From positions 1,302,001 through 1,366,000 of the forward strand of contig CAKKNE010000003.1 in assembly GCA_918797485.1 (NCBI GenBank): 64,000 nucleotides of DNA, written 5' to 3'. Under the pieces are notes generated by a model that ran no database searches, was not told where the DNA came from, and saw only the letters and a program-made list of their open reading frames with translations. Source of the DNA: Pelagomonas calceolata. Its lineage: Eukaryota; Sar; Pelagophyceae; Pelagomonadales; Pelagomonadaceae. Below, in pieces: positions 1-64,000 of this stretch. How positions within the stretch are numbered: position 1 is the first letter of the stretch; each line of letters starts with the position of its first letter. Position numbers and translations under genes: made by a program.

Positions 1-2409
1 CAGAAGCGCACGAATGAAGTACTGGCGGCCTTCGAGACGTCCTTCGATGGCGGCGCGTCCAAGGCCTTCGTCGCGGCGGGCGGGGGCAGCTACCAGCCGA
101 CGGAGCCGGCCCGGCCCGTGCAGCCCCACCGGGCGCAGAAGAAGGGTAAGCGCGCGATGGACGAGTTTCTGGAAGAGCTGAAAGCACGGGACGGTTTGCG
201 GGATCGGGGCTTTACGCTGGATCGCGGCCGGGCGACCTACAATCCTCCTCCAGCAGAAAGGGAGACGTACCAAGGTACGACGAACCTCGTGATAAACAAC
301 ATGGCTCCTACCGTGACCGAAGAAACGCTCACGAAGGCCTTCGGCCAGTACGGCGATGTCTACTCTGTGAAAGTGATGTGGCCCCGTTCTGAAGATGAGA
401 GAAGAAGAGGCCGGAACCGGGGCTTCGTGAGCTTTAGAAGCAGGGAGGACGCCGACGACGCGTTGCAGGCCATGGACGACTCGTTGTTGGAGGGCGTGCG
501 CATCTCCGTGGCCTGGGGCCGGGCCTTGAAGGACCAGCCCGGTGCGGGTGGTGTGGGCTCGACGGCCGCGTCGCGGAGCGCGTACGGCCGAACGCAGCCA
601 CCGAAGCCGCCGGCGAATCCTACGGTCGCTGCTGCGTTAGAAAAGGCCCGGATGCTGGCCGCCCAACCCCCAAAGCGCGTCGCGAGCGCGGCGGGCGGCG
701 CTTCTGCCTTCCAAGGAGCTGCATTATCTATGAGACGGTCGCGCTGGGATCAGGTGCACACGCAAAGTGGGGACGGTTTGTCTCAACAAGACTTCGACCA
801 GGCGCATAAAGTTGTGGTCGTAGCTCCACAAGATGATACTTTAAGACGATTGGCTGATTTGACGGCGAGATTTGTCGCCGCTGACGGGCGGACGTTCGAG
901 GACTTTATAAGGTTGCGAGAACGGGACCACGGCGACTTCTCCCAACTACTGGACGTGTCGTCCCAAGCGGGCCGCTACTACCGCTATAGAGCTTGGGAGG
1001 CGGCCATGGCCCAGGCGTCGCCCGAGCCGTTCCGCGAGTACGACTTCGAGGGACGGCGCGTCAAGGCCCACCGCATCCAGTGCGGCGGGCCCTTCTGGGT
1101 CGCTCCCGACGTGGCTACTACCGCACAACCGTTGGATGCCGTGAAGAGCATGCCCGCTCTGACGCGGGCCGACGCGCAACGGAAGGCCGAACACGATTTG
1201 ATGGAACGGTCGCGCGAGAACGAGGCGCAGTTGTACGAGAAAAGAGGTGCGAGACGGGGCGACGCGAAGCTCAAGATTAGTGACGCGCTGCAGTTCACCG
1301 AAACGCTGGCCTCGATCAAGCCGTCGCGCGCTGAGGTGAGAGACGCCATGTGCTTCGCTCTGGATAGAGCTGATGCAGCTAGGGAGCTCTCGGAACTACT
1401 AGGCAACGCGCTGACGGAGCCGGCCCAATCTAATGCGTCGGACGAAACGCGCCTCGCGCGACTCTACGTCGCGTCGGATATTTTGCATAATGCGGCGGCG
1501 TGCGGCCGCGGCGCGCGCATGATGCGTTCGCTGTTGAGGCCCTACCTGGCGGCGGCGCTGCACCATCTAGGAACCCGATTACTCGGGCAAAAAGGTTCAA
1601 CATTAGAGCTCGCGAAGACGAACTCGATCATCGACAAGGTCGCCGCTTTATTACAAGTCTGGGGCCGCTGGGCCCAGGTCTTCCCCGCGAACTGGACGTT
1701 TGGTTTGGAGAGCGCGTTCTTCGAGCGGCGCGAGCGGTCGACCGCGCCCGCGACGGACGAAGAGATTGATGAGGAAGCGTTGCGACGGGACGCGCGCATC
1801 GCCGGGTTGTACGACGGCGCCGCGCCCTCCGAACTCAAAGCGTCGCTCGCGCGGCTGCGCTACTACATTAGACATCGGACGATCGGGCTCCCGCCTTCGG
1901 AAGCGTACCGCGAGGCGGCGCGCGAGCACGACGCCCGGGTCGCTTCCATGGCGGTCCCGGCGCCGGTTCCACCAGAATCGGACGACGAGGACGTCGACGG
2001 CGAGGCGTGCGACGACGTCGATGATTTATTGGCGGACGTCGCCGAGGCGCCGGCGTTCGCGCCGTTTCCGGTCGTCGCGCCTCCGGTCGCCCCGGTGCCG
2101 GCGCCGGCGCCGGCGTTCGCGCCGTTCCCCGTCAATGTTCCTCCTGTTGCCCCGGTGGTGCCGGTGGCGGCGCCGCCCGCGCCCCCGCCGGCTGTCGCGG
2201 CGATCGCCGCGCGCGCCGCCGCCGCCCACGCGCAACGTTCTTCGCCCTCGGAGCGCGGCCGGAGCCGGTCCCGCGAGCGCCGCCGCGGTCGGTCGCGGTC
2301 GCGCTCGCGCTCTCGGTCCCGCCGGCGGTCGCGGAGGCGCCGGAGCCCGTCGTCCTCGTCGTCGCGGTCGCGCTCAAGGGGGCGGCGGGACTATCGGCGG
2401 CGGCGTTGA
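1..2409 (+). CDS. U2SURP: U2SURP/SR140-like U2 snRNP-associated splicing factor (5' partial)
   Basis: The frame is open from base 1, so the true start lies upstream; 802 residues are visible. Order of domains: an N-terminal stretch like the U2SURP leader, an RRM (codons ~95-175, with VINNM and the RNP1-like GFVSF), a SURP/SWAP module (~277-335), a CID-like helical block (~427-565), and an Arg/Ser-rich tail encoded by 2250-2409. This order (RRM, SURP, CID, RS) is that of the U2SURP/SR140 family, which associates with U2 snRNP in pre-mRNA splicing in the nucleus. An Ala/Pro-rich linker precedes the RS tail. No intron is seen. Another U2 component, SF3A1, lies at 42341. Family assignment is strong; only the N-terminus is missing. 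Confidence 0.93.
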   Translation, partial: QKRTNEVLAAFETSFDGGASKAFVAAGGGSYQPTEPARPVQPHRAQKKGKRAMDEFLEELKARDGLRDRGFTLDRGRATYNPPPAERETYQGTTNLVINNMAPTVTEETLTKAFGQYGDVYSVKVMWPRSEDERRRGRNRGFVSFRSREDADDALQAMDDSLLEGVRISVAWGRALKDQPGAGGVGSTAASRSAYGRTQPPKPPANPTVAAALEKARMLAAQPPKRVASAAGGASAFQGAALSMRRSRWDQVHTQSGDGLSQQDFDQAHKVVVVAPQDDTLRRLADLTARFVAADGRTFEDFIRLRERDHGDFSQLLDVSSQAGRYYRYRAWEAAMAQASPEPFREYDFEGRRVKAHRIQCGGPFWVAPDVATTAQPLDAVKSMPALTRADAQRKAEHDLMERSRENEAQLYEKRGARRGDAKLKISDALQFTETLASIKPSRAEVRDAMCFALDRADAARELSELLGNALTEPAQSNASDETRLARLYVASDILHNAAACGRGARMMRSLLRPYLAAALHHLGTRLLGQKGSTLELAKTNSIIDKVAALLQVWGRWAQVFPANWTFGLESAFFERRERSTAPATDEEIDEEALRRDARIAGLYDGAAPSELKASLARLRYYIRHRTIGLPPSEAYREAAREHDARVASMAVPAPVPPESDDEDVDGEACDDVDDLLADVAEAPAFAPFPVVAPPVAPVPAPAPAFAPFPVNVPPVAPVVPVAAPPAPPPAVAAIAARAAAAHAQRSSPSERGRSRSRERRRGRSRSRSRSRSRRRSRRRRSPSSSSSRSRSRGRRDYRRRR

Positions 2410-2872
2410 CCTATCTAATTTATATTCTGTGTGATTCACTCTCCGGCGGCGTTGGGCGTCCCGGCGCGGCGGAAAAAAATCGTCCGCTTTGTTGCCGCAG
2501 GACAGCGCGATACGTCCTCCGGTGATCGCGACCTCTGCTGTACCTTTTCGCATGCGTTGCTGCGGGCTCGATTTTTCACTTTTTTGAGCAGCTCTGTCTG
2601 GCAAAGGTGCGGCCTGGTTGCAGCGCCTAGGACACTTGGAACGCTGTGGATCAAGAGGTCGCAGATCTTGCATGGTGCGCTGATCGCCGGTTTACAGTAT
2701 CGAAAGCGCCCAGCAACAAGAGATTGAGTGCTAAACAACAGCACAGACTTTTTTCAAAGTTCTCGAACGCGTCCCTTATTGCTCGAACGAGAAGTGTACA
2801 AGGTGCCCACGACAATATAGAACGGTAGAGAACGTGTGCAGGGTGCCCACGACGATATAGAACCCGTTCACC
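2410..2872. other. Intergenic region with a 5'-flank tandem duplication
   Basis: No credible gene. The last 80 bases before the next ATG hold two imperfect copies of a ~33-bp unit (2791-2823 and 2830-2863, period about 39), each containing GGTGCCCACGAC and ending in ATATAGAAC. Their position suggests a duplicated promoter or 5'-UTR element. Confidence 0.6.
2791..2863 (+). repeat. Two-copy ~39-bp tandem repeat upstream of the PDZ/Sel1 gene
   Basis: Copy 1 is 2791-2823 and copy 2 is 2830-2863; they share GGTGCCCACGAC and ATATAGAAC with a few substitutions. The second copy ends 10 bases before the ATG at 2873. A regulatory or transcription-start role is inference only. Confidence 0.7.
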
Positions 2873-4066
2873 ATGGCTGCTCTCACGCTCGTAAAGCAGA
2901 AATCCCTCAAAGCGCTCGAGAGCGCCAAGTCGATGCTGTCCGGCGGCAAGAGTAAGCCGCCGCCGCCCCCGCCGCGGCTCACCGTCACCACGGGGCGCGA
3001 CAGCGACGTGCTCCTCGAAACGACCTTCTTCGGGTCGCGGCTCGGAATCAAGCTCGTGCTGGCGCTGGCCGAGGGCCGCACGGACATCGTCGTGGAGGAG
3101 GTCGTCGCCGGCGTCGGCCCGGAAGGCCTCTGCCCGAGAGACGTCCTCGTCGCGGTGGATGGCGGGAAGGTCACCGTGCCGCGGCCCGACGCCTTCGACG
3201 CCTGGATCGCCAAGCTACGGAAACGGCCGCGGCCCCTCGTGCTGACCTTCGCGCCCGGCGCGGGGCGCGGCGCGGCGCAGAAGAAGCAAGTTATGAGGGA
3301 CCGGCGGCTGCGGACGACGGCGGCTTTGAAAGCATTCGAGGCGAAGGACGACGACGGCGAAGCGGCGTACAACGCTGCCATGCTCAAAGCGAACGGCATC
3401 GGCGGGCCCAAGGACCCGATCGCGGCGGTCCAGCTGCTGCGGAAGGCGGCGTTTTTGGATGTTGTCAAGGCCCAGGTGGCGCTCGGCCATTTGTACCGGC
3501 AGGGCTCGAGCTCCGTCGCGAAGAACGACGACGAGGCCTTCCGGTGGTACGAAAAGGCCGCGCTCATCCGGCGCGACCCGGAGGCGTTGTATCAGCTCGG
3601 CAAGTACCACCGCGACGGGACGCCGTCGCGCGCCGCGGACGTGACGAAAGCTAGAGAATGCTTCGAGGCCGCCGCGGCGATCGGCGGCCGCGACGCCTAC
3701 GCCGAGGCGCTCGCGGCCCTCGAGGCGGACCTCGACCGCCAGGCCGTCATCGACTCCGTGGTCCAGTCCGTCAAGTCCGTCGTGGGGACGCCGTCCAAAA
3801 ACGACGGCGGAGGCCTCTACGAGACGCTGGTCGACGACGAGACGGTCTCGCCCTTCTCGACGGCGTCGCGCGGCTCGCGCGACGACCCCGAGCCGGCGAC
3901 GCGCGCGCGCTCCACGGACTCGCGCGACATGGAGTACGTGCCGCCGACGCCGGAGTACATGCGGCGGCGCGGCCGGTCGGACAGCCCGCCGCTCGGACGG
4001 CCAGCACCGGCGCCGCTCCTGCACGTGGGCCGGGCGCACCTGTTGCACGAGGACAGGATGGTGTAA
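2873..4066 (+). CDS. PDZ-like plus Sel1-repeat protein
   Basis: 397 residues from an ATG at 2873. After a Pro-rich linker, residues ~42-125 resemble a PDZ domain (VVAGVGPEGLCPRDVLVAV followed by strands ending in LVLTF). Residues ~164-295 hold two to three Sel1/TPR-like helical repeats: one with ALGHLYRQG and EAFRWYEKAA, the next with ALYQLGKYHRDG and ARECFEAAAAIGG. The C-terminal 100 residues are Ser/Arg/Pro-rich and probably disordered. PDZ and Sel1 modules both mediate protein contacts, so a cytosolic scaffold is likely; the specific partner cannot be read. No signal peptide or membrane segment is visible. Confidence 0.8.
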   Translation: MAALTLVKQKSLKALESAKSMLSGGKSKPPPPPPRLTVTTGRDSDVLLETTFFGSRLGIKLVLALAEGRTDIVVEEVVAGVGPEGLCPRDVLVAVDGGKVTVPRPDAFDAWIAKLRKRPRPLVLTFAPGAGRGAAQKKQVMRDRRLRTTAALKAFEAKDDDGEAAYNAAMLKANGIGGPKDPIAAVQLLRKAAFLDVVKAQVALGHLYRQGSSSVAKNDDEAFRWYEKAALIRRDPEALYQLGKYHRDGTPSRAADVTKARECFEAAAAIGGRDAYAEALAALEADLDRQAVIDSVVQSVKSVVGTPSKNDGGGLYETLVDDETVSPFSTASRGSRDDPEPATRARSTDSRDMEYVPPTPEYMRRRGRSDSPPLGRPAPAPLLHVGRAHLLHEDRMV

Positions 4067-4091
4067 CTAAGCTTTTACGGTACGATCGTGG

Positions 4092-4112
4092 CTAGTGTCT
4101 TACGCCGCTGAG
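4092..4112 (+). repeat. Degenerate copy of the CTAG palindromic intergenic motif
   Basis: CTAGTGTCTTAC is perfect but the right half is decayed (GCCGCTGAG instead of CCGCTAGC). It lies 26 bases after the stop at 4066 and 200 bases before the next ATG. Confidence 0.6.
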
Positions 4113-4311
4113 GCTGCTGGCGCATAATCGCGTCACGTGGAACGTCGGCGGCGCGCGACGCCGCAATCAAGCGACCACAGCGGCTGCGCGGCGTTAATTT
4201 ATAGCCGCAGCGGCTACGTGAACTTGTCGCAGCGCGACCGGCCCAACCTATTATAATCAGCGCTTTGCATTCACAGCGCCTTGGCTCGCGCGCGGCGGAC
4301 GCGGAGCAACG

Positions 4312-5748
4312 ATGCGAACAATATGGTTCACAGCGCTGGTCCTCGGCGTCGCATCTGCGGTCGACTCGGCTGCAACTCCGGCGCCGCAGTCGCGCCCGAC
4401 GCCGCAGACGGCGCGCCCGAGGCCGAAACCGCGGCCGAGGCCGCGGCCAACGCCAACGCGCCCACCTACGGGTCGACCGATGGAGGAGCGGGTCGCAGAT
4501 CTGGAGCGCGAGAACGAAAAGCTCCGGCAAACCCTCCAACCGCCGGCACCGGCGCCGACCGAAAGGCAAGACGAAGACGCCGAGCCACCGAAGCCGAAGG
4601 CCGAGCCGCCAACGCCAAAGGCCGAGTGTTTGCTCGCGAGCGTCCCGCGCAAGGAGCTGTCCGCGTGCGTCCTGGCGAACGGCTTCTGCGTCGCGTCACA
4701 GACCGAGTGCACCGAGCTCGGTGGCCGCTATGACTCGAAAGGGTGCGGCGGCGGCGGCGACTGCGCGTGCTGCGAGGGGATACCCGAGGAGCCTACTCCG
4801 AAGCCGACGCCGGCGCCCACAGTTCCGAGGCCGACACGCAATGAATGTCCGCTTCAGCGGGTACCGCGGAAGTCGTTGTCCGCGTGCGTACTCGCAAATG
4901 GCTTCTGTGTAGGAAGTCCCGACGAGTGCACCGAGCTCGGCGGGCGCTACGATGCGCGGGGCTGCGGCGGCGGCGACGAGTGCGCCTGCTGCGAGGCCAT
5001 CCCAACCGAGCCACCATCACCGCGGCCGACGCTCTCGCCCGCGCCGAGCTCAGACAGCGCTTGCGAGCTCACTGAGGTCTCGCCGAGCTCGCTGCGCACG
5101 TGCATCAAGACGGGCGGCTACTGTGTGGCGACGGCGCGCGAATGCGAGGCGCTGGGCGGCACCTTCGACGCCGTCGGTTGCGGGCCCAGCGCGTCCTGCG
5201 GCTGCTGCGGCGACGTGCCCGACGACGAGGACGAGGACAAGGAGGAGGCCGCGAACGAGGAGCCGGCAGCGAAGCACCTGCGCGCGTCGACGCCGGCGCC
5301 CTCCGTCGGACGCCGGACGCCGCGGCACGCCTACTGGTGGACGCCGCGGCCGACGTTCGCGCCCGTGCCCCCGCCGCCGCCGCCCCGGATCTTCCTCTAC
5401 GTCCGGCTCGTCGCGGTACTGATGGGTCTGGCGGCCCTGGCGGCGGCGCTGCCGGAGCCGACGCATCCGGCCCTGAAGATCCTGCGCTGGCCGTTCTACC
5501 AGCTGTTCGTGTGCATGCGCGCCGGCGTCGTCGGCGCCTGCGGCCTCTGCTTCTCGTTCGGCGACGGCATCGCCGAGTCGCGGCCGCCGCGTCCCCCGAC
5601 CAAGGTCGAGCTCTCGAAAGTGCGCTCCGACGGGTCAGACGACGCGCTCCTCGGCGACGGCGACCTCAACGACGCGTTCGCGGAGTTCGAGAACGAGCAC
5701 GACAAGAACCCGTTCAACCTCTCGGCGACGACGAGTCGGCGCCGGTGA
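4312..5748 (+). CDS. Secreted or membrane protein with three Cys-rich repeats
   Basis: 478 residues with an N-terminal signal peptide (MRTIWFTALVLGVASA). A long Pro/Thr/Lys linker carries three ~46-residue modules starting near residues 105, 179 and 250. Each has eight cysteines in the same spacing; the first two share LSACVLANGFCV, ECTELGGRYD, GCGGG and a CACC end, and the third is more divergent. Hydrophobic segments follow near 361-380 and 398-416, then an acidic tail. The layout suggests an extracytoplasmic Cys-rich, possibly glycosylated, stalk anchored in a membrane. I do not recognise the Cys module. Confidence 0.75.
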   Translation: MRTIWFTALVLGVASAVDSAATPAPQSRPTPQTARPRPKPRPRPRPTPTRPPTGRPMEERVADLERENEKLRQTLQPPAPAPTERQDEDAEPPKPKAEPPTPKAECLLASVPRKELSACVLANGFCVASQTECTELGGRYDSKGCGGGGDCACCEGIPEEPTPKPTPAPTVPRPTRNECPLQRVPRKSLSACVLANGFCVGSPDECTELGGRYDARGCGGGDECACCEAIPTEPPSPRPTLSPAPSSDSACELTEVSPSSLRTCIKTGGYCVATARECEALGGTFDAVGCGPSASCGCCGDVPDDEDEDKEEAANEEPAAKHLRASTPAPSVGRRTPRHAYWWTPRPTFAPVPPPPPPRIFLYVRLVAVLMGLAALAAALPEPTHPALKILRWPFYQLFVCMRAGVVGACGLCFSFGDGIAESRPPRPPTKVELSKVRSDGSDDALLGDGDLNDAFAEFENEHDKNPFNLSATTSRRR

Positions 5749-6254
5749 GGTGTATAAGCTATGTGTGAACTGTGTTTAGATTCACGGGAGGGGGACGCTC
5801 GCAAGAGACCGATGCCATGTTTCGGTCCCCGCGGCGGGGGGAGGGAAGCCTTCAAGAGGACCAAGCGCCACATTTTGGCCCCCAAGGCGGTAGCCTTTTC
5901 ACTGGTCTTGGGATGTGCTAAAAGTACCACATAACCCTACCCCTAGCCTAGGCTTTATTTTTTGCCTCCTAAATTAACGCACCTACGGTCTAAAAATATA
6001 GACAAAAATTTGGACGATAAATACGTATACTTTTTAGGTATAAATGCTATAACTCACGCTAAGACTTTATACATATATGTATACCTCCTTACCTGCTGAA
6101 ATGAAGTCACCGGTAGAAAATCGTTTGTTGGGGCCGAAGAAAGAACCCTCGCATCACTAAGGCGCCTCCGAAAGTTATTCAACCGCAACGCCTAACGCGG
6201 ACGACGACAGTCAATTCACACTTGAAATAAGTTACTTCTGCGATCATCCTCACC
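5749..6254. other. AT-rich intergenic island between convergent genes
   Basis: No gene. Bases ~5930-6110 are strikingly AT-rich against the GC-rich surroundings and include the near-palindrome ATACATATATGTATAC around 6070. The genes on both sides end here (convergent), so a 3'-end, matrix-attachment or replication-related role is possible but unsupported. Confidence 0.6.
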
Positions 6255-7475
6255 CTAGAAGTTGAACATGTTCGAGATATTCGCTCCGCTCGGCTGTAAG
6301 ATGTTGTGCTTCATGGGCGGTGAAGAGCAGCTGGCCGGCGGCGGAGGCGGCGGCGGCGGCGGGAACGACGCCGCCCAGCCGCCGTTGTGAGGCGGCTGCG
6401 GCGCCGAGGCGCCGCGCGAGAGCGGCACCGCCGGCGGCGGGAGCCCGAACGCGGCGAAGGCCGGCGCCGACGGCGCGCGCGCGGGCGGCGGCGCCATCGC
6501 GAGGCGGCCCATGGACGAGATCGCGTGCGCCGCGTCGGGCCGCGCGACGCCGAGGGCCATGGGCTGCGGCGTGAAGGCGGCGCCGTTCATGGGCGCGCCG
6601 TTCATTCTCGACCCATTCATCATCGGCGCGGCGCCGTTCATCATTGGCGCCGCGTGGCCGTTCGACGCCGGCGCCGCGTGGCCGTTCGCGTGGCCGTTCG
6701 TCGCGGGCGTCGGCTTCAGGACGCCGCTGTCGCCGAAGGGGTCGAAGGAGGCATCCGCGGCGGGCGCCGGCGCCGGCGACACGACCTTGGCGCCGCCGAA
6801 GGCGGCGAACGGCGCCGCGGGCGGCGCCGCCGGCGCGGCCGCGAACAAATCGGCGGGCGCGGCCGGCGCGGACTCGAAGGCCGCGAAGCCGGCCGGCGCC
6901 GCCTTGGGCTCCCCGGGCGGCGGCGCGATGAAGGCGAAGCCCGACGACGACGCCGCCGCGGCCGGTGGCGCCGGCGCCGGGTCGTCGAGGCAGAGCAGGT
7001 CGACGGCCGGCGTGACCTGGCGCACCTGCGGTGCTTTGCGCAGCTTCGGCTTCACGGCCTTGCGCGGCTTCGGCACGTCCTCCTCTTTATTAGACACGAC
7101 GGCGCCCTCCTGGTACCACAGCTTCTCGTTGTACGCGAGGGCCACGAAGGTCTTCGCTGCTTGTAAACTAACCCCGGGCTTGATCGCGTTCGAGGGGTCC
7201 ATATTGGCCAAAAAAGTAGCGCGGGCGCGCTTGTTCCCACCCTTCCGCAGCTGGTCGACCTCCTTGTGCGTCCAGAAGCTCATCGTCACGGACTTGCACA
7301 GATGCGAATAGGACTGGTGCGCGGACTTGCACGTATGACACACGAAGATGCCGTACTTCATGACGACAGCTCCATGCCCGTGCTGCGCGAAGGCCTGGCA
7401 GTTCGCGCACTTCAGGTTGTGCGGGAGCTTCTTGAGCTTGTCTAACGCCTTCTCGGCGCCGGGTTCGCTCGACAT
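6255..7475 (-). CDS. ArfGAP-like protein lacking the catalytic arginine
   Basis: 406 residues from an ATG at 7475. Residues ~15-125 match an ArfGAP zinc finger: C23-x2-C26 and C46-x2-C49, then SFWTHKEVDQLRKGGN and ATFLANMDP, the usual helix that follows the finger. In active ArfGAPs the second Cys pair is followed by an IHR-type segment that supplies the arginine finger. Here that place reads SAHQSYSHL, so the arginine appears to be glutamine, and the gap between Cys pairs (19) is longer than usual. The rest is Ala/Pro/Asn-Gly-rich low complexity, as in AGFG-type adaptors. Likely a non-catalytic trafficking adaptor. Confidence 0.8.
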   Translation of the reverse strand: MSSEPGAEKALDKLKKLPHNLKCANCQAFAQHGHGAVVMKYGIFVCHTCKSAHQSYSHLCKSVTMSFWTHKEVDQLRKGGNKRARATFLANMDPSNAIKPGVSLQAAKTFVALAYNEKLWYQEGAVVSNKEEDVPKPRKAVKPKLRKAPQVRQVTPAVDLLCLDDPAPAPPAAAASSSGFAFIAPPPGEPKAAPAGFAAFESAPAAPADLFAAAPAAPPAAPFAAFGGAKVVSPAPAPAADASFDPFGDSGVLKPTPATNGHANGHAAPASNGHAAPMMNGAAPMMNGSRMNGAPMNGAAFTPQPMALGVARPDAAHAISSMGRLAMAPPPARAPSAPAFAAFGLPPPAVPLSRGASAPQPPHNGGWAASFPPPPPPPPPASCSSPPMKHNILQPSGANISNMFNF

Positions 7476-7980
7476 TTTTTTGTCGTTTTGTTTTGTTTAT
7501 GTCGACGTCGGCTATCAGTGCGTCTTCCCAAACGATGCAAATGCACAAAACGCAGCGTCGCAGCGTCGCACCGTAATCCGATTTCTTGTAAGATTATTGG
7601 GATGACTGGCTATTTGTGCAACCGCACTTTATGGACTATCGCTGCAGCCAGCAGAGATTATGAGCGACTCCGCGCAGGGCTGCAAACACCCAAATGTCGT
7701 AAAACCAGCGAGAGCGCAGCCGTTTTGCGGGTGCCACGTTGTGTCCTATTTTTTTTTAGCCTCGCTTGCGCGCGGCGCGCTCCGGAGGGATCAAATCGAT
7801 CGATGAAGTCTCCGTGGGTTCGTTTTGATGTGACAGGTACGTGGTATCTTCAGTGTAGGGCCGTTTTGCGACGACGTCCCCGTCGACGTTCGCGGCGCTC
7901 GTTGCTTTGCTTAGAGCTAGGCTGCTAGCCACCAGCCGCCGCGGGGTCTGCTCGTTGCTGCTTGGAAAACAAAGATATAC
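7476..7980. other. Intergenic region containing one copy of a dispersed ~50-bp repeat
   Basis: Lies between the 5' end of the ArfGAP-like gene and the 3' end of the TPR gene, both on the minus strand. No coding signal. The only structure seen is the repeat at 7898-7953. Confidence 0.5.
7898..7953 (+). repeat. Dispersed ~50-bp intergenic repeat, copy 1
   Basis: Nearly identical to 37072-37124, with only a few substitutions and indels. Shared blocks are GTTGCTTTG, TTAGAGCTAGGC, CTAGCCACCAGCCGCCGCGG and GTCTGC. The centre (AGCTAGGC then GCTAGCC) is a small inverted repeat. It sits 28 bases past the 3' end of the TPR gene, antisense to it. Confidence 0.8.
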
Positions 7981-9489
7981 TCAAGACACATCGTTATCCT
8001 CCTCAGAATCCTCCCGCTCGCCAAAAGCCGCCCGCTCGGCCGCCCCGCGCACGGCGCGCGCGAGCGCGTCGACGGCCGCGCGGGCGTCGTTCGCGGCCAG
8101 CGACGCGAGGATCGCGTCGAAGCGCTTCGCGTCGCGCGCGGCGAGGCGCGCGCCCGCGCGCCGCGCGTGCCGCGCGCCGCCGGCGCCCAGCGCCGCCGCC
8201 GCCTCGAGGTGGCCGAACGCCTCGGCCGCGTCGTCGCACGCCGGCGACAGGCCGAGCTCGAGCCGCGCCCGCGCGCGCAGCGCGCGCGGCGCGTCGCCCC
8301 GCGCCTCGAGCGGCGAGTACTCGTCGCGGCCGTCGGGCGCCGCGAGCGCCGCCGCGTCGAGCACCGCCACGGCCTCGGCGAGCGCGTCGCGCCGCGCCGC
8401 GGCGTCGTCCTGGAGCGCGCGCGACAGCTCCAATAGAGCCGCACCGCGCCGCCGCGCGTCGCGCGCGTGCTCGGCGCCGTGCTCGAGGACGTCGCGCAGG
8501 TCCGCCGCGGCTAATGCTGCTCTACCAGGCACGCGGTTCGCCGCGCACGCACGTAAAGCCAGCACGCGCTCGCGCAGCGGACTGCCGGGCGGCGCGTGCG
8601 GCTCCGCCGCGTCGAGCAACCGTAATACGTCGTCGAGCGCGCCGCCGTCGTCGTTGTCGTCGTCCGCCTTTCCTGGAGAAAAAGAGGCCTCGACGACGAT
8701 ACGCGACGCCTGAGACGTCGTCCGCTTCCGCGACCGCGTTTCTAAGGCATCGGAATACCGCGCCGTCGCGAGATTGAACAAAGTGCCCGGCGCGTGGGGC
8801 TCGATCTCCAGCGACTTCTCGAGCGCCCCTCTCGCGAGAGAACGCTCGCCTCTGGCCAGTAAAATAGTAGCGACGTTGTTCAGCAGCGGCGCGTTCGGCG
8901 GGAAGTCGGGAGAGGGCGCCGCGTGTAAAGCTCGCGCGTAGACCTCCAACGCGTCGCCCGCCGCGTCGCACTGGTGCAGGGCGTTGCCCAGCGCGTGTAA
9001 AGCTCTAGCGTCGTCCGGCGCCAATCGAGCCGCCTCCTTGAGCGGACCCAACGCGTCCGCGCTCCGTCCACTGAAAGCTAAATAAGACCCCGCGTTGATT
9101 AATAATGCTGCTCTATACGGTGCGTCGTCGGGCGTCAGCTCCAAGGCTTTCTCGAAGGCGTGCGCCGCGGCGCGGGGGCGGCCGCGTTGCGCGGCCTCGA
9201 AGGCGCGCCGCGTCCACCTTTGTGCTGCTTTAGCGGCTCTAGCCTCGTCGTCGTCGTCGTCATCCGGCTCGTCGTCGACGTCGTCGTAGGGCTCGTCGTT
9301 TTCATCATCATTGCCGCCGCGTGGCACGCCGAGTGCTCGCAGCGCCTGTGGTCGGGGCTCGCCGTCGTCAGCATCGGCGCCGCTGCCGCGTGTCACACTG
9401 AGTGCTCTCCTCAGTGGTCGTCTGCGCAGGCCGCCGGAGATTTTTAGAACCAGCGCGAGCAGCAGAATGACTCGATGAGAGAATGTCAT
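7981..9489 (-). CDS. TPR-repeat protein with N-terminal signal or transit sequence
   Basis: The first in-frame ATG is at 9489, giving 502 residues that begin with a hydrophobic signal (MTFSHRVILLLALVLKIS) and an Arg-rich stretch, compatible with secretory or bipartite plastid targeting. An acidic Asp/Glu run is followed by at least three tetratricopeptide repeats; examples are AAAHAFEKALELTPDD, DALGPLKEAARLAPDD and ARGALEKSLEIEPHA. Further Ala/Arg-rich helical repeats fill the C-terminal half. TPR arrays bind other proteins; the partner is unknown. It is divergently arranged with the phosphate carrier gene, sharing a 380-bp upstream region that contains a CTAG motif. Confidence 0.8.
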   Translation of the reverse strand: MTFSHRVILLLALVLKISGGLRRRPLRRALSVTRGSGADADDGEPRPQALRALGVPRGGNDDENDEPYDDVDDEPDDDDDDEARAAKAAQRWTRRAFEAAQRGRPRAAAHAFEKALELTPDDAPYRAALLINAGSYLAFSGRSADALGPLKEAARLAPDDARALHALGNALHQCDAAGDALEVYARALHAAPSPDFPPNAPLLNNVATILLARGERSLARGALEKSLEIEPHAPGTLFNLATARYSDALETRSRKRTTSQASRIVVEASFSPGKADDDNDDGGALDDVLRLLDAAEPHAPPGSPLRERVLALRACAANRVPGRAALAAADLRDVLEHGAEHARDARRRGAALLELSRALQDDAAARRDALAEAVAVLDAAALAAPDGRDEYSPLEARGDAPRALRARARLELGLSPACDDAAEAFGHLEAAAALGAGGARHARRAGARLAARDAKRFDAILASLAANDARAAVDALARAVRGAAERAAFGEREDSEEDNDVS

Positions 9490-9869
9490 CTCAACGAGGC
9501 GAGCTCTCGGCACGGCTATGCCAACAAAAATATTGACTCAACTAAGTCTTATTGGACGCCTAGTGTCTTACTGCCGCTAGCGCGCCCGTGCGCGATCTGG
9601 ACGTTTGATATCTTCGAAGACTCCCTCACCCCCCGCATACACGTGACGTGGCTCGGATCACAGGTCCTGCTGAAACCGCCCCATCATCGAGGCAGCCAGC
9701 AATCCAAGTCATTTGCGCGCGATATTGCTTGCCTGGTGGAACTGCACAGCGAATAGAGCCGTCCACGACTGCTTTTGAGCCCCTGTCTTGCATTTGCTGC
9801 CTGCGCGCCAGTTTTGTGCACCTCGCCGAGGCACAGTGAAAGGCGGGAGCCTCGCCACAGCTCGCAGCG
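9490..9869. promoter_or_regulatory. Shared upstream region of divergent TPR and phosphate-carrier genes
   Basis: A 380-bp space between two divergent start codons with one CTAG motif (9560-9581). No gene. Probably a bidirectional promoter, inferred from position alone. Confidence 0.5.
9560..9581 (+). repeat. CTAG palindromic intergenic motif
   Basis: CTAGTGTCTTAC followed by TG and CCGCTAGC. 71 bases from the minus-strand start and 289 from the plus-strand start. Confidence 0.8.
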
Positions 9870-10832
9870 ATGAAGACACGGATACGATGCCTGCTCGCCG
9901 CGTTGATAGCAACCAACGTCGCGCCGATGCGCGGCCCCGCGCTCAGCCCGTCCGTCGCGCTCGCGCCGCGGCGACGTAAAGTAAAGCCGTACGTGCTCGG
10001 CTGCGCCGCGGCCGGCGCGCTGTCGACGTGCGTGAGCCACACGCTGACCCTGCCGCTCGACGTGCTCAAGACGCGGATCCAGAGCGACGCGGCGCTGGCG
10101 GGCATGAGCCTCGCGGCGGTCTGCCGGCGCATCGTCGCGGCGGAGGGCCCCCGCGCGCTGCTCGCGGGCTTCACGGCGAACGGCTGCGGCTACTTCATGC
10201 AGGGCGCCATCAAATTCGGGCTGTACGAGGCGTGCAAGCGGCGGATCTTCCGCGAGCTCGAGGCGCGGGGCGTCGACGGGCGGACGCGGCACCGCGTGCC
10301 GGTCTGGGTCGCGTCGTCGGCCTGCGCCGAGGTCGTGGCCTGTCTGGCCCTGTGCCCCATGGAAGCCACCAAAATTCGCCTCGTGACGGACCCGCTCTAC
10401 GCCTCGTCGACGCTCGGCGCGCTCCGACGGGTCATTTCCGAGAACGGCGTCACGTCGCTGTGGCAGGGCGTCGCGCCCATTTTGGTACGACAAGTACCAT
10501 ACACGGTAGCCAAGCTCGCGGGCTACGAGGTCATCTCCCAGCATTTGCGGAATCCGCTGGCCGCCGGTGTCTTGGCGGGCAGCGCGGCGGCCGTCGTGTC
10601 GCAGCCCGGCGACGTCGTCCTCGCGCGGCTCTGCGGCGGCTCGGCCCAGGCGCGGCTGACCGGTGTGTGTGCTTTGGAGGACGCGTCGGTCGGCGCGGTG
10701 CTGTCGTCGATTACAAACCCGGCACAGCTCTTCGTCGGCCTCTACCCGCGGGCATGTATGTGCGCGCTCGTCTGCGCGTCGCAGTTCTTCCTCTACGAGG
10801 CGCTCCGGCCGAAGGTCGTAACTTCTTCGTAG
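9870..10832 (+). CDS. Mitochondrial phosphate carrier-like protein (SLC25A3 family)
   Basis: 320 residues with three mitochondrial-carrier modules. Signatures: PLDVLKTRIQ in module 1, PMEATKIRLV in module 2 and PGDVVLARL in module 3. Sequence between them is specifically phosphate-carrier-like: GCGYFMQGAIKFGLYEA, then ALCPMEA, WQGVAP and RQVPYTVAKLAGYE. SLC25A3 proteins exchange phosphate with protons at the inner mitochondrial membrane to supply ATP synthesis. The N-terminus (MKTRIRCLLAALIATN) is unusually hydrophobic and signal-like, so targeting to plastid membranes is an alternative. No intron. Confidence 0.88.
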   Translation: MKTRIRCLLAALIATNVAPMRGPALSPSVALAPRRRKVKPYVLGCAAAGALSTCVSHTLTLPLDVLKTRIQSDAALAGMSLAAVCRRIVAAEGPRALLAGFTANGCGYFMQGAIKFGLYEACKRRIFRELEARGVDGRTRHRVPVWVASSACAEVVACLALCPMEATKIRLVTDPLYASSTLGALRRVISENGVTSLWQGVAPILVRQVPYTVAKLAGYEVISQHLRNPLAAGVLAGSAAAVVSQPGDVVLARLCGGSAQARLTGVCALEDASVGAVLSSITNPAQLFVGLYPRACMCALVCASQFFLYEALRPKVVTSS

Positions 10833-11195
10833 TCGTCTCTCTCGAGGCTCGTAGTCGCGCCCATGGCGTCGAATACGGACTTGTCCGTTTGCTAGTGTCT
10901 TACATGCCGCTAGCCCACCGTAACTTTACGTAAAGCGCAGAGCGCCAAGCGCGCGTACCGCTGCGCTTCTCTCGCTGTCGCTGGTCGGAAGGCAGCAGTC
11001 TTACCAATCAATAGTGTGCGCATCGATTGCGCTCACCTCACAGCGCATCTATTGCCTCTTTAAAACAAGGGCCACTCAGAGCGCCTCACACAGCAACTGC
11101 AGGAGCGTTGGCGCGCGAATCGCTGCATCTGAACTATATATCAGACGCGCGACCGCATTTTGCACCAAGACTGTCACGGGCTAACTGAGCGAATC
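10833..11195. other. Intergenic region between carrier and K+ channel genes
   Basis: 363 bp with one CTAG motif (10892-10914), 60 bases after the carrier stop. Several GCGC-flanked short inverted segments are visible but nothing coding. Confidence 0.45.
10892..10914 (+). repeat. CTAG palindromic intergenic motif
   Basis: CTAGTGTCTTAC, ATG, CCGCTAGC. A full-length copy, 282 bases upstream of the K+ channel ATG. Confidence 0.85.
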
Positions 11196-12842
11196 ATGGC
11201 GCAAGAGGCCAAGCGCGACGAGCCGCCGCCCCCGCCGAGCTACGACCTGGAGTCCAACATGTCCAGCATGAGCGACTCGAACATCGGGTTCCGACCGGTG
11301 GCGCGCCAGCGCTCGGAGTCCCAGCTGCCGCCGCACTGGTCCCGCCGCGCAACGCCGCCGCAGACGCGGCCGATCGAAAAAGTACGATCAACGACGATGC
11401 GCTTCCTCGACAATTTCACGCGCAGTTCCAGCACGCTGGACCCGGACTGTACGCGGACGGCAAGCGTAAAGGACAAACAGATCATGCGGTGCAAGGACAA
11501 GCAGAACCGGCTTGTGGACCGCCTCGACGCCTTCGCGCAGTCGCGCGGCAAGATCCGCATCGTGCGGCAGCACGTGTCGAACCGGCTTGCGTACCGCGAC
11601 GTGTTCCATTCGATTGTGGAAGCCCCTCTGCGCAAGATCATCCCCGGACTTACATTACTGTACCTCGTCAACTGCATATTCTTCGCGCTGCTCTGGTGGG
11701 CGGCGAGCAAGAATTGCGACGTCGGCATCCGGAACTTTAACAACGCGTTCATCTTCTCTACGTTCACCATAATGACGATCGGCTACGGGACGCGCGACGT
11801 GTTCTTCGACAACTGCTGGGAGGCCTCGGTCTTGATCTTCCTGGAGTCCATCGTCTCGATCCTCCTCGATTGTATTAGTCTGGGCATCGTCTACAGCCAC
11901 ATTTCCTCTGGGCGGCGGCGCGCGACGTCAATTCTGTTCTCGGACCGCGCGGTCATCCACCGCGTCCACGGCGAGCTCTTCCTTGCCTTTCAAGTGGTAG
12001 AACAAAAAAAACATCCATTGGTGGAAGCCCATGTGCGGTGCTACGCCGTGCGCGACGAGACGGACGCCTGGGGTAGACGGGTCGAGTTCCAGCCCTGCGC
12101 CATGCGCCTCGAGAAGCCGGACGACGAGATGGGCGCGATGCTCTTCCTGTCGCTGCCGTCGCTCGTCGTGCACCGGTTGGATGCGTGGTCTCCACTGGTC
12201 CCCCCGGATTGGTGGGTCGAGGCCTACTACCGCCGTAAACGAGGGGACGCGCCGCGCAAGACGTCGGTCGTCGACGACGCGGCCTCGTTCGCGGACTTCG
12301 CCGAGTACGCGTATCGGTACCCGGCGCCGCTGCGGCGCGCGTCCGACGCGGAGGCGGGGTATAGGACGTCGCGGCGGTGCAAGATCTGTGGGCAAGGTTT
12401 TGAAACGATTCGGGACCTGCGGCTCCACCACGCCGACGAGCATCCGAACGAGCCGCTCGACTGCCCGAAGCCGTCGACGCATGACCCTGAGGTGATCAAG
12501 GTCGTCGTGCGGCGTCGTACATACTATTGGGGACCGCCTCGACGCCGTCGACGCGTGCCGCCATCGCAGGCCTACATGTCCGAGTCGCGCGTCGAGATCA
12601 TCTGCTTGGTGGAGGGCGAGGACTCGATCATGTCGACGTGCGTCCGCGGGCTCCACTCGTACCAGGCGCCTCCCTTAAACGCCTGGGACGACTTCGCGCA
12701 GAGCGACATCGCCTGGGACGCTGCCTTCGCGCCGTGCGTCACGAGGCTTCCCAATGGAAGCTGTCAAGTGGACTTCGACGCCTTGCACGATCTGGTGGAT
12801 GTGCGGGACGCGCACCCGCCGCCTCCGGTGTCGCAGTCGTGA
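11196..12842 (+). CDS. Inward-rectifier (Kir)-type potassium channel with embedded C2H2 zinc finger
   Basis: 548 residues from the ATG at 11196. Two membrane helices flank a pore loop: TM1 near residues 150-170 (LTLLYLVNCIFFALLWW), selectivity filter TIGYG at about 193-197, TM2 near 207-235. The C-terminal half follows the Kir cytoplasmic beta-sandwich (AVIHRVHGELFLAFQVVEQ; later SRVEIICLVEGED; W-DDF near the end). Between these blocks, residues ~395-416 form a C2H2 finger: CKIC, twelve residues, H, four residues, H. Kir channels conduct K+ at cell membranes as tetramers; gating depends on the cytoplasmic domain. A zinc finger here is unusual. No intron, so it is not explained by a mis-joined exon. 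Confidence 0.88.
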   Translation: MAQEAKRDEPPPPPSYDLESNMSSMSDSNIGFRPVARQRSESQLPPHWSRRATPPQTRPIEKVRSTTMRFLDNFTRSSSTLDPDCTRTASVKDKQIMRCKDKQNRLVDRLDAFAQSRGKIRIVRQHVSNRLAYRDVFHSIVEAPLRKIIPGLTLLYLVNCIFFALLWWAASKNCDVGIRNFNNAFIFSTFTIMTIGYGTRDVFFDNCWEASVLIFLESIVSILLDCISLGIVYSHISSGRRRATSILFSDRAVIHRVHGELFLAFQVVEQKKHPLVEAHVRCYAVRDETDAWGRRVEFQPCAMRLEKPDDEMGAMLFLSLPSLVVHRLDAWSPLVPPDWWVEAYYRRKRGDAPRKTSVVDDAASFADFAEYAYRYPAPLRRASDAEAGYRTSRRCKICGQGFETIRDLRLHHADEHPNEPLDCPKPSTHDPEVIKVVVRRRTYYWGPPRRRRRVPPSQAYMSESRVEIICLVEGEDSIMSTCVRGLHSYQAPPLNAWDDFAQSDIAWDAAFAPCVTRLPNGSCQVDFDALHDLVDVRDAHPPPPVSQS

Positions 12843-12905
12843 ACTGCGACACTGAGGGCCTGGGGCTGTGCTTTAATTGAATTATCTATAACATGACCCG
12901 TCGAT

Positions 12906-12933
12906 TAACATATCCCGTCGGCGGGATATGTTA
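12906..12933. terminator. Perfect 12-bp-stem hairpin between convergent genes
   Basis: Left arm TAACATATCCCG (12906-12917), loop TCGG, right arm CGGGATATGTTA (12922-12933). It lies 64 bases past the K+ channel stop and its right arm contains the hydroxylase stop codon (12931-12933, minus strand). A role in 3'-end formation or transcript separation is inference. Confidence 0.65.
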
Positions 12934-13876
12934 TCTACTACTACGCGGCGCGTAGAGCCACCCGAAGATGGAGTAGCGCGACCGGTCTCCCGTCACTTTC
13001 GTGACCTCGTGGAGGCGCGGCACCTGTGTGGAAATCAAATTTCGGGCGCCCCACGCCATCGGCGCGATATTTTCTCCGTAGCTCCGTCTGCTCGATGGCG
13101 TGAAGTTTCCAGGCCATCGACGCGACGTTGTCGCCGATCGCGTCGGCTCGATGGCGTGGAGCGTCACAAAGGTCCACGCAATATTTCTCAGGATAATCTA
13201 ACTCACTGGTTGACTTCCACACAGCTCTCACGCGAAACGCGACGAGCGTGTTGTGGACCGGCGCGAGGCGCCGACCCGTCGCGTGGTCCACGAAGAGCCC
13301 GCCGAGCGAGGCGTCCCAGGTCGGCTCGCCCGTCAGGTAGTACACGAGCGCTATTCGGCGCTCGTGCGGCACGCCGTCTATCTCAACTACGGCGGCGTCG
13401 TCGTGTTTGACGATGTGGTCGCCTCGGCCGTAGCGCCCGAGCTGCAGCCGCGGGACTAGCCGACGCGCCCGCAGCCACTCGCTCGGGGCCACGCTCTCGA
13501 GCACGCTCTGTATTAGCGCCTCGACGTCGGCGTCCGGCGCGTCGACGCCTCCGTCGCCGACGGCGTAGCTGTGCCGCGTCGTATTCGTTTTTTTGCCGTG
13601 GGCCTTTGCGTCTGTCTTGGCCGACGAGCGGCGCCAGGCCTCCTCTGGCGCTTGCCTGACGAGGTCCGCGGCGGCAGCGGCCGCCTCCGGTGGCAGGAGT
13701 CCAGAAATGCGCACGAACCCGCCGGCGAGCGCGCGCGCGGCGATGCATGAGCCGTCTACATCGTCGCGCCGCCGTTTTTTGCCTGCTTTCTTGTGTTTTT
13801 TTGCTTTCCGTTTTACTGGCGGAGGCACCCAGCTCCCGCCGAGAGGCGCGGCCGCGGCAGCTAGCGCGTCATCCAT
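12931..13876 (-). CDS. 2-oxoglutarate/Fe(II) dioxygenase, prolyl 4-hydroxylase-like, one introner intron
   Basis: Coding exons are 13232-13876 and 12931-13023 (minus strand), 245 residues. A Lys/Arg-rich N-terminus is followed by a double-stranded beta-helix with iron ligands H158 and D160 (KHDD). Splicing joins ...LVAFR to VPRLHEV; this is the normal sequence around the distal iron-binding His, here H220, which lies on exon 2. If the intron is retained the frame stays open but the distal His block is replaced by unrelated sequence. The family hydroxylates proline or other residues using O2 and 2-oxoglutarate. The start at 13876 is chosen because the open frame further upstream (to 14116) looks non-coding; this is uncertain. 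Confidence 0.85.
13024..13231 (-). mobile_element. Introner-type intron, 208 bp, in the dioxygenase gene
   Basis: On the minus strand the intron begins GTGAGAGCTGTGTGGAAGTC and ends GATTTCCACACAG. Terminal repeats are CTGTGTGGAARTC and its complement. The 5' splice site lies in the 8 bases before the left repeat, presumably the altered target-duplication copy; the downstream copy starts GTGCCGCG. The interior contains the CACGCCATCGA / TCGATGGC palindrome elements common to this family. Splicing restores AFR-VPRLHEV. Confidence 0.9.
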
Positions 13877-14139
13877 TGATGCGCCCTTGAGGGCAGCTTG
13901 CAGCCAGTGCACCACCCAAGGTGGCAAGTTTGAGGAATCGATGCGGCGAAACAGCGCGAACCGATTGATAGTTGATCGCTTGAGTTTCTGAGCAGCGATG
14001 CGAGATTGGAACCGCTCGCTCCGAGGTGCAGCCCGGCTGCACTCGACAAGCTTGCAAGCTCTCAGACTAATGTGCGGGTCGTACGGCTCTACGACGAGAC
14101 AAATGTAGCAACACACCAGGATTCATCACAATCATATTA

Positions 14140-15351
14140 TTAAAACTCCTCCGCTGGAGAAGAATCGACCTCGACCTCGGCCAGCGCCCCCGCGTCCAGC
14201 GCGTCGACCGCGGCGACCTCGGTCGTCGCGAGGGACCGCCGCGACGCGACGAGGTACAAGTCCACAGCGAGCAGGAGCGCGAGGAACAGTTGCACGGGCC
14301 ACCAGCGGAACGATTTGGCAGGTTCTGGCGGCGGCGGCGGCGCGGCGCGCGCGTCCATGGCGTCTAATTTCTCAGAAGCATCCTGTTCGCCGCCAGCAAT
14401 CACGTCGGCGAGAGCGATGCCCCGGGCGGTGCGAGGAAACGCGCGCCGCGGCACGCCGACTTCTTCGAGCGCCGCGGCTGGGTCGGCGCCGCCGCACACG
14501 ACAAACTGCAGCAATTCCCTCGTCTCCGCGTCGAGGATGGGCTCGACGACGCGCCACGCTGCTCTCGCGACCAAAGGAGCGTCGATGACGACGTTGCGCC
14601 AGACGGCGTCCGCGTACATCCGTTCCGTGAGGCGCGCGTAGGCCGAGGCCAGCGACACCGTTTCTCTCCTTGCAAGAGCAGCATAGGACGCGTCCTCGCA
14701 GTCGCAGACGAAGACGCACTTGTAGACGCGGTGCGGGCCCCGCTTCCTCTGACACGCGGACAGGCGCTGGAGCGCGTCCAATGCTTGCACGCGCAGCCTT
14801 AGTACAGCATCGATCGGCATCTCCAGCAATCGGTCAAAGTCCACGTCCTTGACCCGCTCGACCACAATCAGGTGGCCCCACGGGTCCCGTCCCACGATCT
14901 CCGTCGGCCAGATCGCTCTGTGAAAGTCCGTGGGCGACAGGGACCCGCCGAGCGGCGGCTCGGGCGTCGTTCTATATCTGGCCCTTAGCGTCGTGACCTC
15001 CTCTATAATACATCGCTTGCGCTCGCCGTCGGCTCTTCGAAAGCCCCTCACCAACCGCAGGAAGAGGAGGTCGTCCCGCCTCAGCTCCGTCTTCGCCGTA
15101 TCACTCAAAACCTTCCAGAGCGCGTCGCGCTGCGTCCCTTCGTCGGCCGTCCAGCCCTCGCTCTCGCTCGGCCGCTCGAAGCGCCGCGGCGCCGGCGGCT
15201 GCTCGTCGCTCTCCTCCGTCAAGTCGTCCTCGGAGAAGGTCCGCCGCAGCGGCGTCGGGTAGCCCAGCGCCGCGGCGGTCGCCGGGAAGGTTTGAGTGGT
15301 CTGCTCGGTGAGCTCGTCGGTGAGCTTGCTGAGGTCGAAGTAGCTGCTCAT
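14140..15351 (-). CDS. SEC14/CRAL-TRIO lipid-binding protein with C-terminal membrane anchor
   Basis: 403 residues from an ATG at 15351. Residues ~92-127 look like the CRAL-TRIO N-terminal helical motif (LLFLRLVRGFRRADGERK), and ~142-310 like the lipid-binding lobe (DPWGHLIVVERV, then helices and VYKCVFVCDCED). Residues 350-369 are a transmembrane helix (WPVQLFLALLLAVDLYLVA). Sec14-like proteins exchange phosphoinositides and other lipids between membranes; a tail anchor would fix this one on an organelle facing the cytosol. N-terminal 90 residues are acidic and probably disordered. Ligand unknown. Confidence 0.82.
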   Translation of the reverse strand: MSSYFDLSKLTDELTEQTTQTFPATAAALGYPTPLRRTFSEDDLTEESDEQPPAPRRFERPSESEGWTADEGTQRDALWKVLSDTAKTELRRDDLLFLRLVRGFRRADGERKRCIIEEVTTLRARYRTTPEPPLGGSLSPTDFHRAIWPTEIVGRDPWGHLIVVERVKDVDFDRLLEMPIDAVLRLRVQALDALQRLSACQRKRGPHRVYKCVFVCDCEDASYAALARRETVSLASAYARLTERMYADAVWRNVVIDAPLVARAAWRVVEPILDAETRELLQFVVCGGADPAAALEEVGVPRRAFPRTARGIALADVIAGGEQDASEKLDAMDARAAPPPPPEPAKSFRWWPVQLFLALLLAVDLYLVASRRSLATTEVAAVDALDAGALAEVEVDSSPAEEF

Positions 15352-15682
15352 TTTTGTGGTGTCCAGAGAGCAGGTTCCAGCGCTCGCTGTTGGTTCAAAT
15401 TTGGCGCAGTGCTGCGTGCACCGTCAGAGCTTACACTTAGCGTGTTTACGCGTGCATGCTGTACGCAAGGCCATCTATATCCGTGCCGATGCCAAGCCGA
15501 GCTAGAAAGCTAGTGCGTCTAAGACGCTAGTGATCGTTGAGGCCCGGAGCGCCAGCCAGCCAGTACTTCACGTACTCACGCGTGGCAGACGCCCGCGAGT
15601 CGTACTGCTGTCTTATTGATCGCGCTGCGCGCCGCGACTCGCTTACTTTTGTGTGCAGCGGTCTCGCCAACACAACTTCACA
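15352..15682. promoter_or_regulatory. Upstream region of divergent Sec14-like and plastid-type genes
   Basis: 331 bp between divergent starts. It contains CTAGTGCGTCTAAGACGCTAG (15510-15530), a more symmetrical relative of the CTAG motif. No gene. Confidence 0.5.
15510..15530. repeat. Variant CTAG palindrome
   Basis: Left half CTAGTGCGTCT and right half AAGACGCTAG are nearly exact complements, making this the most palindromic relative of the intergenic motif. Membership of the same family is likely but not certain. Confidence 0.5.
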
Positions 15683-16564
15683 ATGGCACGCCATCGCCGC
15701 GGAGCACGACGGCGGGCGCTAGCAGTCTTATCCAGCGCAAGCGCGCTGCAGTGCCCGCAGCCGCCGCGGCGCCGGACGGTCCGTTTCAGCGACGCCACGC
15801 CGCCCGAGGCCGAGACGGTCGTCGAAGAGGCGGTGGTAGAGCCGCAGATGGTCGCGGCGCCCGTCGAGACGCCGGAGGAGCGCGCGGCGCGCGACGAAGA
15901 TGGCCCTTTGAAGGAGTTCGACTGGGACGCCCACCTCGCGAGGATCGAAGCGGACGACGAGGAGGCACGAGCGGCGGCCGCGGAGGAGGAGCGCCAGGCC
16001 TTAGCCGGTGGTGATGAATACCTGGCGGACGATCTCGACCAACTCCAGCCCGAACCGGTCGTCGACGACGAGCCCGAGTTCCTCAAGCCGAGGTGGGACG
16101 AGGTCGATCCCGCCGATGTCGACTTCCGAAACCCGCCCGCGTCGCGCGGCGCGACGTGGTCGCGCATCCACATAAAGTCGGACTGGTGGCAGTTCGAGGA
16201 CGGCGAAAGGCTGAAGACCGAGGAGGGCTGGGAGCGGTTTGATCATCGGGGCTACTCCGTGCCCGAGGGTCTTTTTGAACCTACGTTGGAGTTTACGTAC
16301 GGGAAGTTGGATCTGGACGTGGTGGAGCGCATCAGACCGGCCATGGACATCCTGTCGGGCTGTTCTTTATTGGAGGCGGCCGATGGTATTGTTAGAATCA
16401 AGTACATGGGCCCCGCGCGGAACCGCGTCGGCGTCGAGGCCTACGCCACTGGTTTAGTGGGGGACCTGTACCCGGAGATGACCTCTCTAAAGTTCGAGGC
16501 GCGCTTCGTGTCGGACTACCTTGATGGAAGTAGTGCGCATGCGATGGACGGGTGGCGGCAGTAG
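15683..16564 (+). CDS. Conserved-looking protein with plastid-type presequence, function not recognised
   Basis: 293 residues from the ATG at 15683. The first ~30 residues are Arg/Ala/Ser-rich with a short hydrophobic core (RRALAVLSSASALQC), compatible with an organelle presequence. Residues ~35-140 are acidic and low in complexity. The last ~140 residues look folded (DWWQFEDGERLKTEEGWERF, LDVVERIRPAMDILSGCS, IVRIKYMGPARNRVG). I do not recognise the domain. The gene starts 331 bp from the divergent Sec14-like gene and has no intron. Confidence 0.7.
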   Translation: MARHRRGARRRALAVLSSASALQCPQPPRRRTVRFSDATPPEAETVVEEAVVEPQMVAAPVETPEERAARDEDGPLKEFDWDAHLARIEADDEEARAAAAEEERQALAGGDEYLADDLDQLQPEPVVDDEPEFLKPRWDEVDPADVDFRNPPASRGATWSRIHIKSDWWQFEDGERLKTEEGWERFDHRGYSVPEGLFEPTLEFTYGKLDLDVVERIRPAMDILSGCSLLEAADGIVRIKYMGPARNRVGVEAYATGLVGDLYPEMTSLKFEARFVSDYLDGSSAHAMDGWRQ

Positions 16565-17224
16565 GTCCGGCGCGTGTCTAACTGAACTTGAAGTTATAGT
16601 CTACTTGTTTTTGCCTCTTGCGTCGCCGCGATGGCGTCGATCGGCCTGCGTAGAGCCCGCGAGTCCGGACGCGTTGCCTTGCGTCGCCTCGATGGCGTCG
16701 ATGGGGTTGCGCAGAGCCCGCGAGTCCGGACGCGACGGTCGCAATAACCACGCTCTTGTGCTCAAGACTGCCGCGGCGACTCGGAGGACCGCAACATGAT
16801 CGCCGCGGCGCCTATTCCGTGCATCGAATGTGGTGCGGGTTTTTCGGCTTGGTTTTCGGCGCGAGTACCTCTCTGAGCCGTCGACGCAGGCTAAAGGACG
16901 GCCGTAGACGAGTGATAGAGGCGTTTTTAGAGCAGACGCTGTGTGAGCCAAAAACAGGCACTGTGATCAGCCCGCCGTCGCTGTGCCCGTGCTCGTGCCA
17001 TGGCGAGCAATTTACTGGGCACTCGCCATGAGAGGCTCGTGTTGCAGTGTAGATTCAATCGCAAAGGAGAACGGAGGTTGCAATCCCCTCTGTAAACGAG
17101 AGCAGAGACGTCAAGATTAAAGTAAATCGGGCACAATTCGCGCGCCGCAATTGCGCAAGGGCCCATAGAGCTGTATTTGGTTCTTCCAGGCCCGCTGGGC
17201 CGCTGGCCCAAATCCGCGGCCCGG
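16565..17224. other. Intergenic region with a two-copy tandem repeat
   Basis: 660 bp without a credible gene. A ~56-bp unit occurs twice (16618-16673 and 16679-16734). The rest shows no recognisable feature apart from the expected promoter of the next gene. Confidence 0.5.
16618..16734 (+). repeat. Two-copy tandem repeat, period 61 bp
   Basis: Copies at 16618-16673 and 16679-16734 share TTGCGTCGCC, CGATGGCGTCGAT and GAGCCCGCGAGTCCGGACGCG with a few differences. The CGATGGCGTCGA part resembles the internal palindrome of the introners, so it may be a relic of one. Confidence 0.75.
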
Positions 17225-18418
17225 ATGGCCCAAAAAAACGAAGTCGTCCGACACCGCACCGCTAAAAGAAACACAAGAAACGGGGCGCCCGCCGGCACCG
17301 ATCGAGGCCTGCCGGCACCGAATCGACGCAACGCCGTCACCGAATCGACACCACACAGGTATCCAAGCACGCTAGGCATCGACTTCCGCAAGCTCGGCCC
17401 CGAAGCTTTAAGGACGTACGTGAACCGCTACCGCTTGGATGCCGCCCCGGACGCGCCCGACAGCGAGCTAGCAAAAGTAGTAGCCAAGCACTTCGAGGCG
17501 ACGCCCGTCGACGAGGAGGCCATCGTGGCCCGGTTTTTCGAGCATCTTGATGACGTCGACGCGGCCAGGGCGGGCGAGAACGACACGGGCGTCGCGCGCG
17601 TCCACGAGCAGGTCGCGGCCAAGGTCAGTACGACGGACGAGAACGGGTCCTGGATTCTAGCGAGCGTCGTGCGTTATGACGCTACTTCCGACGCCTACGC
17701 GGTGCAGGACGAGGACGACCAGAAGATCTTGGAGCTGCCGGCGTCGCGCATCCGCAGACTGGGCGTTGCGGATGACAACTTAGATGAATTGCAGAAGGGT
17801 GAGAGAGTGGTAGCAATCTTCCCCGAGACGACGTCGTTCTACCGCGCGATGGTCTCGAAGGCCCCCAAGCGCGGGCCGGGCGGTTCACCACCTAGGGAAG
17901 TCGTCCTGAAATTCGAGGACGACGAGGACGACAGTGGAAGGACGCCTCATAGAAGAGTGTCATTGCGCTATGTGTTGCGAGAGCGGCCCCAAGCCAAGGC
18001 GCCGCGGCCTCCCCCCAGACCGCGCCCGCCGCCGCAGCCCAAGAACACGGAGCCCCAGCCGGCCACGGCGGCCCTGCCGACGCCGCGGCCGCCCCAGGGC
18101 CAGGCCTGGGCCGACAAGGCAAGTGGAGGCGCCCCGGCCGACGCCGACGTCGCCGCGCGGCCCGGCGGCGCGACCTACTCCGACATGATCGCCCACGCCC
18201 TCAAGAAGCTGCCCGACGAGCACGGCGACTTCAAGGACATCTGCAAGGTCATCGAGCAGGACTTCTTCGAGCAGCTGAACTGGAAGCTCGAAAGTGATTT
18301 GAGAAAGACGCCGGTCTGGAAGTCGTCCGTGCGCAAGATCCTCTACTCGAACGCGCGCTTCCGCCACAACCTGCCCGCGGCCGACAAGAACATCTTCACG
18401 TTCTCGGCCTACGCGTGA
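17225..18418 (+). CDS. SAP30-like Sin3-binding plus SGF29-type double Tudor chromatin protein
   Basis: 397 residues from the ATG at 17225. Residues ~52-112 resemble the SAP30 Sin3-binding domain (KLGPEALRTYVNRYRL, then ELAKVVAKHF and PVDEEAIVARF). Residues ~129-250 match the SGF29 C-terminal double Tudor: WILASVVRYD, a second half with VVAIFPETTSFYRAMV, and an FEDDEDD-to-VSLRYVL end; this domain reads H3K4 methylation in SAGA. Residues ~321-397 form a winged-helix-like segment ending WKSSVRKILYSNARF, reminiscent of forkhead helix 3. SAP30 belongs to a histone-deacetylase complex, SGF29 to an acetyltransferase complex, so one chain carrying both modules is notable. Confidence 0.8.
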   Translation: MAQKNEVVRHRTAKRNTRNGAPAGTDRGLPAPNRRNAVTESTPHRYPSTLGIDFRKLGPEALRTYVNRYRLDAAPDAPDSELAKVVAKHFEATPVDEEAIVARFFEHLDDVDAARAGENDTGVARVHEQVAAKVSTTDENGSWILASVVRYDATSDAYAVQDEDDQKILELPASRIRRLGVADDNLDELQKGERVVAIFPETTSFYRAMVSKAPKRGPGGSPPREVVLKFEDDEDDSGRTPHRRVSLRYVLRERPQAKAPRPPPRPRPPPQPKNTEPQPATAALPTPRPPQGQAWADKASGGAPADADVAARPGGATYSDMIAHALKKLPDEHGDFKDICKVIEQDFFEQLNWKLESDLRKTPVWKSSVRKILYSNARFRHNLPAADKNIFTFSAYA

Positions 18419-18984
18419 TCAACTGGGGGCTAAGCTTCTTTCTACACACCATTCTTCCTTCTTCCTTCCTTCCGGTGCCCCACTAGTCCCGATCTGCCCC
18501 GTACTGTACACTACGGGCGGCGCGGCGGCGGCACAGGGGCGCGCTGCGACGGCGTGGACGGATATATATTGTTACGGTGAAGGACTAGTTGGCGGAGCCC
18601 CTGGGTGGAGACGGCGTGGACGGTGCCGGTAGGCTCAGGCTCAGGCTTGTTACGTCGCAGGTTCCCCGGGGGGTATCCCTAGTATGTTACAGGTAGCTGC
18701 TCACGCCTCGGCCGCTGAGCGGTAAAACGTGCCGCTGTGCCCTTGGTACGACTGCCGACGGCGGCGGCAGCCGTCTGAATTGGTCTAGGCCAGCGCGAGC
18801 CGGGCGGCAGCGGCCGTTGGCAGGATCGAGCCCACTCCTAGGGAGTCCTGTAGAGGCACGCGCAACGCGCCCCAGCGATTTTCACAGCGCTCACCCTGTA
18901 CTGTCGTTGAGGCGAACCGACACATAAAAAACCTCACCGCGCGGATTCGCAAAACGCAAACGCCGTCGACACAACCCAACAAAG
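18419..18984. other. Intergenic region, no feature identified
   Basis: 566 bp between two plus-strand genes. A short CTTCCTTCC-type pyrimidine tract near 18450 and a GGCTCAGGCTCAGG microrepeat near 18632 are the only structures seen. Confidence 0.4.
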
Positions 18985-20267
18985 ATGGCGTCCTCGAAGA
19001 GCGGAGCCAAGAAGTTCTACCACACAACATCACAACAAGCCTACTACATGCGGCCGAGCGAGGCCAAGGTCGTGAGCTTAGAAGGCGCGAGACCGGTCGA
19101 CGACGCCCAGAAGGTGCGGTTAGGTATTGTTTCCATGACGAAGCGGCCGGCGGACCTGGAACAGTGGCTCGCGTATCACAGAAGAGTAGTGGGCGTCGAG
19201 AAGTTTTTTTTACAAATTGAGGATACTCCCGAATTAGCTGCTCTACTCTTGAGACCGCCCTGGAACGGTTGTGTGGATGCGACCTTCGTCGCCAAAACCC
19301 ATAGAGATTACTTCGTGCAGATGGACCGCCAGGCCGTGAATGTCGCGTGTGCGGTCGAAAGGGCAAAAGCGCACGGGATTGAATGGCTGCTCCATGTGGA
19401 CGACGACGAGATGCTGCACTGCCCGGCCGGTGCTGGTGCTATGCACGCCGCGTTGTCAGCGTTACCTACACAATGCTGCGACGCGCACATCAAGAATTTG
19501 GAAGCGCTCGCGCCGGCGCCTTCATGTACTAAACCTTTTGAGGAGTGCGTCACTTTTGTCGCGTCCACCTCGAAATTCGCGTCGTACACGAACGGCAAGA
19601 GCTTTGGAAGGGTGGGTGCTCCCGGTCTGCGGGCCCACGGCCCGCACCATTTCAGGGGAGATTCATTAAATGGCGCGACGCGCGACCTGCCGCCGTCCAT
19701 CGCGGTAGTGTTACATTATGAGTCCGTGGCCTACGAGCGCTGGACGACGAAGTTCTCGGAATTAGCAGCTAGACACGGCCACGACGCGAAGATCCTCGAG
19801 AAGCTGCCGTTCCCCTTCTACCGGGCATCTTTATCAGCGGTGGGCCGGCTGACGACGGTCTCCGATCGCGACAAGGCCAAGGCCGCCGACGACGCGTTCC
19901 GCGTGTGGTCGCGGTCGAAGCTGGTGGGCGAGTGCGCGCTCGCGCAGAAGGACAAGGTCGTCGTCTGTGTGGAAATCAACCAGTGCGTCGGATGACGCGG
20001 CCGTCCTGGCTCAGTCGAGCGGTGAGGAACCGGCATCGCCACGCCATCGAGCAGGCGTCGCGTCGATGGCGTGGAGGACGACGCGATGACTCAGCACGAA
20101 CGCGCCGTAAAATTTTGATTTCCACACAGGTCGTCGTGACAGCTATACGAGACGCATTAGCTCGACTGAACCTGCCGGAGGCGTCGGAAGCGGACCGCGC
20201 GCCGGCCGCGGCGCCGCCACCAAAACGGGCCAGTCTGGCGGCGAACCCGCCGCTGCCCAAGATCTGA
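18985..20267 (+). CDS. GT92/DUF23-like glycosyltransferase, one introner intron
   Basis: Exons 18985-19956 and 20130-20267 encode 369 residues. The start of the fold shows RLGIVSMTKRPADLEQWLAY and HRRVVGVEKFFLQIEDTPE, typical of family-92-like transferases, followed by the metal-binding DDDE in WLLHVDDDEMLHC. A central Cys-rich part and LHYESVAYERWTTKFSE complete the domain. No signal peptide or membrane anchor is visible, so compartment is unclear. The intron joins ...AQKDK to VVVTAIRDALARL; the exon-2 tail is Ala/Pro-rich and not part of the catalytic domain. Substrate unknown. Confidence 0.82.
19957..20129 (+). mobile_element. Introner-type intron, 173 bp, in the glycosyltransferase gene
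   Basis: A perfect 8-bp target duplication, GTCGTCGT, flanks 13-bp perfect terminal repeats (CTGTGTGGAAATC / GATTTCCACACAG). The 5' splice site is the GT of the upstream duplication; the 3' site is the CAG of the right repeat. Compared with the copy at 57657 it lacks about 36 bases near the left end, and the remaining ~150 bases differ at about seven positions, indicating recent activity. Confidence 0.95.
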
Positions 20268-20355
20268 ACCATTGCCCGCGCGCGCGCCCGGCGACGGCGA
20301 CGCTGCGCACACCCATCTTTAAAGTTTATTTTCTCTTCACTCACGTTACCCCTCT

Positions 20356-21574
20356 CTACTTCTTCCCCTTCATTTTGTCCTCGATCGCCTTGATCCGCCG
20401 TTGCACCGCTGACATCCCCTTCGTGGATTCGTCGTCGAGGGCGTTCGCCAGCGCCGTGCTGCGCGTCGAGAGCTGGACGTCCAGCTTTCGCGCGGGAGGC
20501 TTCGCCGCGGCGGGCGGCGGGACCGGGGCCGGCGCCGCAGCTGGCGGCGGAACGGGCGGCGCGCTCGACGCCTTCTTGTGCGCCGCGAGCGCGGTCGCGA
20601 CAGCCGCCACAGCGGCCTCGATGGCCGAATTCAATTCCTCGCACGCGTCGCGCTCCGCGGACTTGCGCGCCACCGAGTTCGCGGTCGCGGCCTGCGCGGC
20701 CAGGCCGTAGGCCGACCGCGCCGCGTCGACGGCGGCCCGCGCCGCGTCGAGGGGCGCGCCCGCGGCGCAGGCCTCGAGGGCCGCCGTCGCGGCATTTTTG
20801 GTTGAGGCCGCCGTGGCGTCGGCCTCGCTATCCCTAGGATCGAAGTTGCCCCGGAGCCTATCTAATTTCCGCATGAAGCGCATCGCCGTCCGGCAGGCCT
20901 TGTCCGCCGCGGCGACCTCGGGCAGCTCTTCGGGGTCGAAGGGTCTATCTACGGTGCCCTCCTCCTTGCCCTGGTTCTTGATCGCGTTGAGCGGCGCGAC
21001 CTGCGCACAAATCAAACAGTGAGTCGGGTGCTCCGTGATATATCTGAATCGAGTGGCGTAAGACCACACCACCACGCCATCGAGCTGGCGTCGCGTCGAT
21101 GGCGTGAAGGTCATGATTCAGCAGTGGCCGAGACGCGCCGCGACAATTTGATTTATATGCACTGCGCGCCACGGCTTTGGTGTTGAGGCGTTCCTTGAAC
21201 GCCTGGAAGTCCTTCTCGATGTTCGAGGGCCGGCCCGCCCTTTTGGGCGAGAAGTTGTGGGCCATGCACGCGTTCTCAAGCTCCTTTTTCAGCGCGGCGA
21301 TGACCGCGGGGTCAACCTTGCTCGGCGCGGCCTCGCGTCCCTCGACAGCCTCGAGCCGCGTCAGCAGCTCCGCGAGGCGCGTCTTGGCGGCTTGCCCGCT
21401 GGTCGTCGGCGGAGTCCACGCATCGATGGCGGCCCGCAGGTCTCCGCCGCCGTCCGCGAGTTTGCCTTCGACGATTGCTAGGCGCTCCAGCAGCGCGATC
21501 AAGCGCGGCTCGCCGGTGGCCGCCACGGCTGCCTTCAGCTCATCGGCCTCGGAGACTTCGGTGAGGGCACTCAT
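20356..21574 (-). CDS. Helical/coiled-coil protein of unknown function, one introner intron
   Basis: Exons 21173-21574 and 20356-21000 (minus strand) give 348 residues. Splicing joins LNTKA to VAPLNAIKNQ. The sequence is nearly all helical: ALLERLAIVEGKL and ELLTRLEAVEG early, an Ala-rich set of heptad-like repeats in the middle, a Pro/Ala linker (PPVPPPAAAPAPVPP), and a basic helix RRIKAIEDKMKGKK at the end. I do not recognise a family. It converges with the glycosyltransferase gene, 88 bases apart, and diverges from the lumenal-peptide gene. Confidence 0.75.
21001..21172 (-). mobile_element. Introner-type intron, 172 bp, reverse-oriented element
   Basis: Minus-strand ends are CAGTGCATATAAATC and GATTTGTGCGCAG. 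Target-duplication copies are GTGGCGCG (5', carrying the splice site) and GTCGCGCC (3'). Relative to the element in the dioxygenase gene it is inserted the other way round, yet still supplies a CAG 3' splice site. The CACGCCATCGA / TCGATGGCGTG palindrome is present inside. Confidence 0.92.
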
Positions 21575-21666
21575 TTGACACCGCGGGGCAGCGCCGTCGA
21601 ATGAATTTGCGAGCAGCGCACTTCGTTCACCGCGGGGCAGCCCCACAGCAAAAATCTGCTCTGTTT

Positions 21667-21690
21667 CTAGTGTGTATTACTGACGCTAGC
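21667..21690 (+). repeat. CTAG motif variant
   Basis: CTAGTGTGTATTAC then TGA and CGCTAGC; one small insertion relative to the consensus. It lies 46 bases upstream of the ATG at 21737 and 93 bases from the divergent start at 21574. Confidence 0.7.
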
Positions 21691-21736
21691 TCTGCCCATC
21701 TCCAAAGCCGTCGATTCGCCGTCATTTGTCGCATTC

Positions 21737-22048
21737 ATGCAATTTTCAGTCTTCATAGCTATTTTGGCATCGGTACGGTCACTATCAGGGTCTCCAACGC
21801 GCCGCAAGCTCCTGCTTGGTAGTAGTGCTGGGGCTGCAGTCGCACTGCCAGCGCTTGCCGAGGACGACGAGGCCGCCCGCGCAGCAGCATTGCAAGCCAA
21901 GCTGGCGGAGCGCCGGAAATTGATGGAACTATCGCGCAGTTCGAATGATAGACAACGCTACTTCGACCTGAGTCGCCAACGCGCCAGTGCGGTCTACAAC
22001 ACGACATATCGGGGTGCGTCATGCGTGCCGGGATTGCCTTGTATCTAG
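21737..22048 (+). CDS. Small thylakoid-lumen-type protein
   Basis: 103 residues. The N-terminus is layered: a signal peptide (MQFSVFIAILASVRS), a short basic stretch, then a twin-arginine-type lumen signal (RRKLLLGSSAGAAVALPALA) with a probable AxA cleavage. The mature part is a short helix (LQAKLAERRKLMELSR) and a tail NTTYRGASCVPGLPC. The tripartite order fits a complex plastid and thylakoid lumen; function is unknown. Its last 28 bases overlap the start of the methyltransferase frame at 22021, which suggests the methyltransferase may start later. Confidence 0.72.
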   Translation: MQFSVFIAILASVRSLSGSPTRRKLLLGSSAGAAVALPALAEDDEAARAAALQAKLAERRKLMELSRSSNDRQRYFDLSRQRASAVYNTTYRGASCVPGLPCI

Positions 22049-22761
22049 CAGTCGGGCTGGCCAGTGCGGACCGCCTCCTCGAAGCGACCGTACGCGAGGC
22101 AGCGATGAGCAGCCCCGAGTGGTGGGAGGCGCACCATCAACTGGCCAAGCTGCAGCCCGGGACGAGCTGGTTCGGCCCCATCGGCCGCGCGATCGCCCAG
22201 GACATCGCGAAGAACTACACTCGAAGCTGCGCGCTCGGCGACGCCGTGGTGCTCGGCAGCGGCTTTTCGAAGACGCCTTATTGGTTGGCGCGCACCGGAG
22301 CGTTCCGACGCGTCTACGGGATTGATAGCTCAATTTCGGCCGTGAGGGCGATGAGCCGCTACGCGAAAGCGCTCGACCACGGCGGTCGCGGATGGGACAT
22401 CGTTCGGTACGTGAGAGCGGATTTGACGCGACCGGGACAATTCCGAAGGGACGCGTCGCTTGTGCTGGACGAAGGAGTCCTAGATGTCCTCCAGGCGGGC
22501 CCGGGCATCGATCCCGCGGCGCGTTCCGCCGCGAGACAAGTGATGGAAATATATCTCGAGCGCGCCTCCGCACTCATTAGGCCAGGAGGAATTTTTGTGG
22601 TTGTCGGATACGCGGGCAATCCGGCGGTCGTCAACCAAACTACCTTGGAGCTCTCCTGCTGGACGCGGGGCGGCGGATTTCTCGGCCTCGACGCGCTGGG
22701 CGCCGACCCGCGCCGCGCCTGCTCGCCGTGGGGGCCCGGTGCATACGTCCTCACGCGATGA
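22021..22761 (+). CDS. Class I SAM-dependent methyltransferase (METTL-type)
   Basis: 246 residues from the first ATG. AVVLGSGFSKTPYWLA corresponds to the glycine-rich SAM loop, VYGIDSS to the acidic end of strand 2, and SLVLDEGVLDVLQ plus the later GGIFVVVGY to strands 4 and 5. The EWWEAHHQ opening resembles METTL12/13-type protein lysine methyltransferases, but the substrate cannot be assigned. The N-terminus MRAGIALYLAVGLASA looks like a signal peptide. Because that segment overlaps the upstream gene by 28 bases, an alternative start at 22105 (MSSPEWWE) is also credible. Confidence 0.75.
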   Translation: MRAGIALYLAVGLASADRLLEATVREAAMSSPEWWEAHHQLAKLQPGTSWFGPIGRAIAQDIAKNYTRSCALGDAVVLGSGFSKTPYWLARTGAFRRVYGIDSSISAVRAMSRYAKALDHGGRGWDIVRYVRADLTRPGQFRRDASLVLDEGVLDVLQAGPGIDPAARSAARQVMEIYLERASALIRPGGIFVVVGYAGNPAVVNQTTLELSCWTRGGGFLGLDALGADPRRACSPWGPGAYVLTR

Positions 22762-22853
22762 CGGCGTCTTGAACTCTCTGGTTCGCGCCGCGAAGTGCGC
22801 CGAGCCTGTCCTCCGAAGAGCTGTGTGTAAGAAGTGTACAACAAACATATGTA

Positions 22854-24242
22854 TTACACAGCCCTCCCGTGCAGCGCCAGCCGCGGCTGCAGGAACCGGT
22901 CCCCGCACAGCGCGCTCACCGCTTCAAGAGAGAGGTGCTGGTGCGCCGCGTCGTGGTGGAGGTCGTTGAAGTAGAGGAAGCTCCCGTCCACGCGGACGAA
23001 GACGACGTAGTGCCGCGTCGAGTGGTGGTAGCAGATCAGCGACGAGAGCGCGTAGCCGTCCGGCGCCTCGCCGCAGGCAAGCACCAACGCGCGCACGGAG
23101 GGCACGTCCAAGGGCGGCCACGGGAGGTCGAAGGCGACGAGCGTGCCTCCCTCCAGATCGAAGACCGGCCCGAGCTCGCTCCAGACGTCCGCGAACGCCG
23201 GCGCCTGCTTGGAAGCCATCAACGGCGCATACCTCAACCCCGCCCCGCACTCCCTCATGGCCGGCGAGTCGCTCACATCCAAGGCCGACCGCAGCGCGCA
23301 GTAGGCCTCGGAGGCGTCGCCGTAGCCGTTGGCCGGGTCCGCGACGTCCCCAAACGCCTCGGCGAGCGCGTCCGCCTTCAAAATGCCTTCATTTTGATGG
23401 AAGGCGGCCCAGCAGCGTCTCAATGCATCAACCTTCGCGGCCGGCGACCGCGGCGGCGGCGGCTTTGTCGCCTCCCGCGTCTCGGTCGTCGCGAGCGCCG
23501 CGTCGAAGGCGGCGCGGAAGCCGGGGTCGTGCCAGAGCGCTTGAGCTAAAGCAGACAACCAGCAGGTCCGCGCGCGCGCGTTCGCGAAGCCCCGGGGGAA
23601 GCCTGGCGGCGTCTCCCTACATGCTTTTGGTCTTCCCGGCGCCGTGCCGTCCTCGAAGGCGCGGTCTATTTGTTCTTCAGAGAAGCCCGCGACGCCCGCG
23701 AGCTGGCGCCGCGTCGCCTCCAGCCTAAATCCCAGGCGCACGCGCGTGGCGCCGGTCGCCGCCTCGAAGGCCACCTTCCGCGCCTGTAATAATGATGCGA
23801 CGGCGGCGCCGTCCTTATCATCGGCGGCGGCGGGCGCCGGCGCGGCGGCGTCATCATCATCTCCGCCGTCGGTCCCGGGACTCGCGGGCGGCGCCGGCGG
23901 CGCGACGTCCTCCTCCAGCACGCGCGGCCGCAGGCGGGCCGGCCTCGCGCAGGCCACGAGCCGCAGCCGCCGTTCGCCTCGATCGCGCCGCCGCGCGTAG
24001 CACGGCGGCTCGCGCCGGACCTCGAGCCAGCCGCCGACCTCCGCGGGCACCGCGCGGAAGCGCTCGCCCTCGCTCACGACGCCTATGACCTCACTCGCGA
24101 GGTCCGGCTTCTCGCGCAGGCGCCAGCTCCCGTAGACAGACCCCCGGGGCAGCCAGTAGTCGGCCTCGGCCTCGTCGAGGTCCGAGTCGCTGTCGTCCTG
24201 GTGCGCGACGGCGGCCGCGGGTCGGTTTAGGCAGAGGCCCAT
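22854..24242 (-). CDS. USP/C19-like ubiquitin hydrolase with SH3-like domain
   Basis: 462 residues from an ATG at 24242. Residues ~36-80 resemble a bacterial-type SH3 fold (SWRLREKPDLASEVIGVV, then GGWLEV). Residues ~175-200 look like a UBA-type helix bundle (AGFSEEQIDRAFEDG). The catalytic region starts with FANARARTCWLSALAQAL, aligned with the USP Cys box, giving C227 as nucleophile. Near the C-terminus, STRHYVVFVRVDGSFLYFND matches the His box. The catalytic core is shorter than in typical USPs, and the zinc-binding fingers region is not obvious. Probable deubiquitinase; activity not proven. Confidence 0.72.
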   Translation of the reverse strand: MGLCLNRPAAAVAHQDDSDSDLDEAEADYWLPRGSVYGSWRLREKPDLASEVIGVVSEGERFRAVPAEVGGWLEVRREPPCYARRRDRGERRLRLVACARPARLRPRVLEEDVAPPAPPASPGTDGGDDDDAAAPAPAAADDKDGAAVASLLQARKVAFEAATGATRVRLGFRLEATRRQLAGVAGFSEEQIDRAFEDGTAPGRPKACRETPPGFPRGFANARARTCWLSALAQALWHDPGFRAAFDAALATTETREATKPPPPRSPAAKVDALRRCWAAFHQNEGILKADALAEAFGDVADPANGYGDASEAYCALRSALDVSDSPAMRECGAGLRYAPLMASKQAPAFADVWSELGPVFDLEGGTLVAFDLPWPPLDVPSVRALVLACGEAPDGYALSSLICYHHSTRHYVVFVRVDGSFLYFNDLHHDAAHQHLSLEAVSALCGDRFLQPRLALHGRAV

Positions 24243-24519
24243 GAGTTAGCCGTGCCCAAGTCCTGGTGCGAGGCTGCCCTTTGATGAAGGTACTCCTCCC
24301 CTCGCCTTGGATAGAGCACTGCCTTTTCACTGCCTTCGTATGCACGGCGCTGCCGGTGTCCAATAAAAAGTTGGCAGGCTGCCCGCTCATCCCCCTACTC
24401 CCGAGTCCCGACGAACGAGACGAACGAGAGGCCTCACGAGCACCCACCCGTCCGGCGCCGACGCGTCGCAGTACCGATGGAACGATCCGACACAGACCCA
24501 AGAACTTACGCGCGCGCCC

Positions 24520-24975
24520 TCACCCGCCCTCGGCCGCGAGCGCCTCCTCGGCCCAGGCCGGCAGCTTCAGCCCCGCCTCCTTGGCGCGGACGATGTCCTC
24601 GTGCGTCGGCTGCTCGAACTCCGGTTCGAACGGCTTACTGCTCTTCCCGCGGAACTCCTGGAGCACGATCTTCTGGCCGCAGGCCATGCAGACCGGCCCG
24701 CCCACGAGCTCCATGACGTACTTCGGGGCGTCGACCTTGTTCGTGCATCCCTGCACGACGCACTCCTCGCCCAACAATCGATACGTCTGCGTCATCGTTT
24801 CTTTGAGCTCGGCGTAGGGCGCGAGGCGGCCCTGGCCGTCCCAGCCCTGGCACTGGGTCACTTTGGGGCCTCGTAGGGCTTCCTTCAGCGCCTCGTCGAG
24901 CTCCGGGACGGCGCGAGGTGCCAAACCATTCTCTCGGATGTATTTTTGGGCCTCAGTCTCCACCGCGGCGGCCAT
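24520..24975 (-). CDS. Small protein with two Cys pairs, unknown function
   Basis: 151 residues from an ATG at 24975. An N-terminal helix (ETEAQKYIRENG) precedes a compact domain with CVVQGC and CMACG, spaced about 28 residues apart, that could bind zinc. A C-terminal helix (HEDIVRAKEAGLKLPAWAEEAL) follows. I do not recognise the family. The single exon lies head to head with the paraoxonase-like gene, sharing a 500-bp upstream region. Confidence 0.65.
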   Translation of the reverse strand: MAAAVETEAQKYIRENGLAPRAVPELDEALKEALRGPKVTQCQGWDGQGRLAPYAELKETMTQTYRLLGEECVVQGCTNKVDAPKYVMELVGGPVCMACGQKIVLQEFRGKSSKPFEPEFEQPTHEDIVRAKEAGLKLPAWAEEALAAEGG

Positions 24976-25475
24976 TGTGCGGCGTGGGGCTGCTTCAGAT
25001 CGTGCGTACGCGGTCGCTGGCGCCGCGTCCGGTCGCTGCGTGCAAATGAGTCCGCGTTCAGCGCGAAATGCCAGCCACAAGTGGACTAAACCGAGGACGT
25101 GCGGGTTCCCTTGCTACGATTGCTGCGATTGCTAAAGACGTCAACCGCATCGTCCCCGGGCACGGCGGGCAGCCAGACAGGGCTAAAGCCCCTTTCAGAA
25201 CCGTGCTAGAGTGTCGACACACGCTACATAATCTCAACTGCTTGGCCGGCCGCGCGTCCTGACAGCCGAGTACATACGTGTCTGCTTACCGATACTATAC
25301 CGAGACACAATCCTCTCGGCCAAGTGTCGCTCGCCCGACAAAAAGTACAACCGCAAGAGCGACAGCAGCCTAAAAACGAAGGCCCAGTGGCAGGCGAAAC
25401 AATTGGAATTCGTCGCCGCGTCGCGCGCGAACGCAGCGTTGAAACGCAGCCTCGAAACGCACAAATCGAGAAAAA
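24976..25475. promoter_or_regulatory. Upstream region of divergent small-protein and paraoxonase-like genes
   Basis: 500 bp between divergent starts with no CTAG motif and no open frame of note. The last bases before the ATG at 25476 are A-rich. Nothing else identified. Confidence 0.4.
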
Positions 25476-27656
25476 ATGGTCCTAGAACGCGACCCCGACA
25501 TGATGTCCCTCACGGACGACGAGCAGGACGTCGCGAGCCGCCTGCCGACGCCGCAGAAGGCGCCGCGCGCTCCGGTGGATGAGAACCTCTCGCCCACGGC
25601 CCTCGAGGCCATCAAGGCCGCGGAGCAGCGGCGCCGGCCGCGGCGGCCGCCGCCGCCCATGCCGCGGACGACGCCGCCGGGCGCGCGGCCGCCGACGCAC
25701 CGCGCGCACCGCGCGCCCGTCACGTCGGGGTCCCTCGACGACGACGAGAGCTCCGAGAGTTCCATGACCGAGGACCCGCGCGAGAACAACGACGACGAGC
25801 GCCGCGCGAGCGAGTCGCACGACGCGCCGTCCGAGGTCTGGACGCCCGTCGGGCCCCTCGCCACGGCGCTCGGTTCGAAGCCGTCTTCCGGGAGTCCGCG
25901 CGCGGGCTCGCCGCGGCCCTCTCTCCTAGATCGGGCGCGGCGCATCTCGCCGCCGCCCTCGCGGTCGCAGAGCCCGCCGACGGCGCCTCCAGCAAAAGAG
26001 TGGCCGCCCGAGAAGCCTCTCACGAAACCTCCTGTCGTGACGTCGAGCGACGCGACGCGGCCGAGCCCGGCCTCGTCCCTGGATTCCGAGCCGTTAAAAA
26101 GGAGGAGCCCCGGGTCGCCGCAGGGGTGGAGAAGGCGGCGGTCGCAGCTCCACGCCGACGCGCGCGTGAAGGCCCTTGAGGAGGAGGCCTCGGCGACGCG
26201 GCGGCGGCACCGGGAAGATTTGCAGAGCATCCGCGAGGCGAGGGAAAGAGCGGCGTCCGATCTCAAGGAGACCAAAGCTCGATTAGAAGCGGGCCGCGAC
26301 CGCGCGAAGAAGGCCGCGGCGCGTTTACTGGCGCGCCTGCCCGCGAAGCGGTCGACGCGGGGGGCCTTCTCGCGCTGGCGCGGCCGGCCGGCGCCGTCGC
26401 CGGGCCGCGCGCGCCGCGAGAAGGCCCTCGGGCTGGTGCGCGGCCTCGCCTCGCTGGCCGTCCTCATGGTCATGGTCGCGGGCGCCTATCAAACAGCGAG
26501 CGACCTCGGCTACTTTTTAGGGGAAGCGCCCACCTCAAAAAACTGCCGCCAGCTCGCGGGGAGCGCTTCGTTCAGTTCGTCGGAGGACGCCGCGCTCTGG
26601 CGGCCGTCGGAAGCTGTGGTCACGGCCGGCGGCCTGCGGTCGGCCTTCTACGAGGGCGGTAATGATGAAGGAGCGTTGTTTGCGGTGACGCTCGCGGACG
26701 AGACGTCGACCTTCGTCCAGTCGCTCCAATATATTGGACTGGTGCCGACCTACGACGTCGAGCCGCGCGCGCGGCGGTTGGTGGTGGAGGACTGGCCGTC
26801 GGACAAGAAGTTCCGGCCCCACGGGATTTACGTGCGCAAGCCGCAGATTTTTGTCGTGAACCACGGCGTCGAGCAAGGGAGCTCGCTGGAAGTTTTTGAA
26901 GGTATTGATAATGGGACGTTGGTGGGGGCGAAGTGGTTGAGAAGCGTCGAGCACCCATTCATCAATGGCCACGGCCTGCCTAATTCGGTCGTGGCCGTTG
27001 CCAGTGATGAGGTCTACGTGACGACCTGGCGTTACTGGTCACTGCCGGTCCGGGGCGTCGCGCGCGCGTCAATCCTCGAGCGCCTCCAGCTCTCGCTCCA
27101 GTTCGCCGCGAGCGTGCTGCGCCTGCCCGTGACGCGCGTCTACCGCTGCGTCTTTAACGACGAGGCGACGTCGTGCTCGCCGGTGGGGGCGCGCCACGCC
27201 ATGGCGAACGGCATCGCGCTCCGCGGCAATATGATTTACGTGGTGGACGTGCTGCGCTTTTCGGTCACGGTCTACGAGCGGCGGCGCGACGGCTCGCTCG
27301 TGGTCAACGACACCATATCATTGCCGCACGCGGCGGACAACGTGTATGCGCTATCTGATGGGTCTTTATTGTTGGGTTCGATGCCGAAATTACACCAGTG
27401 CCTCGACCCGCTCGCGCAAAAGCCGCCCGTCGCCGGCGCGCTGACGCTCGCCGTGCCTCGGCCGCCGTCTCCGAAGGACGACCGCGCCGTCGGCGTGCGA
27501 GGCTATGGTGATTCGCGCTGGACTTTTAGGGATATCGTGCGCACGGACGGCGGCCAGGTCTCGGGCGGCGCGCTCGTCGGGACGCGCGCGCTCGTCGGGT
27601 CGCCGTGGGACCGCGGGGCGCTGCTCTGCGAGCTGCTGGGGCCGGATGAAGTCTAA
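25476..27656 (+). CDS. Membrane-anchored paraoxonase/arylesterase-like beta-propeller
   Basis: 726 residues. The first ~310 are disordered (Pro/Ser/Arg-rich, then a short charged coiled coil VKALEEEASATRRRHREDL). A transmembrane helix lies at ~319-341 (ASLAVLMVMVAGAY). The rest is a paraoxonase-like six-bladed propeller: FRPHGIYV, FVVNHGVEQGSSLEVFEG, LPNSVVAVASDEVYVTTW, AMANGIALRGNMIYVVDV, ADNVYALSDGSLLLGS and a terminal GALLCELLG. The acidic and Asn residues at these loop positions match the calcium-binding pattern of PON enzymes, which hydrolyse lactones and esters. A type II membrane topology with the enzyme in the lumen or outside the cell is likely. The long cytosolic extension is unusual. 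Confidence 0.82.
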   Translation: MVLERDPDMMSLTDDEQDVASRLPTPQKAPRAPVDENLSPTALEAIKAAEQRRRPRRPPPPMPRTTPPGARPPTHRAHRAPVTSGSLDDDESSESSMTEDPRENNDDERRASESHDAPSEVWTPVGPLATALGSKPSSGSPRAGSPRPSLLDRARRISPPPSRSQSPPTAPPAKEWPPEKPLTKPPVVTSSDATRPSPASSLDSEPLKRRSPGSPQGWRRRRSQLHADARVKALEEEASATRRRHREDLQSIREARERAASDLKETKARLEAGRDRAKKAAARLLARLPAKRSTRGAFSRWRGRPAPSPGRARREKALGLVRGLASLAVLMVMVAGAYQTASDLGYFLGEAPTSKNCRQLAGSASFSSSEDAALWRPSEAVVTAGGLRSAFYEGGNDEGALFAVTLADETSTFVQSLQYIGLVPTYDVEPRARRLVVEDWPSDKKFRPHGIYVRKPQIFVVNHGVEQGSSLEVFEGIDNGTLVGAKWLRSVEHPFINGHGLPNSVVAVASDEVYVTTWRYWSLPVRGVARASILERLQLSLQFAASVLRLPVTRVYRCVFNDEATSCSPVGARHAMANGIALRGNMIYVVDVLRFSVTVYERRRDGSLVVNDTISLPHAADNVYALSDGSLLLGSMPKLHQCLDPLAQKPPVAGALTLAVPRPPSPKDDRAVGVRGYGDSRWTFRDIVRTDGGQVSGGALVGTRALVGSPWDRGALLCELLGPDEV

Positions 27657-28860
27657 ATCACATATAGTTACACTAACGGGACAGCTGCTGCCTCCGCAGC
27701 CCGCGCTTGAAGTCCTCGACCGGTTCCCGGGGCATCTACTCGATCTCTTTGGGAGCCCTGCCCCCCGGCTACGTCGTCGCCGAAAGCCGTGGTGCGCAAT
27801 CGGTCGCGCCGCCGATGGCTAGTGTCTTTACAGGCCGCTAGGTCAGCTGACAGACCAAAGACGCGTCCCTCACCCGCCGTTCGATAGTAGGTCGGAAGCT
27901 CATAAGGCGAGTACCGATCACCACTCCCCCGAAACTTCAAGCGCGCGCGGCCGCCGAGCAGAAAACTCACCACTTGAGCTTGGTCGACCAGTGTAGATAC
28001 ACCCCAAATAACCCCCGCGCGCGCACCTCACAAAATCGCCACGGCCAGAAAACGCGCGGCGCCGATCGCCTCGAGCGCGCGGTCGCCGACGCCGCGCGCG
28101 CGCACCGCGTCGCGCCCCGCACGGACGTCGCCGCGCTCGCATCCCAAGTTCCATGACATCGGAGGATCATCAATGCCATATGTAGATGACTTCTCTTCGG
28201 CAGAACGCCGTGTCCGTGGACCTGGCGATCGAGGGAAACGCTATTCGCGCGGCGAAGCCCGTCGCAATGTTGAATACCGCCGCCGGGTGAAGGTCGACTA
28301 CCAACTACCTGATGCGGATGTCCCTGACACGTTATTTTGGATGCCGCAGCAAATTCAAGTGCCACAATCAGTACGTGAGAAACCCATGACATATTTACGC
28401 ACACGCCGATAAGAACACTCTGGCAACATCGCGAAATGCGCCGCGACGACCCCCACAAATCGCCGTGCATCCGCCACCGGAGAGATACGCATAGCGGGCG
28501 CGTAGCGCTTCGACGCCATCGAAAAAAACGTTCATCGGACTGTACGAACGCTAGCTCGATTGTCTGTGAACGCGCGGAGGCGTTGGAAGGCCCCCACAAT
28601 TTCATTCGTTTCGCGTCGAAGCCTGCCAAATGCGTCGGAGGCCCCGTACCAGCAGCCCGACCGGCCCAGCGCGTTGACAGTTGACGACTTGCCGATGGTG
28701 TGCGATACAAGACATACAGGGCGTCCATGCGACCAGAGCGTCCTGTGCTGCCGGCGGCGCGCGGCGGCGGCGAGTTATATCGCGCCCCGCCACCGAGCTG
28801 TCTCGGCCGTAGTATATAATTTACATCTTACACAACTCCCGCCCGGAGAGACGCGCGCGC
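27657..28860. other. Largest intergenic region (1.2 kb), no convincing gene
   Basis: Holds one CTAG motif (27819-27842). A 79-codon plus-strand frame at 28173-28412 (MPYVDDFSSAERRV...) begins with ATG and has fairly balanced codon use, but has no recognisable domain and could be chance or a gene remnant. A 253-codon minus frame at 27967-28728 looks non-coding. Possibly decayed sequence. Confidence 0.45.
27819..27842 (+). repeat. CTAG palindromic intergenic motif
   Basis: CTAGTGTCTTTAC, AGG, CCGCTAGG; one inserted T and one end change. 163 bases after the paraoxonase-like stop. Confidence 0.75.
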
Positions 28861-29823
28861 CTAGGAGAGTCCGTAGAGCGCGTCGAGGTCCTCGTCCTCG
28901 AGCCGCTCGCGGTCCTCGTCTGTCGCGCCGTCGGGCAGAGGCGGCGCCGCGACGACCGCTAAGCCGAACTCCGCGCACCGAATCACGCAGTCGATCTCCC
29001 GCCTCTCCTTGTCCGCGACCGCGTCCGCCGCCATCTCCGCGCGCTCCTCCTCCTTCTTCTTGGCATCGCCTACAACGTCGTCATTTTTCCCACAGGTATT
29101 CGTAGAATGCGGCGCATGCCACCCGCGCACGACCTTGTTCGTGGCCGTCGCGCACCGCAACTCATCCGTCACGTACCGCACCTCGAAGCCCCGCCTCTCT
29201 GCGTACATGCTCTTGGGGTCCGAGAGCCGTTTGAGCGCCTCCTGGATCTGCTGAAGGCTCGGACCGGACTCTCCCCAAGGGCCCTTGTCCTTAGACATTT
29301 TCGTTGGATTGTCGTAGCGGAGCCACTCGCCGTCGCCGTCGCCCTTGACGGACCGGATGTCGACGCTGCCCTCGACGTAGCCCTCCTCTTCCTTCTTCTT
29401 CGGCGGCGCGCCCGCGACGACGAACGCGGCGGCGGACACGCTCGCCAGGTGCTTCGTGAGGGCGCCGCGCACCTTGGCAGCGTTGAGCTTTTTTGGCTGC
29501 TGCTTGGAGGGTAAAGTTGCAAGTATAGCTTTCACGACCGGTATCGCAATGTGATTGTAACCCTTGTTCTCCTTGGCGACTCGCTCCACGAGTTCGGCCG
29601 CGTTCTCTCTTTCTTGTGGCTCCCACCCGCTGGCGTGTTTGTCGGCGTGCTTTCGGAACGCTTTTGCGGCTTCCTTGGCTTGTTCGGTGAGCTCGGCCGT
29701 CGGCGCCTCGGCCGGCGCCGCGCCGCGCGGCTTCTTGGACGCGTCCTGCGCGTTGGCGCCGCCGGCGTTCTCGTCGCCCAGCGGTCTCTTCTGCGGATTC
29801 GCGGCCATAACTACCTCCGCCAT
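28861..29823 (-). CDS. Charged nuclear-type protein with C-terminal DLDALYG module (copy 1)
   Basis: 320 residues. A basic, Ala-rich start (KRPLGDENAGG...KKPRG) suggests nuclear location; residues ~45-140 are helical (AKAFRKHADKHASG, ELVERVAKENKGYN), then two conserved-looking short blocks (GEWLRYDNPTKMSKDKGPWG and FEVRYVTDELRCATATN). The last ~32 residues, VVAAPPLPDGATDEDRERLE then DEDLDALYGLS, recur almost unchanged at the end of the next gene (30285-30767), and the DNA there is also nearly identical. Function not recognised. ATG at 29823; a second Met six codons in is possible. Confidence 0.7.
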   Translation of the reverse strand: MAEVVMAANPQKRPLGDENAGGANAQDASKKPRGAAPAEAPTAELTEQAKEAAKAFRKHADKHASGWEPQERENAAELVERVAKENKGYNHIAIPVVKAILATLPSKQQPKKLNAAKVRGALTKHLASVSAAAFVVAGAPPKKKEEEGYVEGSVDIRSVKGDGDGEWLRYDNPTKMSKDKGPWGESGPSLQQIQEALKRLSDPKSMYAERRGFEVRYVTDELRCATATNKVVRGWHAPHSTNTCGKNDDVVGDAKKKEEERAEMAADAVADKERREIDCVIRCAEFGLAVVAAPPLPDGATDEDRERLEDEDLDALYGLS

Positions 29824-30284
29824 CTTCGACGTAGAAGCGCGCGGCGTCTTAGGCTAATGAGGTGAGAGCTGGGTGATCGGGCGCTACCTTCTTGCGTGCG
29901 CGCGTGCCTCCGGCACTCGCGCGGGCGCAGAAGTGGCGCTGCGCGCAGCAGGCAGTTGATTGGCAGTGCGCGGCCGCCCGCGCAACGTTTAGACTCGTTC
30001 CAAGCGGCGCGCGGTGCGTCGCGGTCGGTCTGCGCTGCTGTGAGGACGGGCGCGTGTCAATGCGCGCCTGTACGGCAAACAGGAGGGCAACGCGTTCCAG
30101 GGCTGAGTTTGCTAGTGCCTTAGTACGCTAGCTCTTGCATGCGCATCGCTCGATGTCGAGTATCGTGGTTCCTGTAGTCGTCGTCCGTCGTCGTGTCGTC
30201 GTCGCCGTGGGGACTGGTGTTGGTAGAAGAAGAGTACACAAGTCACTTACACAAACCCACCCCAGGCGAGGGGCGGTCGCGCGC
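29824..30284. other. Intergenic region between the two DLDALYG genes
   Basis: 461 bp upstream of copy 1 and downstream of copy 2, both minus strand. Contains a CTAG motif variant (30112-30132). A run of GTCGTC repeats near 30177-30206 is a simple-sequence tract. Confidence 0.45.
30112..30132 (+). repeat. CTAG motif variant
   Basis: CTAGTGCCTTAG, TA, CGCTAGC; two substitutions and one fewer central base than the consensus. Confidence 0.65.
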
Positions 30285-30767
30285 CTAGACTCCGTAGAGC
30301 GCGTCGAGGTCCTCGTCCTCGAGCCGCTCGCGGTCCGCTTCGGTCGCGCCCTCGGGCAGAGGTGGCGCCGCGACTACCGGTAGTTCAAGCATCGCGCACT
30401 CAGCCACGTACTCGGCCTCCTCCTTCTCCCTCAATAATCGCGCCTCGCGTTCCGCCTCGCGTATATCTACGGCTGCCGCGGGCGGCGGGGCGAGGTCGCG
30501 CTGGACCCACAGGCCACGCGCGACGACGTCGTCCTCTTCACCCTGGGGCGTCACGAGCTGCATCTCGGCGCGGAGCTGGCGCTGCTTTTGCGGCGTCCGC
30601 TTGCTATCTACGCGCTTCAAGCTGCTGCCGTCCTCCGGGGTGATAACTCGCTTGGGCGCCCTGTCCTTCGCGGTTGGCGACACGGACATGCTGCGGTGCA
30701 GCTGAGCAGCCGCACCATCCACGGCGTCGGGCGTGCCCGCGGGCCGGTTCTGCGTATCGTCCGCCAT
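30285..30767 (-). CDS. Small charged protein sharing the C-terminal DLDALYG module (copy 2)
   Basis: 160 residues from the ATG at 30767 (an ATG at 30863 would add 32 residues). The N-terminal part is basic and Ser/Thr-rich (KDRAPKRVITPEDGSSLKR); then a charged helix (IREAEREARLLREKEEAEY). The C-terminus VVAAPPLPEGATEADRERLE then DEDLDALYGV matches the end of the neighbouring gene, while the rest of the two proteins is unrelated. The module resembles a short acidic peptide motif that could bind a common partner. Unknown function. Confidence 0.65.
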   Translation of the reverse strand: MADDTQNRPAGTPDAVDGAAAQLHRSMSVSPTAKDRAPKRVITPEDGSSLKRVDSKRTPQKQRQLRAEMQLVTPQGEEDDVVARGLWVQRDLAPPPAAAVDIREAEREARLLREKEEAEYVAECAMLELPVVAAPPLPEGATEADRERLEDEDLDALYGV

Positions 30768-30865
30768 GCGAGCAGTGTCGCTGGCAACAGCGCCGGCACA
30801 AATCGCCTCGCGCCGAGCAATTGGACTAGCCGGCTTGCAGAGGTGCGCTTGCTTGCCAGGCATCC

Positions 30866-30888
30866 CTAGTGTCTTACGTGCCGCTAGC
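30866..30888 (+). repeat. CTAG palindromic intergenic motif
   Basis: CTAGTGTCTTAC, GTG, CCGCTAGC, a full-length copy. It lies between two minus-strand genes, 99 bases upstream of the start at 30767 and 15 bases past the stop at 30903. Confidence 0.85.
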
Positions 30889-30902
30889 AAAAACAACAAT
30901 AC

Positions 30903-32483
30903 TTACTCAGGAGACCACATCCTCCGCGGCATGGTAAGATCTGGCAGAGCGACCGCATCCTTCGCTTTCGGCGCTCGAAAGGCGGTGGCCTCGGCGCGTA
31001 GCGACGGCGACCAGTCAGCGCGATTCGCGTCCAACCACGAGCGATCGGTGAACGCGTCACAGGAAAGTTTCGCATCAACCTTTGCTAAACGAGCAAAACC
31101 ATCATCGCCGCGCGCACCAACACGGCGCCGCTTAACTTTGGCATCGCCTGCAAACGAATAGTCCTCGTCCGCGGCGCCGGCCCCGTCGGATTCCAACTCG
31201 TACCTGTGAGGACCAGTGAGTCAGGTTAACGATATAAATTTGATTCTACGTCGAGCTCGTACCAGAGGAATTGCGTATTCGTCTGTTGAGTTACATAAGG
31301 GTTCTTTGGGTCCAGGCCCACGGAAAACGCTGCGAGGCCGCGGGCCGCCGCCGCCCGGTCCTTGGCCAAGTTATCCGTCTTGGCCTGTGCGCAAATCAAC
31401 CAGTGAGTCGGGTGTGCGTCGCGTCAAAAATTTGATTCGTGCACTGCCGCGGACGTCGTCGGCGACGATCCGTGCCGTCGCGTCGTCGACGTAGGTCCTC
31501 AAGCGAACGCAGCCCGTCTCCCACAGGGCAGACGCATCTACGGCCTGACCCTTAGAGGCCAGTTTGGCAGCAAGCGCCAGGTGGAGCTCGGCATCCTTGC
31601 GGCTTAACTCCTGGAGCAACGGGATGTCGTCGGGGTTGTTCGTGCGCGGATTGCTCTTCTGCGCAAATATACGACGGCTCTCCGTAGATCCCGCCTCGTC
31701 TCCGGCACCGAGCAAAGCGAGCGCTCGGTCCGCACCAGCGTTTCGTGCTCTTATAGCGTCTCCAACGCGATCGTGGGCCTTTTCAGCACTTCCGAACGCA
31801 GCGGCCGCTGCCGCATAATCTCCTTCGCGCAGAGCCGCTCGCCCGAGCAGCTCGTAGGTAAACGGGTTCTTCTGCTCAAGGTTCTCCAAGTTGTCGTCCA
31901 GTGCCAGTGCCGCGGCGGCGTCCTCGCGGGCCGCCGACCAGGCGCTGCGCGCGAATTCGAGCCTCGCTCGGAACAGCAGCGCCCGGGGTAGTTCAGCCGG
32001 GTCGGCCGCGGCGGCGCCCGGGCCGCGGAGCAGCCGCACTACCTCCGTCAAGTCCGCCTCTGCTTTGTCCGGGGCGCCCAAGCGATTGCGGGCGTCGGCA
32101 CGCAGCCGATACAAACCAGCTAATTCATCGTCCGGCAGTTTCTCGCTCTTCCAGGTGGTGATGGCCTTGTCGAGCTTTGCGACGGCGTCGGGCTTCTGCT
32201 GAGATGACGACTCCAGCGCGCTCTGCACTATTTGCAGCGCTGCTGGCGACGGATCGATGGCATAAGCTGGCACTGCCGTTGCTGAGAGAATGCCGGCTAG
32301 CAGTGCTGCTTTTGCGATGCATTTTCGATCGGTGCGCGTTGTTGAAGGGTGCTGAGTGCACAGTGCTGGCGCGGCTGCATGTGCCGCATGAATGCATTCA
32401 TGGCTAAGTACTGGTCGTGCTGGCACACGCTGCACCCTGAGCGCTCTGACGCCCAAGCTGAGCAGCAGACAGCGCCTCATCAT
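30903..32483 (-). CDS. Thylakoid-lumen-type TPR protein, three exons
   Basis: Exons 31455-32483, 31263-31384 and 30903-31203 (minus strand) give 483 residues. The N-terminus has a signal-like start (MMRRCLLLSLGVRALRV), a transit-like stretch, then a lumen signal (AALLAGILSATAVPAYA) before the mature IDPSPAAL. Several TPR units follow (DKAEADLTEVVRLLRG, AREDAAAALALDDNLENL, YAAAAAAFGSAEKAHD). Splicing joins RIVADD to AKTDNLAKDR and ...QFLW to YELESDG. The third exon holds a conserved-looking end (RADWSPSLRAEATAF, LPDLTMPRRMWSP). Likely a plastid assembly or interaction factor. Both introns are short elements of the introner type. Confidence 0.83.
31204..31262 (-). mobile_element. Introner-type intron, 59 bp (second intron of the TPR gene)
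   Basis: Flanking duplications are GTACGAGC and GTACGAGT. The interior keeps the left and right end signals AATCAAATTTATATCG and CTGACTCACTGG but has lost the central palindrome. Ends in CTCACAG. Splicing restores the reading frame (LW-YELESDG). Identical in length to the intron at 33150. Confidence 0.88.
31385..31454 (-). mobile_element. Introner-type intron, 70 bp (first intron of the TPR gene)
   Basis: Minus-strand ends CAGTGCACGAATC and GATTTGCGCACAG are the terminal repeats. The 5' splice site GTCCGC lies directly before the left repeat. The downstream flank (GCCAAGAC) no longer resembles it, so a target duplication is not evident. The CCGACTCACTGG end-A signal is retained. Spliced frame is open. 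Confidence 0.8.
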
Positions 32484-32891
32484 CGTGCATGCGCCGCTGC
32501 CGATGCTGCTGCATTCCTAGTGTCTTACAGTCCGCTAGCTCTCGCACTGTTTTTCAGGTTTCGCACGAGACCGTAACGCGCGTACGTTCAGCCATACTCA
32601 CTGGCGGGGTTTCTATCGGAGTGAAGCTAAAACCGTGCCACTGCTCTCTGAATTAAATAACATTGACTCAGGATTCCTGGGAGGCTAGTTTAGGACTTTG
32701 GTCGACTGCAGCGATCGCGCCGGTGTGAGAGACGATGCCGCTCAGGCTCGGAATTTTCGGGAGCACTGTCATAAAACGGCGTCCGAGTTTACGCTCCACC
32801 AAACGATCGCGTCGCCGCCCCGCCCCGCCACCGTCCGGCAAAACTTGGATACACGACAACGACGCCGCGTAACGCGCAGGCGGACAAATTT
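32484..32891. promoter_or_regulatory. Upstream region of divergent TPR and small CXXC genes
   Basis: 408 bp between divergent starts with one full CTAG motif, 34 bases from the TPR start. No other feature. Confidence 0.5.
32517..32539 (+). repeat. CTAG palindromic intergenic motif
   Basis: CTAGTGTCTTAC, AGT, CCGCTAGC, a full-length copy 34 bases upstream of the minus-strand ATG at 32483. Confidence 0.85.
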
Positions 32892-33277
32892 ATGGCCCTC
32901 GCGAAGGAGTCCGAGTCCTTCGACGAATATAGCATCGAGAAGCGCGGCAGCAGCGTCCGCCTCGAAAAGCAAATTGGCCAGTTCCAGTGCTCCTTCTGCT
33001 CGGAAGAGACGGACTTCTACGACATACAATTCGAGGACACGCACTGGTCCGTGGTCCCGCGACAAAACATGAGCCCCTCCGGAAGACGCATGACGGCCGA
33101 GGAAGTCGAGGAACTGGAGCGGCTCCAGGCCGCGGTCACTCATCTCAAGGTGAAATTCTGTGCGGAAATTTATGGCGCGCTCACCCCCACGCCATCGACG
33201 CGACACAGGTCAAGTTCGACCTCATCAACAAGGGCCAGGTCTCCAAGTCGAAGAGCACGCGCAACGCGAGCCTATAG
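32892..33277 (+). CDS. Small CXXC protein, one introner intron
   Basis: Exons 32892-33149 and 33209-33277 encode 108 residues. The middle contains FQCSFC, a CxxC pair, followed by SEETDFYDIQFEDTHWSVVP; the C-terminal half is a charged helix (TAEEVEELERLQAAVTHLK). Splicing joins HLK to VKFDLINKGQ and gives a stop 23 codons later, 18 bases before the convergent IQ/SAM/ankyrin gene ends. I do not recognise the family. Confidence 0.72.
33150..33208 (+). mobile_element. Introner-type intron, 59 bp, deletion derivative
   Basis: Target duplications GTGAAATT (5', carrying the splice site) and GTCAAGTT (3'). The left end CTGTGCGGAAATTTATGG and the core fragment CACGCCATCGACGCGACACAG'-type end are kept; most of the interior is lost. 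Spliced protein HLK-VKFDL continues in frame. Confidence 0.88.
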
Positions 33278-33295
33278 AAGTACTATAAGTAAGTG

Positions 33296-35863
33296 TTATT
33301 GCCCGAGCCCGTCGTAGCACGTACAGCCGACCGCGTTTTCGATGGTATCATCAGCCCCTTGCTGAATCAAATATTCGGCCAATGTCCCCTCGGAGTCGTA
33401 CGCCATGGCGAAGTGCAGCGCGGTGTTGCCCGACGAGTTCCGGTGGTTCACGTCGCAGTTCCGATTAATCAGCATCTCGCACATCTTCAGATTTAAGTTT
33501 TGCGCGGCGCACATGAGTAAAGTGTTGCCCTTTTCGTCTTCTTTGTCCACCGGGAACCCGAGGTTCAGCGACTCGCCGAGGCGCTTCACGCGGCCGTTCC
33601 TACATTGACTGAACACCACGTCCGTGGCAGGCATGGCCACGCCGTCCCGCTCCCGTTCCGCGTGCTCCTCCCGCAAGACGAGGGCCTTTTTGACGTGGTC
33701 CGTCTCGGACAGCGGTCGCAGTTTATCTCGTCCCAGGATGACCTTCCGCACGTGCAGCTTGTGCTCCATGCCCAAGACTTGCACCAAGTCCTCCTCGCGT
33801 AACTCGAGCAAGAAGTCGCCGTCGACCGAAGCTTCTCGGAACGCGTCCTTGTACTGGCCCAAAGATAACGTATCCAACCATCTGGCAACGTCCGACACAG
33901 ACCACAGCCGCATCTCGGGAGGGAAGGGCTCGGCCTTCGACCGTTTAGCCTCCTGCTCGGCCAACCGAGCAGCTGCTAATTCAGCCTGCTTCTTCTTGAG
34001 CGTGCCCATGGCCACGTCCTCGGCCCCCAGCTTCATGTGTTTTATGCTAGGGACGTTCGCCGCCGTTGCCGCGGCTGCTGCTGCCGCGGCGGCGTCCGCT
34101 GATGAGGCCACTGCGGCAGTGGTGGTATCAGCGTTCATCTCGCGCAGCTGCTGGAGCATATTTAACGAAGAGAAATAGGACAAGGACATGGACATGAACT
34201 GGAACTTCATCAATTCTTCCGTCTGGTTGAACATGGTCGCGGCGCGTTTTTCGTGCTCCTTTGCCCGTAAGGCGGTCGCTGTGGCCGCGGCGGCTGACGT
34301 CGCCGTCGCCGTTTCTAGCTCAATACCTTTTTCTCGTAGCGTATCCAGCTCATATTTCTGCTCTTGGAGTAACTCCATGAGGTTCCTTTGCAGTCTTGAA
34401 AACTCCCTATCTTTCCTCACTCGTGTAGCATCCATGTCGGCGATTGACACTTCCAGCCGCTCCAGAGCATGTTTCTTGCGCGACACCTCCTGGAACACGG
34501 CGGCGAACTCCGCTTCGAGCTCCTGGCGCTTCCTTTCCCTCTCGGCTCGCTTTCTGTGAATAGCCACCTCCAACGCATGCGCGTCCGCCTGCAATCGTCT
34601 CTCAGCAGTCGACGTGCCCGGCTCGTCGTCGACGTCCTGCGACGGTGCCAACAGAGCATCGTCATCCATGGACGGGTGCCCTTCCGGCAACAGAGCCAAC
34701 ACGTCAGGAGGCTTGCCCGAGCCCATGCGCGGCGGTTCTCCGGTCGACGCGATGCCCGCCGCACCCGTGATTTTGAGCTGCAACACTTCTCGTTCATGCG
34801 TCAGTTCATGCAAATCCCGCTCGATCTGGTCGATTTCTTGGAGTTCCCGCTCTAACACAGCTAGTTCCTTCTCTGATTCTCGTAGTTCCGCATGGATATG
34901 CGACACGCGATTCTCGGCCTTCTCCTGGGACCGGTGCAAGGCGTCAATCTCCTCCTGCTGCCTTTCAAACGCTACTTTAGATTCCTCGATGAGTCGCAGT
35001 CCCAGTTTTAACCTCTCGGGACCCGGCTCGGCATTTTCCCAGTCTCGTCGTCTATGTGTTCGTCGTCGTCCCAGATGGCCTCGGTACACCCTCTCAATCT
35101 CGAGAGCCGCGACCATGTGCACCCTTAATAACTGGAACTCCTCCCTCGTGACCTTCATGCGCCAAGCAGCTTGTATTTTACAAGCGCTTTCAGCTCTTAA
35201 TCGCAAGTGTTCGAGGCGCGCCCGTTCCATGCTTGCGACGTGCCGTCCCCGACAGCCCCGATACCACCGCTGCATCAGCGCGATCGCGGCGCGTTCGCGT
35301 TTTATCCTCGCGATCTCCCGGCCGAACATGCCTCTTACAATGCGCTGGATATGTGTGGCAGAAGCCCCAAGCACCAGATTCCTAGTCTCGAGCTCATGAA
35401 ACATGCGCACGAACCGCCTCCCGAGCGCGCCGCGGATGGCCCTTTGTATACGCAATGCCGCCTTCGCCTCCTCGACGACCCTCTCAAACCGCTCCCGCGC
35501 CTCGTTCGCCTCCCGCTTCCCCGAAACCATGCGCGCCATGCCCTGGATGCGCCGCGCCATCTCGCCGAACAAATCGAGTTGCTCCTGCATCATCATACCC
35601 TGGAGCTTTTCTTCCCGTTCCACCTGCGCCGTCTCCATTTCTCTTTTGACTTCCCGGTCTCTTGCTGGTGGCGGCATGCGATTAAAGTCCCGTAAGGTTC
35701 GGACGACGTGGGGCTGCGCTCCCCTCGCATGCTGAGAGACCGGTGCCAACAACAAAGCGTCGTCGACGCTGTCGAGGAAGTCGTCGACGGACGCCATGCG
35801 CGACGGCGTCTCGTTCGGTTCGTAGTCCAGGCCCCGGCGGCTCGAGCGCTGCTGGTCTGCCAT
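33296..35863 (-). CDS. IQ-motif, coiled-coil, SAM and ankyrin-repeat protein
   Basis: 855 residues. Residues ~140-290 hold several IQ-type calmodulin-binding helices (AALRIQRAIRGALGRRF, ATHIQRIVRGMFGRE, MQRWYRGCRGRH, CKIQAAWRMKV, IERVYRGHLGRRR). A long coiled coil follows (~290-560). A SAM domain begins with WSVSDVARWLDTL near residue 656. Two ankyrin-type repeats end the protein (GNTLLMCAAQNLNLKMCEML and GNTALHFAMAYDSEG). This points to a calmodulin-regulated cytoskeletal or ciliary scaffold. Intronless. Exact partners unknown. Confidence 0.85.
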   Translation of the reverse strand: MADQQRSSRRGLDYEPNETPSRMASVDDFLDSVDDALLLAPVSQHARGAQPHVVRTLRDFNRMPPPARDREVKREMETAQVEREEKLQGMMMQEQLDLFGEMARRIQGMARMVSGKREANEARERFERVVEEAKAALRIQRAIRGALGRRFVRMFHELETRNLVLGASATHIQRIVRGMFGREIARIKRERAAIALMQRWYRGCRGRHVASMERARLEHLRLRAESACKIQAAWRMKVTREEFQLLRVHMVAALEIERVYRGHLGRRRTHRRRDWENAEPGPERLKLGLRLIEESKVAFERQQEEIDALHRSQEKAENRVSHIHAELRESEKELAVLERELQEIDQIERDLHELTHEREVLQLKITGAAGIASTGEPPRMGSGKPPDVLALLPEGHPSMDDDALLAPSQDVDDEPGTSTAERRLQADAHALEVAIHRKRAERERKRQELEAEFAAVFQEVSRKKHALERLEVSIADMDATRVRKDREFSRLQRNLMELLQEQKYELDTLREKGIELETATATSAAAATATALRAKEHEKRAATMFNQTEELMKFQFMSMSLSYFSSLNMLQQLREMNADTTTAAVASSADAAAAAAAAATAANVPSIKHMKLGAEDVAMGTLKKKQAELAAARLAEQEAKRSKAEPFPPEMRLWSVSDVARWLDTLSLGQYKDAFREASVDGDFLLELREEDLVQVLGMEHKLHVRKVILGRDKLRPLSETDHVKKALVLREEHAERERDGVAMPATDVVFSQCRNGRVKRLGESLNLGFPVDKEDEKGNTLLMCAAQNLNLKMCEMLINRNCDVNHRNSSGNTALHFAMAYDSEGTLAEYLIQQGADDTIENAVGCTCYDGLGQ

Positions 35864-36338
35864 GGCTCCTGGGCAGCCCGTGGGTGCCCCTCCCCGGGCG
35901 AAACGGCTGCCCGCTGCTTGGACGCGTTATAGTTCGAGCTGGGGCGCGGCTTTTTCGCTTCCGGCAGCTCCCCGGTTGGGCCCCAGGCGGCGCTATTGCT
36001 CCCTCTCCCAACAGGGCGTTGGTCCTAGAGGGGGCCGCGAGCCACCGCGGGAGCCGCTCTCCGACTCCGTCTGCTCTTGCCTATGGATGCCTGTAGTGAG
36101 AAACGGGTTCCGGAGGCCACTTGCTAGTGTCTTACAGGCCGCTAGCTCGACTAGCCCGGCTCGAGCAAAAACTCAGGCTGGCACGGCGTAACCGTCTTCA
36201 TTTATCACTCTGAGAGCGGCAAATCATTCCTGTACGTGCCTGCTTCGAGTGCTTTGAACGCTCGGGCAAGAATAAGGCAGTGCAGAGCCTGCACACTGCA
36301 TTGAGCTGGCGTCGCATACGTCGTCGCTGCGATAAGCC
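35864..36338. promoter_or_regulatory. Upstream region of divergent scaffold and SURF1 genes
   Basis: 475 bp between divergent starts with one full CTAG motif (36124-36146). No gene. Confidence 0.5.
36124..36146 (+). repeat. CTAG palindromic intergenic motif
   Basis: CTAGTGTCTTAC, AGG, CCGCTAGC, a full-length copy. 193 bases upstream of the SURF1 start. Confidence 0.85.
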
Positions 36339-37067
36339 ATGGCCCAAGCGACCTTCGCCCAGAAGGCCGCCAAGACGACGCTCTTCGGCGGTTTGGTCGG
36401 TGGCACGTTCTCGCTCGGCTGCTGGCAGACGCAGCGCTACGGCTGGAAGACGGAATTACTGGAAAAGCGGCGCGAGAACCTGTTGAAGGCGCCGCTGCCG
36501 CTGCCGGCGGGCGCGACAACGTCATCGCTCCCCCCGGACCTCGCGGAGCGCGGCCGCCGCGTCGTCGTGTCTGGCTCGTATCTAGCAGAAAGGACCGTGA
36601 AGGTCGGGCCGCGGTCGCCGCCGCCCGGCCTCTTCGAGCGCGCGCCTGGTTTAGGAACGGGTCCGCAGGGCTTCACGAACATCACGGTCCTGCGACGAAA
36701 AGACGGCTCCGAGGTGCTCGTGGATAGGGGATGGTCTCCTAGAGGTATGGAAACGGCGTGTCCCACTACTACGTGTGAGGTAGTCGCTGTGAACTCGCCC
36801 GGCGAGACGAAGGGCACCTTCTCGCCCGAGAACACCGATAAACACTGCCTCTGGGTCGACCTGCCGTTTCTGCGGAAGCGTTTAAAGGTTGCCGACGACG
36901 CTTTATTGCTGTGCGCCTGCCCGAGCGACAGTAGAGAGGAATGGCCTAAACCGCGCGCGCCCGAGCACCTCGTCACGGCGGCCGTGACGCCGCAGACGCA
37001 CGCGGGCTACGCCGCGACGTGGTTCGCGCTCTCGGCGGCGGGCGCGGCGATGTGTGTGTATATCTGA
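36339..37067 (+). CDS. SURF1: SURF1-family cytochrome c oxidase assembly factor
   Basis: 242 residues. Family landmarks: LGCWQTQRYGWKTELLEKR near the first membrane segment, GSYLAERTVKVGPRS, VLVDRGWSPRG with the conserved GW, and THAGYAATWFALSAAGAAM as the second membrane helix. SURF1/Shy1 acts in the inner mitochondrial membrane, helping heme a insertion into cytochrome oxidase subunit 1. The chain is about the usual length. The start at 36339 places the first hydrophobic segment very near the N-terminus, so a short presequence may be absent. No intron. Confidence 0.88.
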   Translation: MAQATFAQKAAKTTLFGGLVGGTFSLGCWQTQRYGWKTELLEKRRENLLKAPLPLPAGATTSSLPPDLAERGRRVVVSGSYLAERTVKVGPRSPPPGLFERAPGLGTGPQGFTNITVLRRKDGSEVLVDRGWSPRGMETACPTTTCEVVAVNSPGETKGTFSPENTDKHCLWVDLPFLRKRLKVADDALLLCACPSDSREEWPKPRAPEHLVTAAVTPQTHAGYAATWFALSAAGAAMCVYI

Positions 37068-37071
37068 TTCT

Positions 37072-37124
37072 AGTTGCTTTGTTTAGAGCTAGGCCGCCTA
37101 GCCACCAGCCGCCGCGGGTCTGCG
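37072..37124 (+). repeat. Dispersed ~50-bp intergenic repeat, copy 2
   Basis: Near-identical to 7898-7953. It starts 5 bases after the SURF1 stop. Together the two copies are the only non-introner intergenic repeat of this length seen in the window. Confidence 0.8.
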
Positions 37125-37176
37125 TGAACGCATGCCCGCCCCCGCCCCCGGCCCTCATACGCCGTCGCCCCGAGTG

Positions 37177-37840
37177 TTAGCTCGGAGGTCCGGGTAGTTC
37201 AGCGCACCGATGCGGGGGCCGCCGGAGGGAATCCGGCGACGCGACCTCAAAAGACGGGACTCGCGCGGCGAGCGCGTCGAAGGTACTCCGGAGAAGGAAA
37301 TCGATAGCGTCGGGCGGTGCGGCCGCACACTGCCCTCTGGGTGCCCGGCACGCGTGGCCGAAGGTCAGCGCCCCGACGGCGCGCGCGCCGGCGCGCTGGA
37401 GCCGCTCGACGGCCGGCGTGGACGGACGCTCGGGCGTCGCGCCGGTCGCGTTCCGCAGGAAGTCTAGGAGCGAGAAGTGGCGCCGCCGCCAGCGCGACGC
37501 GAATGCCTTCTCGGGGATTCGTAGCACTGCGGACTCGACGTCGACGTGGCCCGCGAAGGGCAGGACCATTTTGTCCGAGATGATTATAGGTATGCAGCCC
37601 GCCGCGAGCGTAGAAAACAAACCTGTGCACAAATCAACCAGTGCGTCGGGTACGGTGACGCGCAGTGTTGGCTGAAACGATCGGTGAGACCACACGGACG
37701 CGCCGCGACAATTTGATTTATGCACTGAAACAAAACGCTTCGTGTGCGCGGAGTCGCCGCGCGGGCAGGGGCAGAAGACCGATGCGCCGTAGAGAGCTCC
37801 AATGTCTAGTTTCGCGTTGAGTCCGCGCCAGTCGTATGCT
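37177..37840 (-). pseudogene. Truncated exostosin-like glycosyltransferase fragment, one introner intron
   Basis: Two exonic segments, 37737-~37840 and 37177-37622 (minus strand), encode the C-terminal part of an exostosin-type transferase: FCPCPRGDSAHTKR joins LFSTLAAGCIPIIISDK, then VLPFAGHVDVESAVL. The N-terminal half of the family is absent and no ATG lies in the open frame before the homology; the frame runs into the opposite-strand TPR fragment. It may be a gene remnant, or its 5' exons may lie elsewhere. The intron is cleanly removable and restores the family motif, so the break came after intron insertion or the gene still splices. Confidence 0.7.
37623..37736 (-). mobile_element. Introner-type intron, 114 bp, reverse-oriented element
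   Basis: Minus-strand ends CAGTGCATAAATC and GATTTGTGCACAG. Target-duplication copies are GTTTTGTTT and GTTTGTTT. Splicing gives HTKR-LFSTLAAGC, the exostosin consensus. The end-B signal AAATTGTCGCGGCGCG and the end-A signal CCGACGCACTGG are both retained. Confidence 0.9.
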
Positions 37841-38321
37841 GCGGCGCCTTGGCGACTCGAAACGCAACACGCTCGCCGCACAGAGCAATCTTGCAAACAC
37901 GTATCAAAGCGTTGGACGGTTTGAGGAAGCCAACCGCATGATGCGAGACGTATACGCCGGAAATTTGAAGCTCTATGGCGAGGAACACCAAGAGACACTT
38001 GAAGTAGCCATCAACTACGGGTTCTCGCTAGGTCAACTAAAGCGATTTGAAGAGGCTAAATCACTCTTGCGCAAAGTGATGCCCGTGGCGCGACGGGTTC
38101 TTGGCGCAAGGAATGAAAATACGCTCAAAATGCGGTGGCTTTACGGGCGGGTGCTCTACAGGGCCCCCGGCGCCACGCTCGACGATCTCCGCGAGGCCGT
38201 GACGACGCTCGAGGAGACGGCAGGGATCGCGCGGCGCGTGTTTGGGGGCGCGCACCCGCTCACAAATTGGATTGAGGAGGAATTTCCGGACGCACGAGCC
38301 GCGCTCGCTTCGCGCCCGTGA
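37836..38321 (+). pseudogene. Kinesin-light-chain-type TPR fragment
   Basis: 161 codons from an ATG at 37836 hold about three TPR units of the kinesin-light-chain/NPH type (AAQSNLANTYQSVGRFEEAN, LEVAINYGFSLGQLKRFEEA). The frame starts in the middle of a repeat, without the N-terminal part typical of this family, and directly overlaps the exostosin fragment head to head. The same repeat type occurs intact in the MYND protein at 58570. Either a truncated remnant or a short expressed TPR protein. Confidence 0.6.
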
Positions 38322-38443
38322 GACGCCGTCGCCGCGCTAGCCAACGTTCTAGCCAATGCGCACTATTACAATAACATAAATAACAAAACCAAGGGAAGGA
38401 ACATCCTAGGTATCAGAAGAAAAAAACACAACAAGTTAGCTAT

Positions 38444-39730
38444 CTAATCGCAAGCATCCAGCGCCTCCGTGTCGACGTTGAACACGGCCTGGTCGAAGCG
38501 GTCGAGGAGCACCTCGAGACCCAACGGGTCGCCGGCGGCGCACCAGTTCCGCAACCTCGCGCGCCATGCGTCCCGGTCGGGCGGAGAACCCATCCGTGCG
38601 ACCACAACCCTATTGATGTCGTCATCGGTCGGATCACAAATACGGATGTCGTCGAAGACAGCGCGCAAATCTACCATCGCCTTTGAAAACGCCTTCTCCG
38701 AGCGCGCGACGATGTTGACAATGCACACGCCGCCGGGCCGGAGGACTCGCTTCACCTTTCGCAGGTAGGCCGGTTCCAGGAACGCGGACGGCGGGCAGGA
38801 CATGCCCAGGCTCGCGTCCTTCGCGTCTACATCGATTACCACGACGTCCGCTTCCGATACGTCATCGAACGCAGTCAGCCCGTCGCCGACGGTCACGTCG
38901 ACGCCGGCGCGACTGAAGCCGAACCAGCGCTCGGCGACGTCGACGACCGCTTCATCTAGCTCCACGACCCGGATCTTCACGGCTGGCAGGAGCGCTTGTA
39001 AAGCTGTCGCCAGCGCGCCGCCGCCGAGGCCGACCAGCACGACGTCTTCCACCGCTGTATCGAGTCGCGACGTCGCGACCGCCGCGAGGATGGCCCGATG
39101 ATACGCCGAACGCACGTCGGCGCCGTCGACGCGCCACTGCGCCTTGGCCTTGGACTTCTTCTTCTTGCCGTTCGACGTTTTGGGCGGCTTGACTTTTGAT
39201 ACGGCGACCTCGGTCTGGATGCTCCGCGGGTTGCTCCTGAAGAGCAGGCGCCGCAGCGTCCGCGACCCGTCCAAGACTTGCTCGACGACGTAGGCGTCGC
39301 CCGAGTCCATCGCGCCTGTCGCGACGACGTCTCGTCTGCCGAGGTCATTGCCTGCGGTCATGACTGGTACCGTTCCCGCACCAGGTGGCGCCAGGTCCTT
39401 GATCAGCGGTTCGAGCTCCCGCTGCACGGCCCGCACATCCCCATAGCTGTGGCCCGCGCGTTGCGGGTCCAGGTTCACGACAAGTAGTCGAGCGCATTTC
39501 GCGGATCCGGCCACTTGCTTTAAACCTTCATCGCTGCTGAAGACGAACTCGTGCTCCCGGCCGCGCGGCACGACAAAGCACGCGCACGGCGTCTGCGCCT
39601 CCTCGGCAACGTCCAGCGTTTTGATGGCGTAGCGCGGCCGCTCGTCGTCCGGGATTTGGACTGTGGTCGTGCGTCCCTTTTTTAATGGGGCTGCTGCGAG
39701 GGTCAGGGCGGCCATGGCTTGGGCAGACAT
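38444..39730 (-). CDS. METTL13-like eEF1A methyltransferase, C-terminal-domain-only form
   Basis: 428 residues from the ATG at 39730. The N-terminal half matches the METTL13 linker (CFVVPRGREHEFVFSSDEGL, later GDAYVVEQVLDGSRTLRRLL). The C-terminal half is a spermidine-synthase-type methyltransferase: VLVGLGGGALATALQALLP as SAM loop near residue 230, RVVELDEAVVDVAERWFGFS, and the family hallmark DVDAKDASLGMSCPPSAFLE. In human METTL13 this part methylates the N-terminus of elongation factor eEF1A, while a separate N-terminal domain methylates Lys55. That Lys55 domain is absent here, so the protein probably does only the N-terminal reaction. Confidence 0.87.
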   Translation of the reverse strand: MSAQAMAALTLAAAPLKKGRTTTVQIPDDERPRYAIKTLDVAEEAQTPCACFVVPRGREHEFVFSSDEGLKQVAGSAKCARLLVVNLDPQRAGHSYGDVRAVQRELEPLIKDLAPPGAGTVPVMTAGNDLGRRDVVATGAMDSGDAYVVEQVLDGSRTLRRLLFRSNPRSIQTEVAVSKVKPPKTSNGKKKKSKAKAQWRVDGADVRSAYHRAILAAVATSRLDTAVEDVVLVGLGGGALATALQALLPAVKIRVVELDEAVVDVAERWFGFSRAGVDVTVGDGLTAFDDVSEADVVVIDVDAKDASLGMSCPPSAFLEPAYLRKVKRVLRPGGVCIVNIVARSEKAFSKAMVDLRAVFDDIRICDPTDDDINRVVVARMGSPPDRDAWRARLRNWCAAGDPLGLEVLLDRFDQAVFNVDTEALDACD

Positions 39731-39990
39731 GCTGCCTATTAGTTGCAGGCAGTGGCTGAATTGCTGCTTGTTGCAGGGGTGGGCTGTTGCAATGCAGTGG
39801 CTCAGCCTGACGTTGCAAGCAGTGGTTGTGGGCACGACTTTGTGACAAATTGTAACAGAACTTGACCGACGCTGCTCTTTTTTTGGCCTTTCTTGCGGCG
39901 ATTGCGGCCGGCTGCTCTCTGAAGCTACCCTAGGTAGCCCCTCTAGCCCACGAAAAACCTCCTCCCTGCTCATCACCGGTACCAAAACAA

Positions 39991-40770
39991 TTACACACCA
40001 CCAATCTCCCCGCCACTGTCCCGCGCCGCGAGCAACCGCACGGCCTTGCGCCGCTCCGACGCCTCGCGCTCGAGGCGCCGCTTCCGGAGCGCCGCGAACT
40101 CGTCGTCGCGGCCGCGCCGCCGCCGCGACCGGTCCCGGTCACGCCTTCGCCGTGACCGGTCCCGCGATCGTGAACGCCGCCGCCGCTCGCGCTCGGGCGC
40201 CGGCAAAGCAGGAGGCTGCGCGCCGCGCCGCGGGATGTGCACGAGCCCGCGCATCGGGTCCTGCTCGCGCCGCCGCCGGTCGTCGCGCGCCTGGCGCGCC
40301 GCGCCGCCCTTCAATGGTGGTGGCGCGGCTTCGGCCTCGGCGCCCGCGTCGACCTCCGCGGACGGCGCCGACGCGTACCAGGGCGCCGGCCCTTGCGGTT
40401 TGAGTGCGACTGGCGCGGCAAACATCCCGAGCCGTTTCCGTTCTCGCTCCTCGCGGCGCTGCTCCCGCTCGAACTCCTCCTCGGTCTTGCCGCCGAGGGC
40501 CGCGGCCGCCGCGCGCTCCTCCCGCGCGAAGAGGCGCACGGGCGTTGGTTCGGGCGCCGGCGCGGCGACGACGAGCGCTTCGTCGTTCTCGCCCGTCGCC
40601 CGGCGCTTCATCTCTTTGACTCTTTCGACGGCCGCGTCCTGGCGCTCTTTTTCCTCTTCTTGTGCCTCGCGCTCGGCCGCCGCGGCCTCGTCGCGGCGGA
40701 CGCGCTCGATGTTCTTCGGGTCCCAGACGTTCCATGATTTTTTGGGGAGGATTATTAGGCGGCCGGACAT
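39991..40770 (-). CDS. LENG1-like protein with CIR_N domain
   Basis: 259 residues. The N-terminus, LPKKSWNVWDPKNIERVRRD followed by a run of Glu/Arg-rich helix, matches the CIR_N domain found in splicing-related proteins such as LENG1. The middle is charged and low in complexity, the C-terminal third is Arg/Ser/Asp-rich (RRRRSRSRDRSRRRRDRDRS). A nuclear role in RNA processing is likely. Divergent from the gene at 41200. Confidence 0.8.
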   Translation of the reverse strand: MSGRLIILPKKSWNVWDPKNIERVRRDEAAAAEREAQEEEKERQDAAVERVKEMKRRATGENDEALVVAAPAPEPTPVRLFAREERAAAAALGGKTEEEFEREQRREERERKRLGMFAAPVALKPQGPAPWYASAPSAEVDAGAEAEAAPPPLKGGAARQARDDRRRREQDPMRGLVHIPRRGAQPPALPAPERERRRRSRSRDRSRRRRDRDRSRRRRGRDDEFAALRKRRLEREASERRKAVRLLAARDSGGEIGGV

Positions 40771-41199
40771 GGTGTTGTGCTATGCTGGGCTGCAGCGCGT
40801 CGGGAGGCGTTCAGCGCTTGGTTTGTTCGCTGAGGCGTGCGATGGGCTCGACAAATGCGACCTCTGGGGACGCTCCTTGGTCTCCCTGAGCCCGTTTAGG
40901 CTGCGCAAAAGCCTACGACAAAAGCCGTGAGCTAGCGTCACATGGACTCTAGTTTTGCCACCTGTAACATTCGCAGCCTCACGGCCCGCGTAATAGCTCC
41001 CCGCACGGCCCGAGGCCTGTCGCCTGTTCATAGTACCCACGCTGTCCAGCGGGGTAGCTTGCTTGGCTCGCCGGCGTCCCCGCGGCGCCCAATAGCGAGT
41101 AGGCTCCTCCGGCGTCTTCGGCCGACCTGAGCGCATCCGAGCGCCGCCGCGCCGACTTGAGCTCCGCGTGAGGCCACAGCGCCGCCCGCGAGCGCCGAG
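40771..41199. promoter_or_regulatory. Upstream region of divergent LENG1-like and PNRC-like genes
   Basis: 429 bp between divergent starts with a reverse-oriented CTAG motif variant at 40931-40953. No gene. Confidence 0.45.
40931..40953 (-). repeat. CTAG motif variant, reverse orientation
   Basis: Read on the minus strand: CTAGAGTC, CATGTGA, CGCTAGC. The ends match the consensus; the middle is diverged. Confidence 0.5.
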
Positions 41200-41700
41200 A
41201 TGGCGTCCTTGTTGACCCCAGGCGCCTTCGGCGGCGCCGACGCCGGCCCGCCGTCGATCCTCGCGCCCTCGCAAAACGCGCCGTCCATCCTCGCGCCCTC
41301 GCAAAAGGCGCAGCCGCCGTCCATCCTGAACCAGGGCCCACCCTCGATCCTGGCGCCGGCCCCGACGGGCCCGACGAAGCCGCCGGCCCCGAAATCAGCA
41401 CAGAAAAAGAAGAAGCCCCAGAAGGCCAAGCAGCCCGACCCCGAACGCACGACGGTCCCCGTCGGCGACGCCGTGGCACCCGAGCCGGCCATGGCGCGCA
41501 AGGACAAGAAGGAAAAGCAGCAAAAAAAGAAGAAACCGGCTCCCAAGAAGGAGCCGAAAGCCTCGCCCAAGAGCGAAGAGCAGAAGGAGGCGGCCGAGCC
41601 GAGCTCGCCGCCGCACTACGCGTTCAGCGCGTTCCAGATCAGCCCCGAGCCGAGTTCGCTGCCGAAGCCGAGCTTTAGCTTCGGCAAGAAGAAGACGTAG
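41200..41700 (+). CDS. Low-complexity basic protein with EDC1/PNRC-type decapping motif
   Basis: 166 residues. The first half has PSILAP-type repeats (PPSILAPSQ, PPSILNQ, PPSILAP). The middle is Lys-rich, suited to RNA binding. The C-terminus, YAFSAFQISPEP then SSLPKPSF, resembles the PNRC/EDC1 consensus of a Tyr-Ala stretch followed by SPxPxxLPxPxF, which binds DCP1 and stimulates DCP2. If so, this is an mRNA decapping activator. The identification rests on a short motif and is tentative; no fold is expected. Confidence 0.6.
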   Translation: MASLLTPGAFGGADAGPPSILAPSQNAPSILAPSQKAQPPSILNQGPPSILAPAPTGPTKPPAPKSAQKKKKPQKAKQPDPERTTVPVGDAVAPEPAMARKDKKEKQQKKKKPAPKKEPKASPKSEEQKEAAEPSSPPHYAFSAFQISPEPSSLPKPSFSFGKKKT

Positions 41701-42340
41701 ATGAGCGCTGGGCGGTGTTGCCCGCCGGTCGTCGGCGCGACAGAGGACAATTTTCTTGGCGCAAAGAGCACGCAGGTTTCGTTGTAAGACGTGCCCCGCC
41801 GAACGTCCCCGTTTCGCGCCGCCGGCCGGTCGCCGACGCCGCCCCAGCCCTTCTCTCCCGTACCCCTCCGACGTAAGGTCACTCATCCATACTACGTTGG
41901 TTGTTTGGGGCTTTGCGTCGATGGCGCTGGGGAACGTCGTGCTAGCCGGACCTGTGAACTCAGCGTGGAGCCCAGGCGCCGGCCGGCGTGGCCCGCCGCG
42001 CGTCGCCGATTCATCGGCGGCGGGCCCGGGCCCCGTCTTTCATAAGAGCATACCTCCTTCTAAGCAGAACCGCGTCGGCAACCCCCCCTGAACATGTGAG
42101 GATATATATGTAATCCGCTAGTATCTTACGGCACGCTAGCTCGGTCCTTTGCCGAGTCGCCCAAGCGCCGCCGACGGCCTGTGCGGCAGCTTGAGGTCGA
42201 AAGCACTCGTGAGAAGCGCTCGCGCCGGCGTTTAGACGCGCTCCGTGCACTTGCCTTGCTCCCCGCGCCGCCGCTTGTGGGCAGCGACACAAAGGAGTAA
42301 ACAGCGCAGGCGACGCGCGCGTCGCGCAGAGGAAAAAAAG
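41701..42340. other. Intergenic region upstream of SF3A1
   Basis: 640 bp without a credible gene. One CTAG motif (42118-42140). A run with GATATATATG lies just upstream of the motif. Confidence 0.45.
42118..42140 (+). repeat. CTAG palindromic intergenic motif
   Basis: CTAGTATCTTAC, GGC, ACGCTAGC; two substitutions. 201 bases upstream of the SF3A1 start. Confidence 0.8.
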
Positions 42341-44422
42341 ATGAGCACCGCCATGGCCGTCGACCCGCCCAGCGACCTAGCAAATGACCTCCAGGAGGCC
42401 GCTCCCTCATCCGGGGAAGTCACGGGAGTCATCCGCCCGCCGCCTGATATCAGGGCCATCGTCGACAAGACCGCGCTGTTTGTGGCCAGAAATGGGAAAC
42501 AATTCGAGGCTAGAATACAAGCGTCGGCGGAGGGCCAGTCGCAAAAATTTGCCTTTATGAGACCCAACGACCCCTATAACGCGTACTACGAGTTCAAGAT
42601 CCGGGAGGTGGAAGAAAATGATGGGGAGCTGAAAGTTGTCGAAAAGCCTAAGGTAGAAGCACCTGTGACGACCGAAGTGAAAGCCGCGGCGTCGACCGTG
42701 TCGAAGCGAGCCACGGTCGCCGCTCCCGTCCAACGGGCCCTGCAAGGTCTAGGTGAAGAAACGACACCTCCCGTACCGTTGACGGCGCAACTCACGACTC
42801 CATCCAGTGTCACACCGTTAGATGCGGAGATCATCAAGCTCACGGCACAATATACGGCCGCGTCCGGCCGACAGTTCTTGGCCGGATTAGCTCAGAGAGA
42901 ACAGCGGAACCCGCAGTTCGACTTCCTGAAGCCGACGCATGTGTTATTCTCCTATTTCACGCAGTTAGTAGACGCCTACACGCGTGCCTTGGCACCTCCA
43001 CCGGAGTTACGGGCCGAGGTCAAGCGCGTCGAGGACCCCGAACACGCCCTCAAACGATGCGCGCGACGGTGGGACTGGAGTAGAAGAGTCGACGAGAAGG
43101 AGCGACGCGAGAAGGCGCTGCGGGACGCGGACCGGGCGTCGTTCCAGGCAGTAGATTGGCACGATTTTGTAGTTGTGGAGGTCATCGACTTTCCCAAGGA
43201 CGAGCTCGCGCTGCCGGCACAAGGTGGCGTCAGTGTGGAGGAGCCGGGCGCGCCGGGCATGCAGGGCACGGCCGTGCCGCCGCCGCCGCCCCCGCTACCC
43301 CCGGCCGCGGATATTCAAGTGGTGCAAGATTATGTTCCTCGGGTCGCGTCCGGTGGCGTCGAGGCGCCGCGGACGATGAAGGATCCGTTGACGGGCGACG
43401 AGGTACCCATCGAACGCATGACGGAACACATGCGCATCCAGTTGTTGGACCCGCGATGGCGGGAAGAGCAGCGCAAACTCGCGGCACGCCGAGGCGAGGA
43501 CGACCGCGGCGACCGCGCCGGCGGCGAGGAGATCGCCCAATCCTTGGCATCCTTCGCGGCGAAGCGCAACGACATCTTCGGGAGCACCGAGGCCGAGGAG
43601 GCCGAGATACTGGAGGCCAAACAGAAGGACGAGCCTTCCAATAGTGGCGGCATCATCTGGGACGGCCACGGTGGCAGTATCAATAGGGTGCAGGCGCGCG
43701 TGTTGGACATTCTCAACGAACAGAACGCTGGTCAGGGTACGTTGCAGCAGTCTACCGGTAGTGCCGCGCCGACGGTCCCGGGCTACGCGCCGCCTCTGGC
43801 CGGGGCGCCGCCGGGCATGCGGGCGGCGCAGCCGATGGACACGAGCGCGCCGCCGCCGCCGCCGCCGCCCCCACCACCTCCTCCACCGCCGCCGCCGATG
43901 AGCGCGCCGCCGAGCGCGCCGCCGCCTCCACCGCCGCCGCCGCCGCCTCCACCACCGCCGCCGCCCACAGGACCGGTGTTAGTGGGCGGCATGCTCGTCC
44001 ACGGCGCCGCCGCGGCGGCCGCGCGCGCCGCCGCGCCGCCGCCGCCGCCGCCGCCGCCGCCCGAAGCGCCGCAACCGAAGCGGCCGCGCGTCGACCCGAG
44101 TACGGGCCTCATGTCTGCTGCGGACTTCGCCGAGTCGTTGGGAGCCAACCGGACGGTCACGGTGCGCGTCAAGTGCCCCCTCGACGACTCGAACGCCGCG
44201 TGGTCTTTATTGGGCCAGGAGGTGTCCGTCGAGGTCGACTGCGACTGTACGATCAAGGAGGTCAAGTCGCGGCTCAAGGCCCAGTTGGGGATGCCCGAGA
44301 ACAAGCAGCAGCTCAAGCACTCTCGGTTGGGCTTCCTCAAAGATGCGTTGTCGCTCGCGCACTTCAACGTCGCGTCGGGGACGTTATTGGATCTGGTGGT
44401 CCGGGCGCGCGGGCGGCGCTGA
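42341..44422 (+). CDS. SF3A1: SF3A1/PRP21, U2 snRNP splicing factor 3a subunit 1
   Basis: 693 residues from the ATG at 42341. Two SURP domains: ~39-85 (IVDKTALFVARNGKQFEARI) and ~162-210 (IKLTAQYTAASGRQFLAGL). Then a conserved block (RCARRWDWSRRVDEKERREK, QAVDWHDFVVVEVIDF), a GDEVPIERMTEHMRIQLLDP stretch, long proline runs, and a C-terminal ubiquitin-like domain from residue ~606 (VSVEVDCDCTIKEVKSRLKA). This is the full SF3A1 architecture; the protein helps assemble the 17S U2 snRNP that recognises the branch site. Poly-Pro is built from mixed CCG/CCA/CCT codons. Intronless. Confidence 0.95.
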   Translation: MSTAMAVDPPSDLANDLQEAAPSSGEVTGVIRPPPDIRAIVDKTALFVARNGKQFEARIQASAEGQSQKFAFMRPNDPYNAYYEFKIREVEENDGELKVVEKPKVEAPVTTEVKAAASTVSKRATVAAPVQRALQGLGEETTPPVPLTAQLTTPSSVTPLDAEIIKLTAQYTAASGRQFLAGLAQREQRNPQFDFLKPTHVLFSYFTQLVDAYTRALAPPPELRAEVKRVEDPEHALKRCARRWDWSRRVDEKERREKALRDADRASFQAVDWHDFVVVEVIDFPKDELALPAQGGVSVEEPGAPGMQGTAVPPPPPPLPPAADIQVVQDYVPRVASGGVEAPRTMKDPLTGDEVPIERMTEHMRIQLLDPRWREEQRKLAARRGEDDRGDRAGGEEIAQSLASFAAKRNDIFGSTEAEEAEILEAKQKDEPSNSGGIIWDGHGGSINRVQARVLDILNEQNAGQGTLQQSTGSAAPTVPGYAPPLAGAPPGMRAAQPMDTSAPPPPPPPPPPPPPPPPMSAPPSAPPPPPPPPPPPPPPPPTGPVLVGGMLVHGAAAAAARAAAPPPPPPPPPEAPQPKRPRVDPSTGLMSAADFAESLGANRTVTVRVKCPLDDSNAAWSLLGQEVSVEVDCDCTIKEVKSRLKAQLGMPENKQQLKHSRLGFLKDALSLAHFNVASGTLLDLVVRARGRR

Positions 44423-44767
44423 GGAGCTGGGGTGTCCTAAGGCGGTCTTTGAGTACGTCGTTCTGTTGGGACTAGTGGGCCGCGTCTTTCGCTCCCGCCG
44501 CAGGAGGAGTTTGAAACGTCCTCCTTGTGTGGTCAGGCTTCGAGAGGCATCACGAGGGGACTCAGCACAAGGAGTAGGCTTCCGTTGCAAAAGCTAGTAT
44601 GTCTCAGCTAATAACTCAATTCAAACAGCCGCGCTCTCTTCACTAAAACGGTGCAACGCCCGCGAGTTTTACAGCCACAAGCTGTCAAAAGGCGTGCCTA
44701 ATTGACATCCAGCTGCTCCTAAACGCGGAGCGCCAACCAGCCTCTGTAAAGCGCGAAACTCAAAACC
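44423..44767. other. Intergenic region between SF3A1 and NatD
   Basis: 345 bp, no gene. A partial CTAG-like string (CTAGTATGTCTCAGCTAA) at 44593 may be a decayed motif. Confidence 0.4.
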
Positions 44768-45901
44768 ATGGTCCAGGGCGGCTCCATGAAGAAGGGCTCG
44801 TCGAGCAAGGGCGGCTCCTCCAGCCAAAAGCTATCCGACAAGAAGATGCGCAAGATGGAGGCGCGCGTGCTCGAGGAGAAGCTCGTCACGCTCCGGGCCG
44901 CGGTCTTCGAGCCGGATGGCAAGGACCGCAACGTCTGCGCGCCCTTAGCGCCGTTCATGAAGTACGACCGCAACGGTTTGGATTGCACGATTGATTTCTA
45001 CTCGAAACTCCCGGCGGACGCGAAGCTCTGGGCCTTTGAGCTCGTGAAGACCAACATGGAGGAGCTGTACGACGAGGCGGGCTACGGCTGGGACGACCAG
45101 GACAAGTTATCTGAGCTCAGCGAGGACGGGACTAGATTCTTAGTAGCTCGCAATAAGTCGGGAGAGCGCATTGCGTTCGCCCATTTTCGATTCACGGTCC
45201 AGGGCGACGTCGTGGATCAGATGCGGGGCGACACGGTGCTCATGGTCCACGACCTCCATGTGGTTGATGAATGCCAAAGAAAAGGTTTAGGTCGTCATTT
45301 AATGACTCTGATGGAGATGGTGGCCCGCAAGACGAACATGTCGCGCGTGTCGACCATGTGCATGATGGGCGACGAGAATACGAGAGCGTTCTTATCAAAG
45401 CTCAAGAAGGGCGCCTTCGCGCCCGACGAGTCCATGGTTGAGGTTTGTGGCTTCGACCCGGACCTCGAAGGTTTTGAAGTTATCTCTCTGGCGCTCGCGA
45501 TGCCGCCGAAGCCTCCCGTGGAAGAGGAAGAAGAAGTCGACGAGGAGAAAGAGTTAGAACAGGCCAAGCAGCTCGTGCTGGAGAAAGTAACTCAAGCCTT
45601 CGCCCAGAAGCACGGCCGCGACCCGACCCAACAGGAGCAGGCGGCCATCGCGGCCGCCGCCGAGGCCAAATTGCAAGGCTTCACGACGGGCTCGCAGACG
45701 GGCAAGGAGCGCCGCGCGGCCAACCGCGAGGCGCGCGAGAAGGCCTCCGCGGCCTTCGAGAAGGCCGAGGGCCGCAAGCCGACGCCGGCCGAGCTCGACG
45801 AGGTCCTGGCCGTCGTCGCGCCCGAGGCGATCCAGACGCCGGCGAAGGCACCTCCTTCGGAAGTGGAGTCGCCGACGTGCGTGGCCGACGTGCCCGTGTA
45901 G
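44768..45901 (+). CDS. NAA40: NatD-like histone H2A/H4 N-terminal acetyltransferase
   Basis: 377 residues. The acetyltransferase domain (~50-245) shows the NAA40 pattern: LWAFELVKTNMEELYDEAGY plus GWDD, FAHFRFTVQGD, then the acetyl-CoA loop in VHDLHVVDECQRKGLGRHL and DENTRAFL. NatD specifically acetylates the N-termini of histones H4 and H2A. The basic N-terminus (KKGSSSKGG) suggests nuclear or ribosome-associated location. A ~125-residue Glu/Ala-rich C-terminal extension, with KHGRDPTQQEQAAIAAAAEA and a similar second copy, is not usual for the family. Confidence 0.85.
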   Translation: MVQGGSMKKGSSSKGGSSSQKLSDKKMRKMEARVLEEKLVTLRAAVFEPDGKDRNVCAPLAPFMKYDRNGLDCTIDFYSKLPADAKLWAFELVKTNMEELYDEAGYGWDDQDKLSELSEDGTRFLVARNKSGERIAFAHFRFTVQGDVVDQMRGDTVLMVHDLHVVDECQRKGLGRHLMTLMEMVARKTNMSRVSTMCMMGDENTRAFLSKLKKGAFAPDESMVEVCGFDPDLEGFEVISLALAMPPKPPVEEEEEVDEEKELEQAKQLVLEKVTQAFAQKHGRDPTQQEQAAIAAAAEAKLQGFTTGSQTGKERRAANREAREKASAAFEKAEGRKPTPAELDEVLAVVAPEAIQTPAKAPPSEVESPTCVADVPV

Positions 45902-45964
45902 TATGGTGCCTCACATAAGTCACCTTACTATATCTAGGGCAGCGCCATCGCCGCGACCGCCCAT

Positions 45965-46420
45965 CTAGTGGGCGAGCTCCAGCAGCACGACGCCCGCGAC
46001 GATGACCGCGAGGGCCCCTACTTTCTGCGTCGACAGCGCCTCACCGAACATCGCGGCGCCGATCAAAGCGGTCAACGCGGTGCCGACGCCCGACCAGATC
46101 GCGTAGGCGACGCCGAGCGGCATCTTCCGCAGCACGAGGGGAAAAACGGAAAAGCACGAGCCGTAGCCAACCACAGTACCGAGGTGCCAGATCGGCCGCG
46201 TCGACGCGAGTTTCATGCTCGTGGTCGCGAAGACCTCGAGCGCGATCGTGAGCGCGAGCAGGGCGCGACCGCCGCCGCCGCCCGCGCCGACTGGGGTCGC
46301 TTGCAGCGCGCCGCCGCGCGTCACACGGCGCGCCGCTTGGGCAACCGGCAGCCGTGGCCTGCGACATGGCACGAGTGCAGCGGTGGTGCTAAGCAGCAAG
46401 AGTGGGCCTAGAACTCGCAT
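45965..46420 (-). CDS. Plastid-type SMR (EmrE-like) small multidrug transporter
   Basis: 151 residues. The N-terminal ~50 residues look like a signal plus transit sequence (LLLLSTTAALVPC, then Arg/Gly-rich). The remainder is a four-helix SMR protein: ALTIALEVFATTSMKLA carries the essential membrane glutamate (E62), followed by PLGVAYAIWSGVGTALTALI and MFGEALST. Bacterial SMR proteins exchange lipophilic cations for protons as dimers. A nuclear gene with a presequence suggests transfer from a bacterium or the plastid ancestor; that is inference. Convergent with the NatD gene. Confidence 0.85.
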   Translation of the reverse strand: MRVLGPLLLLSTTAALVPCRRPRLPVAQAARRVTRGGALQATPVGAGGGGGRALLALTIALEVFATTSMKLASTRPIWHLGTVVGYGSCFSVFPLVLRKMPLGVAYAIWSGVGTALTALIGAAMFGEALSTQKVGALAVIVAGVVLLELAH

Positions 46421-46741
46421 CTGAGTCCGTGCAGAGCAGTGCTGAGTGTGCAGTGGGCTGTAGTAGCGGTGGAAGCAAGTTACGCTTCACGAGAAGCAAC
46501 AGGACGGTCCCTGGTTTATATATCTGCAATTCTGTCCACTGATGCGGCTCACCAGTGCGTGCAAGGTGCAAACTGGTGCCGCTTTTTTACAAGGCCGCTA
46601 GTGTCTCTACAGCCGCTAGCACGCGCTGCTGCGCGCCAAACGAGTCGCGCCAGCTCGCTGGGCTGCGATTTCAACGCATATTCTAGCGCCGAGGCAACCG
46701 CTGCGGTGGCGCGATCGCTGCGAGGCGAGGACAACTCGACA
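46421..46741. promoter_or_regulatory. Upstream region of divergent SMR and membrane-protein genes
   Basis: 321 bp with one CTAG motif. No gene; the open frame here has no ATG. Confidence 0.5.
46598..46620 (+). repeat. CTAG palindromic intergenic motif
   Basis: CTAGTGTCTCTAC, AG, CCGCTAGC. 121 bases upstream of the ATG at 46742. Confidence 0.8.
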
Positions 46742-47227
46742 ATGTCCTGCACGGGAGACCTGCTCTGCGTGCTGACCTACGGCGATGGCTCCGCGGCGGA
46801 CGCGAAATTGGACATAGCGATCAACTACACGCTGCTGTTCGCCACGGCTGCGCTGTTCATTTTTGGCGGTCCGCCGAAACGGCGTGCGGCGATCCTCGCG
46901 TTCTTCGCCGCGTTTCAGCTCGGCTTATGCTATGTTATTGGATGTGCTGGAGTATCGATGATATGGTGTGCGTGCGCGGGCGGCGGTGCCTTGGACCACC
47001 ACAGCGGCCGAAGACTCGTCGCGTTCCGCGTCGTCTCCGCGGCGGTCGTCGCGTCGCTCATCTACTACGCCATGGTTGCCGAGGCGATCACGGACATAGC
47101 GCATGTCTGTGCGCTCACGATGGGCTTCCTCGTCGTGCAGGCCGACGAATTATATACGCGCCGGCTCGAGCGCGACGCGGACTACGAGACGCTACCGCCC
47201 GGGACGCCGCGAGCGCGGCTATTGTGA
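46742..47227 (+). CDS. Small multi-pass membrane protein, unknown function
   Basis: 161 residues from the first in-frame ATG. Four hydrophobic helices are visible (INYTLLFATAALFIFGG, AAILAFFAAFQLGLCYVIGC, VVSAAVVASLIYYAMV, IAHVCALTMGFLVVQ), with a short acidic C-terminal tail. I do not recognise a family. CTAG motifs lie on both sides of the gene. Confidence 0.6.
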   Translation: MSCTGDLLCVLTYGDGSAADAKLDIAINYTLLFATAALFIFGGPPKRRAAILAFFAAFQLGLCYVIGCAGVSMIWCACAGGGALDHHSGRRLVAFRVVSAAVVASLIYYAMVAEAITDIAHVCALTMGFLVVQADELYTRRLERDADYETLPPGTPRARLL

Positions 47228-47275
47228 TGATTTAACTGTAGCTGTGTCTCTTATAGTACCACAGCTACCTCGAGT

Positions 47276-47298
47276 GCTAGCGGCATGTAAGGCACTAG
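47276..47298 (-). repeat. CTAG palindromic intergenic motif, reverse orientation
   Basis: On the minus strand: CTAGTGCCTTAC, ATG, CCGCTAGC, a near-perfect copy. 48 bases after the stop at 47227. Confidence 0.85.
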
Positions 47299-47451
47299 CA
47301 AATCAGCCCGGGGAGGGTGATGACGGCAGCCGGCTGATGGCACCAATGCTCGACGTATGAGTGATGCAATACTAGGTCTTGTGACAGATCAACCACGCCT
47401 TCGACGGCTGCTGCTCTACCGCTCGCTTAAACATGGTTGCATAGCACTGCA

Positions 47452-48864
47452 ATGACCACAATGCGCTGCTGCTGCCTCCTGCTCACTGCAGCAGCGCTGG
47501 CCCCGCCACCAAAACGACCAGCACCCCTCAAAGCCACGGACCCCCTCAGCCAAGAGGAGCTCACGAAGATGAGGTTCGAAGAGGCGACGGACCCGCTTTC
47601 AAGACTACGATTAGCCATCGTCACGCACGCGCAAGTGTACAACAGCACGGACGTCGACGAGGACTTTGTCGTGCCGGAGACGTGGCCCCAACCTTTACGA
47701 GGCTTGGAGTTAGGTGCTGCAGTGGCCTCTCTAAGACGTCTAGAAGCCTCGGCCAATCTTGATAGAAGAAAACGACGCCCGCTCACGCACAAGTACTCGG
47801 GGGAAGAGTTAAGGAGAGATGCCTCCTCACCACGCCCATCAAAAACGGGCTGGGGCCGCAAGCTCACGGAGATCGGCTTCGAGTGGAATCCTTCGTATAG
47901 TGTGGGAGACGAGAAACATTTCGCACGGATCGTCAGCGCCTTAAAAGCCTACGAGGAGGAACACGCCGATCTCTTATTACCGCGATCATTTAGGGTACCA
48001 TCAAGACCGCCCTACCCCGCAGCTCTCGCGGGCGTGGACCTCGACAGGGCGGTCTACGACCTTTCCTTCTACCGGACGTTTCTGGCGGGTCGACCGGAGC
48101 GGCAGTCGGTACTACGAGAATTGGGTTTTTGCTGGGGCCGGCTGCAGCCCGAGTTCAATCTGGTCATTGAGGCATTTATCGTCTACAAAGAGCTGAATGG
48201 GGATTTACTGGTCCCCTCGACCTACATCGTACCGCGCGACGATGAGAGGTGGCCCGACTCGACGAGGGGCATGCCCCTCGGGAGGCGTGTGAGGCAGATT
48301 CGGCGGCGCAACGACTATCTGGGGAACGATCCCGCGCGGTGGAGAAGCTTGGACGAGCTCGGCTTCTGCTGGGAGCCGAAAAGGACCAAACGAAGTGTGG
48401 TAGCAAGGGCATTTAGACGCTATGAGGAGCTAAAAATGAACCCGGAAGCACCATTATCAGATTACGAGGAAATACTGAGCAAGGAAGACATCGACTGGAA
48501 CGCCGCGAAGGTTCCCCGAAACTTTGTCATTGGGGAGGACGATACGAGGTACCCGCGCGAGTGCCGCGGCTTGCAGCTCGGGGCGCGCGTCGCGGCGTAT
48601 CGACGGCCCCTCGCGAAGAGTAGGGAGGGCGCCTTCTCGCAGTTTCTTGTCGAGTTAGAAAGATATGTGGCGGAATTTGGGAACGCGGACGTACCACAAA
48701 ATTACAAAACGAAGGCGGGCTACCCGCTGGGCACGCGCGTCGCGGCCGTGCGCTCGCGGGGCCAATATATGAAAGGTGAACTGAAGGAGGAACGGCGGCG
48801 CCGGTTGGACCAACTGGGCTTCGTCTGGAAGAAGCAGAAGGGTCGGAGACGAGTAAGTACATAA
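47452..48864 (+). CDS. Helicase-associated (HA) domain repeat protein
   Basis: 470 residues from the ATG at 47452, starting with a short hydrophobic leader (MRCCCLLLTAAALAPPP) compatible with an organelle presequence. Four or five ~70-residue repeats follow, each a small helical unit ending in a LGxxWxP-like phrase: LTEIGFEWNP, LRELGFCWGR, LDELGFCWEP, LDQLGFVWKK, with LGRRVRQIRRRNDYL-type helices before. This matches the helicase-associated domain family, often present without a helicase in stramenopiles and thought to bind nucleic acids. Function unknown. Confidence 0.8.
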   Translation: MTTMRCCCLLLTAAALAPPPKRPAPLKATDPLSQEELTKMRFEEATDPLSRLRLAIVTHAQVYNSTDVDEDFVVPETWPQPLRGLELGAAVASLRRLEASANLDRRKRRPLTHKYSGEELRRDASSPRPSKTGWGRKLTEIGFEWNPSYSVGDEKHFARIVSALKAYEEEHADLLLPRSFRVPSRPPYPAALAGVDLDRAVYDLSFYRTFLAGRPERQSVLRELGFCWGRLQPEFNLVIEAFIVYKELNGDLLVPSTYIVPRDDERWPDSTRGMPLGRRVRQIRRRNDYLGNDPARWRSLDELGFCWEPKRTKRSVVARAFRRYEELKMNPEAPLSDYEEILSKEDIDWNAAKVPRNFVIGEDDTRYPRECRGLQLGARVAAYRRPLAKSREGAFSQFLVELERYVAEFGNADVPQNYKTKAGYPLGTRVAAVRSRGQYMKGELKEERRRRLDQLGFVWKKQKGRRRVST

Positions 48865-48916
48865 CATGGTTAACAGTTCAAGGTGGCGCGTCGAAGGCGT
48901 GGGGACTGGCGCTAGG

Positions 48917-50316
48917 TCAACATCGGCCCTTGCGAACGGCGTCCTGTAACCGTCGCTCGGAGAACTCCTTGCCAAAAAAACCGGGGTAGATGCGCTCGAG
49001 CATGCCGTGGCCGAAGAGGTACGACGTCGGGCCGCACGTCGGGTTCTCTTTCTTGATGCGTCTCATCATCAAGTCTTTGAGTTGCGCGTCGGAGAAGTTC
49101 CGCGCGAAGTAGGCGTTGAACCTTCCTTTGGACGCGTTCACACCATCCGGGTAGATCTTCACGTCCAGCGCCGCGGGGCCGTAGGTTTGCGCGTCCGCGG
49201 GACCGTCCAACTTCACGACGTTGCCTAATTTACAACCTGCAGCTGATACCCAGCGCTCCCAGTCCGTGGCCCAGCCATTATCGGTGATGCCTGGGACTTG
49301 GCCTAGATCCTTTAGTACCTGTGTGCGTTGTGACCGTGACATCGGCGATGGCGTGCTGGTGGGAACAAGATCTCCCCGCCACGCTGTCGCCGTGCCAAAA
49401 CACATTGAAAGCTAGTACACCGCCGACGCACGAGGCTCCGTCTCAGTAGCGACGCGACGAAGAGCTCCTCGGACGAGACGCCGGGCCAGAAGCGCGGCTT
49501 GTTTCGGCGCCAGACTTTTGTTTCTTTGGACGTTTTCAACTCTGACAGAGTCTTTTCATTATAGCCCGGGAACATCAGATCAGACCCGGCCATCATCGCG
49601 AACCAGTGGTCCGCCGGGCAGGGGTCCCACCTCGTTAAGTGCGCGCCGTCGAGTGTCAAATCGAAGGCCTCGGGCGCGGCCGCGTCCGTCGTTAGGGCAC
49701 TGAGCAACGGCCGCAGCGCTTCAGATGATCCAACCCAGGTCATCTCGAACCAGGCCCAGACCGCGTCTCTCTGACTCGTGATCGTTTCGAGGAATTTTGT
49801 AAGGGACGCGTCGTCCCGGAATTTTAGTTTCGCGTCGAAGCGGATTTTGACCAGCACATCGAAGGCGTGGCCGTGCCTTTTTTCATTATGGTCGACCTGT
49901 TTCAACACTAAAGCGTGCTTGTACCACTGCCGCAACCAGAACGGCAAGCGCTTCTGGGCATTCATCTCTCGCTCTGTGAGTTCTCGTATATGTACGTTCG
50001 TGAGAGTCTGGCGGATTTTTGTCCCATCATAAGGCGGCTCCGTCGTGATGAACACGGGCGTCGGCTTTTGTAAAACTCGTGTTAATGATTGGGCCAGGGT
50101 TTGTATCGTCTCCAGGCCTTCCCTTGATTCGCGGTATGCCGCTGGGACCAGTATAGCGGCTCTACAATCGGCGCCGACGACGCATTTACTTTTTTGTGGT
50201 CTTTGTGCTGGCTTGTGGTCGAGGCTCTCGAGCACTTCGGGCCAGAACGCGGCCGTGCGCCAGTCCCGAGCGCTTGTGCTTGCCAGCAGCAGGAGTGCTA
50301 TTGTGTAGTGCAGCAT
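48917..50316 (-). CDS. Secretory-pathway protein, possibly glycosyltransferase-like, one intron
   Basis: Exons 49432-50316 and 48917-49318 (minus strand) give 428 residues. A signal peptide (MLHYTIALLLLASTSA) is followed by a region with AILVPAAYRESREGLETIQTL, VFITTEPPYDG, FDVLVKIRFDAKL and DPCPADHWFAMMAG, which resembles uncharacterised luminal transferases. Splicing with the 5' site GTGCGT joins LLRRSL to VLKDLGQVPGITDNG and keeps the frame; the second exon (SYLFGHGMLERIYPGFFG) looks coding. The exact 5' splice site is inferred. No enzyme family is certain. Confidence 0.65.
49319..49431 (-). mobile_element. Probable decayed introner intron, 113 bp
   Basis: Minus strand: 5' GTGCGTCGGCGG, 3' end ACGCACACAG. 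The interior retains CACGCCATCGCCGATG, close to the family's core. Terminal repeats are eroded. GTACTAGC near the 5' end and GTACTAAA after the 3' end look like a target duplication but that pairing would shift the frame. Confidence 0.65.
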
Positions 50317-50792
50317 GCTGGGGCAGCCTCTAACGGGGGCGCATTACTTGCATGGCTGCTAGCACATGTTGCGTACCATCTGTCGACCTCGCACGGTCTA
50401 TTTTAAGCGCCGGGCGCCGCGCCGCAGATGCCTTGCGTGCGGGGTCATGAGCGAAAGGCGGGAAGCAAAATTTGCGACGATCCTACATCAGGGACATCTC
50501 GAGGAGGCCATGGAGACGTGTAGACAAGCTTTGCGCCGAGTTTTTGATCCGCTTGACGCGGTGACCTCATGCCTGCACTGCGCAATCTTGGCAATCGTAC
50601 GCCCCCGGGAGACCCTTTCGCAAAGGGTGAGGCTCGGCTCCGGGACCCCACAGTACTTGACAGCTAGCGTGTGCAACGGCGCAGCGTAACTCGCTTCAGA
50701 AAGCATCCTTGGACAGCATCTAATGGACTAGATCCCTTTTGTGCCCATACTCCTTTGCCTGCTCTATACATATTGCCCTTTGTTCATTAAAG
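50317..50792. other. Region between divergent genes, one possible small ORF
   Basis: 476 bp. An 80-codon frame with ATG at 50447 (MSERREAKFATILHQGHLEE...) could be a TPR-like fragment; codon use is not convincing. No CTAG motif. Confidence 0.35.
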
Positions 50793-51500
50793 ATGCATGT
50801 TTTTACTCTACTGGCGTTTCTCCTGCCAGTGACAGCGCTGCGGCCCAATGGGCGCCGCTCAACGTACACGCGCCGCTCGGCGGACGCCATCACGTTCCCG
50901 CAGCGAGATTTCATCGGCGATCTTGGCGCGCGGTACCAGCAGCTCGTTAAGGATCACTACGTGCCGATGGCCTGTTTACAAGCCGCGGTGCTAGCGGGCG
51001 GCGCCGACATCGCCACCCAAACCCTCGAGCATGCGCAAGCTTTAGATTACTCTCATGTGGCAGCCATGTCCACCGTCGCGTCCACAATGTCCGGTGGTGC
51101 GAACGCCGTCTGGCTCCGCATGCTCGAGGATAAGTATCCGGGCCGCGAGACCGACGCGATATTTAAAAAGACGATGATCCACGCCGTCATCCTCGCGTCG
51201 ATTATCAACAGCGCGTACCTCGCCGGCGTGCCTGCCCTCACGGACATCTATTCCTCGGGATTACCGATCACGGAGGGCGTCGAGGGCTGGACGGTGCCCG
51301 AATTTATCACGTTGACCAAGCTCGAGGTCTGCATGTTCATCCCGTACAACACGCTCGCCTTCTCCTTCGTGCCGCCGCGCGTCCGGCCGCTGACGCACGC
51401 CATGGTCTCGGCGACGTTCAACGTCGCCGTGTCGGCCGTGACGCTGGGCTACTGGGACGCCTGGGTGCGCGGCGCGGCGCACCTCGCCCACCTGAACTAG
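50793..51500 (+). CDS. Mpv17/PMP22-family membrane protein with presequence
   Basis: 235 residues from the ATG at 50793. It begins with a signal peptide (HVFTLLAFLLPVTALRPN), then the Mpv17-like fold: QQLVKDHYVPMACLQAAVLAGGADIATQTLE, a membrane helix pair, FKKTMIHAVILASIINSAYL and the end (FIPYNTLAFSFVPPRVRPL, YWDAWVRGAA). Mpv17 proteins sit in inner mitochondrial, peroxisomal or plastid membranes and may form channels. The signal-type start suggests a plastid membrane. The usual W-x-Y-L motif is altered. Converges with the coiled-coil gene. Confidence 0.75.
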   Translation: MHVFTLLAFLLPVTALRPNGRRSTYTRRSADAITFPQRDFIGDLGARYQQLVKDHYVPMACLQAAVLAGGADIATQTLEHAQALDYSHVAAMSTVASTMSGGANAVWLRMLEDKYPGRETDAIFKKTMIHAVILASIINSAYLAGVPALTDIYSSGLPITEGVEGWTVPEFITLTKLEVCMFIPYNTLAFSFVPPRVRPLTHAMVSATFNVAVSAVTLGYWDAWVRGAAHLAHLN

Positions 51501-51584
51501 CGCACGAGATTGCGCTCCCCTTCCCCCAACCAACAAAAAAAGTAAGGAATGTAAACGTTATCCCAAAATGATTACCCAGGAAGA

Positions 51585-53639
51585 CTAGAGGTCCTCGAGC
51601 GCCTGCCGCTCCATCGGGTCCAAATGATTGAGCAATAACCGCGGCAACTGGCCGCCGCGCGTCGCGTCGCGGATGTGCGCCTTCAGGCGGCGCGCGAGAT
51701 CCGCGAGAGTAGCCCTCCTCCGGTCCGCCTCCCCGAACTTCGCCTTGAGGGAGGGCAATTTCGCTTTTGTTTGGGACCACTGGTGCTCTACTTCATTAAC
51801 TTCCGCGTGCTTGTGGTCGAGGTCGGCCTTCAGCCGCTCCAAGTGTTCTTCCAGTAGCTCCATGTGTTCGGACAAATTCGCCTTTTCGTGGCCGAGCGTG
51901 ACGCATCTGACACGTAGCGTGTCGAGCCGCGCGTCCGCTAATTTCAGCTGGGCCCCCGCACAGGCGTCGACCGCTTCAGAAGCCTCCGCGACACATCTAG
52001 ATTGCAATCTAGAGACGTCGTCCGCTCGAGCCGCGGCTCGCGCCACGGCACCATCTAGCTTTTCTCGTAACCGCGCGTCGACGCGCTCCTGCCCCCGCAC
52101 CACCGACTCGACCTGCTGGTCCAACTCGTGCAACAGACTCTCGGCGGCTACTTTTTTTGACTCAATAGCGTTCATGCGCAAGGCGACCGCTTGGCGGGCG
52201 CCGTCGGCGTCGCGCTTCGCCGAAGCATTGGCTTCGCTCAGCCGCTCCTCGTCGCGCTTCGCCGCTAATCTGTGTTTGGCCTCGTCCTCGAGTAGTGAGG
52301 AACGCTCCTCGGTCAACGTATCCAGACACGCTTTACAGCGCTCCTCCACGGCTTCGGGCGCCTTCGTCGAGACGGCCCGGCCTAGAGCATCACCACTTGT
52401 AGGCTCCTTCTCTAAACAATCAGACAAAGTAGGACCCAGCCTCCCGCGATACGCCTGCAACCACAGCTCCGCCCGTCGTGAGATAGGTGCTCCTTCCTCG
52501 TCATCCTCATTGATGGCGCCGTCGGCTTGCGTCGCGAGTGCATCTAACGCTTGATCCGCGAGCTTCTCGGACCTTTCGGAAGCCTTCTGGGAGGCGCGTT
52601 GGATACAGGATTGCGCCGCTTGACGCATCGTCTCCCTTAGTTGAGTCGTCGGCACCGGAGGTGCTTTCCGAGCTTGCTTGGGCGGAGGCGCGACGGCTGT
52701 AGTTCTCTCAGAAAATTTCGTGAGGGCGTCGTCCGCCGCTTTCTTCAGGGCCGCTTCTAGACTAGAACCTCTTAAGTCCATGCGCTCGGCCTCATTTATA
52801 TCCTTGGCATGTGCGCTCGTTGCCTCACTCAAAGCTGTTTCATGTAATTCTTCAACAGCAGCAGTCCAGGCGTCCACTAAGGACGCTTTCCGGCAGTCCG
52901 CTAATCCATCCAGTAAAACCTCGACCTCCCTTCTTACCATGTTTCCCGTAGGGGCTCGTCCTAAGCAAGGTTTGGGCCGCGCCGCGTCGGCAGCTCGCTC
53001 CAAAAAGGCGTCGCGGGCCGCCTCCCTTCTTACAAACATGGACGTGATCAAGAGTCGCGCGTTGTTCCTTCTGGATTCCGCCTCCCCGAAACCTTTTTCG
53101 GACGCGAGGACCGTCTTTTCGAGCTGCCGCTGGGCCGTGCCCTCCTCAGAATCTCCGGAAAAGCACCACAGCAGCACGGGCATGGCCTCCCTCAAGCCTT
53201 CTCGTTCGGGTTCGAGCGACGCGTCCCGGTCGGTGTGGTACCGCGCGGCCTGCAACGCCTTGCCGAGGCACTCCCAGGGCGCGAGCTGCTGGACGGCGTC
53301 GCCCTCCGCTTTATACGCCACGACGGAAGCACTCAGTAACAAACAGCAGAGCGCGTCGGCGTTGTCGTCGCTCGTCCAATCGAGAAGCTCGACGTACGTC
53401 GCGCGGCAGCCGCGCGCCGTCGCGAGCGGCCGCGCGTGCGCCCAGGCCACTACACTATCATCGGTCGGCGGCTCAGTCAAAGTCGCGCGGAGGGGCGACG
53501 CGCCGAGGCCCAGGGCTATGGAGGCGTGGCCCTCGTCGCTTTTTAGGAGTGCCGCGCCGTCGGCGTGGAGTTCGAGCTTGCCCTGCTTGCGTTCCAGGAG
53601 TTTGACCCAGGTGCCGCTGCCTTCGAAATAAGCAGCCAT
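51585..53639 (-). CDS. GBP-like coiled-coil protein with degenerate GTPase domain
   Basis: 684 residues from the ATG at 53639. The first ~160 residues resemble the end of a guanylate-binding-protein GTPase domain (PLATARGCRATYVELLDW, then CCLLLSASVVAYKAEGDAVQ), but no P-loop (GxxxxGKS/T) is present. Residues ~170-300 look like the helical GBP middle domain (EAARDAFLERAADAAR). The last ~300 are long coiled coils (ALRMNAIESKKVAAESLLHEL, HMELLEEHLERLKADLDHKH). A non-GTP-binding scaffold derived from this family is likely. Intronless. Confidence 0.65.
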   Translation of the reverse strand: MAAYFEGSGTWVKLLERKQGKLELHADGAALLKSDEGHASIALGLGASPLRATLTEPPTDDSVVAWAHARPLATARGCRATYVELLDWTSDDNADALCCLLLSASVVAYKAEGDAVQQLAPWECLGKALQAARYHTDRDASLEPEREGLREAMPVLLWCFSGDSEEGTAQRQLEKTVLASEKGFGEAESRRNNARLLITSMFVRREAARDAFLERAADAARPKPCLGRAPTGNMVRREVEVLLDGLADCRKASLVDAWTAAVEELHETALSEATSAHAKDINEAERMDLRGSSLEAALKKAADDALTKFSERTTAVAPPPKQARKAPPVPTTQLRETMRQAAQSCIQRASQKASERSEKLADQALDALATQADGAINEDDEEGAPISRRAELWLQAYRGRLGPTLSDCLEKEPTSGDALGRAVSTKAPEAVEERCKACLDTLTEERSSLLEDEAKHRLAAKRDEERLSEANASAKRDADGARQAVALRMNAIESKKVAAESLLHELDQQVESVVRGQERVDARLREKLDGAVARAAARADDVSRLQSRCVAEASEAVDACAGAQLKLADARLDTLRVRCVTLGHEKANLSEHMELLEEHLERLKADLDHKHAEVNEVEHQWSQTKAKLPSLKAKFGEADRRRATLADLARRLKAHIRDATRGGQLPRLLLNHLDPMERQALEDL

Positions 53640-53806
53640 GGCGGGGGGTGGTTGGCCCTGGATCCAAATTTGCTGCGCGTCAAACGACACCACGCCTGGA
53701 TTGTCGCCACCAGTCGTTCAGTTAACGACCTTAGACAATGCGTATGGCGTCCAGTGGCTGCACCTGCAGGATTACGCGCAATTTGCCGCGCCCGGTTTGC
53801 TTGGTG

Positions 53807-53829
53807 CTAGTGTCTTATATGCCGCTAGC
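53807..53829 (+). repeat. CTAG palindromic intergenic motif
   Basis: CTAGTGTCTTAT, ATG, CCGCTAGC; one substitution. 168 bases upstream of the GBP-like start. Confidence 0.82.
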
Positions 53830-53932
53830 TGATTATTTCACAGCACAGCGAGTCGACGCTAAGTCGCTAGCCGTGGCAAATACGCGGGTCTACGCGGTGT
53901 TACACGTCGCACTTATTATTGATTTTCACACC

Positions 53933-54058
53933 AGCGCACAAAATTGTCCGTCCGACAGCTGCAAATTGCAACCTGGAAATTTCAGTGGGAAGGATGGCGC
54001 CGAGCCAGGTCGGCCGTGTCGTCGCCGAGACTTGTCGGACACTAGTTGATTTCCACAC
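53933..54058. mobile_element. Introner relic in or next to a small uncertain gene
   Basis: The right end is a clear introner end (TTGATTTCCACACAG, 54044-54058). The left end near 53933 (CAGCGCACAAAATTGTCCG) resembles end B of the reverse-oriented copies (CAGTGCATAAATCAAATTG). The inner GTCGTCGCCGAGACTTGTCGG matches part of the full-length family. No clear target duplication remains. It may be an intron of the frame at 54059-54311. Confidence 0.6.
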
Positions 54059-54311
54059 AGGCTCCACCCCGCCGGCGGACTCGCGGCTCCTCGCGCACTA
54101 CATGACGCCGCCGCCGGAACCGGCGTCGGTCAAGCTCCGGCGGAAGGCCAATAACGACGCCGGTGGAGCGTTTCGACGGTGGGCGCGGCGGCGACGGAAA
54201 ATAGCTCCTCTCCCGGACTCCGGGGCTACCTACTGCGGGCAGCGTCCGGGCTATATATGCCGCGGCCACGGCAGCGAGAAGCGGTGTCTCCCGGACGCCT
54301 CGTGCAAGTAA
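54059..54311 (+). CDS. Possible exon of a small basic, Cys-containing protein
   Basis: An open frame after the introner 3' end reads GSTPPADSRLLAHYMTPPPE and ends with GATYCGQRPGYICRGHGSEK and a Cys-containing tail before the stop at 54311. Four cysteines and the GYIC stretch suggest a small secreted or zinc-binding domain, but there is no confirmed first exon; an unspliced frame from 53994 (MAPSQVGRVVAETC) would read through the element. Low confidence. Confidence 0.35.
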
Positions 54312-54481
54312 ACTGGACAGCTAGCACGGGGGCGGACCCCAAATTTGAGATTCGAGTTCCCAGCCACTTGGCCGGGGGCGATTTTGGCTAAGGGTCCTCG
54401 AACGTGCTATCGGGGTGACACTGCTCGTCGTGGCGCCGCGCGATCCTTACAGATTTAACGATTTTTTACAAGTAGAGGTTT

Positions 54482-55663
54482 CTACCGGCGGCACCAAGAT
54501 TGGCACGCAATGTCTTCACCCCCCATCTTCACCGTCCGGTGCTGCCCGCAGGGCCCGCGGTAGCGCAGCTTCTTGAACGTGTAGAGCTTGCGCGTATCCA
54601 TGAAGTCGGCGATGATCACCGTCCGCCCGCGCTTTCCATCGCTCCGACCTTTATGGATCGTGTTGGTATCGAACAGGAAGCCTCCGCCGCGTGGCCCGAC
54701 CAGCTGCACGACGTCGTAATTGCTAGAAATATACTCGTCCGAGAAGCGGCTCTGTAAAAGATCTTTGTATTCGTAGTAATGCGTCCGGTGCGACGCCTCA
54801 GCAATTAAGGTCGGCCGTCCGTCGGCCTTGACATCGTGCAAGAACAAGAAGGCTTTAACCCGCCTTCCACACCTATCATGGTGCCAAAAACCGGAAGGGT
54901 ACCCAAGCAGGTTCGGCTCCGCCCCGGAGTAGGGCGCCGTGAGCCGATTCGTCAGGCGCAGCGCCCCGATTCTTGTGCGTACGTAGGCCTTGGCCCCGAG
55001 GTAGGCGTCGAGGGCCGCCCGGAGCCGCGGCGACGCGAGCCAGGCCGCCACGTCGCCGGGGAGCAGCGTCGCCTCGACGACGCCGGCCGTCAGGTTCTGC
55101 TTGCGTGCTTCTCTGCCGAGCGCCGCGTGGGCTTTTAGCGAGATCCGCGTCACATTTTCGAACGACAACCCCCAGTCGTCAATAATTGCAGCGCCCGTCG
55201 CGTCGAGGCGGCCCGCGTCGTGGGCCGCGAGGCGCCGCCTCGAGTTTCTCGCATCGTCACCGGTCGCACCGATCTGGTCCGCGTCGACCGTTGCGAGGCG
55301 CCGCCTCTCTGAACGCATGGCGTCGTGGTCAGCCGCTGTAAGGCGCCGCCCCGCCAAAGTGTCGTGCCGCAGCATGGCCCGGTCCACCGGCTGGTGCGCA
55401 ACGACCGTCTGGGCGAACTTCTCGAACGCGTCGTCTCGTGCATCGCGGGGGAACGCCACGCCCAGCGCGTTCCAGTGCAAGCCGCGGCCGACGGCGTCGC
55501 GGATGATCGCGTCGCCGCCCTTCCGCCGCAGCGCGTCGAGTTTGCGACGCCGCTTCTCCAAAACGCCAGTAACGTGGTCTCGAAAGACGTACGCGGCCGA
55601 GTCGTTGCGCGCCCAGGGTGTGAAGGCGGCTACTGGCACCACAGTGAGCAGGAGGAGGATCAT
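54482..55663 (-). CDS. PhyH-like 2-oxoglutarate dioxygenase, secretory
   Basis: 393 residues. A signal peptide (MILLLLTVVPVAAFTPW) is followed by a helical N-terminal domain containing a short repeated phrase, RRL with D and ATG spaced alike, three times (RRLTAADHD, RRRLATVDADQIGATG, RRRLAAHDAGRLDATG). The catalytic part has HHD as the first iron ligands (near residue 263, in GFWHHDRCGRRVKAFLFL) and NTIHKGRSDGKRG with the distal His and 2-oxoglutarate-binding Arg (near 336). It resembles phytanoyl-CoA dioxygenase-type hydroxylases. Substrate unknown. Divergent from the peptidase gene. Confidence 0.82.
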   Translation of the reverse strand: MILLLLTVVPVAAFTPWARNDSAAYVFRDHVTGVLEKRRRKLDALRRKGGDAIIRDAVGRGLHWNALGVAFPRDARDDAFEKFAQTVVAHQPVDRAMLRHDTLAGRRLTAADHDAMRSERRRLATVDADQIGATGDDARNSRRRLAAHDAGRLDATGAAIIDDWGLSFENVTRISLKAHAALGREARKQNLTAGVVEATLLPGDVAAWLASPRLRAALDAYLGAKAYVRTRIGALRLTNRLTAPYSGAEPNLLGYPSGFWHHDRCGRRVKAFLFLHDVKADGRPTLIAEASHRTHYYEYKDLLQSRFSDEYISSNYDVVQLVGPRGGGFLFDTNTIHKGRSDGKRGRTVIIADFMDTRKLYTFKKLRYRGPCGQHRTVKMGGEDIACQSWCRR

Positions 55664-55996
55664 GGTCGCATCGCTGGGCTGCCCTTCGACGCTGCTGCCT
55701 CGCGATACTCAGGAGGTATAAATCGTCTCCCAAAAGTCCGCTTGGCGACGGATGTGCATCAGAGGCAGCCAGAGCCAATAAAATTAATTAATCATTCCTA
55801 GTGTCTTACCGCCCGCTAGCTAATCTTCGACGCCGACCAAGCGCGTGCACGCGTCCAGGTCGCATCTTGCAAGCTTCGCGCCTGCAATTGCAGCCAGACC
55901 CGTTTCGCCGCCGCAGCAGTCCTTGCACCGCGCACGTGGAATCCCTGCAAACACGTAGTCAGCTCTCCCAAAGCTCCCCAGCCGTACAGATCAAAA
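55664..55996. promoter_or_regulatory. Upstream region of divergent PhyH-like and oligopeptidase genes
   Basis: 333 bp with one CTAG motif and an AT-rich run (AATAAAATTAATTAATC) directly before it. No gene. Confidence 0.5.
55798..55820 (+). repeat. CTAG palindromic intergenic motif
   Basis: CTAGTGTCTTAC, CGC, CCGCTAGC, a full-length copy. 135 bases from the minus-strand start and 177 from the plus-strand start. Confidence 0.85.
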
Positions 55997-58446
55997 ATGG
56001 CAATGATCGCCCGCCGCCTCGCCCTAGGAGCAGCGGCAGCCACGTCCTTATTCAACGAGCGCGTGCAAGCGCTCAGCGCCGCTGCCAAATCGAAGGCCGT
56101 GCCGCCCGTGGCCCCTCGCCGACCGAAGGACATCCTCTTCGGCAAGGTCGCCGGCGAGGACCGCGGCCCGAACCCCATGGACCCGCCCATCGTCCGCCAG
56201 GACCCCTACTTTTGGTTAAGGGACGACACGCGCAAGGACAAGGACATCCTCGCGCACCTCGACGCGGAGAACGCCTACTCCCAGGCGCAGACGGCGCATC
56301 TGGAACAGTTCCGCGAGTCGCTCTATCAGGAGATGTTGTCTCACGTCAAAGAAGACGACGATACGGTGCCGTACAAAGATGGGGACTACATGTACTGGTC
56401 GCGGACCGTCAAGGGGCTCTCGTACAGACAGTACCTCCGCAAGCGCGTCGGGACCGAAGATGAAGTAATATACCTAGACGTCAATGAGGTCAGCAAGACC
56501 TTACCCAATCCAAAACAGTGCGTCGTGAACCAGGTCGAGGCGTCGCCGGACGGGAGCAAGATCGCCTACGCCGTCGACGGGACCGGATATGAGACTTACG
56601 ACATCGTCGTCAAGTACTTAGATGGTTCGAAGCCGGACGAAACGATCACGAAGACCATGGGCGGCGTCGCGTGGAAGGATGAAAAGACCTTTTATTACGT
56701 GGTGGAGGACAAGAGCCACCGCCCTTATCAAGTGTGGCGGCACGTTTTGGGCGAAGCCCAAGATCAAGACCAGCTCGTCTATGAGGAGCTCGACGATCTG
56801 TACAACGTTGCGTGTTGGCGATCTTTAGATGGGTCGCTGATCTTCATCGAGGCCGAGTCCAAGGAAACGACGGAATTGAGATTCATCCCACAAAGCGGGA
56901 CGGAGCCGGTCTTAGTGAGAAAGCGCGAGCCGGGCGTGCGCTACGACGCCGCTTCTCATGCACCCTCGTCTTCGCTGATCCTCACGTCGAACATCGGCGG
57001 CCTGCGCAACCGTGCTTTATTTACGGCACCCGTTTCGGCACCGGCGGACTGGACGCCGCTCATGGATTCTGAAGGCGCCGCCGTGCTGCCCCACGACGAG
57101 GGCCGGTCGCTGGACAACCCGCGCGCTTTTAAGGACTTCGTCGTCGTTACTGGGAGGGAAGATGGCTTCACGCAGATCTGGGTCGCGCCGCTTACGGCGT
57201 CCGGCGACCAGGAGTGTTCCGCGCCCGTCGCGGCGCAGGCGCACCGAATGCAGTTCGAGGCCGACGCGTTCACGGCTCGCTTAGGCGCCAACGCGGAGTT
57301 TGACCCCCAGCAACAGCTGCGCGTCACCTATTCCTCGACCGTCGCGCCCGGCTCGACGATGCAGTACGACATCGCCACTAAGGGTTACGAGGTCCTCAAG
57401 GTCGCGCCCGTCCCCAACTACGACGCTACCTTGTATGATACGGAGCGCCTGGAAGTGCCGGCGCGCGACGGCGTGAAGATCCCGGTGACGTTGTTTTGGC
57501 GCAAGGACCAGAAAAAGCCGAAGATGCCCACGCACTTGTATGGGTATGGTTCTTATGGGATTTCCATGGATCCCTCCTTCTCCGCGTCGCGGCTAGCCTT
57601 AGTGGACCGCGGCATCTGCTACGCCATCGCCCATATCAGAGGAGGCGGCGAGATGGGCCACCACCTGTGTGGAAATCAACCAGTCTGTCGGGTGCCCCGA
57701 CAATCTTCACTAAGTCATTTCTCGGCGATGACGCGGCCGACCTGGCTCGGTCGAGCGGCGAGGAACCGGCATCGCCACGCCATCGAGCAGGCGTCGCGTC
57801 GACGTCGTGGAGGACGACGCGATGATTCAGCACGAACGCGACGTAAAATTTTGATTTCCACACAGGTCATCACGAGTGGTACGAAAAACAAGGTAAATAT
57901 CTGGCGAAGAAGAACACGTTCCATGATTTTGTGGACTGTGCGCGATACCTCAAAGAGAAAGGCATCAGTGGCGACATGTCCTGCGAAGGCCGAAGCGCCG
58001 GTGGACTGTTAGTCGGCAACGCGGTCAACCTCGCCCCGGAGGCCTTCAACGCCTGCATCGCCGGCGTCCCTTTCGTGGACTTGATGACGACGATGTGCGA
58101 CCCGTCCATACCACTAACGACGGAGGAGTGGGAGGAGTGGGGCAATCCTAATGAGGCGAAGTATCACGACTACATGCTCTCGTATTCTCCGATTGACAAC
58201 GTGCAGGCGGGCGTGACGTACCCCCAGATGTTGTTGGTGAGTGGCCTAAACGACCCGCGCGTCGCCTACTGGGAGCCGGCGAAGTGGGCTCAAGTATTAA
58301 GGCACGAAATCGCGAACGGCGACGAGACGCTCGTGAAGATGGATATGAGCGCTGGTCACTTTAGTGCGGCGGACCGCTACCGCTACCTGCGCGAGCTGGC
58401 CTTCGACTACGCCTGGCTGCTGGACGTGTTCGGGAAGGCGGAGTAG
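55997..58446 (+). CDS. Prolyl oligopeptidase family (S9A, oligopeptidase B-like) peptidase, one introner intron
   Basis: Exons 55997-57656 and 57866-58446 encode 746 residues. A short presequence-like start (MIARRLALGAAAATSLF) precedes a seven-bladed propeller beginning DPYFWLRDD. The alpha/beta-hydrolase part has GYGSYGISMDPSF, RGGGEMG, and the triad Ser597 (GRSAGG), Asp683 (GLNDPRV) and His718 (MSAGHFS). Splicing joins GGGEMG to HHEWYEKQGKYLAKKNTF, the normal family sequence, so the intron model is well supported. The family cleaves peptides after Arg/Lys or Pro. The intron carries a GC 5' splice site. Confidence 0.93.
57657..57865 (+). mobile_element. Introner-type intron, 209 bp, with GC-AG splice sites
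   Basis: Terminal repeats CTGTGTGGAAATC and GATTTCCACACAG are perfect. Target-duplication copies are GCCACCAC (5') and GTCATCAC (3'). Only use of the GC at 57657 with the CAG at 57863-57865 restores the peptidase sequence EMG-HHEWYE. This is the longest copy and appears nearly intact, including a ~36-bp segment that the copy at 19957 lacks. Confidence 0.93.
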
Positions 58447-58569
58447 TCGCCTCGCTTCGACGGCGTCGACCACACGACGCGTCGATGGCGTGGAGGTGGA
58501 CGCGAGCCAACGCGGCGGGCGCGCGATGAGAGGAGTAGTGTGCTAAGTTTATTCTATCAACATTCAAAA

Positions 58570-60063
58570 TTAAGCATACCTGTATGCCTGCACGCAGGAG
58601 ATAGTGGAAAAAGCGCCGAGCGTCCTCGCGAGATACGAGTTATAAAAGTCGGGCTGGCGATACGCGAAGACCATCAAAAAGAACGCAACGACCAGATAAC
58701 TATCACTTCTCACCTTGGGCACTTGTTTGTCGTCGGCACAAAGAGGCGGTCTCCGTAACGGCCCGCCCCTGCAAGTATACGATTTTCCCCCCAGAAGGTA
58801 GTTCACGCAGTCTACCGCGATGAACCACCAAACAGCGAACACCGCCACGACCAGGGCATAACAACATGCACGCGCCGCTCCAGAGCAGTACAACGAAATC
58901 AGAGCAGGGACCGCACCAAAAATGCAAGCAAATCCAGTCCAAACGTTCGCATACGCAAGTGCTCCTGTAACTTCTGCCTCGTAGCGCACCGCGCCTGTAA
59001 TTTCTGCCTCGGCACCGAAGAGATTCTCTACCTTCGTCTCTAGACTATCGAGTCCATCGGCACCCATGAGATTCGAGTAGACCTGCCAAGCTGTCCTTTC
59101 TTCGCCAAAGCTGTCGACTCGCAGGAAACGAGCGCGAAATTTGAGGGCGTGGCGTTGGCTCACTTCGGGGCCGCACCCGCCGCTGCGTAGCAAAAACCGC
59201 ATAGCCTCGTCGTAGCGTCTGAGTCCACAAAGCACACTCGTCAAATTATTGACCGCGACAATTGTACGTTCGTTCCCCTCTCCGTACAAATCCAAGGTGT
59301 CGACGAAGATATCGATCGACCGTTGCAGCGCTTCCTCCTTCCGGCCGAGCCTATAATGGCACTTGGCGATTTGCGCCCGACACCAGAGAATCGCTTCGGG
59401 TCGAGCCAAGTTACGTTGGAAGCAGCCTAGTGCCGCCTCCAGGACAGGAAATGCTTCTTCCACGCGGTCTAAATGCCCTAGACAGATTCCCAACCCAGTA
59501 ATTGCAAAGATCCGAAGCTGATCGTCCTCTGGTCGGCTCAAGTAAGTCTTCCAACACGCCCAGCCCAGTGCAGGGTATAAATCGTTATCGAAAACACACT
59601 TGCAAACACCGCACGATCTCCATCGAGTCCACCTTGAATTTAAGCTCAGAACTGGGTCCGCGTCCGAGTTATAGTCGTAGTCGTCCTCTACCACCATACG
59701 CGCGCGTCGCACAAGGCACGACAAGTGCACAAAGCTCGTGTCAGTCGCACCGCTATATGCGCATTCGCATCCGCACACGAGGCCCTCTCCGGTATCCTCC
59801 AAGCATATGTAGCAGGTCGCGTCCTCCGGTATGTATTCGGCGCAAGCCTCGACCGCGAACGCGACGGCCTCCTTATATTTTTTGTCGGCATGATATTGTT
59901 CCGCGCCTCCGCCGCGGTGTATTTTCTTGCAGATCTGCTTGTGGCCGCGGCGCCAGTGGTCTAAGCGGCAGGGCATATCACAATACCTCACTTGGCACCT
60001 CTCACATCGCGGCGCGTCGTGGGCCAGTGGGGCGGCGCAGGCGGCGCAATTTATGAGGATCAT
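58570..60063 (-). CDS. MYND zinc finger, RING-variant-like and TPR membrane protein
   Basis: 497 residues. Residues 6-45 are a MYND finger (CAACAAP, CERCQVRYCDMPC, HWRRGHKQIC). Residues ~84-155 hold a second Cys/His cluster resembling a RING-variant (ATCYICLEDTGEGLVCGCEC, FVHLSCLV, WRSCGVCKC). TPR repeats of the kinesin-light-chain type follow (EAFPVLEAALGCFQRN, TIVAVNNLTSVLCGLRRYDE). The C-terminal third has about three membrane helices (FACIFGAVPALISLY, CYALVVAVFAVWWFIAV, SYLVVAFFLMVFAY). Perhaps a membrane-bound E3-type or signalling scaffold. Function is not established. Confidence 0.8.
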   Translation of the reverse strand: MILINCAACAAPLAHDAPRCERCQVRYCDMPCRLDHWRRGHKQICKKIHRGGGAEQYHADKKYKEAVAFAVEACAEYIPEDATCYICLEDTGEGLVCGCECAYSGATDTSFVHLSCLVRRARMVVEDDYDYNSDADPVLSLNSRWTRWRSCGVCKCVFDNDLYPALGWACWKTYLSRPEDDQLRIFAITGLGICLGHLDRVEEAFPVLEAALGCFQRNLARPEAILWCRAQIAKCHYRLGRKEEALQRSIDIFVDTLDLYGEGNERTIVAVNNLTSVLCGLRRYDEAMRFLLRSGGCGPEVSQRHALKFRARFLRVDSFGEERTAWQVYSNLMGADGLDSLETKVENLFGAEAEITGAVRYEAEVTGALAYANVWTGFACIFGAVPALISLYCSGAARACCYALVVAVFAVWWFIAVDCVNYLLGGKSYTCRGGPLRRPPLCADDKQVPKVRSDSYLVVAFFLMVFAYRQPDFYNSYLARTLGAFSTISCVQAYRYA

Positions 60064-60232
60064 TTTGCGTTGGTTTGGCGTATATGAGGTTCGCGCGGCG
60101 GCGAGTGCTTTTTGGCAAAGTAACCACAGTCAAAACGGGTTTTCGCGCGGACGCATGCGTCTGCAGAGGCTAGCTACGATAAGCGACGTAAGCAATAAAC
60201 GTAACTGTTATACACGAGAAGCAAGCACGAAT

Positions 60233-61177
60233 CTAGGAGCCAATCTGCAAACCGTAGCCGAACTTGAACGAGTCCCGCGGCTTGCCCGGCTCCGCCGCCC
60301 AGCCCAGCGTCATCTCCGCGCTGAACAGCAACTTGGCCGCCGGCGACAGGACCGCCTCGACGCAGGACTGCATCCGCCCGCTGCCGTCGACCGCGAGGTT
60401 GACCCTCGACTGCTTCAACGCAAATTCCGCACCAGCACTGAACGACGCGTCGCCCGTCGCGGGCGCCACGTTCAGCTCCGTGCCCAGCGTGACGCGGTTC
60501 GGACTGACGGTTCGCGCGTAGCCCAGCGCCAACTGGCCGGGCTGCGCCGGCGGCCCCGCGCTCCAGGACGCGACGCCCGACCACTTGTCGCCCGTCCACT
60601 TGAGGGCCGACGTGAACGTCGCCGCGGGCGCCGCCGCCTGGAGGATGCCCTCGCCACCTAAAGCTAGTCGCTTCGTGATGGCCTGGACGTAGCTGCAGCC
60701 GAGGTGCGTCCCGTTCACCCCATGAATGTTCCGCGCGACCTTGAGCTGCGACGACGACGTCGTGCCAATGTAGTCCAAATCGCAAATGCCCACAAAGGCC
60801 TGGGGGTCGTTGGGCAAATTAAAAATGAGCTTGCCCTGCAAGGGGCCGGCGACGGCCCCGACGATCTGGCCCTCCACGGTCCCGTACTGGTCGACGGACC
60901 CGAAGCACACGCGCTCGTTGTCGCCGAGCGTCGCGCCGAACTTGTAATGCTGGTTCGCCGACGGGTAGTGGCTCCCGCCCAACCAGAAATTATGGTTCAC
61001 GGCGAAGGTCGGCGTGAGCGGCTTGCTCACGTCGAACTTCACGCCCTCAAAGGTGTTGCAGTGGACGACCCTCCGGCAGTCGTCGTGGAGCCGCTCGAAC
61101 GGGCCCGGGTTCTTCGGGCCCTGCGTGTCGTCCTCCGCCGGAGCTAATTCGAGGCATCGGGACGCTTTCGCGCCCAT
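60233..61177 (-). CDS. TOM40: TOM40, outer-mitochondrial-membrane protein import channel
   Basis: 314 residues. The sequence follows the Porin_3/TOM40 family closely: NPGPFERLHDDCRRV, FEGVKFDVSKPLTPTFAVNH, LGGSHYPSANQHYKFGATLG, LPNDPQAFVGICDLDYIG and the last strand DSFKFGYGLQIGS. TOM40 forms the 19-stranded barrel through which nearly all mitochondrial precursors pass. The N-terminus is short (MGAKASRCLELAP), with a possible myristoylation-like MGAK start. Divergent from the RBBP5-like gene. Confidence 0.93.
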   Translation of the reverse strand: MGAKASRCLELAPAEDDTQGPKNPGPFERLHDDCRRVVHCNTFEGVKFDVSKPLTPTFAVNHNFWLGGSHYPSANQHYKFGATLGDNERVCFGSVDQYGTVEGQIVGAVAGPLQGKLIFNLPNDPQAFVGICDLDYIGTTSSSQLKVARNIHGVNGTHLGCSYVQAITKRLALGGEGILQAAAPAATFTSALKWTGDKWSGVASWSAGPPAQPGQLALGYARTVSPNRVTLGTELNVAPATGDASFSAGAEFALKQSRVNLAVDGSGRMQSCVEAVLSPAAKLLFSAEMTLGWAAEPGKPRDSFKFGYGLQIGS

Positions 61178-61695
61178 GGTTGGCTAGGCGCGCGCGTCCG
61201 CGGCGGCAGCGCTCGCTGGAGAGTGCTTGTGCCTCTCGCTCGCTGGAGGGGGCTGGCGTCGAAAGTGCTGGCGGGTACGGCTTGACAGCTTCGCGTACGT
61301 TTCGCCGGCGTCTTAGAGCTATTTCTAGCTCGCAGCGGTGTGACAACGCGTACAGCGCTGGCAAAACCACGGCGGCGCAGGCGGCAGGGCTAGCGTTCAA
61401 AGACACACTTAGGTCCTTAGGGAGAGCTAGAGCGCAAAACGCTGCGAACCGGGCATACGGTCAGTCCGGCCAGCGTGAGCGCCTCCAGCACGTCTCCTAC
61501 TGCTGCGCGGAGCCAGCCCTACAGCTTGACCCCAGAGACGTCCAAGCCTTGCAAAGCTGCAGCCGGCTGCCGCGACGCCAATCGGGGACGCGCGCGCGAT
61601 AGGGAGGCTCTGATCGCGCCGAAGACGCGACCTTGGGCGACGCGTCGACTGCGCAAAAAGCTTGCTGCAAAACAGCCACGTGCGCGACGAGAGCA
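61178..61695. promoter_or_regulatory. Upstream region of divergent TOM40 and RBBP5-like genes
   Basis: 518 bp between divergent starts, without a CTAG motif. Nothing coding. The upstream part has short direct repeats of CGCTCGCTGGAG near 61209 and 61237. Confidence 0.4.
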
Positions 61696-64000
61696 ATGTC
61701 AAACCTCGCCCTATTACCGCCCACGGCCCACTGCGCCGTCGCCGACCGCGTCGAGCCCTACGGCCTCGTAGCCAACGGCTACGGCCCCTGCACGGCGCTC
61801 TCATTAGATAAGAGCGGCCGCCACGTCGCCGCCGGCTACGAGCGCGGCGCGCTGTTCGTCTGGGATCTCAGCGTGCGGGACGCGGCGCCGGCGCGCGCGG
61901 CGGTCGCGGCGCACGCGGCTGGCGTGCGCGCCGTGACGTGGCTCTCCTCGACGAGCCTCGCGACGAGCGGCGGCGATCAGAGCATAACGGTCTGGCGCCT
62001 GCATTTGGGACGAGGCCGGCTGTTCTGTCGCGCGCGCGCGGCCTTTGACGGCGTTTCGTTGGATTCATATGATCGCTCGTTGTTGGCCGTATCTACACAA
62101 GTCCCGCCGCGCGTCTTTGCCTGCCGCGACCTGCCGCTCGGAAATGAAACTGAATTTGAGGTCGGCGACCGCGTCCAGGCGCGGTGGAATGGGGAGCCCA
62201 CATGGTATGTCGGGACGCTTACGTCCGTAAATCCCTACGCTATTGACTACGACGACGGCGACCACGAGGATGATGTGGACTTGTCATTAATTCGCGCGTC
62301 GCGCCTGCCGGACCCGCCCCGGTACCCGACGCCCGATGCCGCGCCGCCGACCTGTTCCACAGTACTAGAGGGGCGCGACGTCGGCGCCCTCTGCGACGTG
62401 GCCTGTTTTGCGAACGACGGCGTCTTCGCGGCCAAGGGCGAGGACTGCTGGTGCGGCGAGGCAACTCTAAAATTGCATGGTAAAGTAAAAGCCGTCGCTT
62501 CTGCGTCAAAACATGTCGCTTGTGCCTGCAGTGACGGCGCCGTGCGCATCCTCAAGGTGGATACATCTATCATATTGTTACATTCCCTGAGGAACCCCAT
62601 CGACAAGGTCCAGTTCTCTTCACCAAGTTTCGGCGCCGGCGGCGAGCATTTGGTAGCAGCGGCGCACGTCGGGTCGCAGGTCCAATTTTACGTGTGGGAG
62701 GTCCAGAGCGGCCACTGTCTGGCGCGGCCGCGCGACGACGACAAGGACTCGCAGGACCGCGGGCCAATTCAAGCACTCGCGTGCCACGCGAACGGGGCCG
62801 TGATCTGCACGGCGGCCGCGCACGCGTCCCAGCACGCGATCCGCGTCTGGGCGGCGCCCGACGGTTTTAGTTGGCGGGCCTACGCGCCGAACTTTGAAGA
62901 ATTACACGAGAACATTACTTATAACGAGCGCGAGGACGAGTTCGACACGACCGTGGATAGCAAGGCCCCGTCGCATCCGCAAGCGGAGATTGAGGCGCTG
63001 CTGGGCGCGCATGGGTGCACTCTAGACGATGTTTTGAGGGTGGAACCGACGGTCTTCGACGCGGCGTCGGGCGAGTGGGTGCCGAACGCGGACGGGACCG
63101 AGGAGCTCGCCTTCGACGATACGTGGTCGGCGCCGGAGCGCGCGCGCTTCCGCCGGGCGCTCGCCGCGCTGCAGGGCGAGGATGAAGCGGAGGCGCCGGC
63201 GGCCGTGGAGGTGGAGGTCGTCGCGGAGGAATCGGAGCTGCTCGACGCCGTCGGCCTCCCGCCGCGGTCGCGGTCGCGGTCGCCCTCGCCCGCGCCGTCC
63301 TGGTCGTCAGAGGAGGACGAGGAGCCGCCCGCGTCGCCGGCGTCGTCGCCGTCGCTGCCGTCGTCGTCGCCGTCGCTGGAGCCGGCCCCGAAGGTGACGC
63401 CGCCCTCGCCGCCGGCCTCGCCGCCGCGGGAGACGACGAAGGCGTCGCCGCTCCGAGTGAAGCAGGTCGCTCGGCAGAGGAAGACCGCGCCGCCGCCTCC
63501 AGCCGTTGGCGGGGTCGCGGCGGCACCCCCACGGCAGAGGAAGGCCGTGCCGCCGCCACCGCCGCCGCCGGCCGTTGTTGAGCTCGCGGCGGCACCGCCG
63601 CTCCATCGTGCCACGCCCGCGGCCGGCGACTGGCGCATCATTGGCGCGCATGTACAAGATTCCGACGATGCGACGGTGCGCGGCGTCGTGACCGATTGCA
63701 CCCACGCTTTCAAGGAAGTAACGACGACGACTGGCTCCGTGGTGATGATGCGACGCTCAAAATTGACGCGAACGACGCTGACGGACGAGGAAGTTGCGCT
63801 CTGCGCGCGCCCAACGTCACTGAAGGACTACGTGCAAGCACGGATTGACGGCACGATACGGGTGAGCCACGGCGAGAACGGTCGAGAATTTAAGAACTGC
63901 TACACGTGCGCGGACGGCACGGAGCGGCGGCAATTCGAGGTCAAGGCTACTCATGTTCGGTGTGCCCTCTGTGGTGATGCGCATACGTGGTCCTTGGAAA
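61696..64000 (+). CDS. RBBP5: RBBP5/SWD1-like COMPASS subunit with inserted Tudor-like domain (3' partial)
   Basis: The ATG at 61696 opens a frame that stays open to the window end (768 codons). The first ~400 residues are WD40 blades: GYGPCTALSLDKSGRHVAAG, FVWDLS, LATSGGDQSITVWRL, HVACACSDGAVRILK and VAAAHVGSQVQFYVWEV. The hinge after the propeller, NFEELHENITYNEREDEFD, is the RBBP5/SWD1 signature. In COMPASS/MLL complexes this subunit helps activate H3K4 methylation. Residues ~154-200 (FEVGDRVQARWN, TWYVGTLTSVNPYAIDYDDG) form a Tudor-like module between blades. The C-terminal part is long, Ser/Pro-rich, and ends in a region with paired cysteines (CYTCADG, CALCGD). Confidence 0.85.
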   Translation, partial: MSNLALLPPTAHCAVADRVEPYGLVANGYGPCTALSLDKSGRHVAAGYERGALFVWDLSVRDAAPARAAVAAHAAGVRAVTWLSSTSLATSGGDQSITVWRLHLGRGRLFCRARAAFDGVSLDSYDRSLLAVSTQVPPRVFACRDLPLGNETEFEVGDRVQARWNGEPTWYVGTLTSVNPYAIDYDDGDHEDDVDLSLIRASRLPDPPRYPTPDAAPPTCSTVLEGRDVGALCDVACFANDGVFAAKGEDCWCGEATLKLHGKVKAVASASKHVACACSDGAVRILKVDTSIILLHSLRNPIDKVQFSSPSFGAGGEHLVAAAHVGSQVQFYVWEVQSGHCLARPRDDDKDSQDRGPIQALACHANGAVICTAAAHASQHAIRVWAAPDGFSWRAYAPNFEELHENITYNEREDEFDTTVDSKAPSHPQAEIEALLGAHGCTLDDVLRVEPTVFDAASGEWVPNADGTEELAFDDTWSAPERARFRRALAALQGEDEAEAPAAVEVEVVAEESELLDAVGLPPRSRSRSPSPAPSWSSEEDEEPPASPASSPSLPSSSPSLEPAPKVTPPSPPASPPRETTKASPLRVKQVARQRKTAPPPPAVGGVAAAPPRQRKAVPPPPPPPAVVELAAAPPLHRATPAAGDWRIIGAHVQDSDDATVRGVVTDCTHAFKEVTTTTGSVVMMRRSKLTRTTLTDEEVALCARPTSLKDYVQARIDGTIRVSHGENGREFKNCYTCADGTERRQFEVKATHVRCALCGDAHTWSLE

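Follow-up and report, generated by a model that had tools for sequence, protein, structure and literature searches.

Introners of Pelagomonas calceolata as short DNA transposons that appear to borrow their 5' splice site from the duplicated target

The introners of Pelagomonas calceolata are, in all likelihood, short non-autonomous DNA transposons (about 60-215 bp) bounded by terminal inverted repeats (TIRs) and spliced as a unit that comprises the element and the upstream copy of its target-site duplication (TSD1 + element). A first-pass annotation of a 64,000-nucleotide stretch of this genome (hereafter the window) had described its mobile introns as introners with TIRs and 8-bp duplications, and both a genome-wide sample and domain homology spanning the splice junctions agree with that description. 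The origin of new introns is a long-standing question, and this genome displays the conversion of transposon to intron copy by copy. P. calceolata is an abundant oceanic alga with sequenced strains, in whose populations intron gain and loss could be tracked.

DNA-transposon introners as such are already known. Huff, Zilberman and Roy reportedly described them in 2016 from Aureococcus and Micromonas, and in Aureococcus anophagefferens the element is said to carry one splice site and to recruit the other from the target duplication. The Introner Elements of A. anophagefferens and the elements of Pelagomonas are alike in being short non-autonomous DNA transposons with TIRs, TSDs and one co-opted splice site; the two are different species of the same class (Pelagophyceae), likened here by description. 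The TIR/TSD class of introners has been summarised previously (PMC9860276), and introners had already been hinted at, from intron length, in the P. calceolata genome paper (PMC9481584); the commonest element here gives introns of 209-214 bp. The main text of that paper does not go into the ends or duplications of the elements, how they splice or any rule of orientation. What is new here is the mechanism and the orientation rule, followed copy by copy.

We searched an assembly of 32,445,274 bases in eight contigs; the published genome of strain RCC100 is described as 32.4 Mb with 63.6% GC, six nuclear contigs plus two organelles, and 16,667 genes with about 0.45 introns per gene (PMC9481584). 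GC content in the window is 63.5%. The terminal 14-mer CTGTGTGGAAATCA has 1,642 exact matches in the genome (833 forward and 809 reverse), against 0 for the reversed control, and the 15-base end consensus, at 14 or more of 15 positions, has 12 matches in the window versus 0.0 in Markov shuffles. TIR plus TSD composites with a score of at least 27 did not occur in shuffled sequence. Where matches on contig 1 were listed for both strands, there were 41 forward ends, 36 reverse ends and 21 pairs between them, giving 56 copies; extrapolated to the genome, this means roughly 1,200 copies in which one end or both are exact, and a rough capture-recapture figure is about 1,500. The copy at 57657 is 92-96% identical to copies scattered over five contigs, with 810 candidates at a first look. 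By these 14-mer counts and identities, many sequence-similar introns lie at unrelated genome positions, as expected of introners, and their ends are terminal inverted repeats, as in DNA-transposon introners of the Huff type. One element occupies an equivalent place on contigs 1 and 5 (C1:6975 and C5:6974); duplicated ends of these contigs are noted in the RCC100 genome description (PMC9481584). In viral contigs, the introner TIR pair at its commonest spacing had no match.

Within the window, the introner copies are as follows.

13024..13231, minus strand: intron of a 2OG-Fe(II) oxygenase gene; donor GTGAGAG, acceptor CACAG; TIRs at 13024-13038 and 13210-13224
19957..20129, plus strand: introner intron with perfect TSD GTCGTCGT, 8/8 (19957-19964 and 20130-20137); both TIRs intact
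21001..21172, minus strand: asymmetric end type; in gene sense 5' CAGTGCAT and 3' GTGCGCAG; TSD 6/8
31204..31262, minus strand: decayed copy of 59 bp; TSD GTACGAGC/GTACGAGT, 7/8; eroded 5' TIR; acceptor CTCACAG; in-frame splice
31385..31454, minus strand: short copy of the asymmetric end type; TSD not recognisable, 2/8
33150..33208, plus strand: internally deleted introner intron of 59 bp; TSD GTGAAATT/GTCAAGTT, 6/8
37623..37736, minus strand: asymmetric copy in an exostosin (GT47) gene; TSD GTTTTGTTT/GTTTGTTT with a one-base insertion
49319..49431, minus strand: probable old introner intron; acceptor CGCACACAG at 49319; frame break also found here by the blind scan
54046..54060, minus strand: intact TIR of a tenth copy, body about 53920-54060, other end decayed; an element, not counted as an intron
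57657..57865, plus strand: intron of an oligopeptidase B gene; TSD GCCACCAC/GTCATCAC, 6/8; GC donor; both TIRs intact

When cut as TSD1 + element, eight of the nine introns proposed in the first-pass annotation give an in-frame junction or one flanked on both sides by strong coding sequence, and three junctions are confirmed by homology: splicing at 13024 raises the 2OG-FeII_Oxy_3 match from 30.5 to 54.1 bits (covering 2-98 of 98), splicing at 37623 raises Exostosin_GT47 from 48.3 to 65.9 bits, and splicing at 57657 raises Peptidase_S9 from 17.4 to 184.1 bits. Alignments to PDB 4nhx (OGFOD1), to EXT2 and to PDB 4bp8 (oligopeptidase B), respectively, span these junctions. The intron at 21001 splices in frame without stops (coding scores 26.2 and 27.6), and those at 31204 and 31385, two distinct introns of one minus-strand gene, the former with the better TSD, splice in frame when removed together (14.3 and 14.0). 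The ninth, at 49319, ends in CACAG and has two candidate donors, a TSD-like GTACTAGC at 49418 that is out of frame and GTGCGTCGG at 49431 that is in frame; it is probably an old introner intron. The nine were an incomplete set, the copy ending at 54060, upstream of the gene 51585-53693(-), having been missed. The CACAG end ascribed to every intron fails at 21001 (GCGCAG). Imperfect 8-bp duplications had been assigned to seven copies; the match is 7/8 at 31204, 6/8 at 21001, 33150 and 57657, and interrupted by a one-base insertion at 37623, while the duplication at 19957 is perfect and that at 13024 is poor (3/8), its donor GTGAGA sitting one base inside TSD1.

For a broader sample, 60 contig 1 regions around exact ends gave 63 end pairs, and after six window copies were added and two spurious pairings removed, 67 copies were scored. 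Because sampling was confined to one chromosome arm and to copies exact at one end or both, older copies are under-represented. Identical 8-bp duplications flank 29 of the 67 copies and 7/8 matches a further 17, where chance pairs would reach 0.03% and 0.8%; a fixed-length 8-bp target-site duplication is thus characteristic of these elements, as in Huff-type introners. The sampled introns (TSD1 + element) range from 68 to 214 bp and cluster at 209-214. There are at least two end types, one symmetric (CTGTGTGG) and one asymmetric (CAGTGCAY/CTGTGCAC), and exact CAGTGCRYAAATCAA ends number 108 in the genome. In several copies (31204, 33150, L031 and L059), the donor and CACAG are kept despite loss of most of the interior or of one TIR. 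Among imperfect duplications, 14 differences bring TSD1 closer than TSD2 to the donor consensus GTRAGT and 5 take it further away, which is suggestive of a tendency of TSD1 toward a better donor after insertion. An internal hairpin motif, CCACGCCATCGA...TCGATGGCGTGG, was seen in elements at 20034, 21067 and 57770 and in the window at 58453-58496; it is common to introners of different end types and occurs at a few sites outside introners.

The splice-site logic was read from the same copies. For each, element and TSD1 were excised in silico and a codon model judged whether the empty site was coding, and on which strand; 54 copies were called coding, the strand being wrong in a few (apparently including L015 and L029). 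In gene sense, TSD1 starts with GT or GC in 51 of these 54 (35 GT, 16 GC), versus 17 of 54 in antisense (Fisher 3.7e-12); of the three other starts, one belongs to the window copy at 13024 and two are apparently artefacts of strand assignment. The element end in gene sense is AG in all 54 and CACAG in 52. This pairing of GT or GC (GY) at the sense start of TSD1 with AG at the element end points to a donor from the duplicated target and an acceptor from the terminal repeat, the arrangement of Huff-type introners. Donors with GC instead of GT make up about 30% of the sampled contig 1 introners, which is unusually many. A donor inside the element (CT/GTGTGG, cut at the slash) was also considered and rejected: it adds 10 nt and shifts the frame, whereas a cut at the TSD1 start restores frame and domains.

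Orientation follows from the ends. Symmetric copies, with CTG at both ends, were found 18 and 17 times in the two gene orientations, as judged by internal sequence. A non-CTG end (CAGTG, CCGTG or CGGTG), which therefore cannot supply AG, was present in 10 coding copies and always on the gene's 5' side (0 of 54 on the 3' side, p=0.0012); one-damaged-end copies in the window are those at 21001, 31385 and 37623. Orientation is thus irrelevant with two good ends and decisive with one damaged. In the predicted RNA fold of the 57657 intron (z-score -4.2), the two TIRs are paired and the 8-nt donor segment lies unpaired next to the acceptor.

We propose that a transposase producing an 8-bp target duplication would move these non-autonomous TIR elements. 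When an element enters a gene, TSD1 would come to serve as the 5' splice site, its first two bases having to be GT or GC, and the 3' splice site, used with a putative branch point, would be formed by the final bases of the terminal repeat (TTGATTTCCACACAG). The spliceosome would then excise TSD1 and the element, TSD2 would remain in the mRNA, and the protein would be unchanged. Because CACAG is available at both termini in the main end type, such an insertion would be functional either way round, while copies with one good end would persist only if that end faces the gene's 3' side.

Could the elements instead be ordinary MITEs that stay in the transcript and leave pseudogenes or read-through proteins? 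The frames 55997-58012 and 12941-14116 do stay open across an element, and 6 of the 54 sampled copies would be read through if unspliced. The remaining 48 would break their genes, 42 by frameshift and 6 by a stop, splicing is also needed to account for GY at the TSD being tied to the strand of the gene and for the acceptor being lost on one side only, and conserved domains are restored in the spliced versions; we regard unspliced MITEs as very improbable. Continuity of the frame across the empty site, seen in 40 of 42 copies, is no proof of splicing by itself, because any insertion in coding sequence would show it. Splicing is supported because joining the flanks at predicted junctions raises domain homology (three junctions in the window), and coding frame and the donor/acceptor bias of the 54 copies likewise indicate that the copies coincide with introns that are presumably spliced out of the RNA.

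Target choice by the transposase, rather than selection for splicing, might also produce the GY bias, and GY does stand at one TSD edge in nearly all copies, including those not called coding. Gene orientation, however, is invisible to a transposase, and the sense edge carries GY in 51 of 54 copies as against 17 of 54 for the antisense edge; preference as the whole explanation is therefore unlikely, though a mild symmetric GY preference may add to selection. RNA-based spread, in which intron RNA is reverse-spliced and copied, has been proposed for some fungal introners, and it would fit copies lying mainly in coding DNA with splice signals. It would not predict perfect TIRs, 8-bp duplications or both orientations relative to internal sequence, and we consider it the least credible of these alternatives. 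Movement of spliced TIR elements by a transposase thus appears the better reading.

A possible driver was sought among transposases, the first-pass annotation having suggested a search for one with matching repeats. The only hAT found has unrelated ends:

C4:4499549-4503199 (L079:4050-7700): complete hAT transposon, 3,651 bp, single copy, with one open 721-aa frame

It carries a 14/14 TIR, CAGGGCAGCAGAAG, and an 8/8 TSD, TTGCTCGC, and splits a MYND/RINGv-TPR gene, apparently by recent insertion. It resembles the introners in its 8-bp target duplication and CAG-type end but differs in its 14-bp TIR, and it was rejected as their partner on that account. Profiles for KDZ, P-like and Mutator (MULE) transposases (PF18758, PF21787 and PF10551) had no match in the genome, a weak negative with positive controls for PF10551 only. 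Copies with one exact end were also considered as long autonomous elements; those read proved to be internally deleted or decayed, and the idea was rejected.

The introners themselves have an 8-bp TSD and, in some copies, a CAGTG end, features that may point to non-autonomous hAT members, although the one hAT in the genome has other ends. Because CAGTG ends exist, an ancestral element ending in CAG, as hAT elements do, is suggested, in which A-to-T at position 2 would have made the acceptor. The change from CAGTG to CTGTG would equal CACTG to CACAG on the opposite strand, giving a bidirectional acceptor. Tentatively, and with the balance of probability somewhat against it, this single base change may have made an orientation-independent intron maker, intermediates with one CAGTG and one CTGTG end surviving as one-way introns. 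If true, a 15-bp repeat holds a complete 3' splice site in both directions.

Introns outside the family were sought with a frame-break scan that ignores splice signals, applied to the window and to ten 10-kb regions picked by round coordinates (100 kb). The gene finder could not separate real from decoy splice dinucleotides and was therefore used only for such blind interruptions. In the window, the scan returned four introner sites and one doubtful break within an open frame. The 100 kb gave nine breaks, comprising four introners (one with acceptor CATAG, one with TSD1 one base longer), two doubtful cases and three without introner ends. The proposal that nearly all introns belong to one family accordingly holds for the introns resolvable in the window, while in the 100 kb elsewhere it covers only four of seven clear interruptions; the genome as a whole probably holds one or more additional, older intron groups.

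The three non-family introns share CGGCGTCC near the donor and a similar internal ACGCCATCGA-type motif. A search for the 5' motif GCGGCGTCCCTTTG with one mismatch gave 56 sites versus 19 in the control, a modest excess. A GCGGCGTCCCTTTG-like motif soon after the donor, with CGCAG-type or CACAG ends, was observed at L081:6858-7078, L086:about 6130-6550 and L088:about 1300-1361, and further introns with such a motif occur in L096, L098, L100, L101 and L103; these are possibly a second, older introner group. A separate recurrent motif, CTAGTGYCTTAC..CGCTAGC, lies in the window at 4092, 9560, 10892, 30112, 30866, 32517, 36124, 53807 and 55798 (plus strand) and at 47288 (minus strand), often directly upstream of ORFs; it is found in most random 10-kb regions too and is probably a core promoter element.
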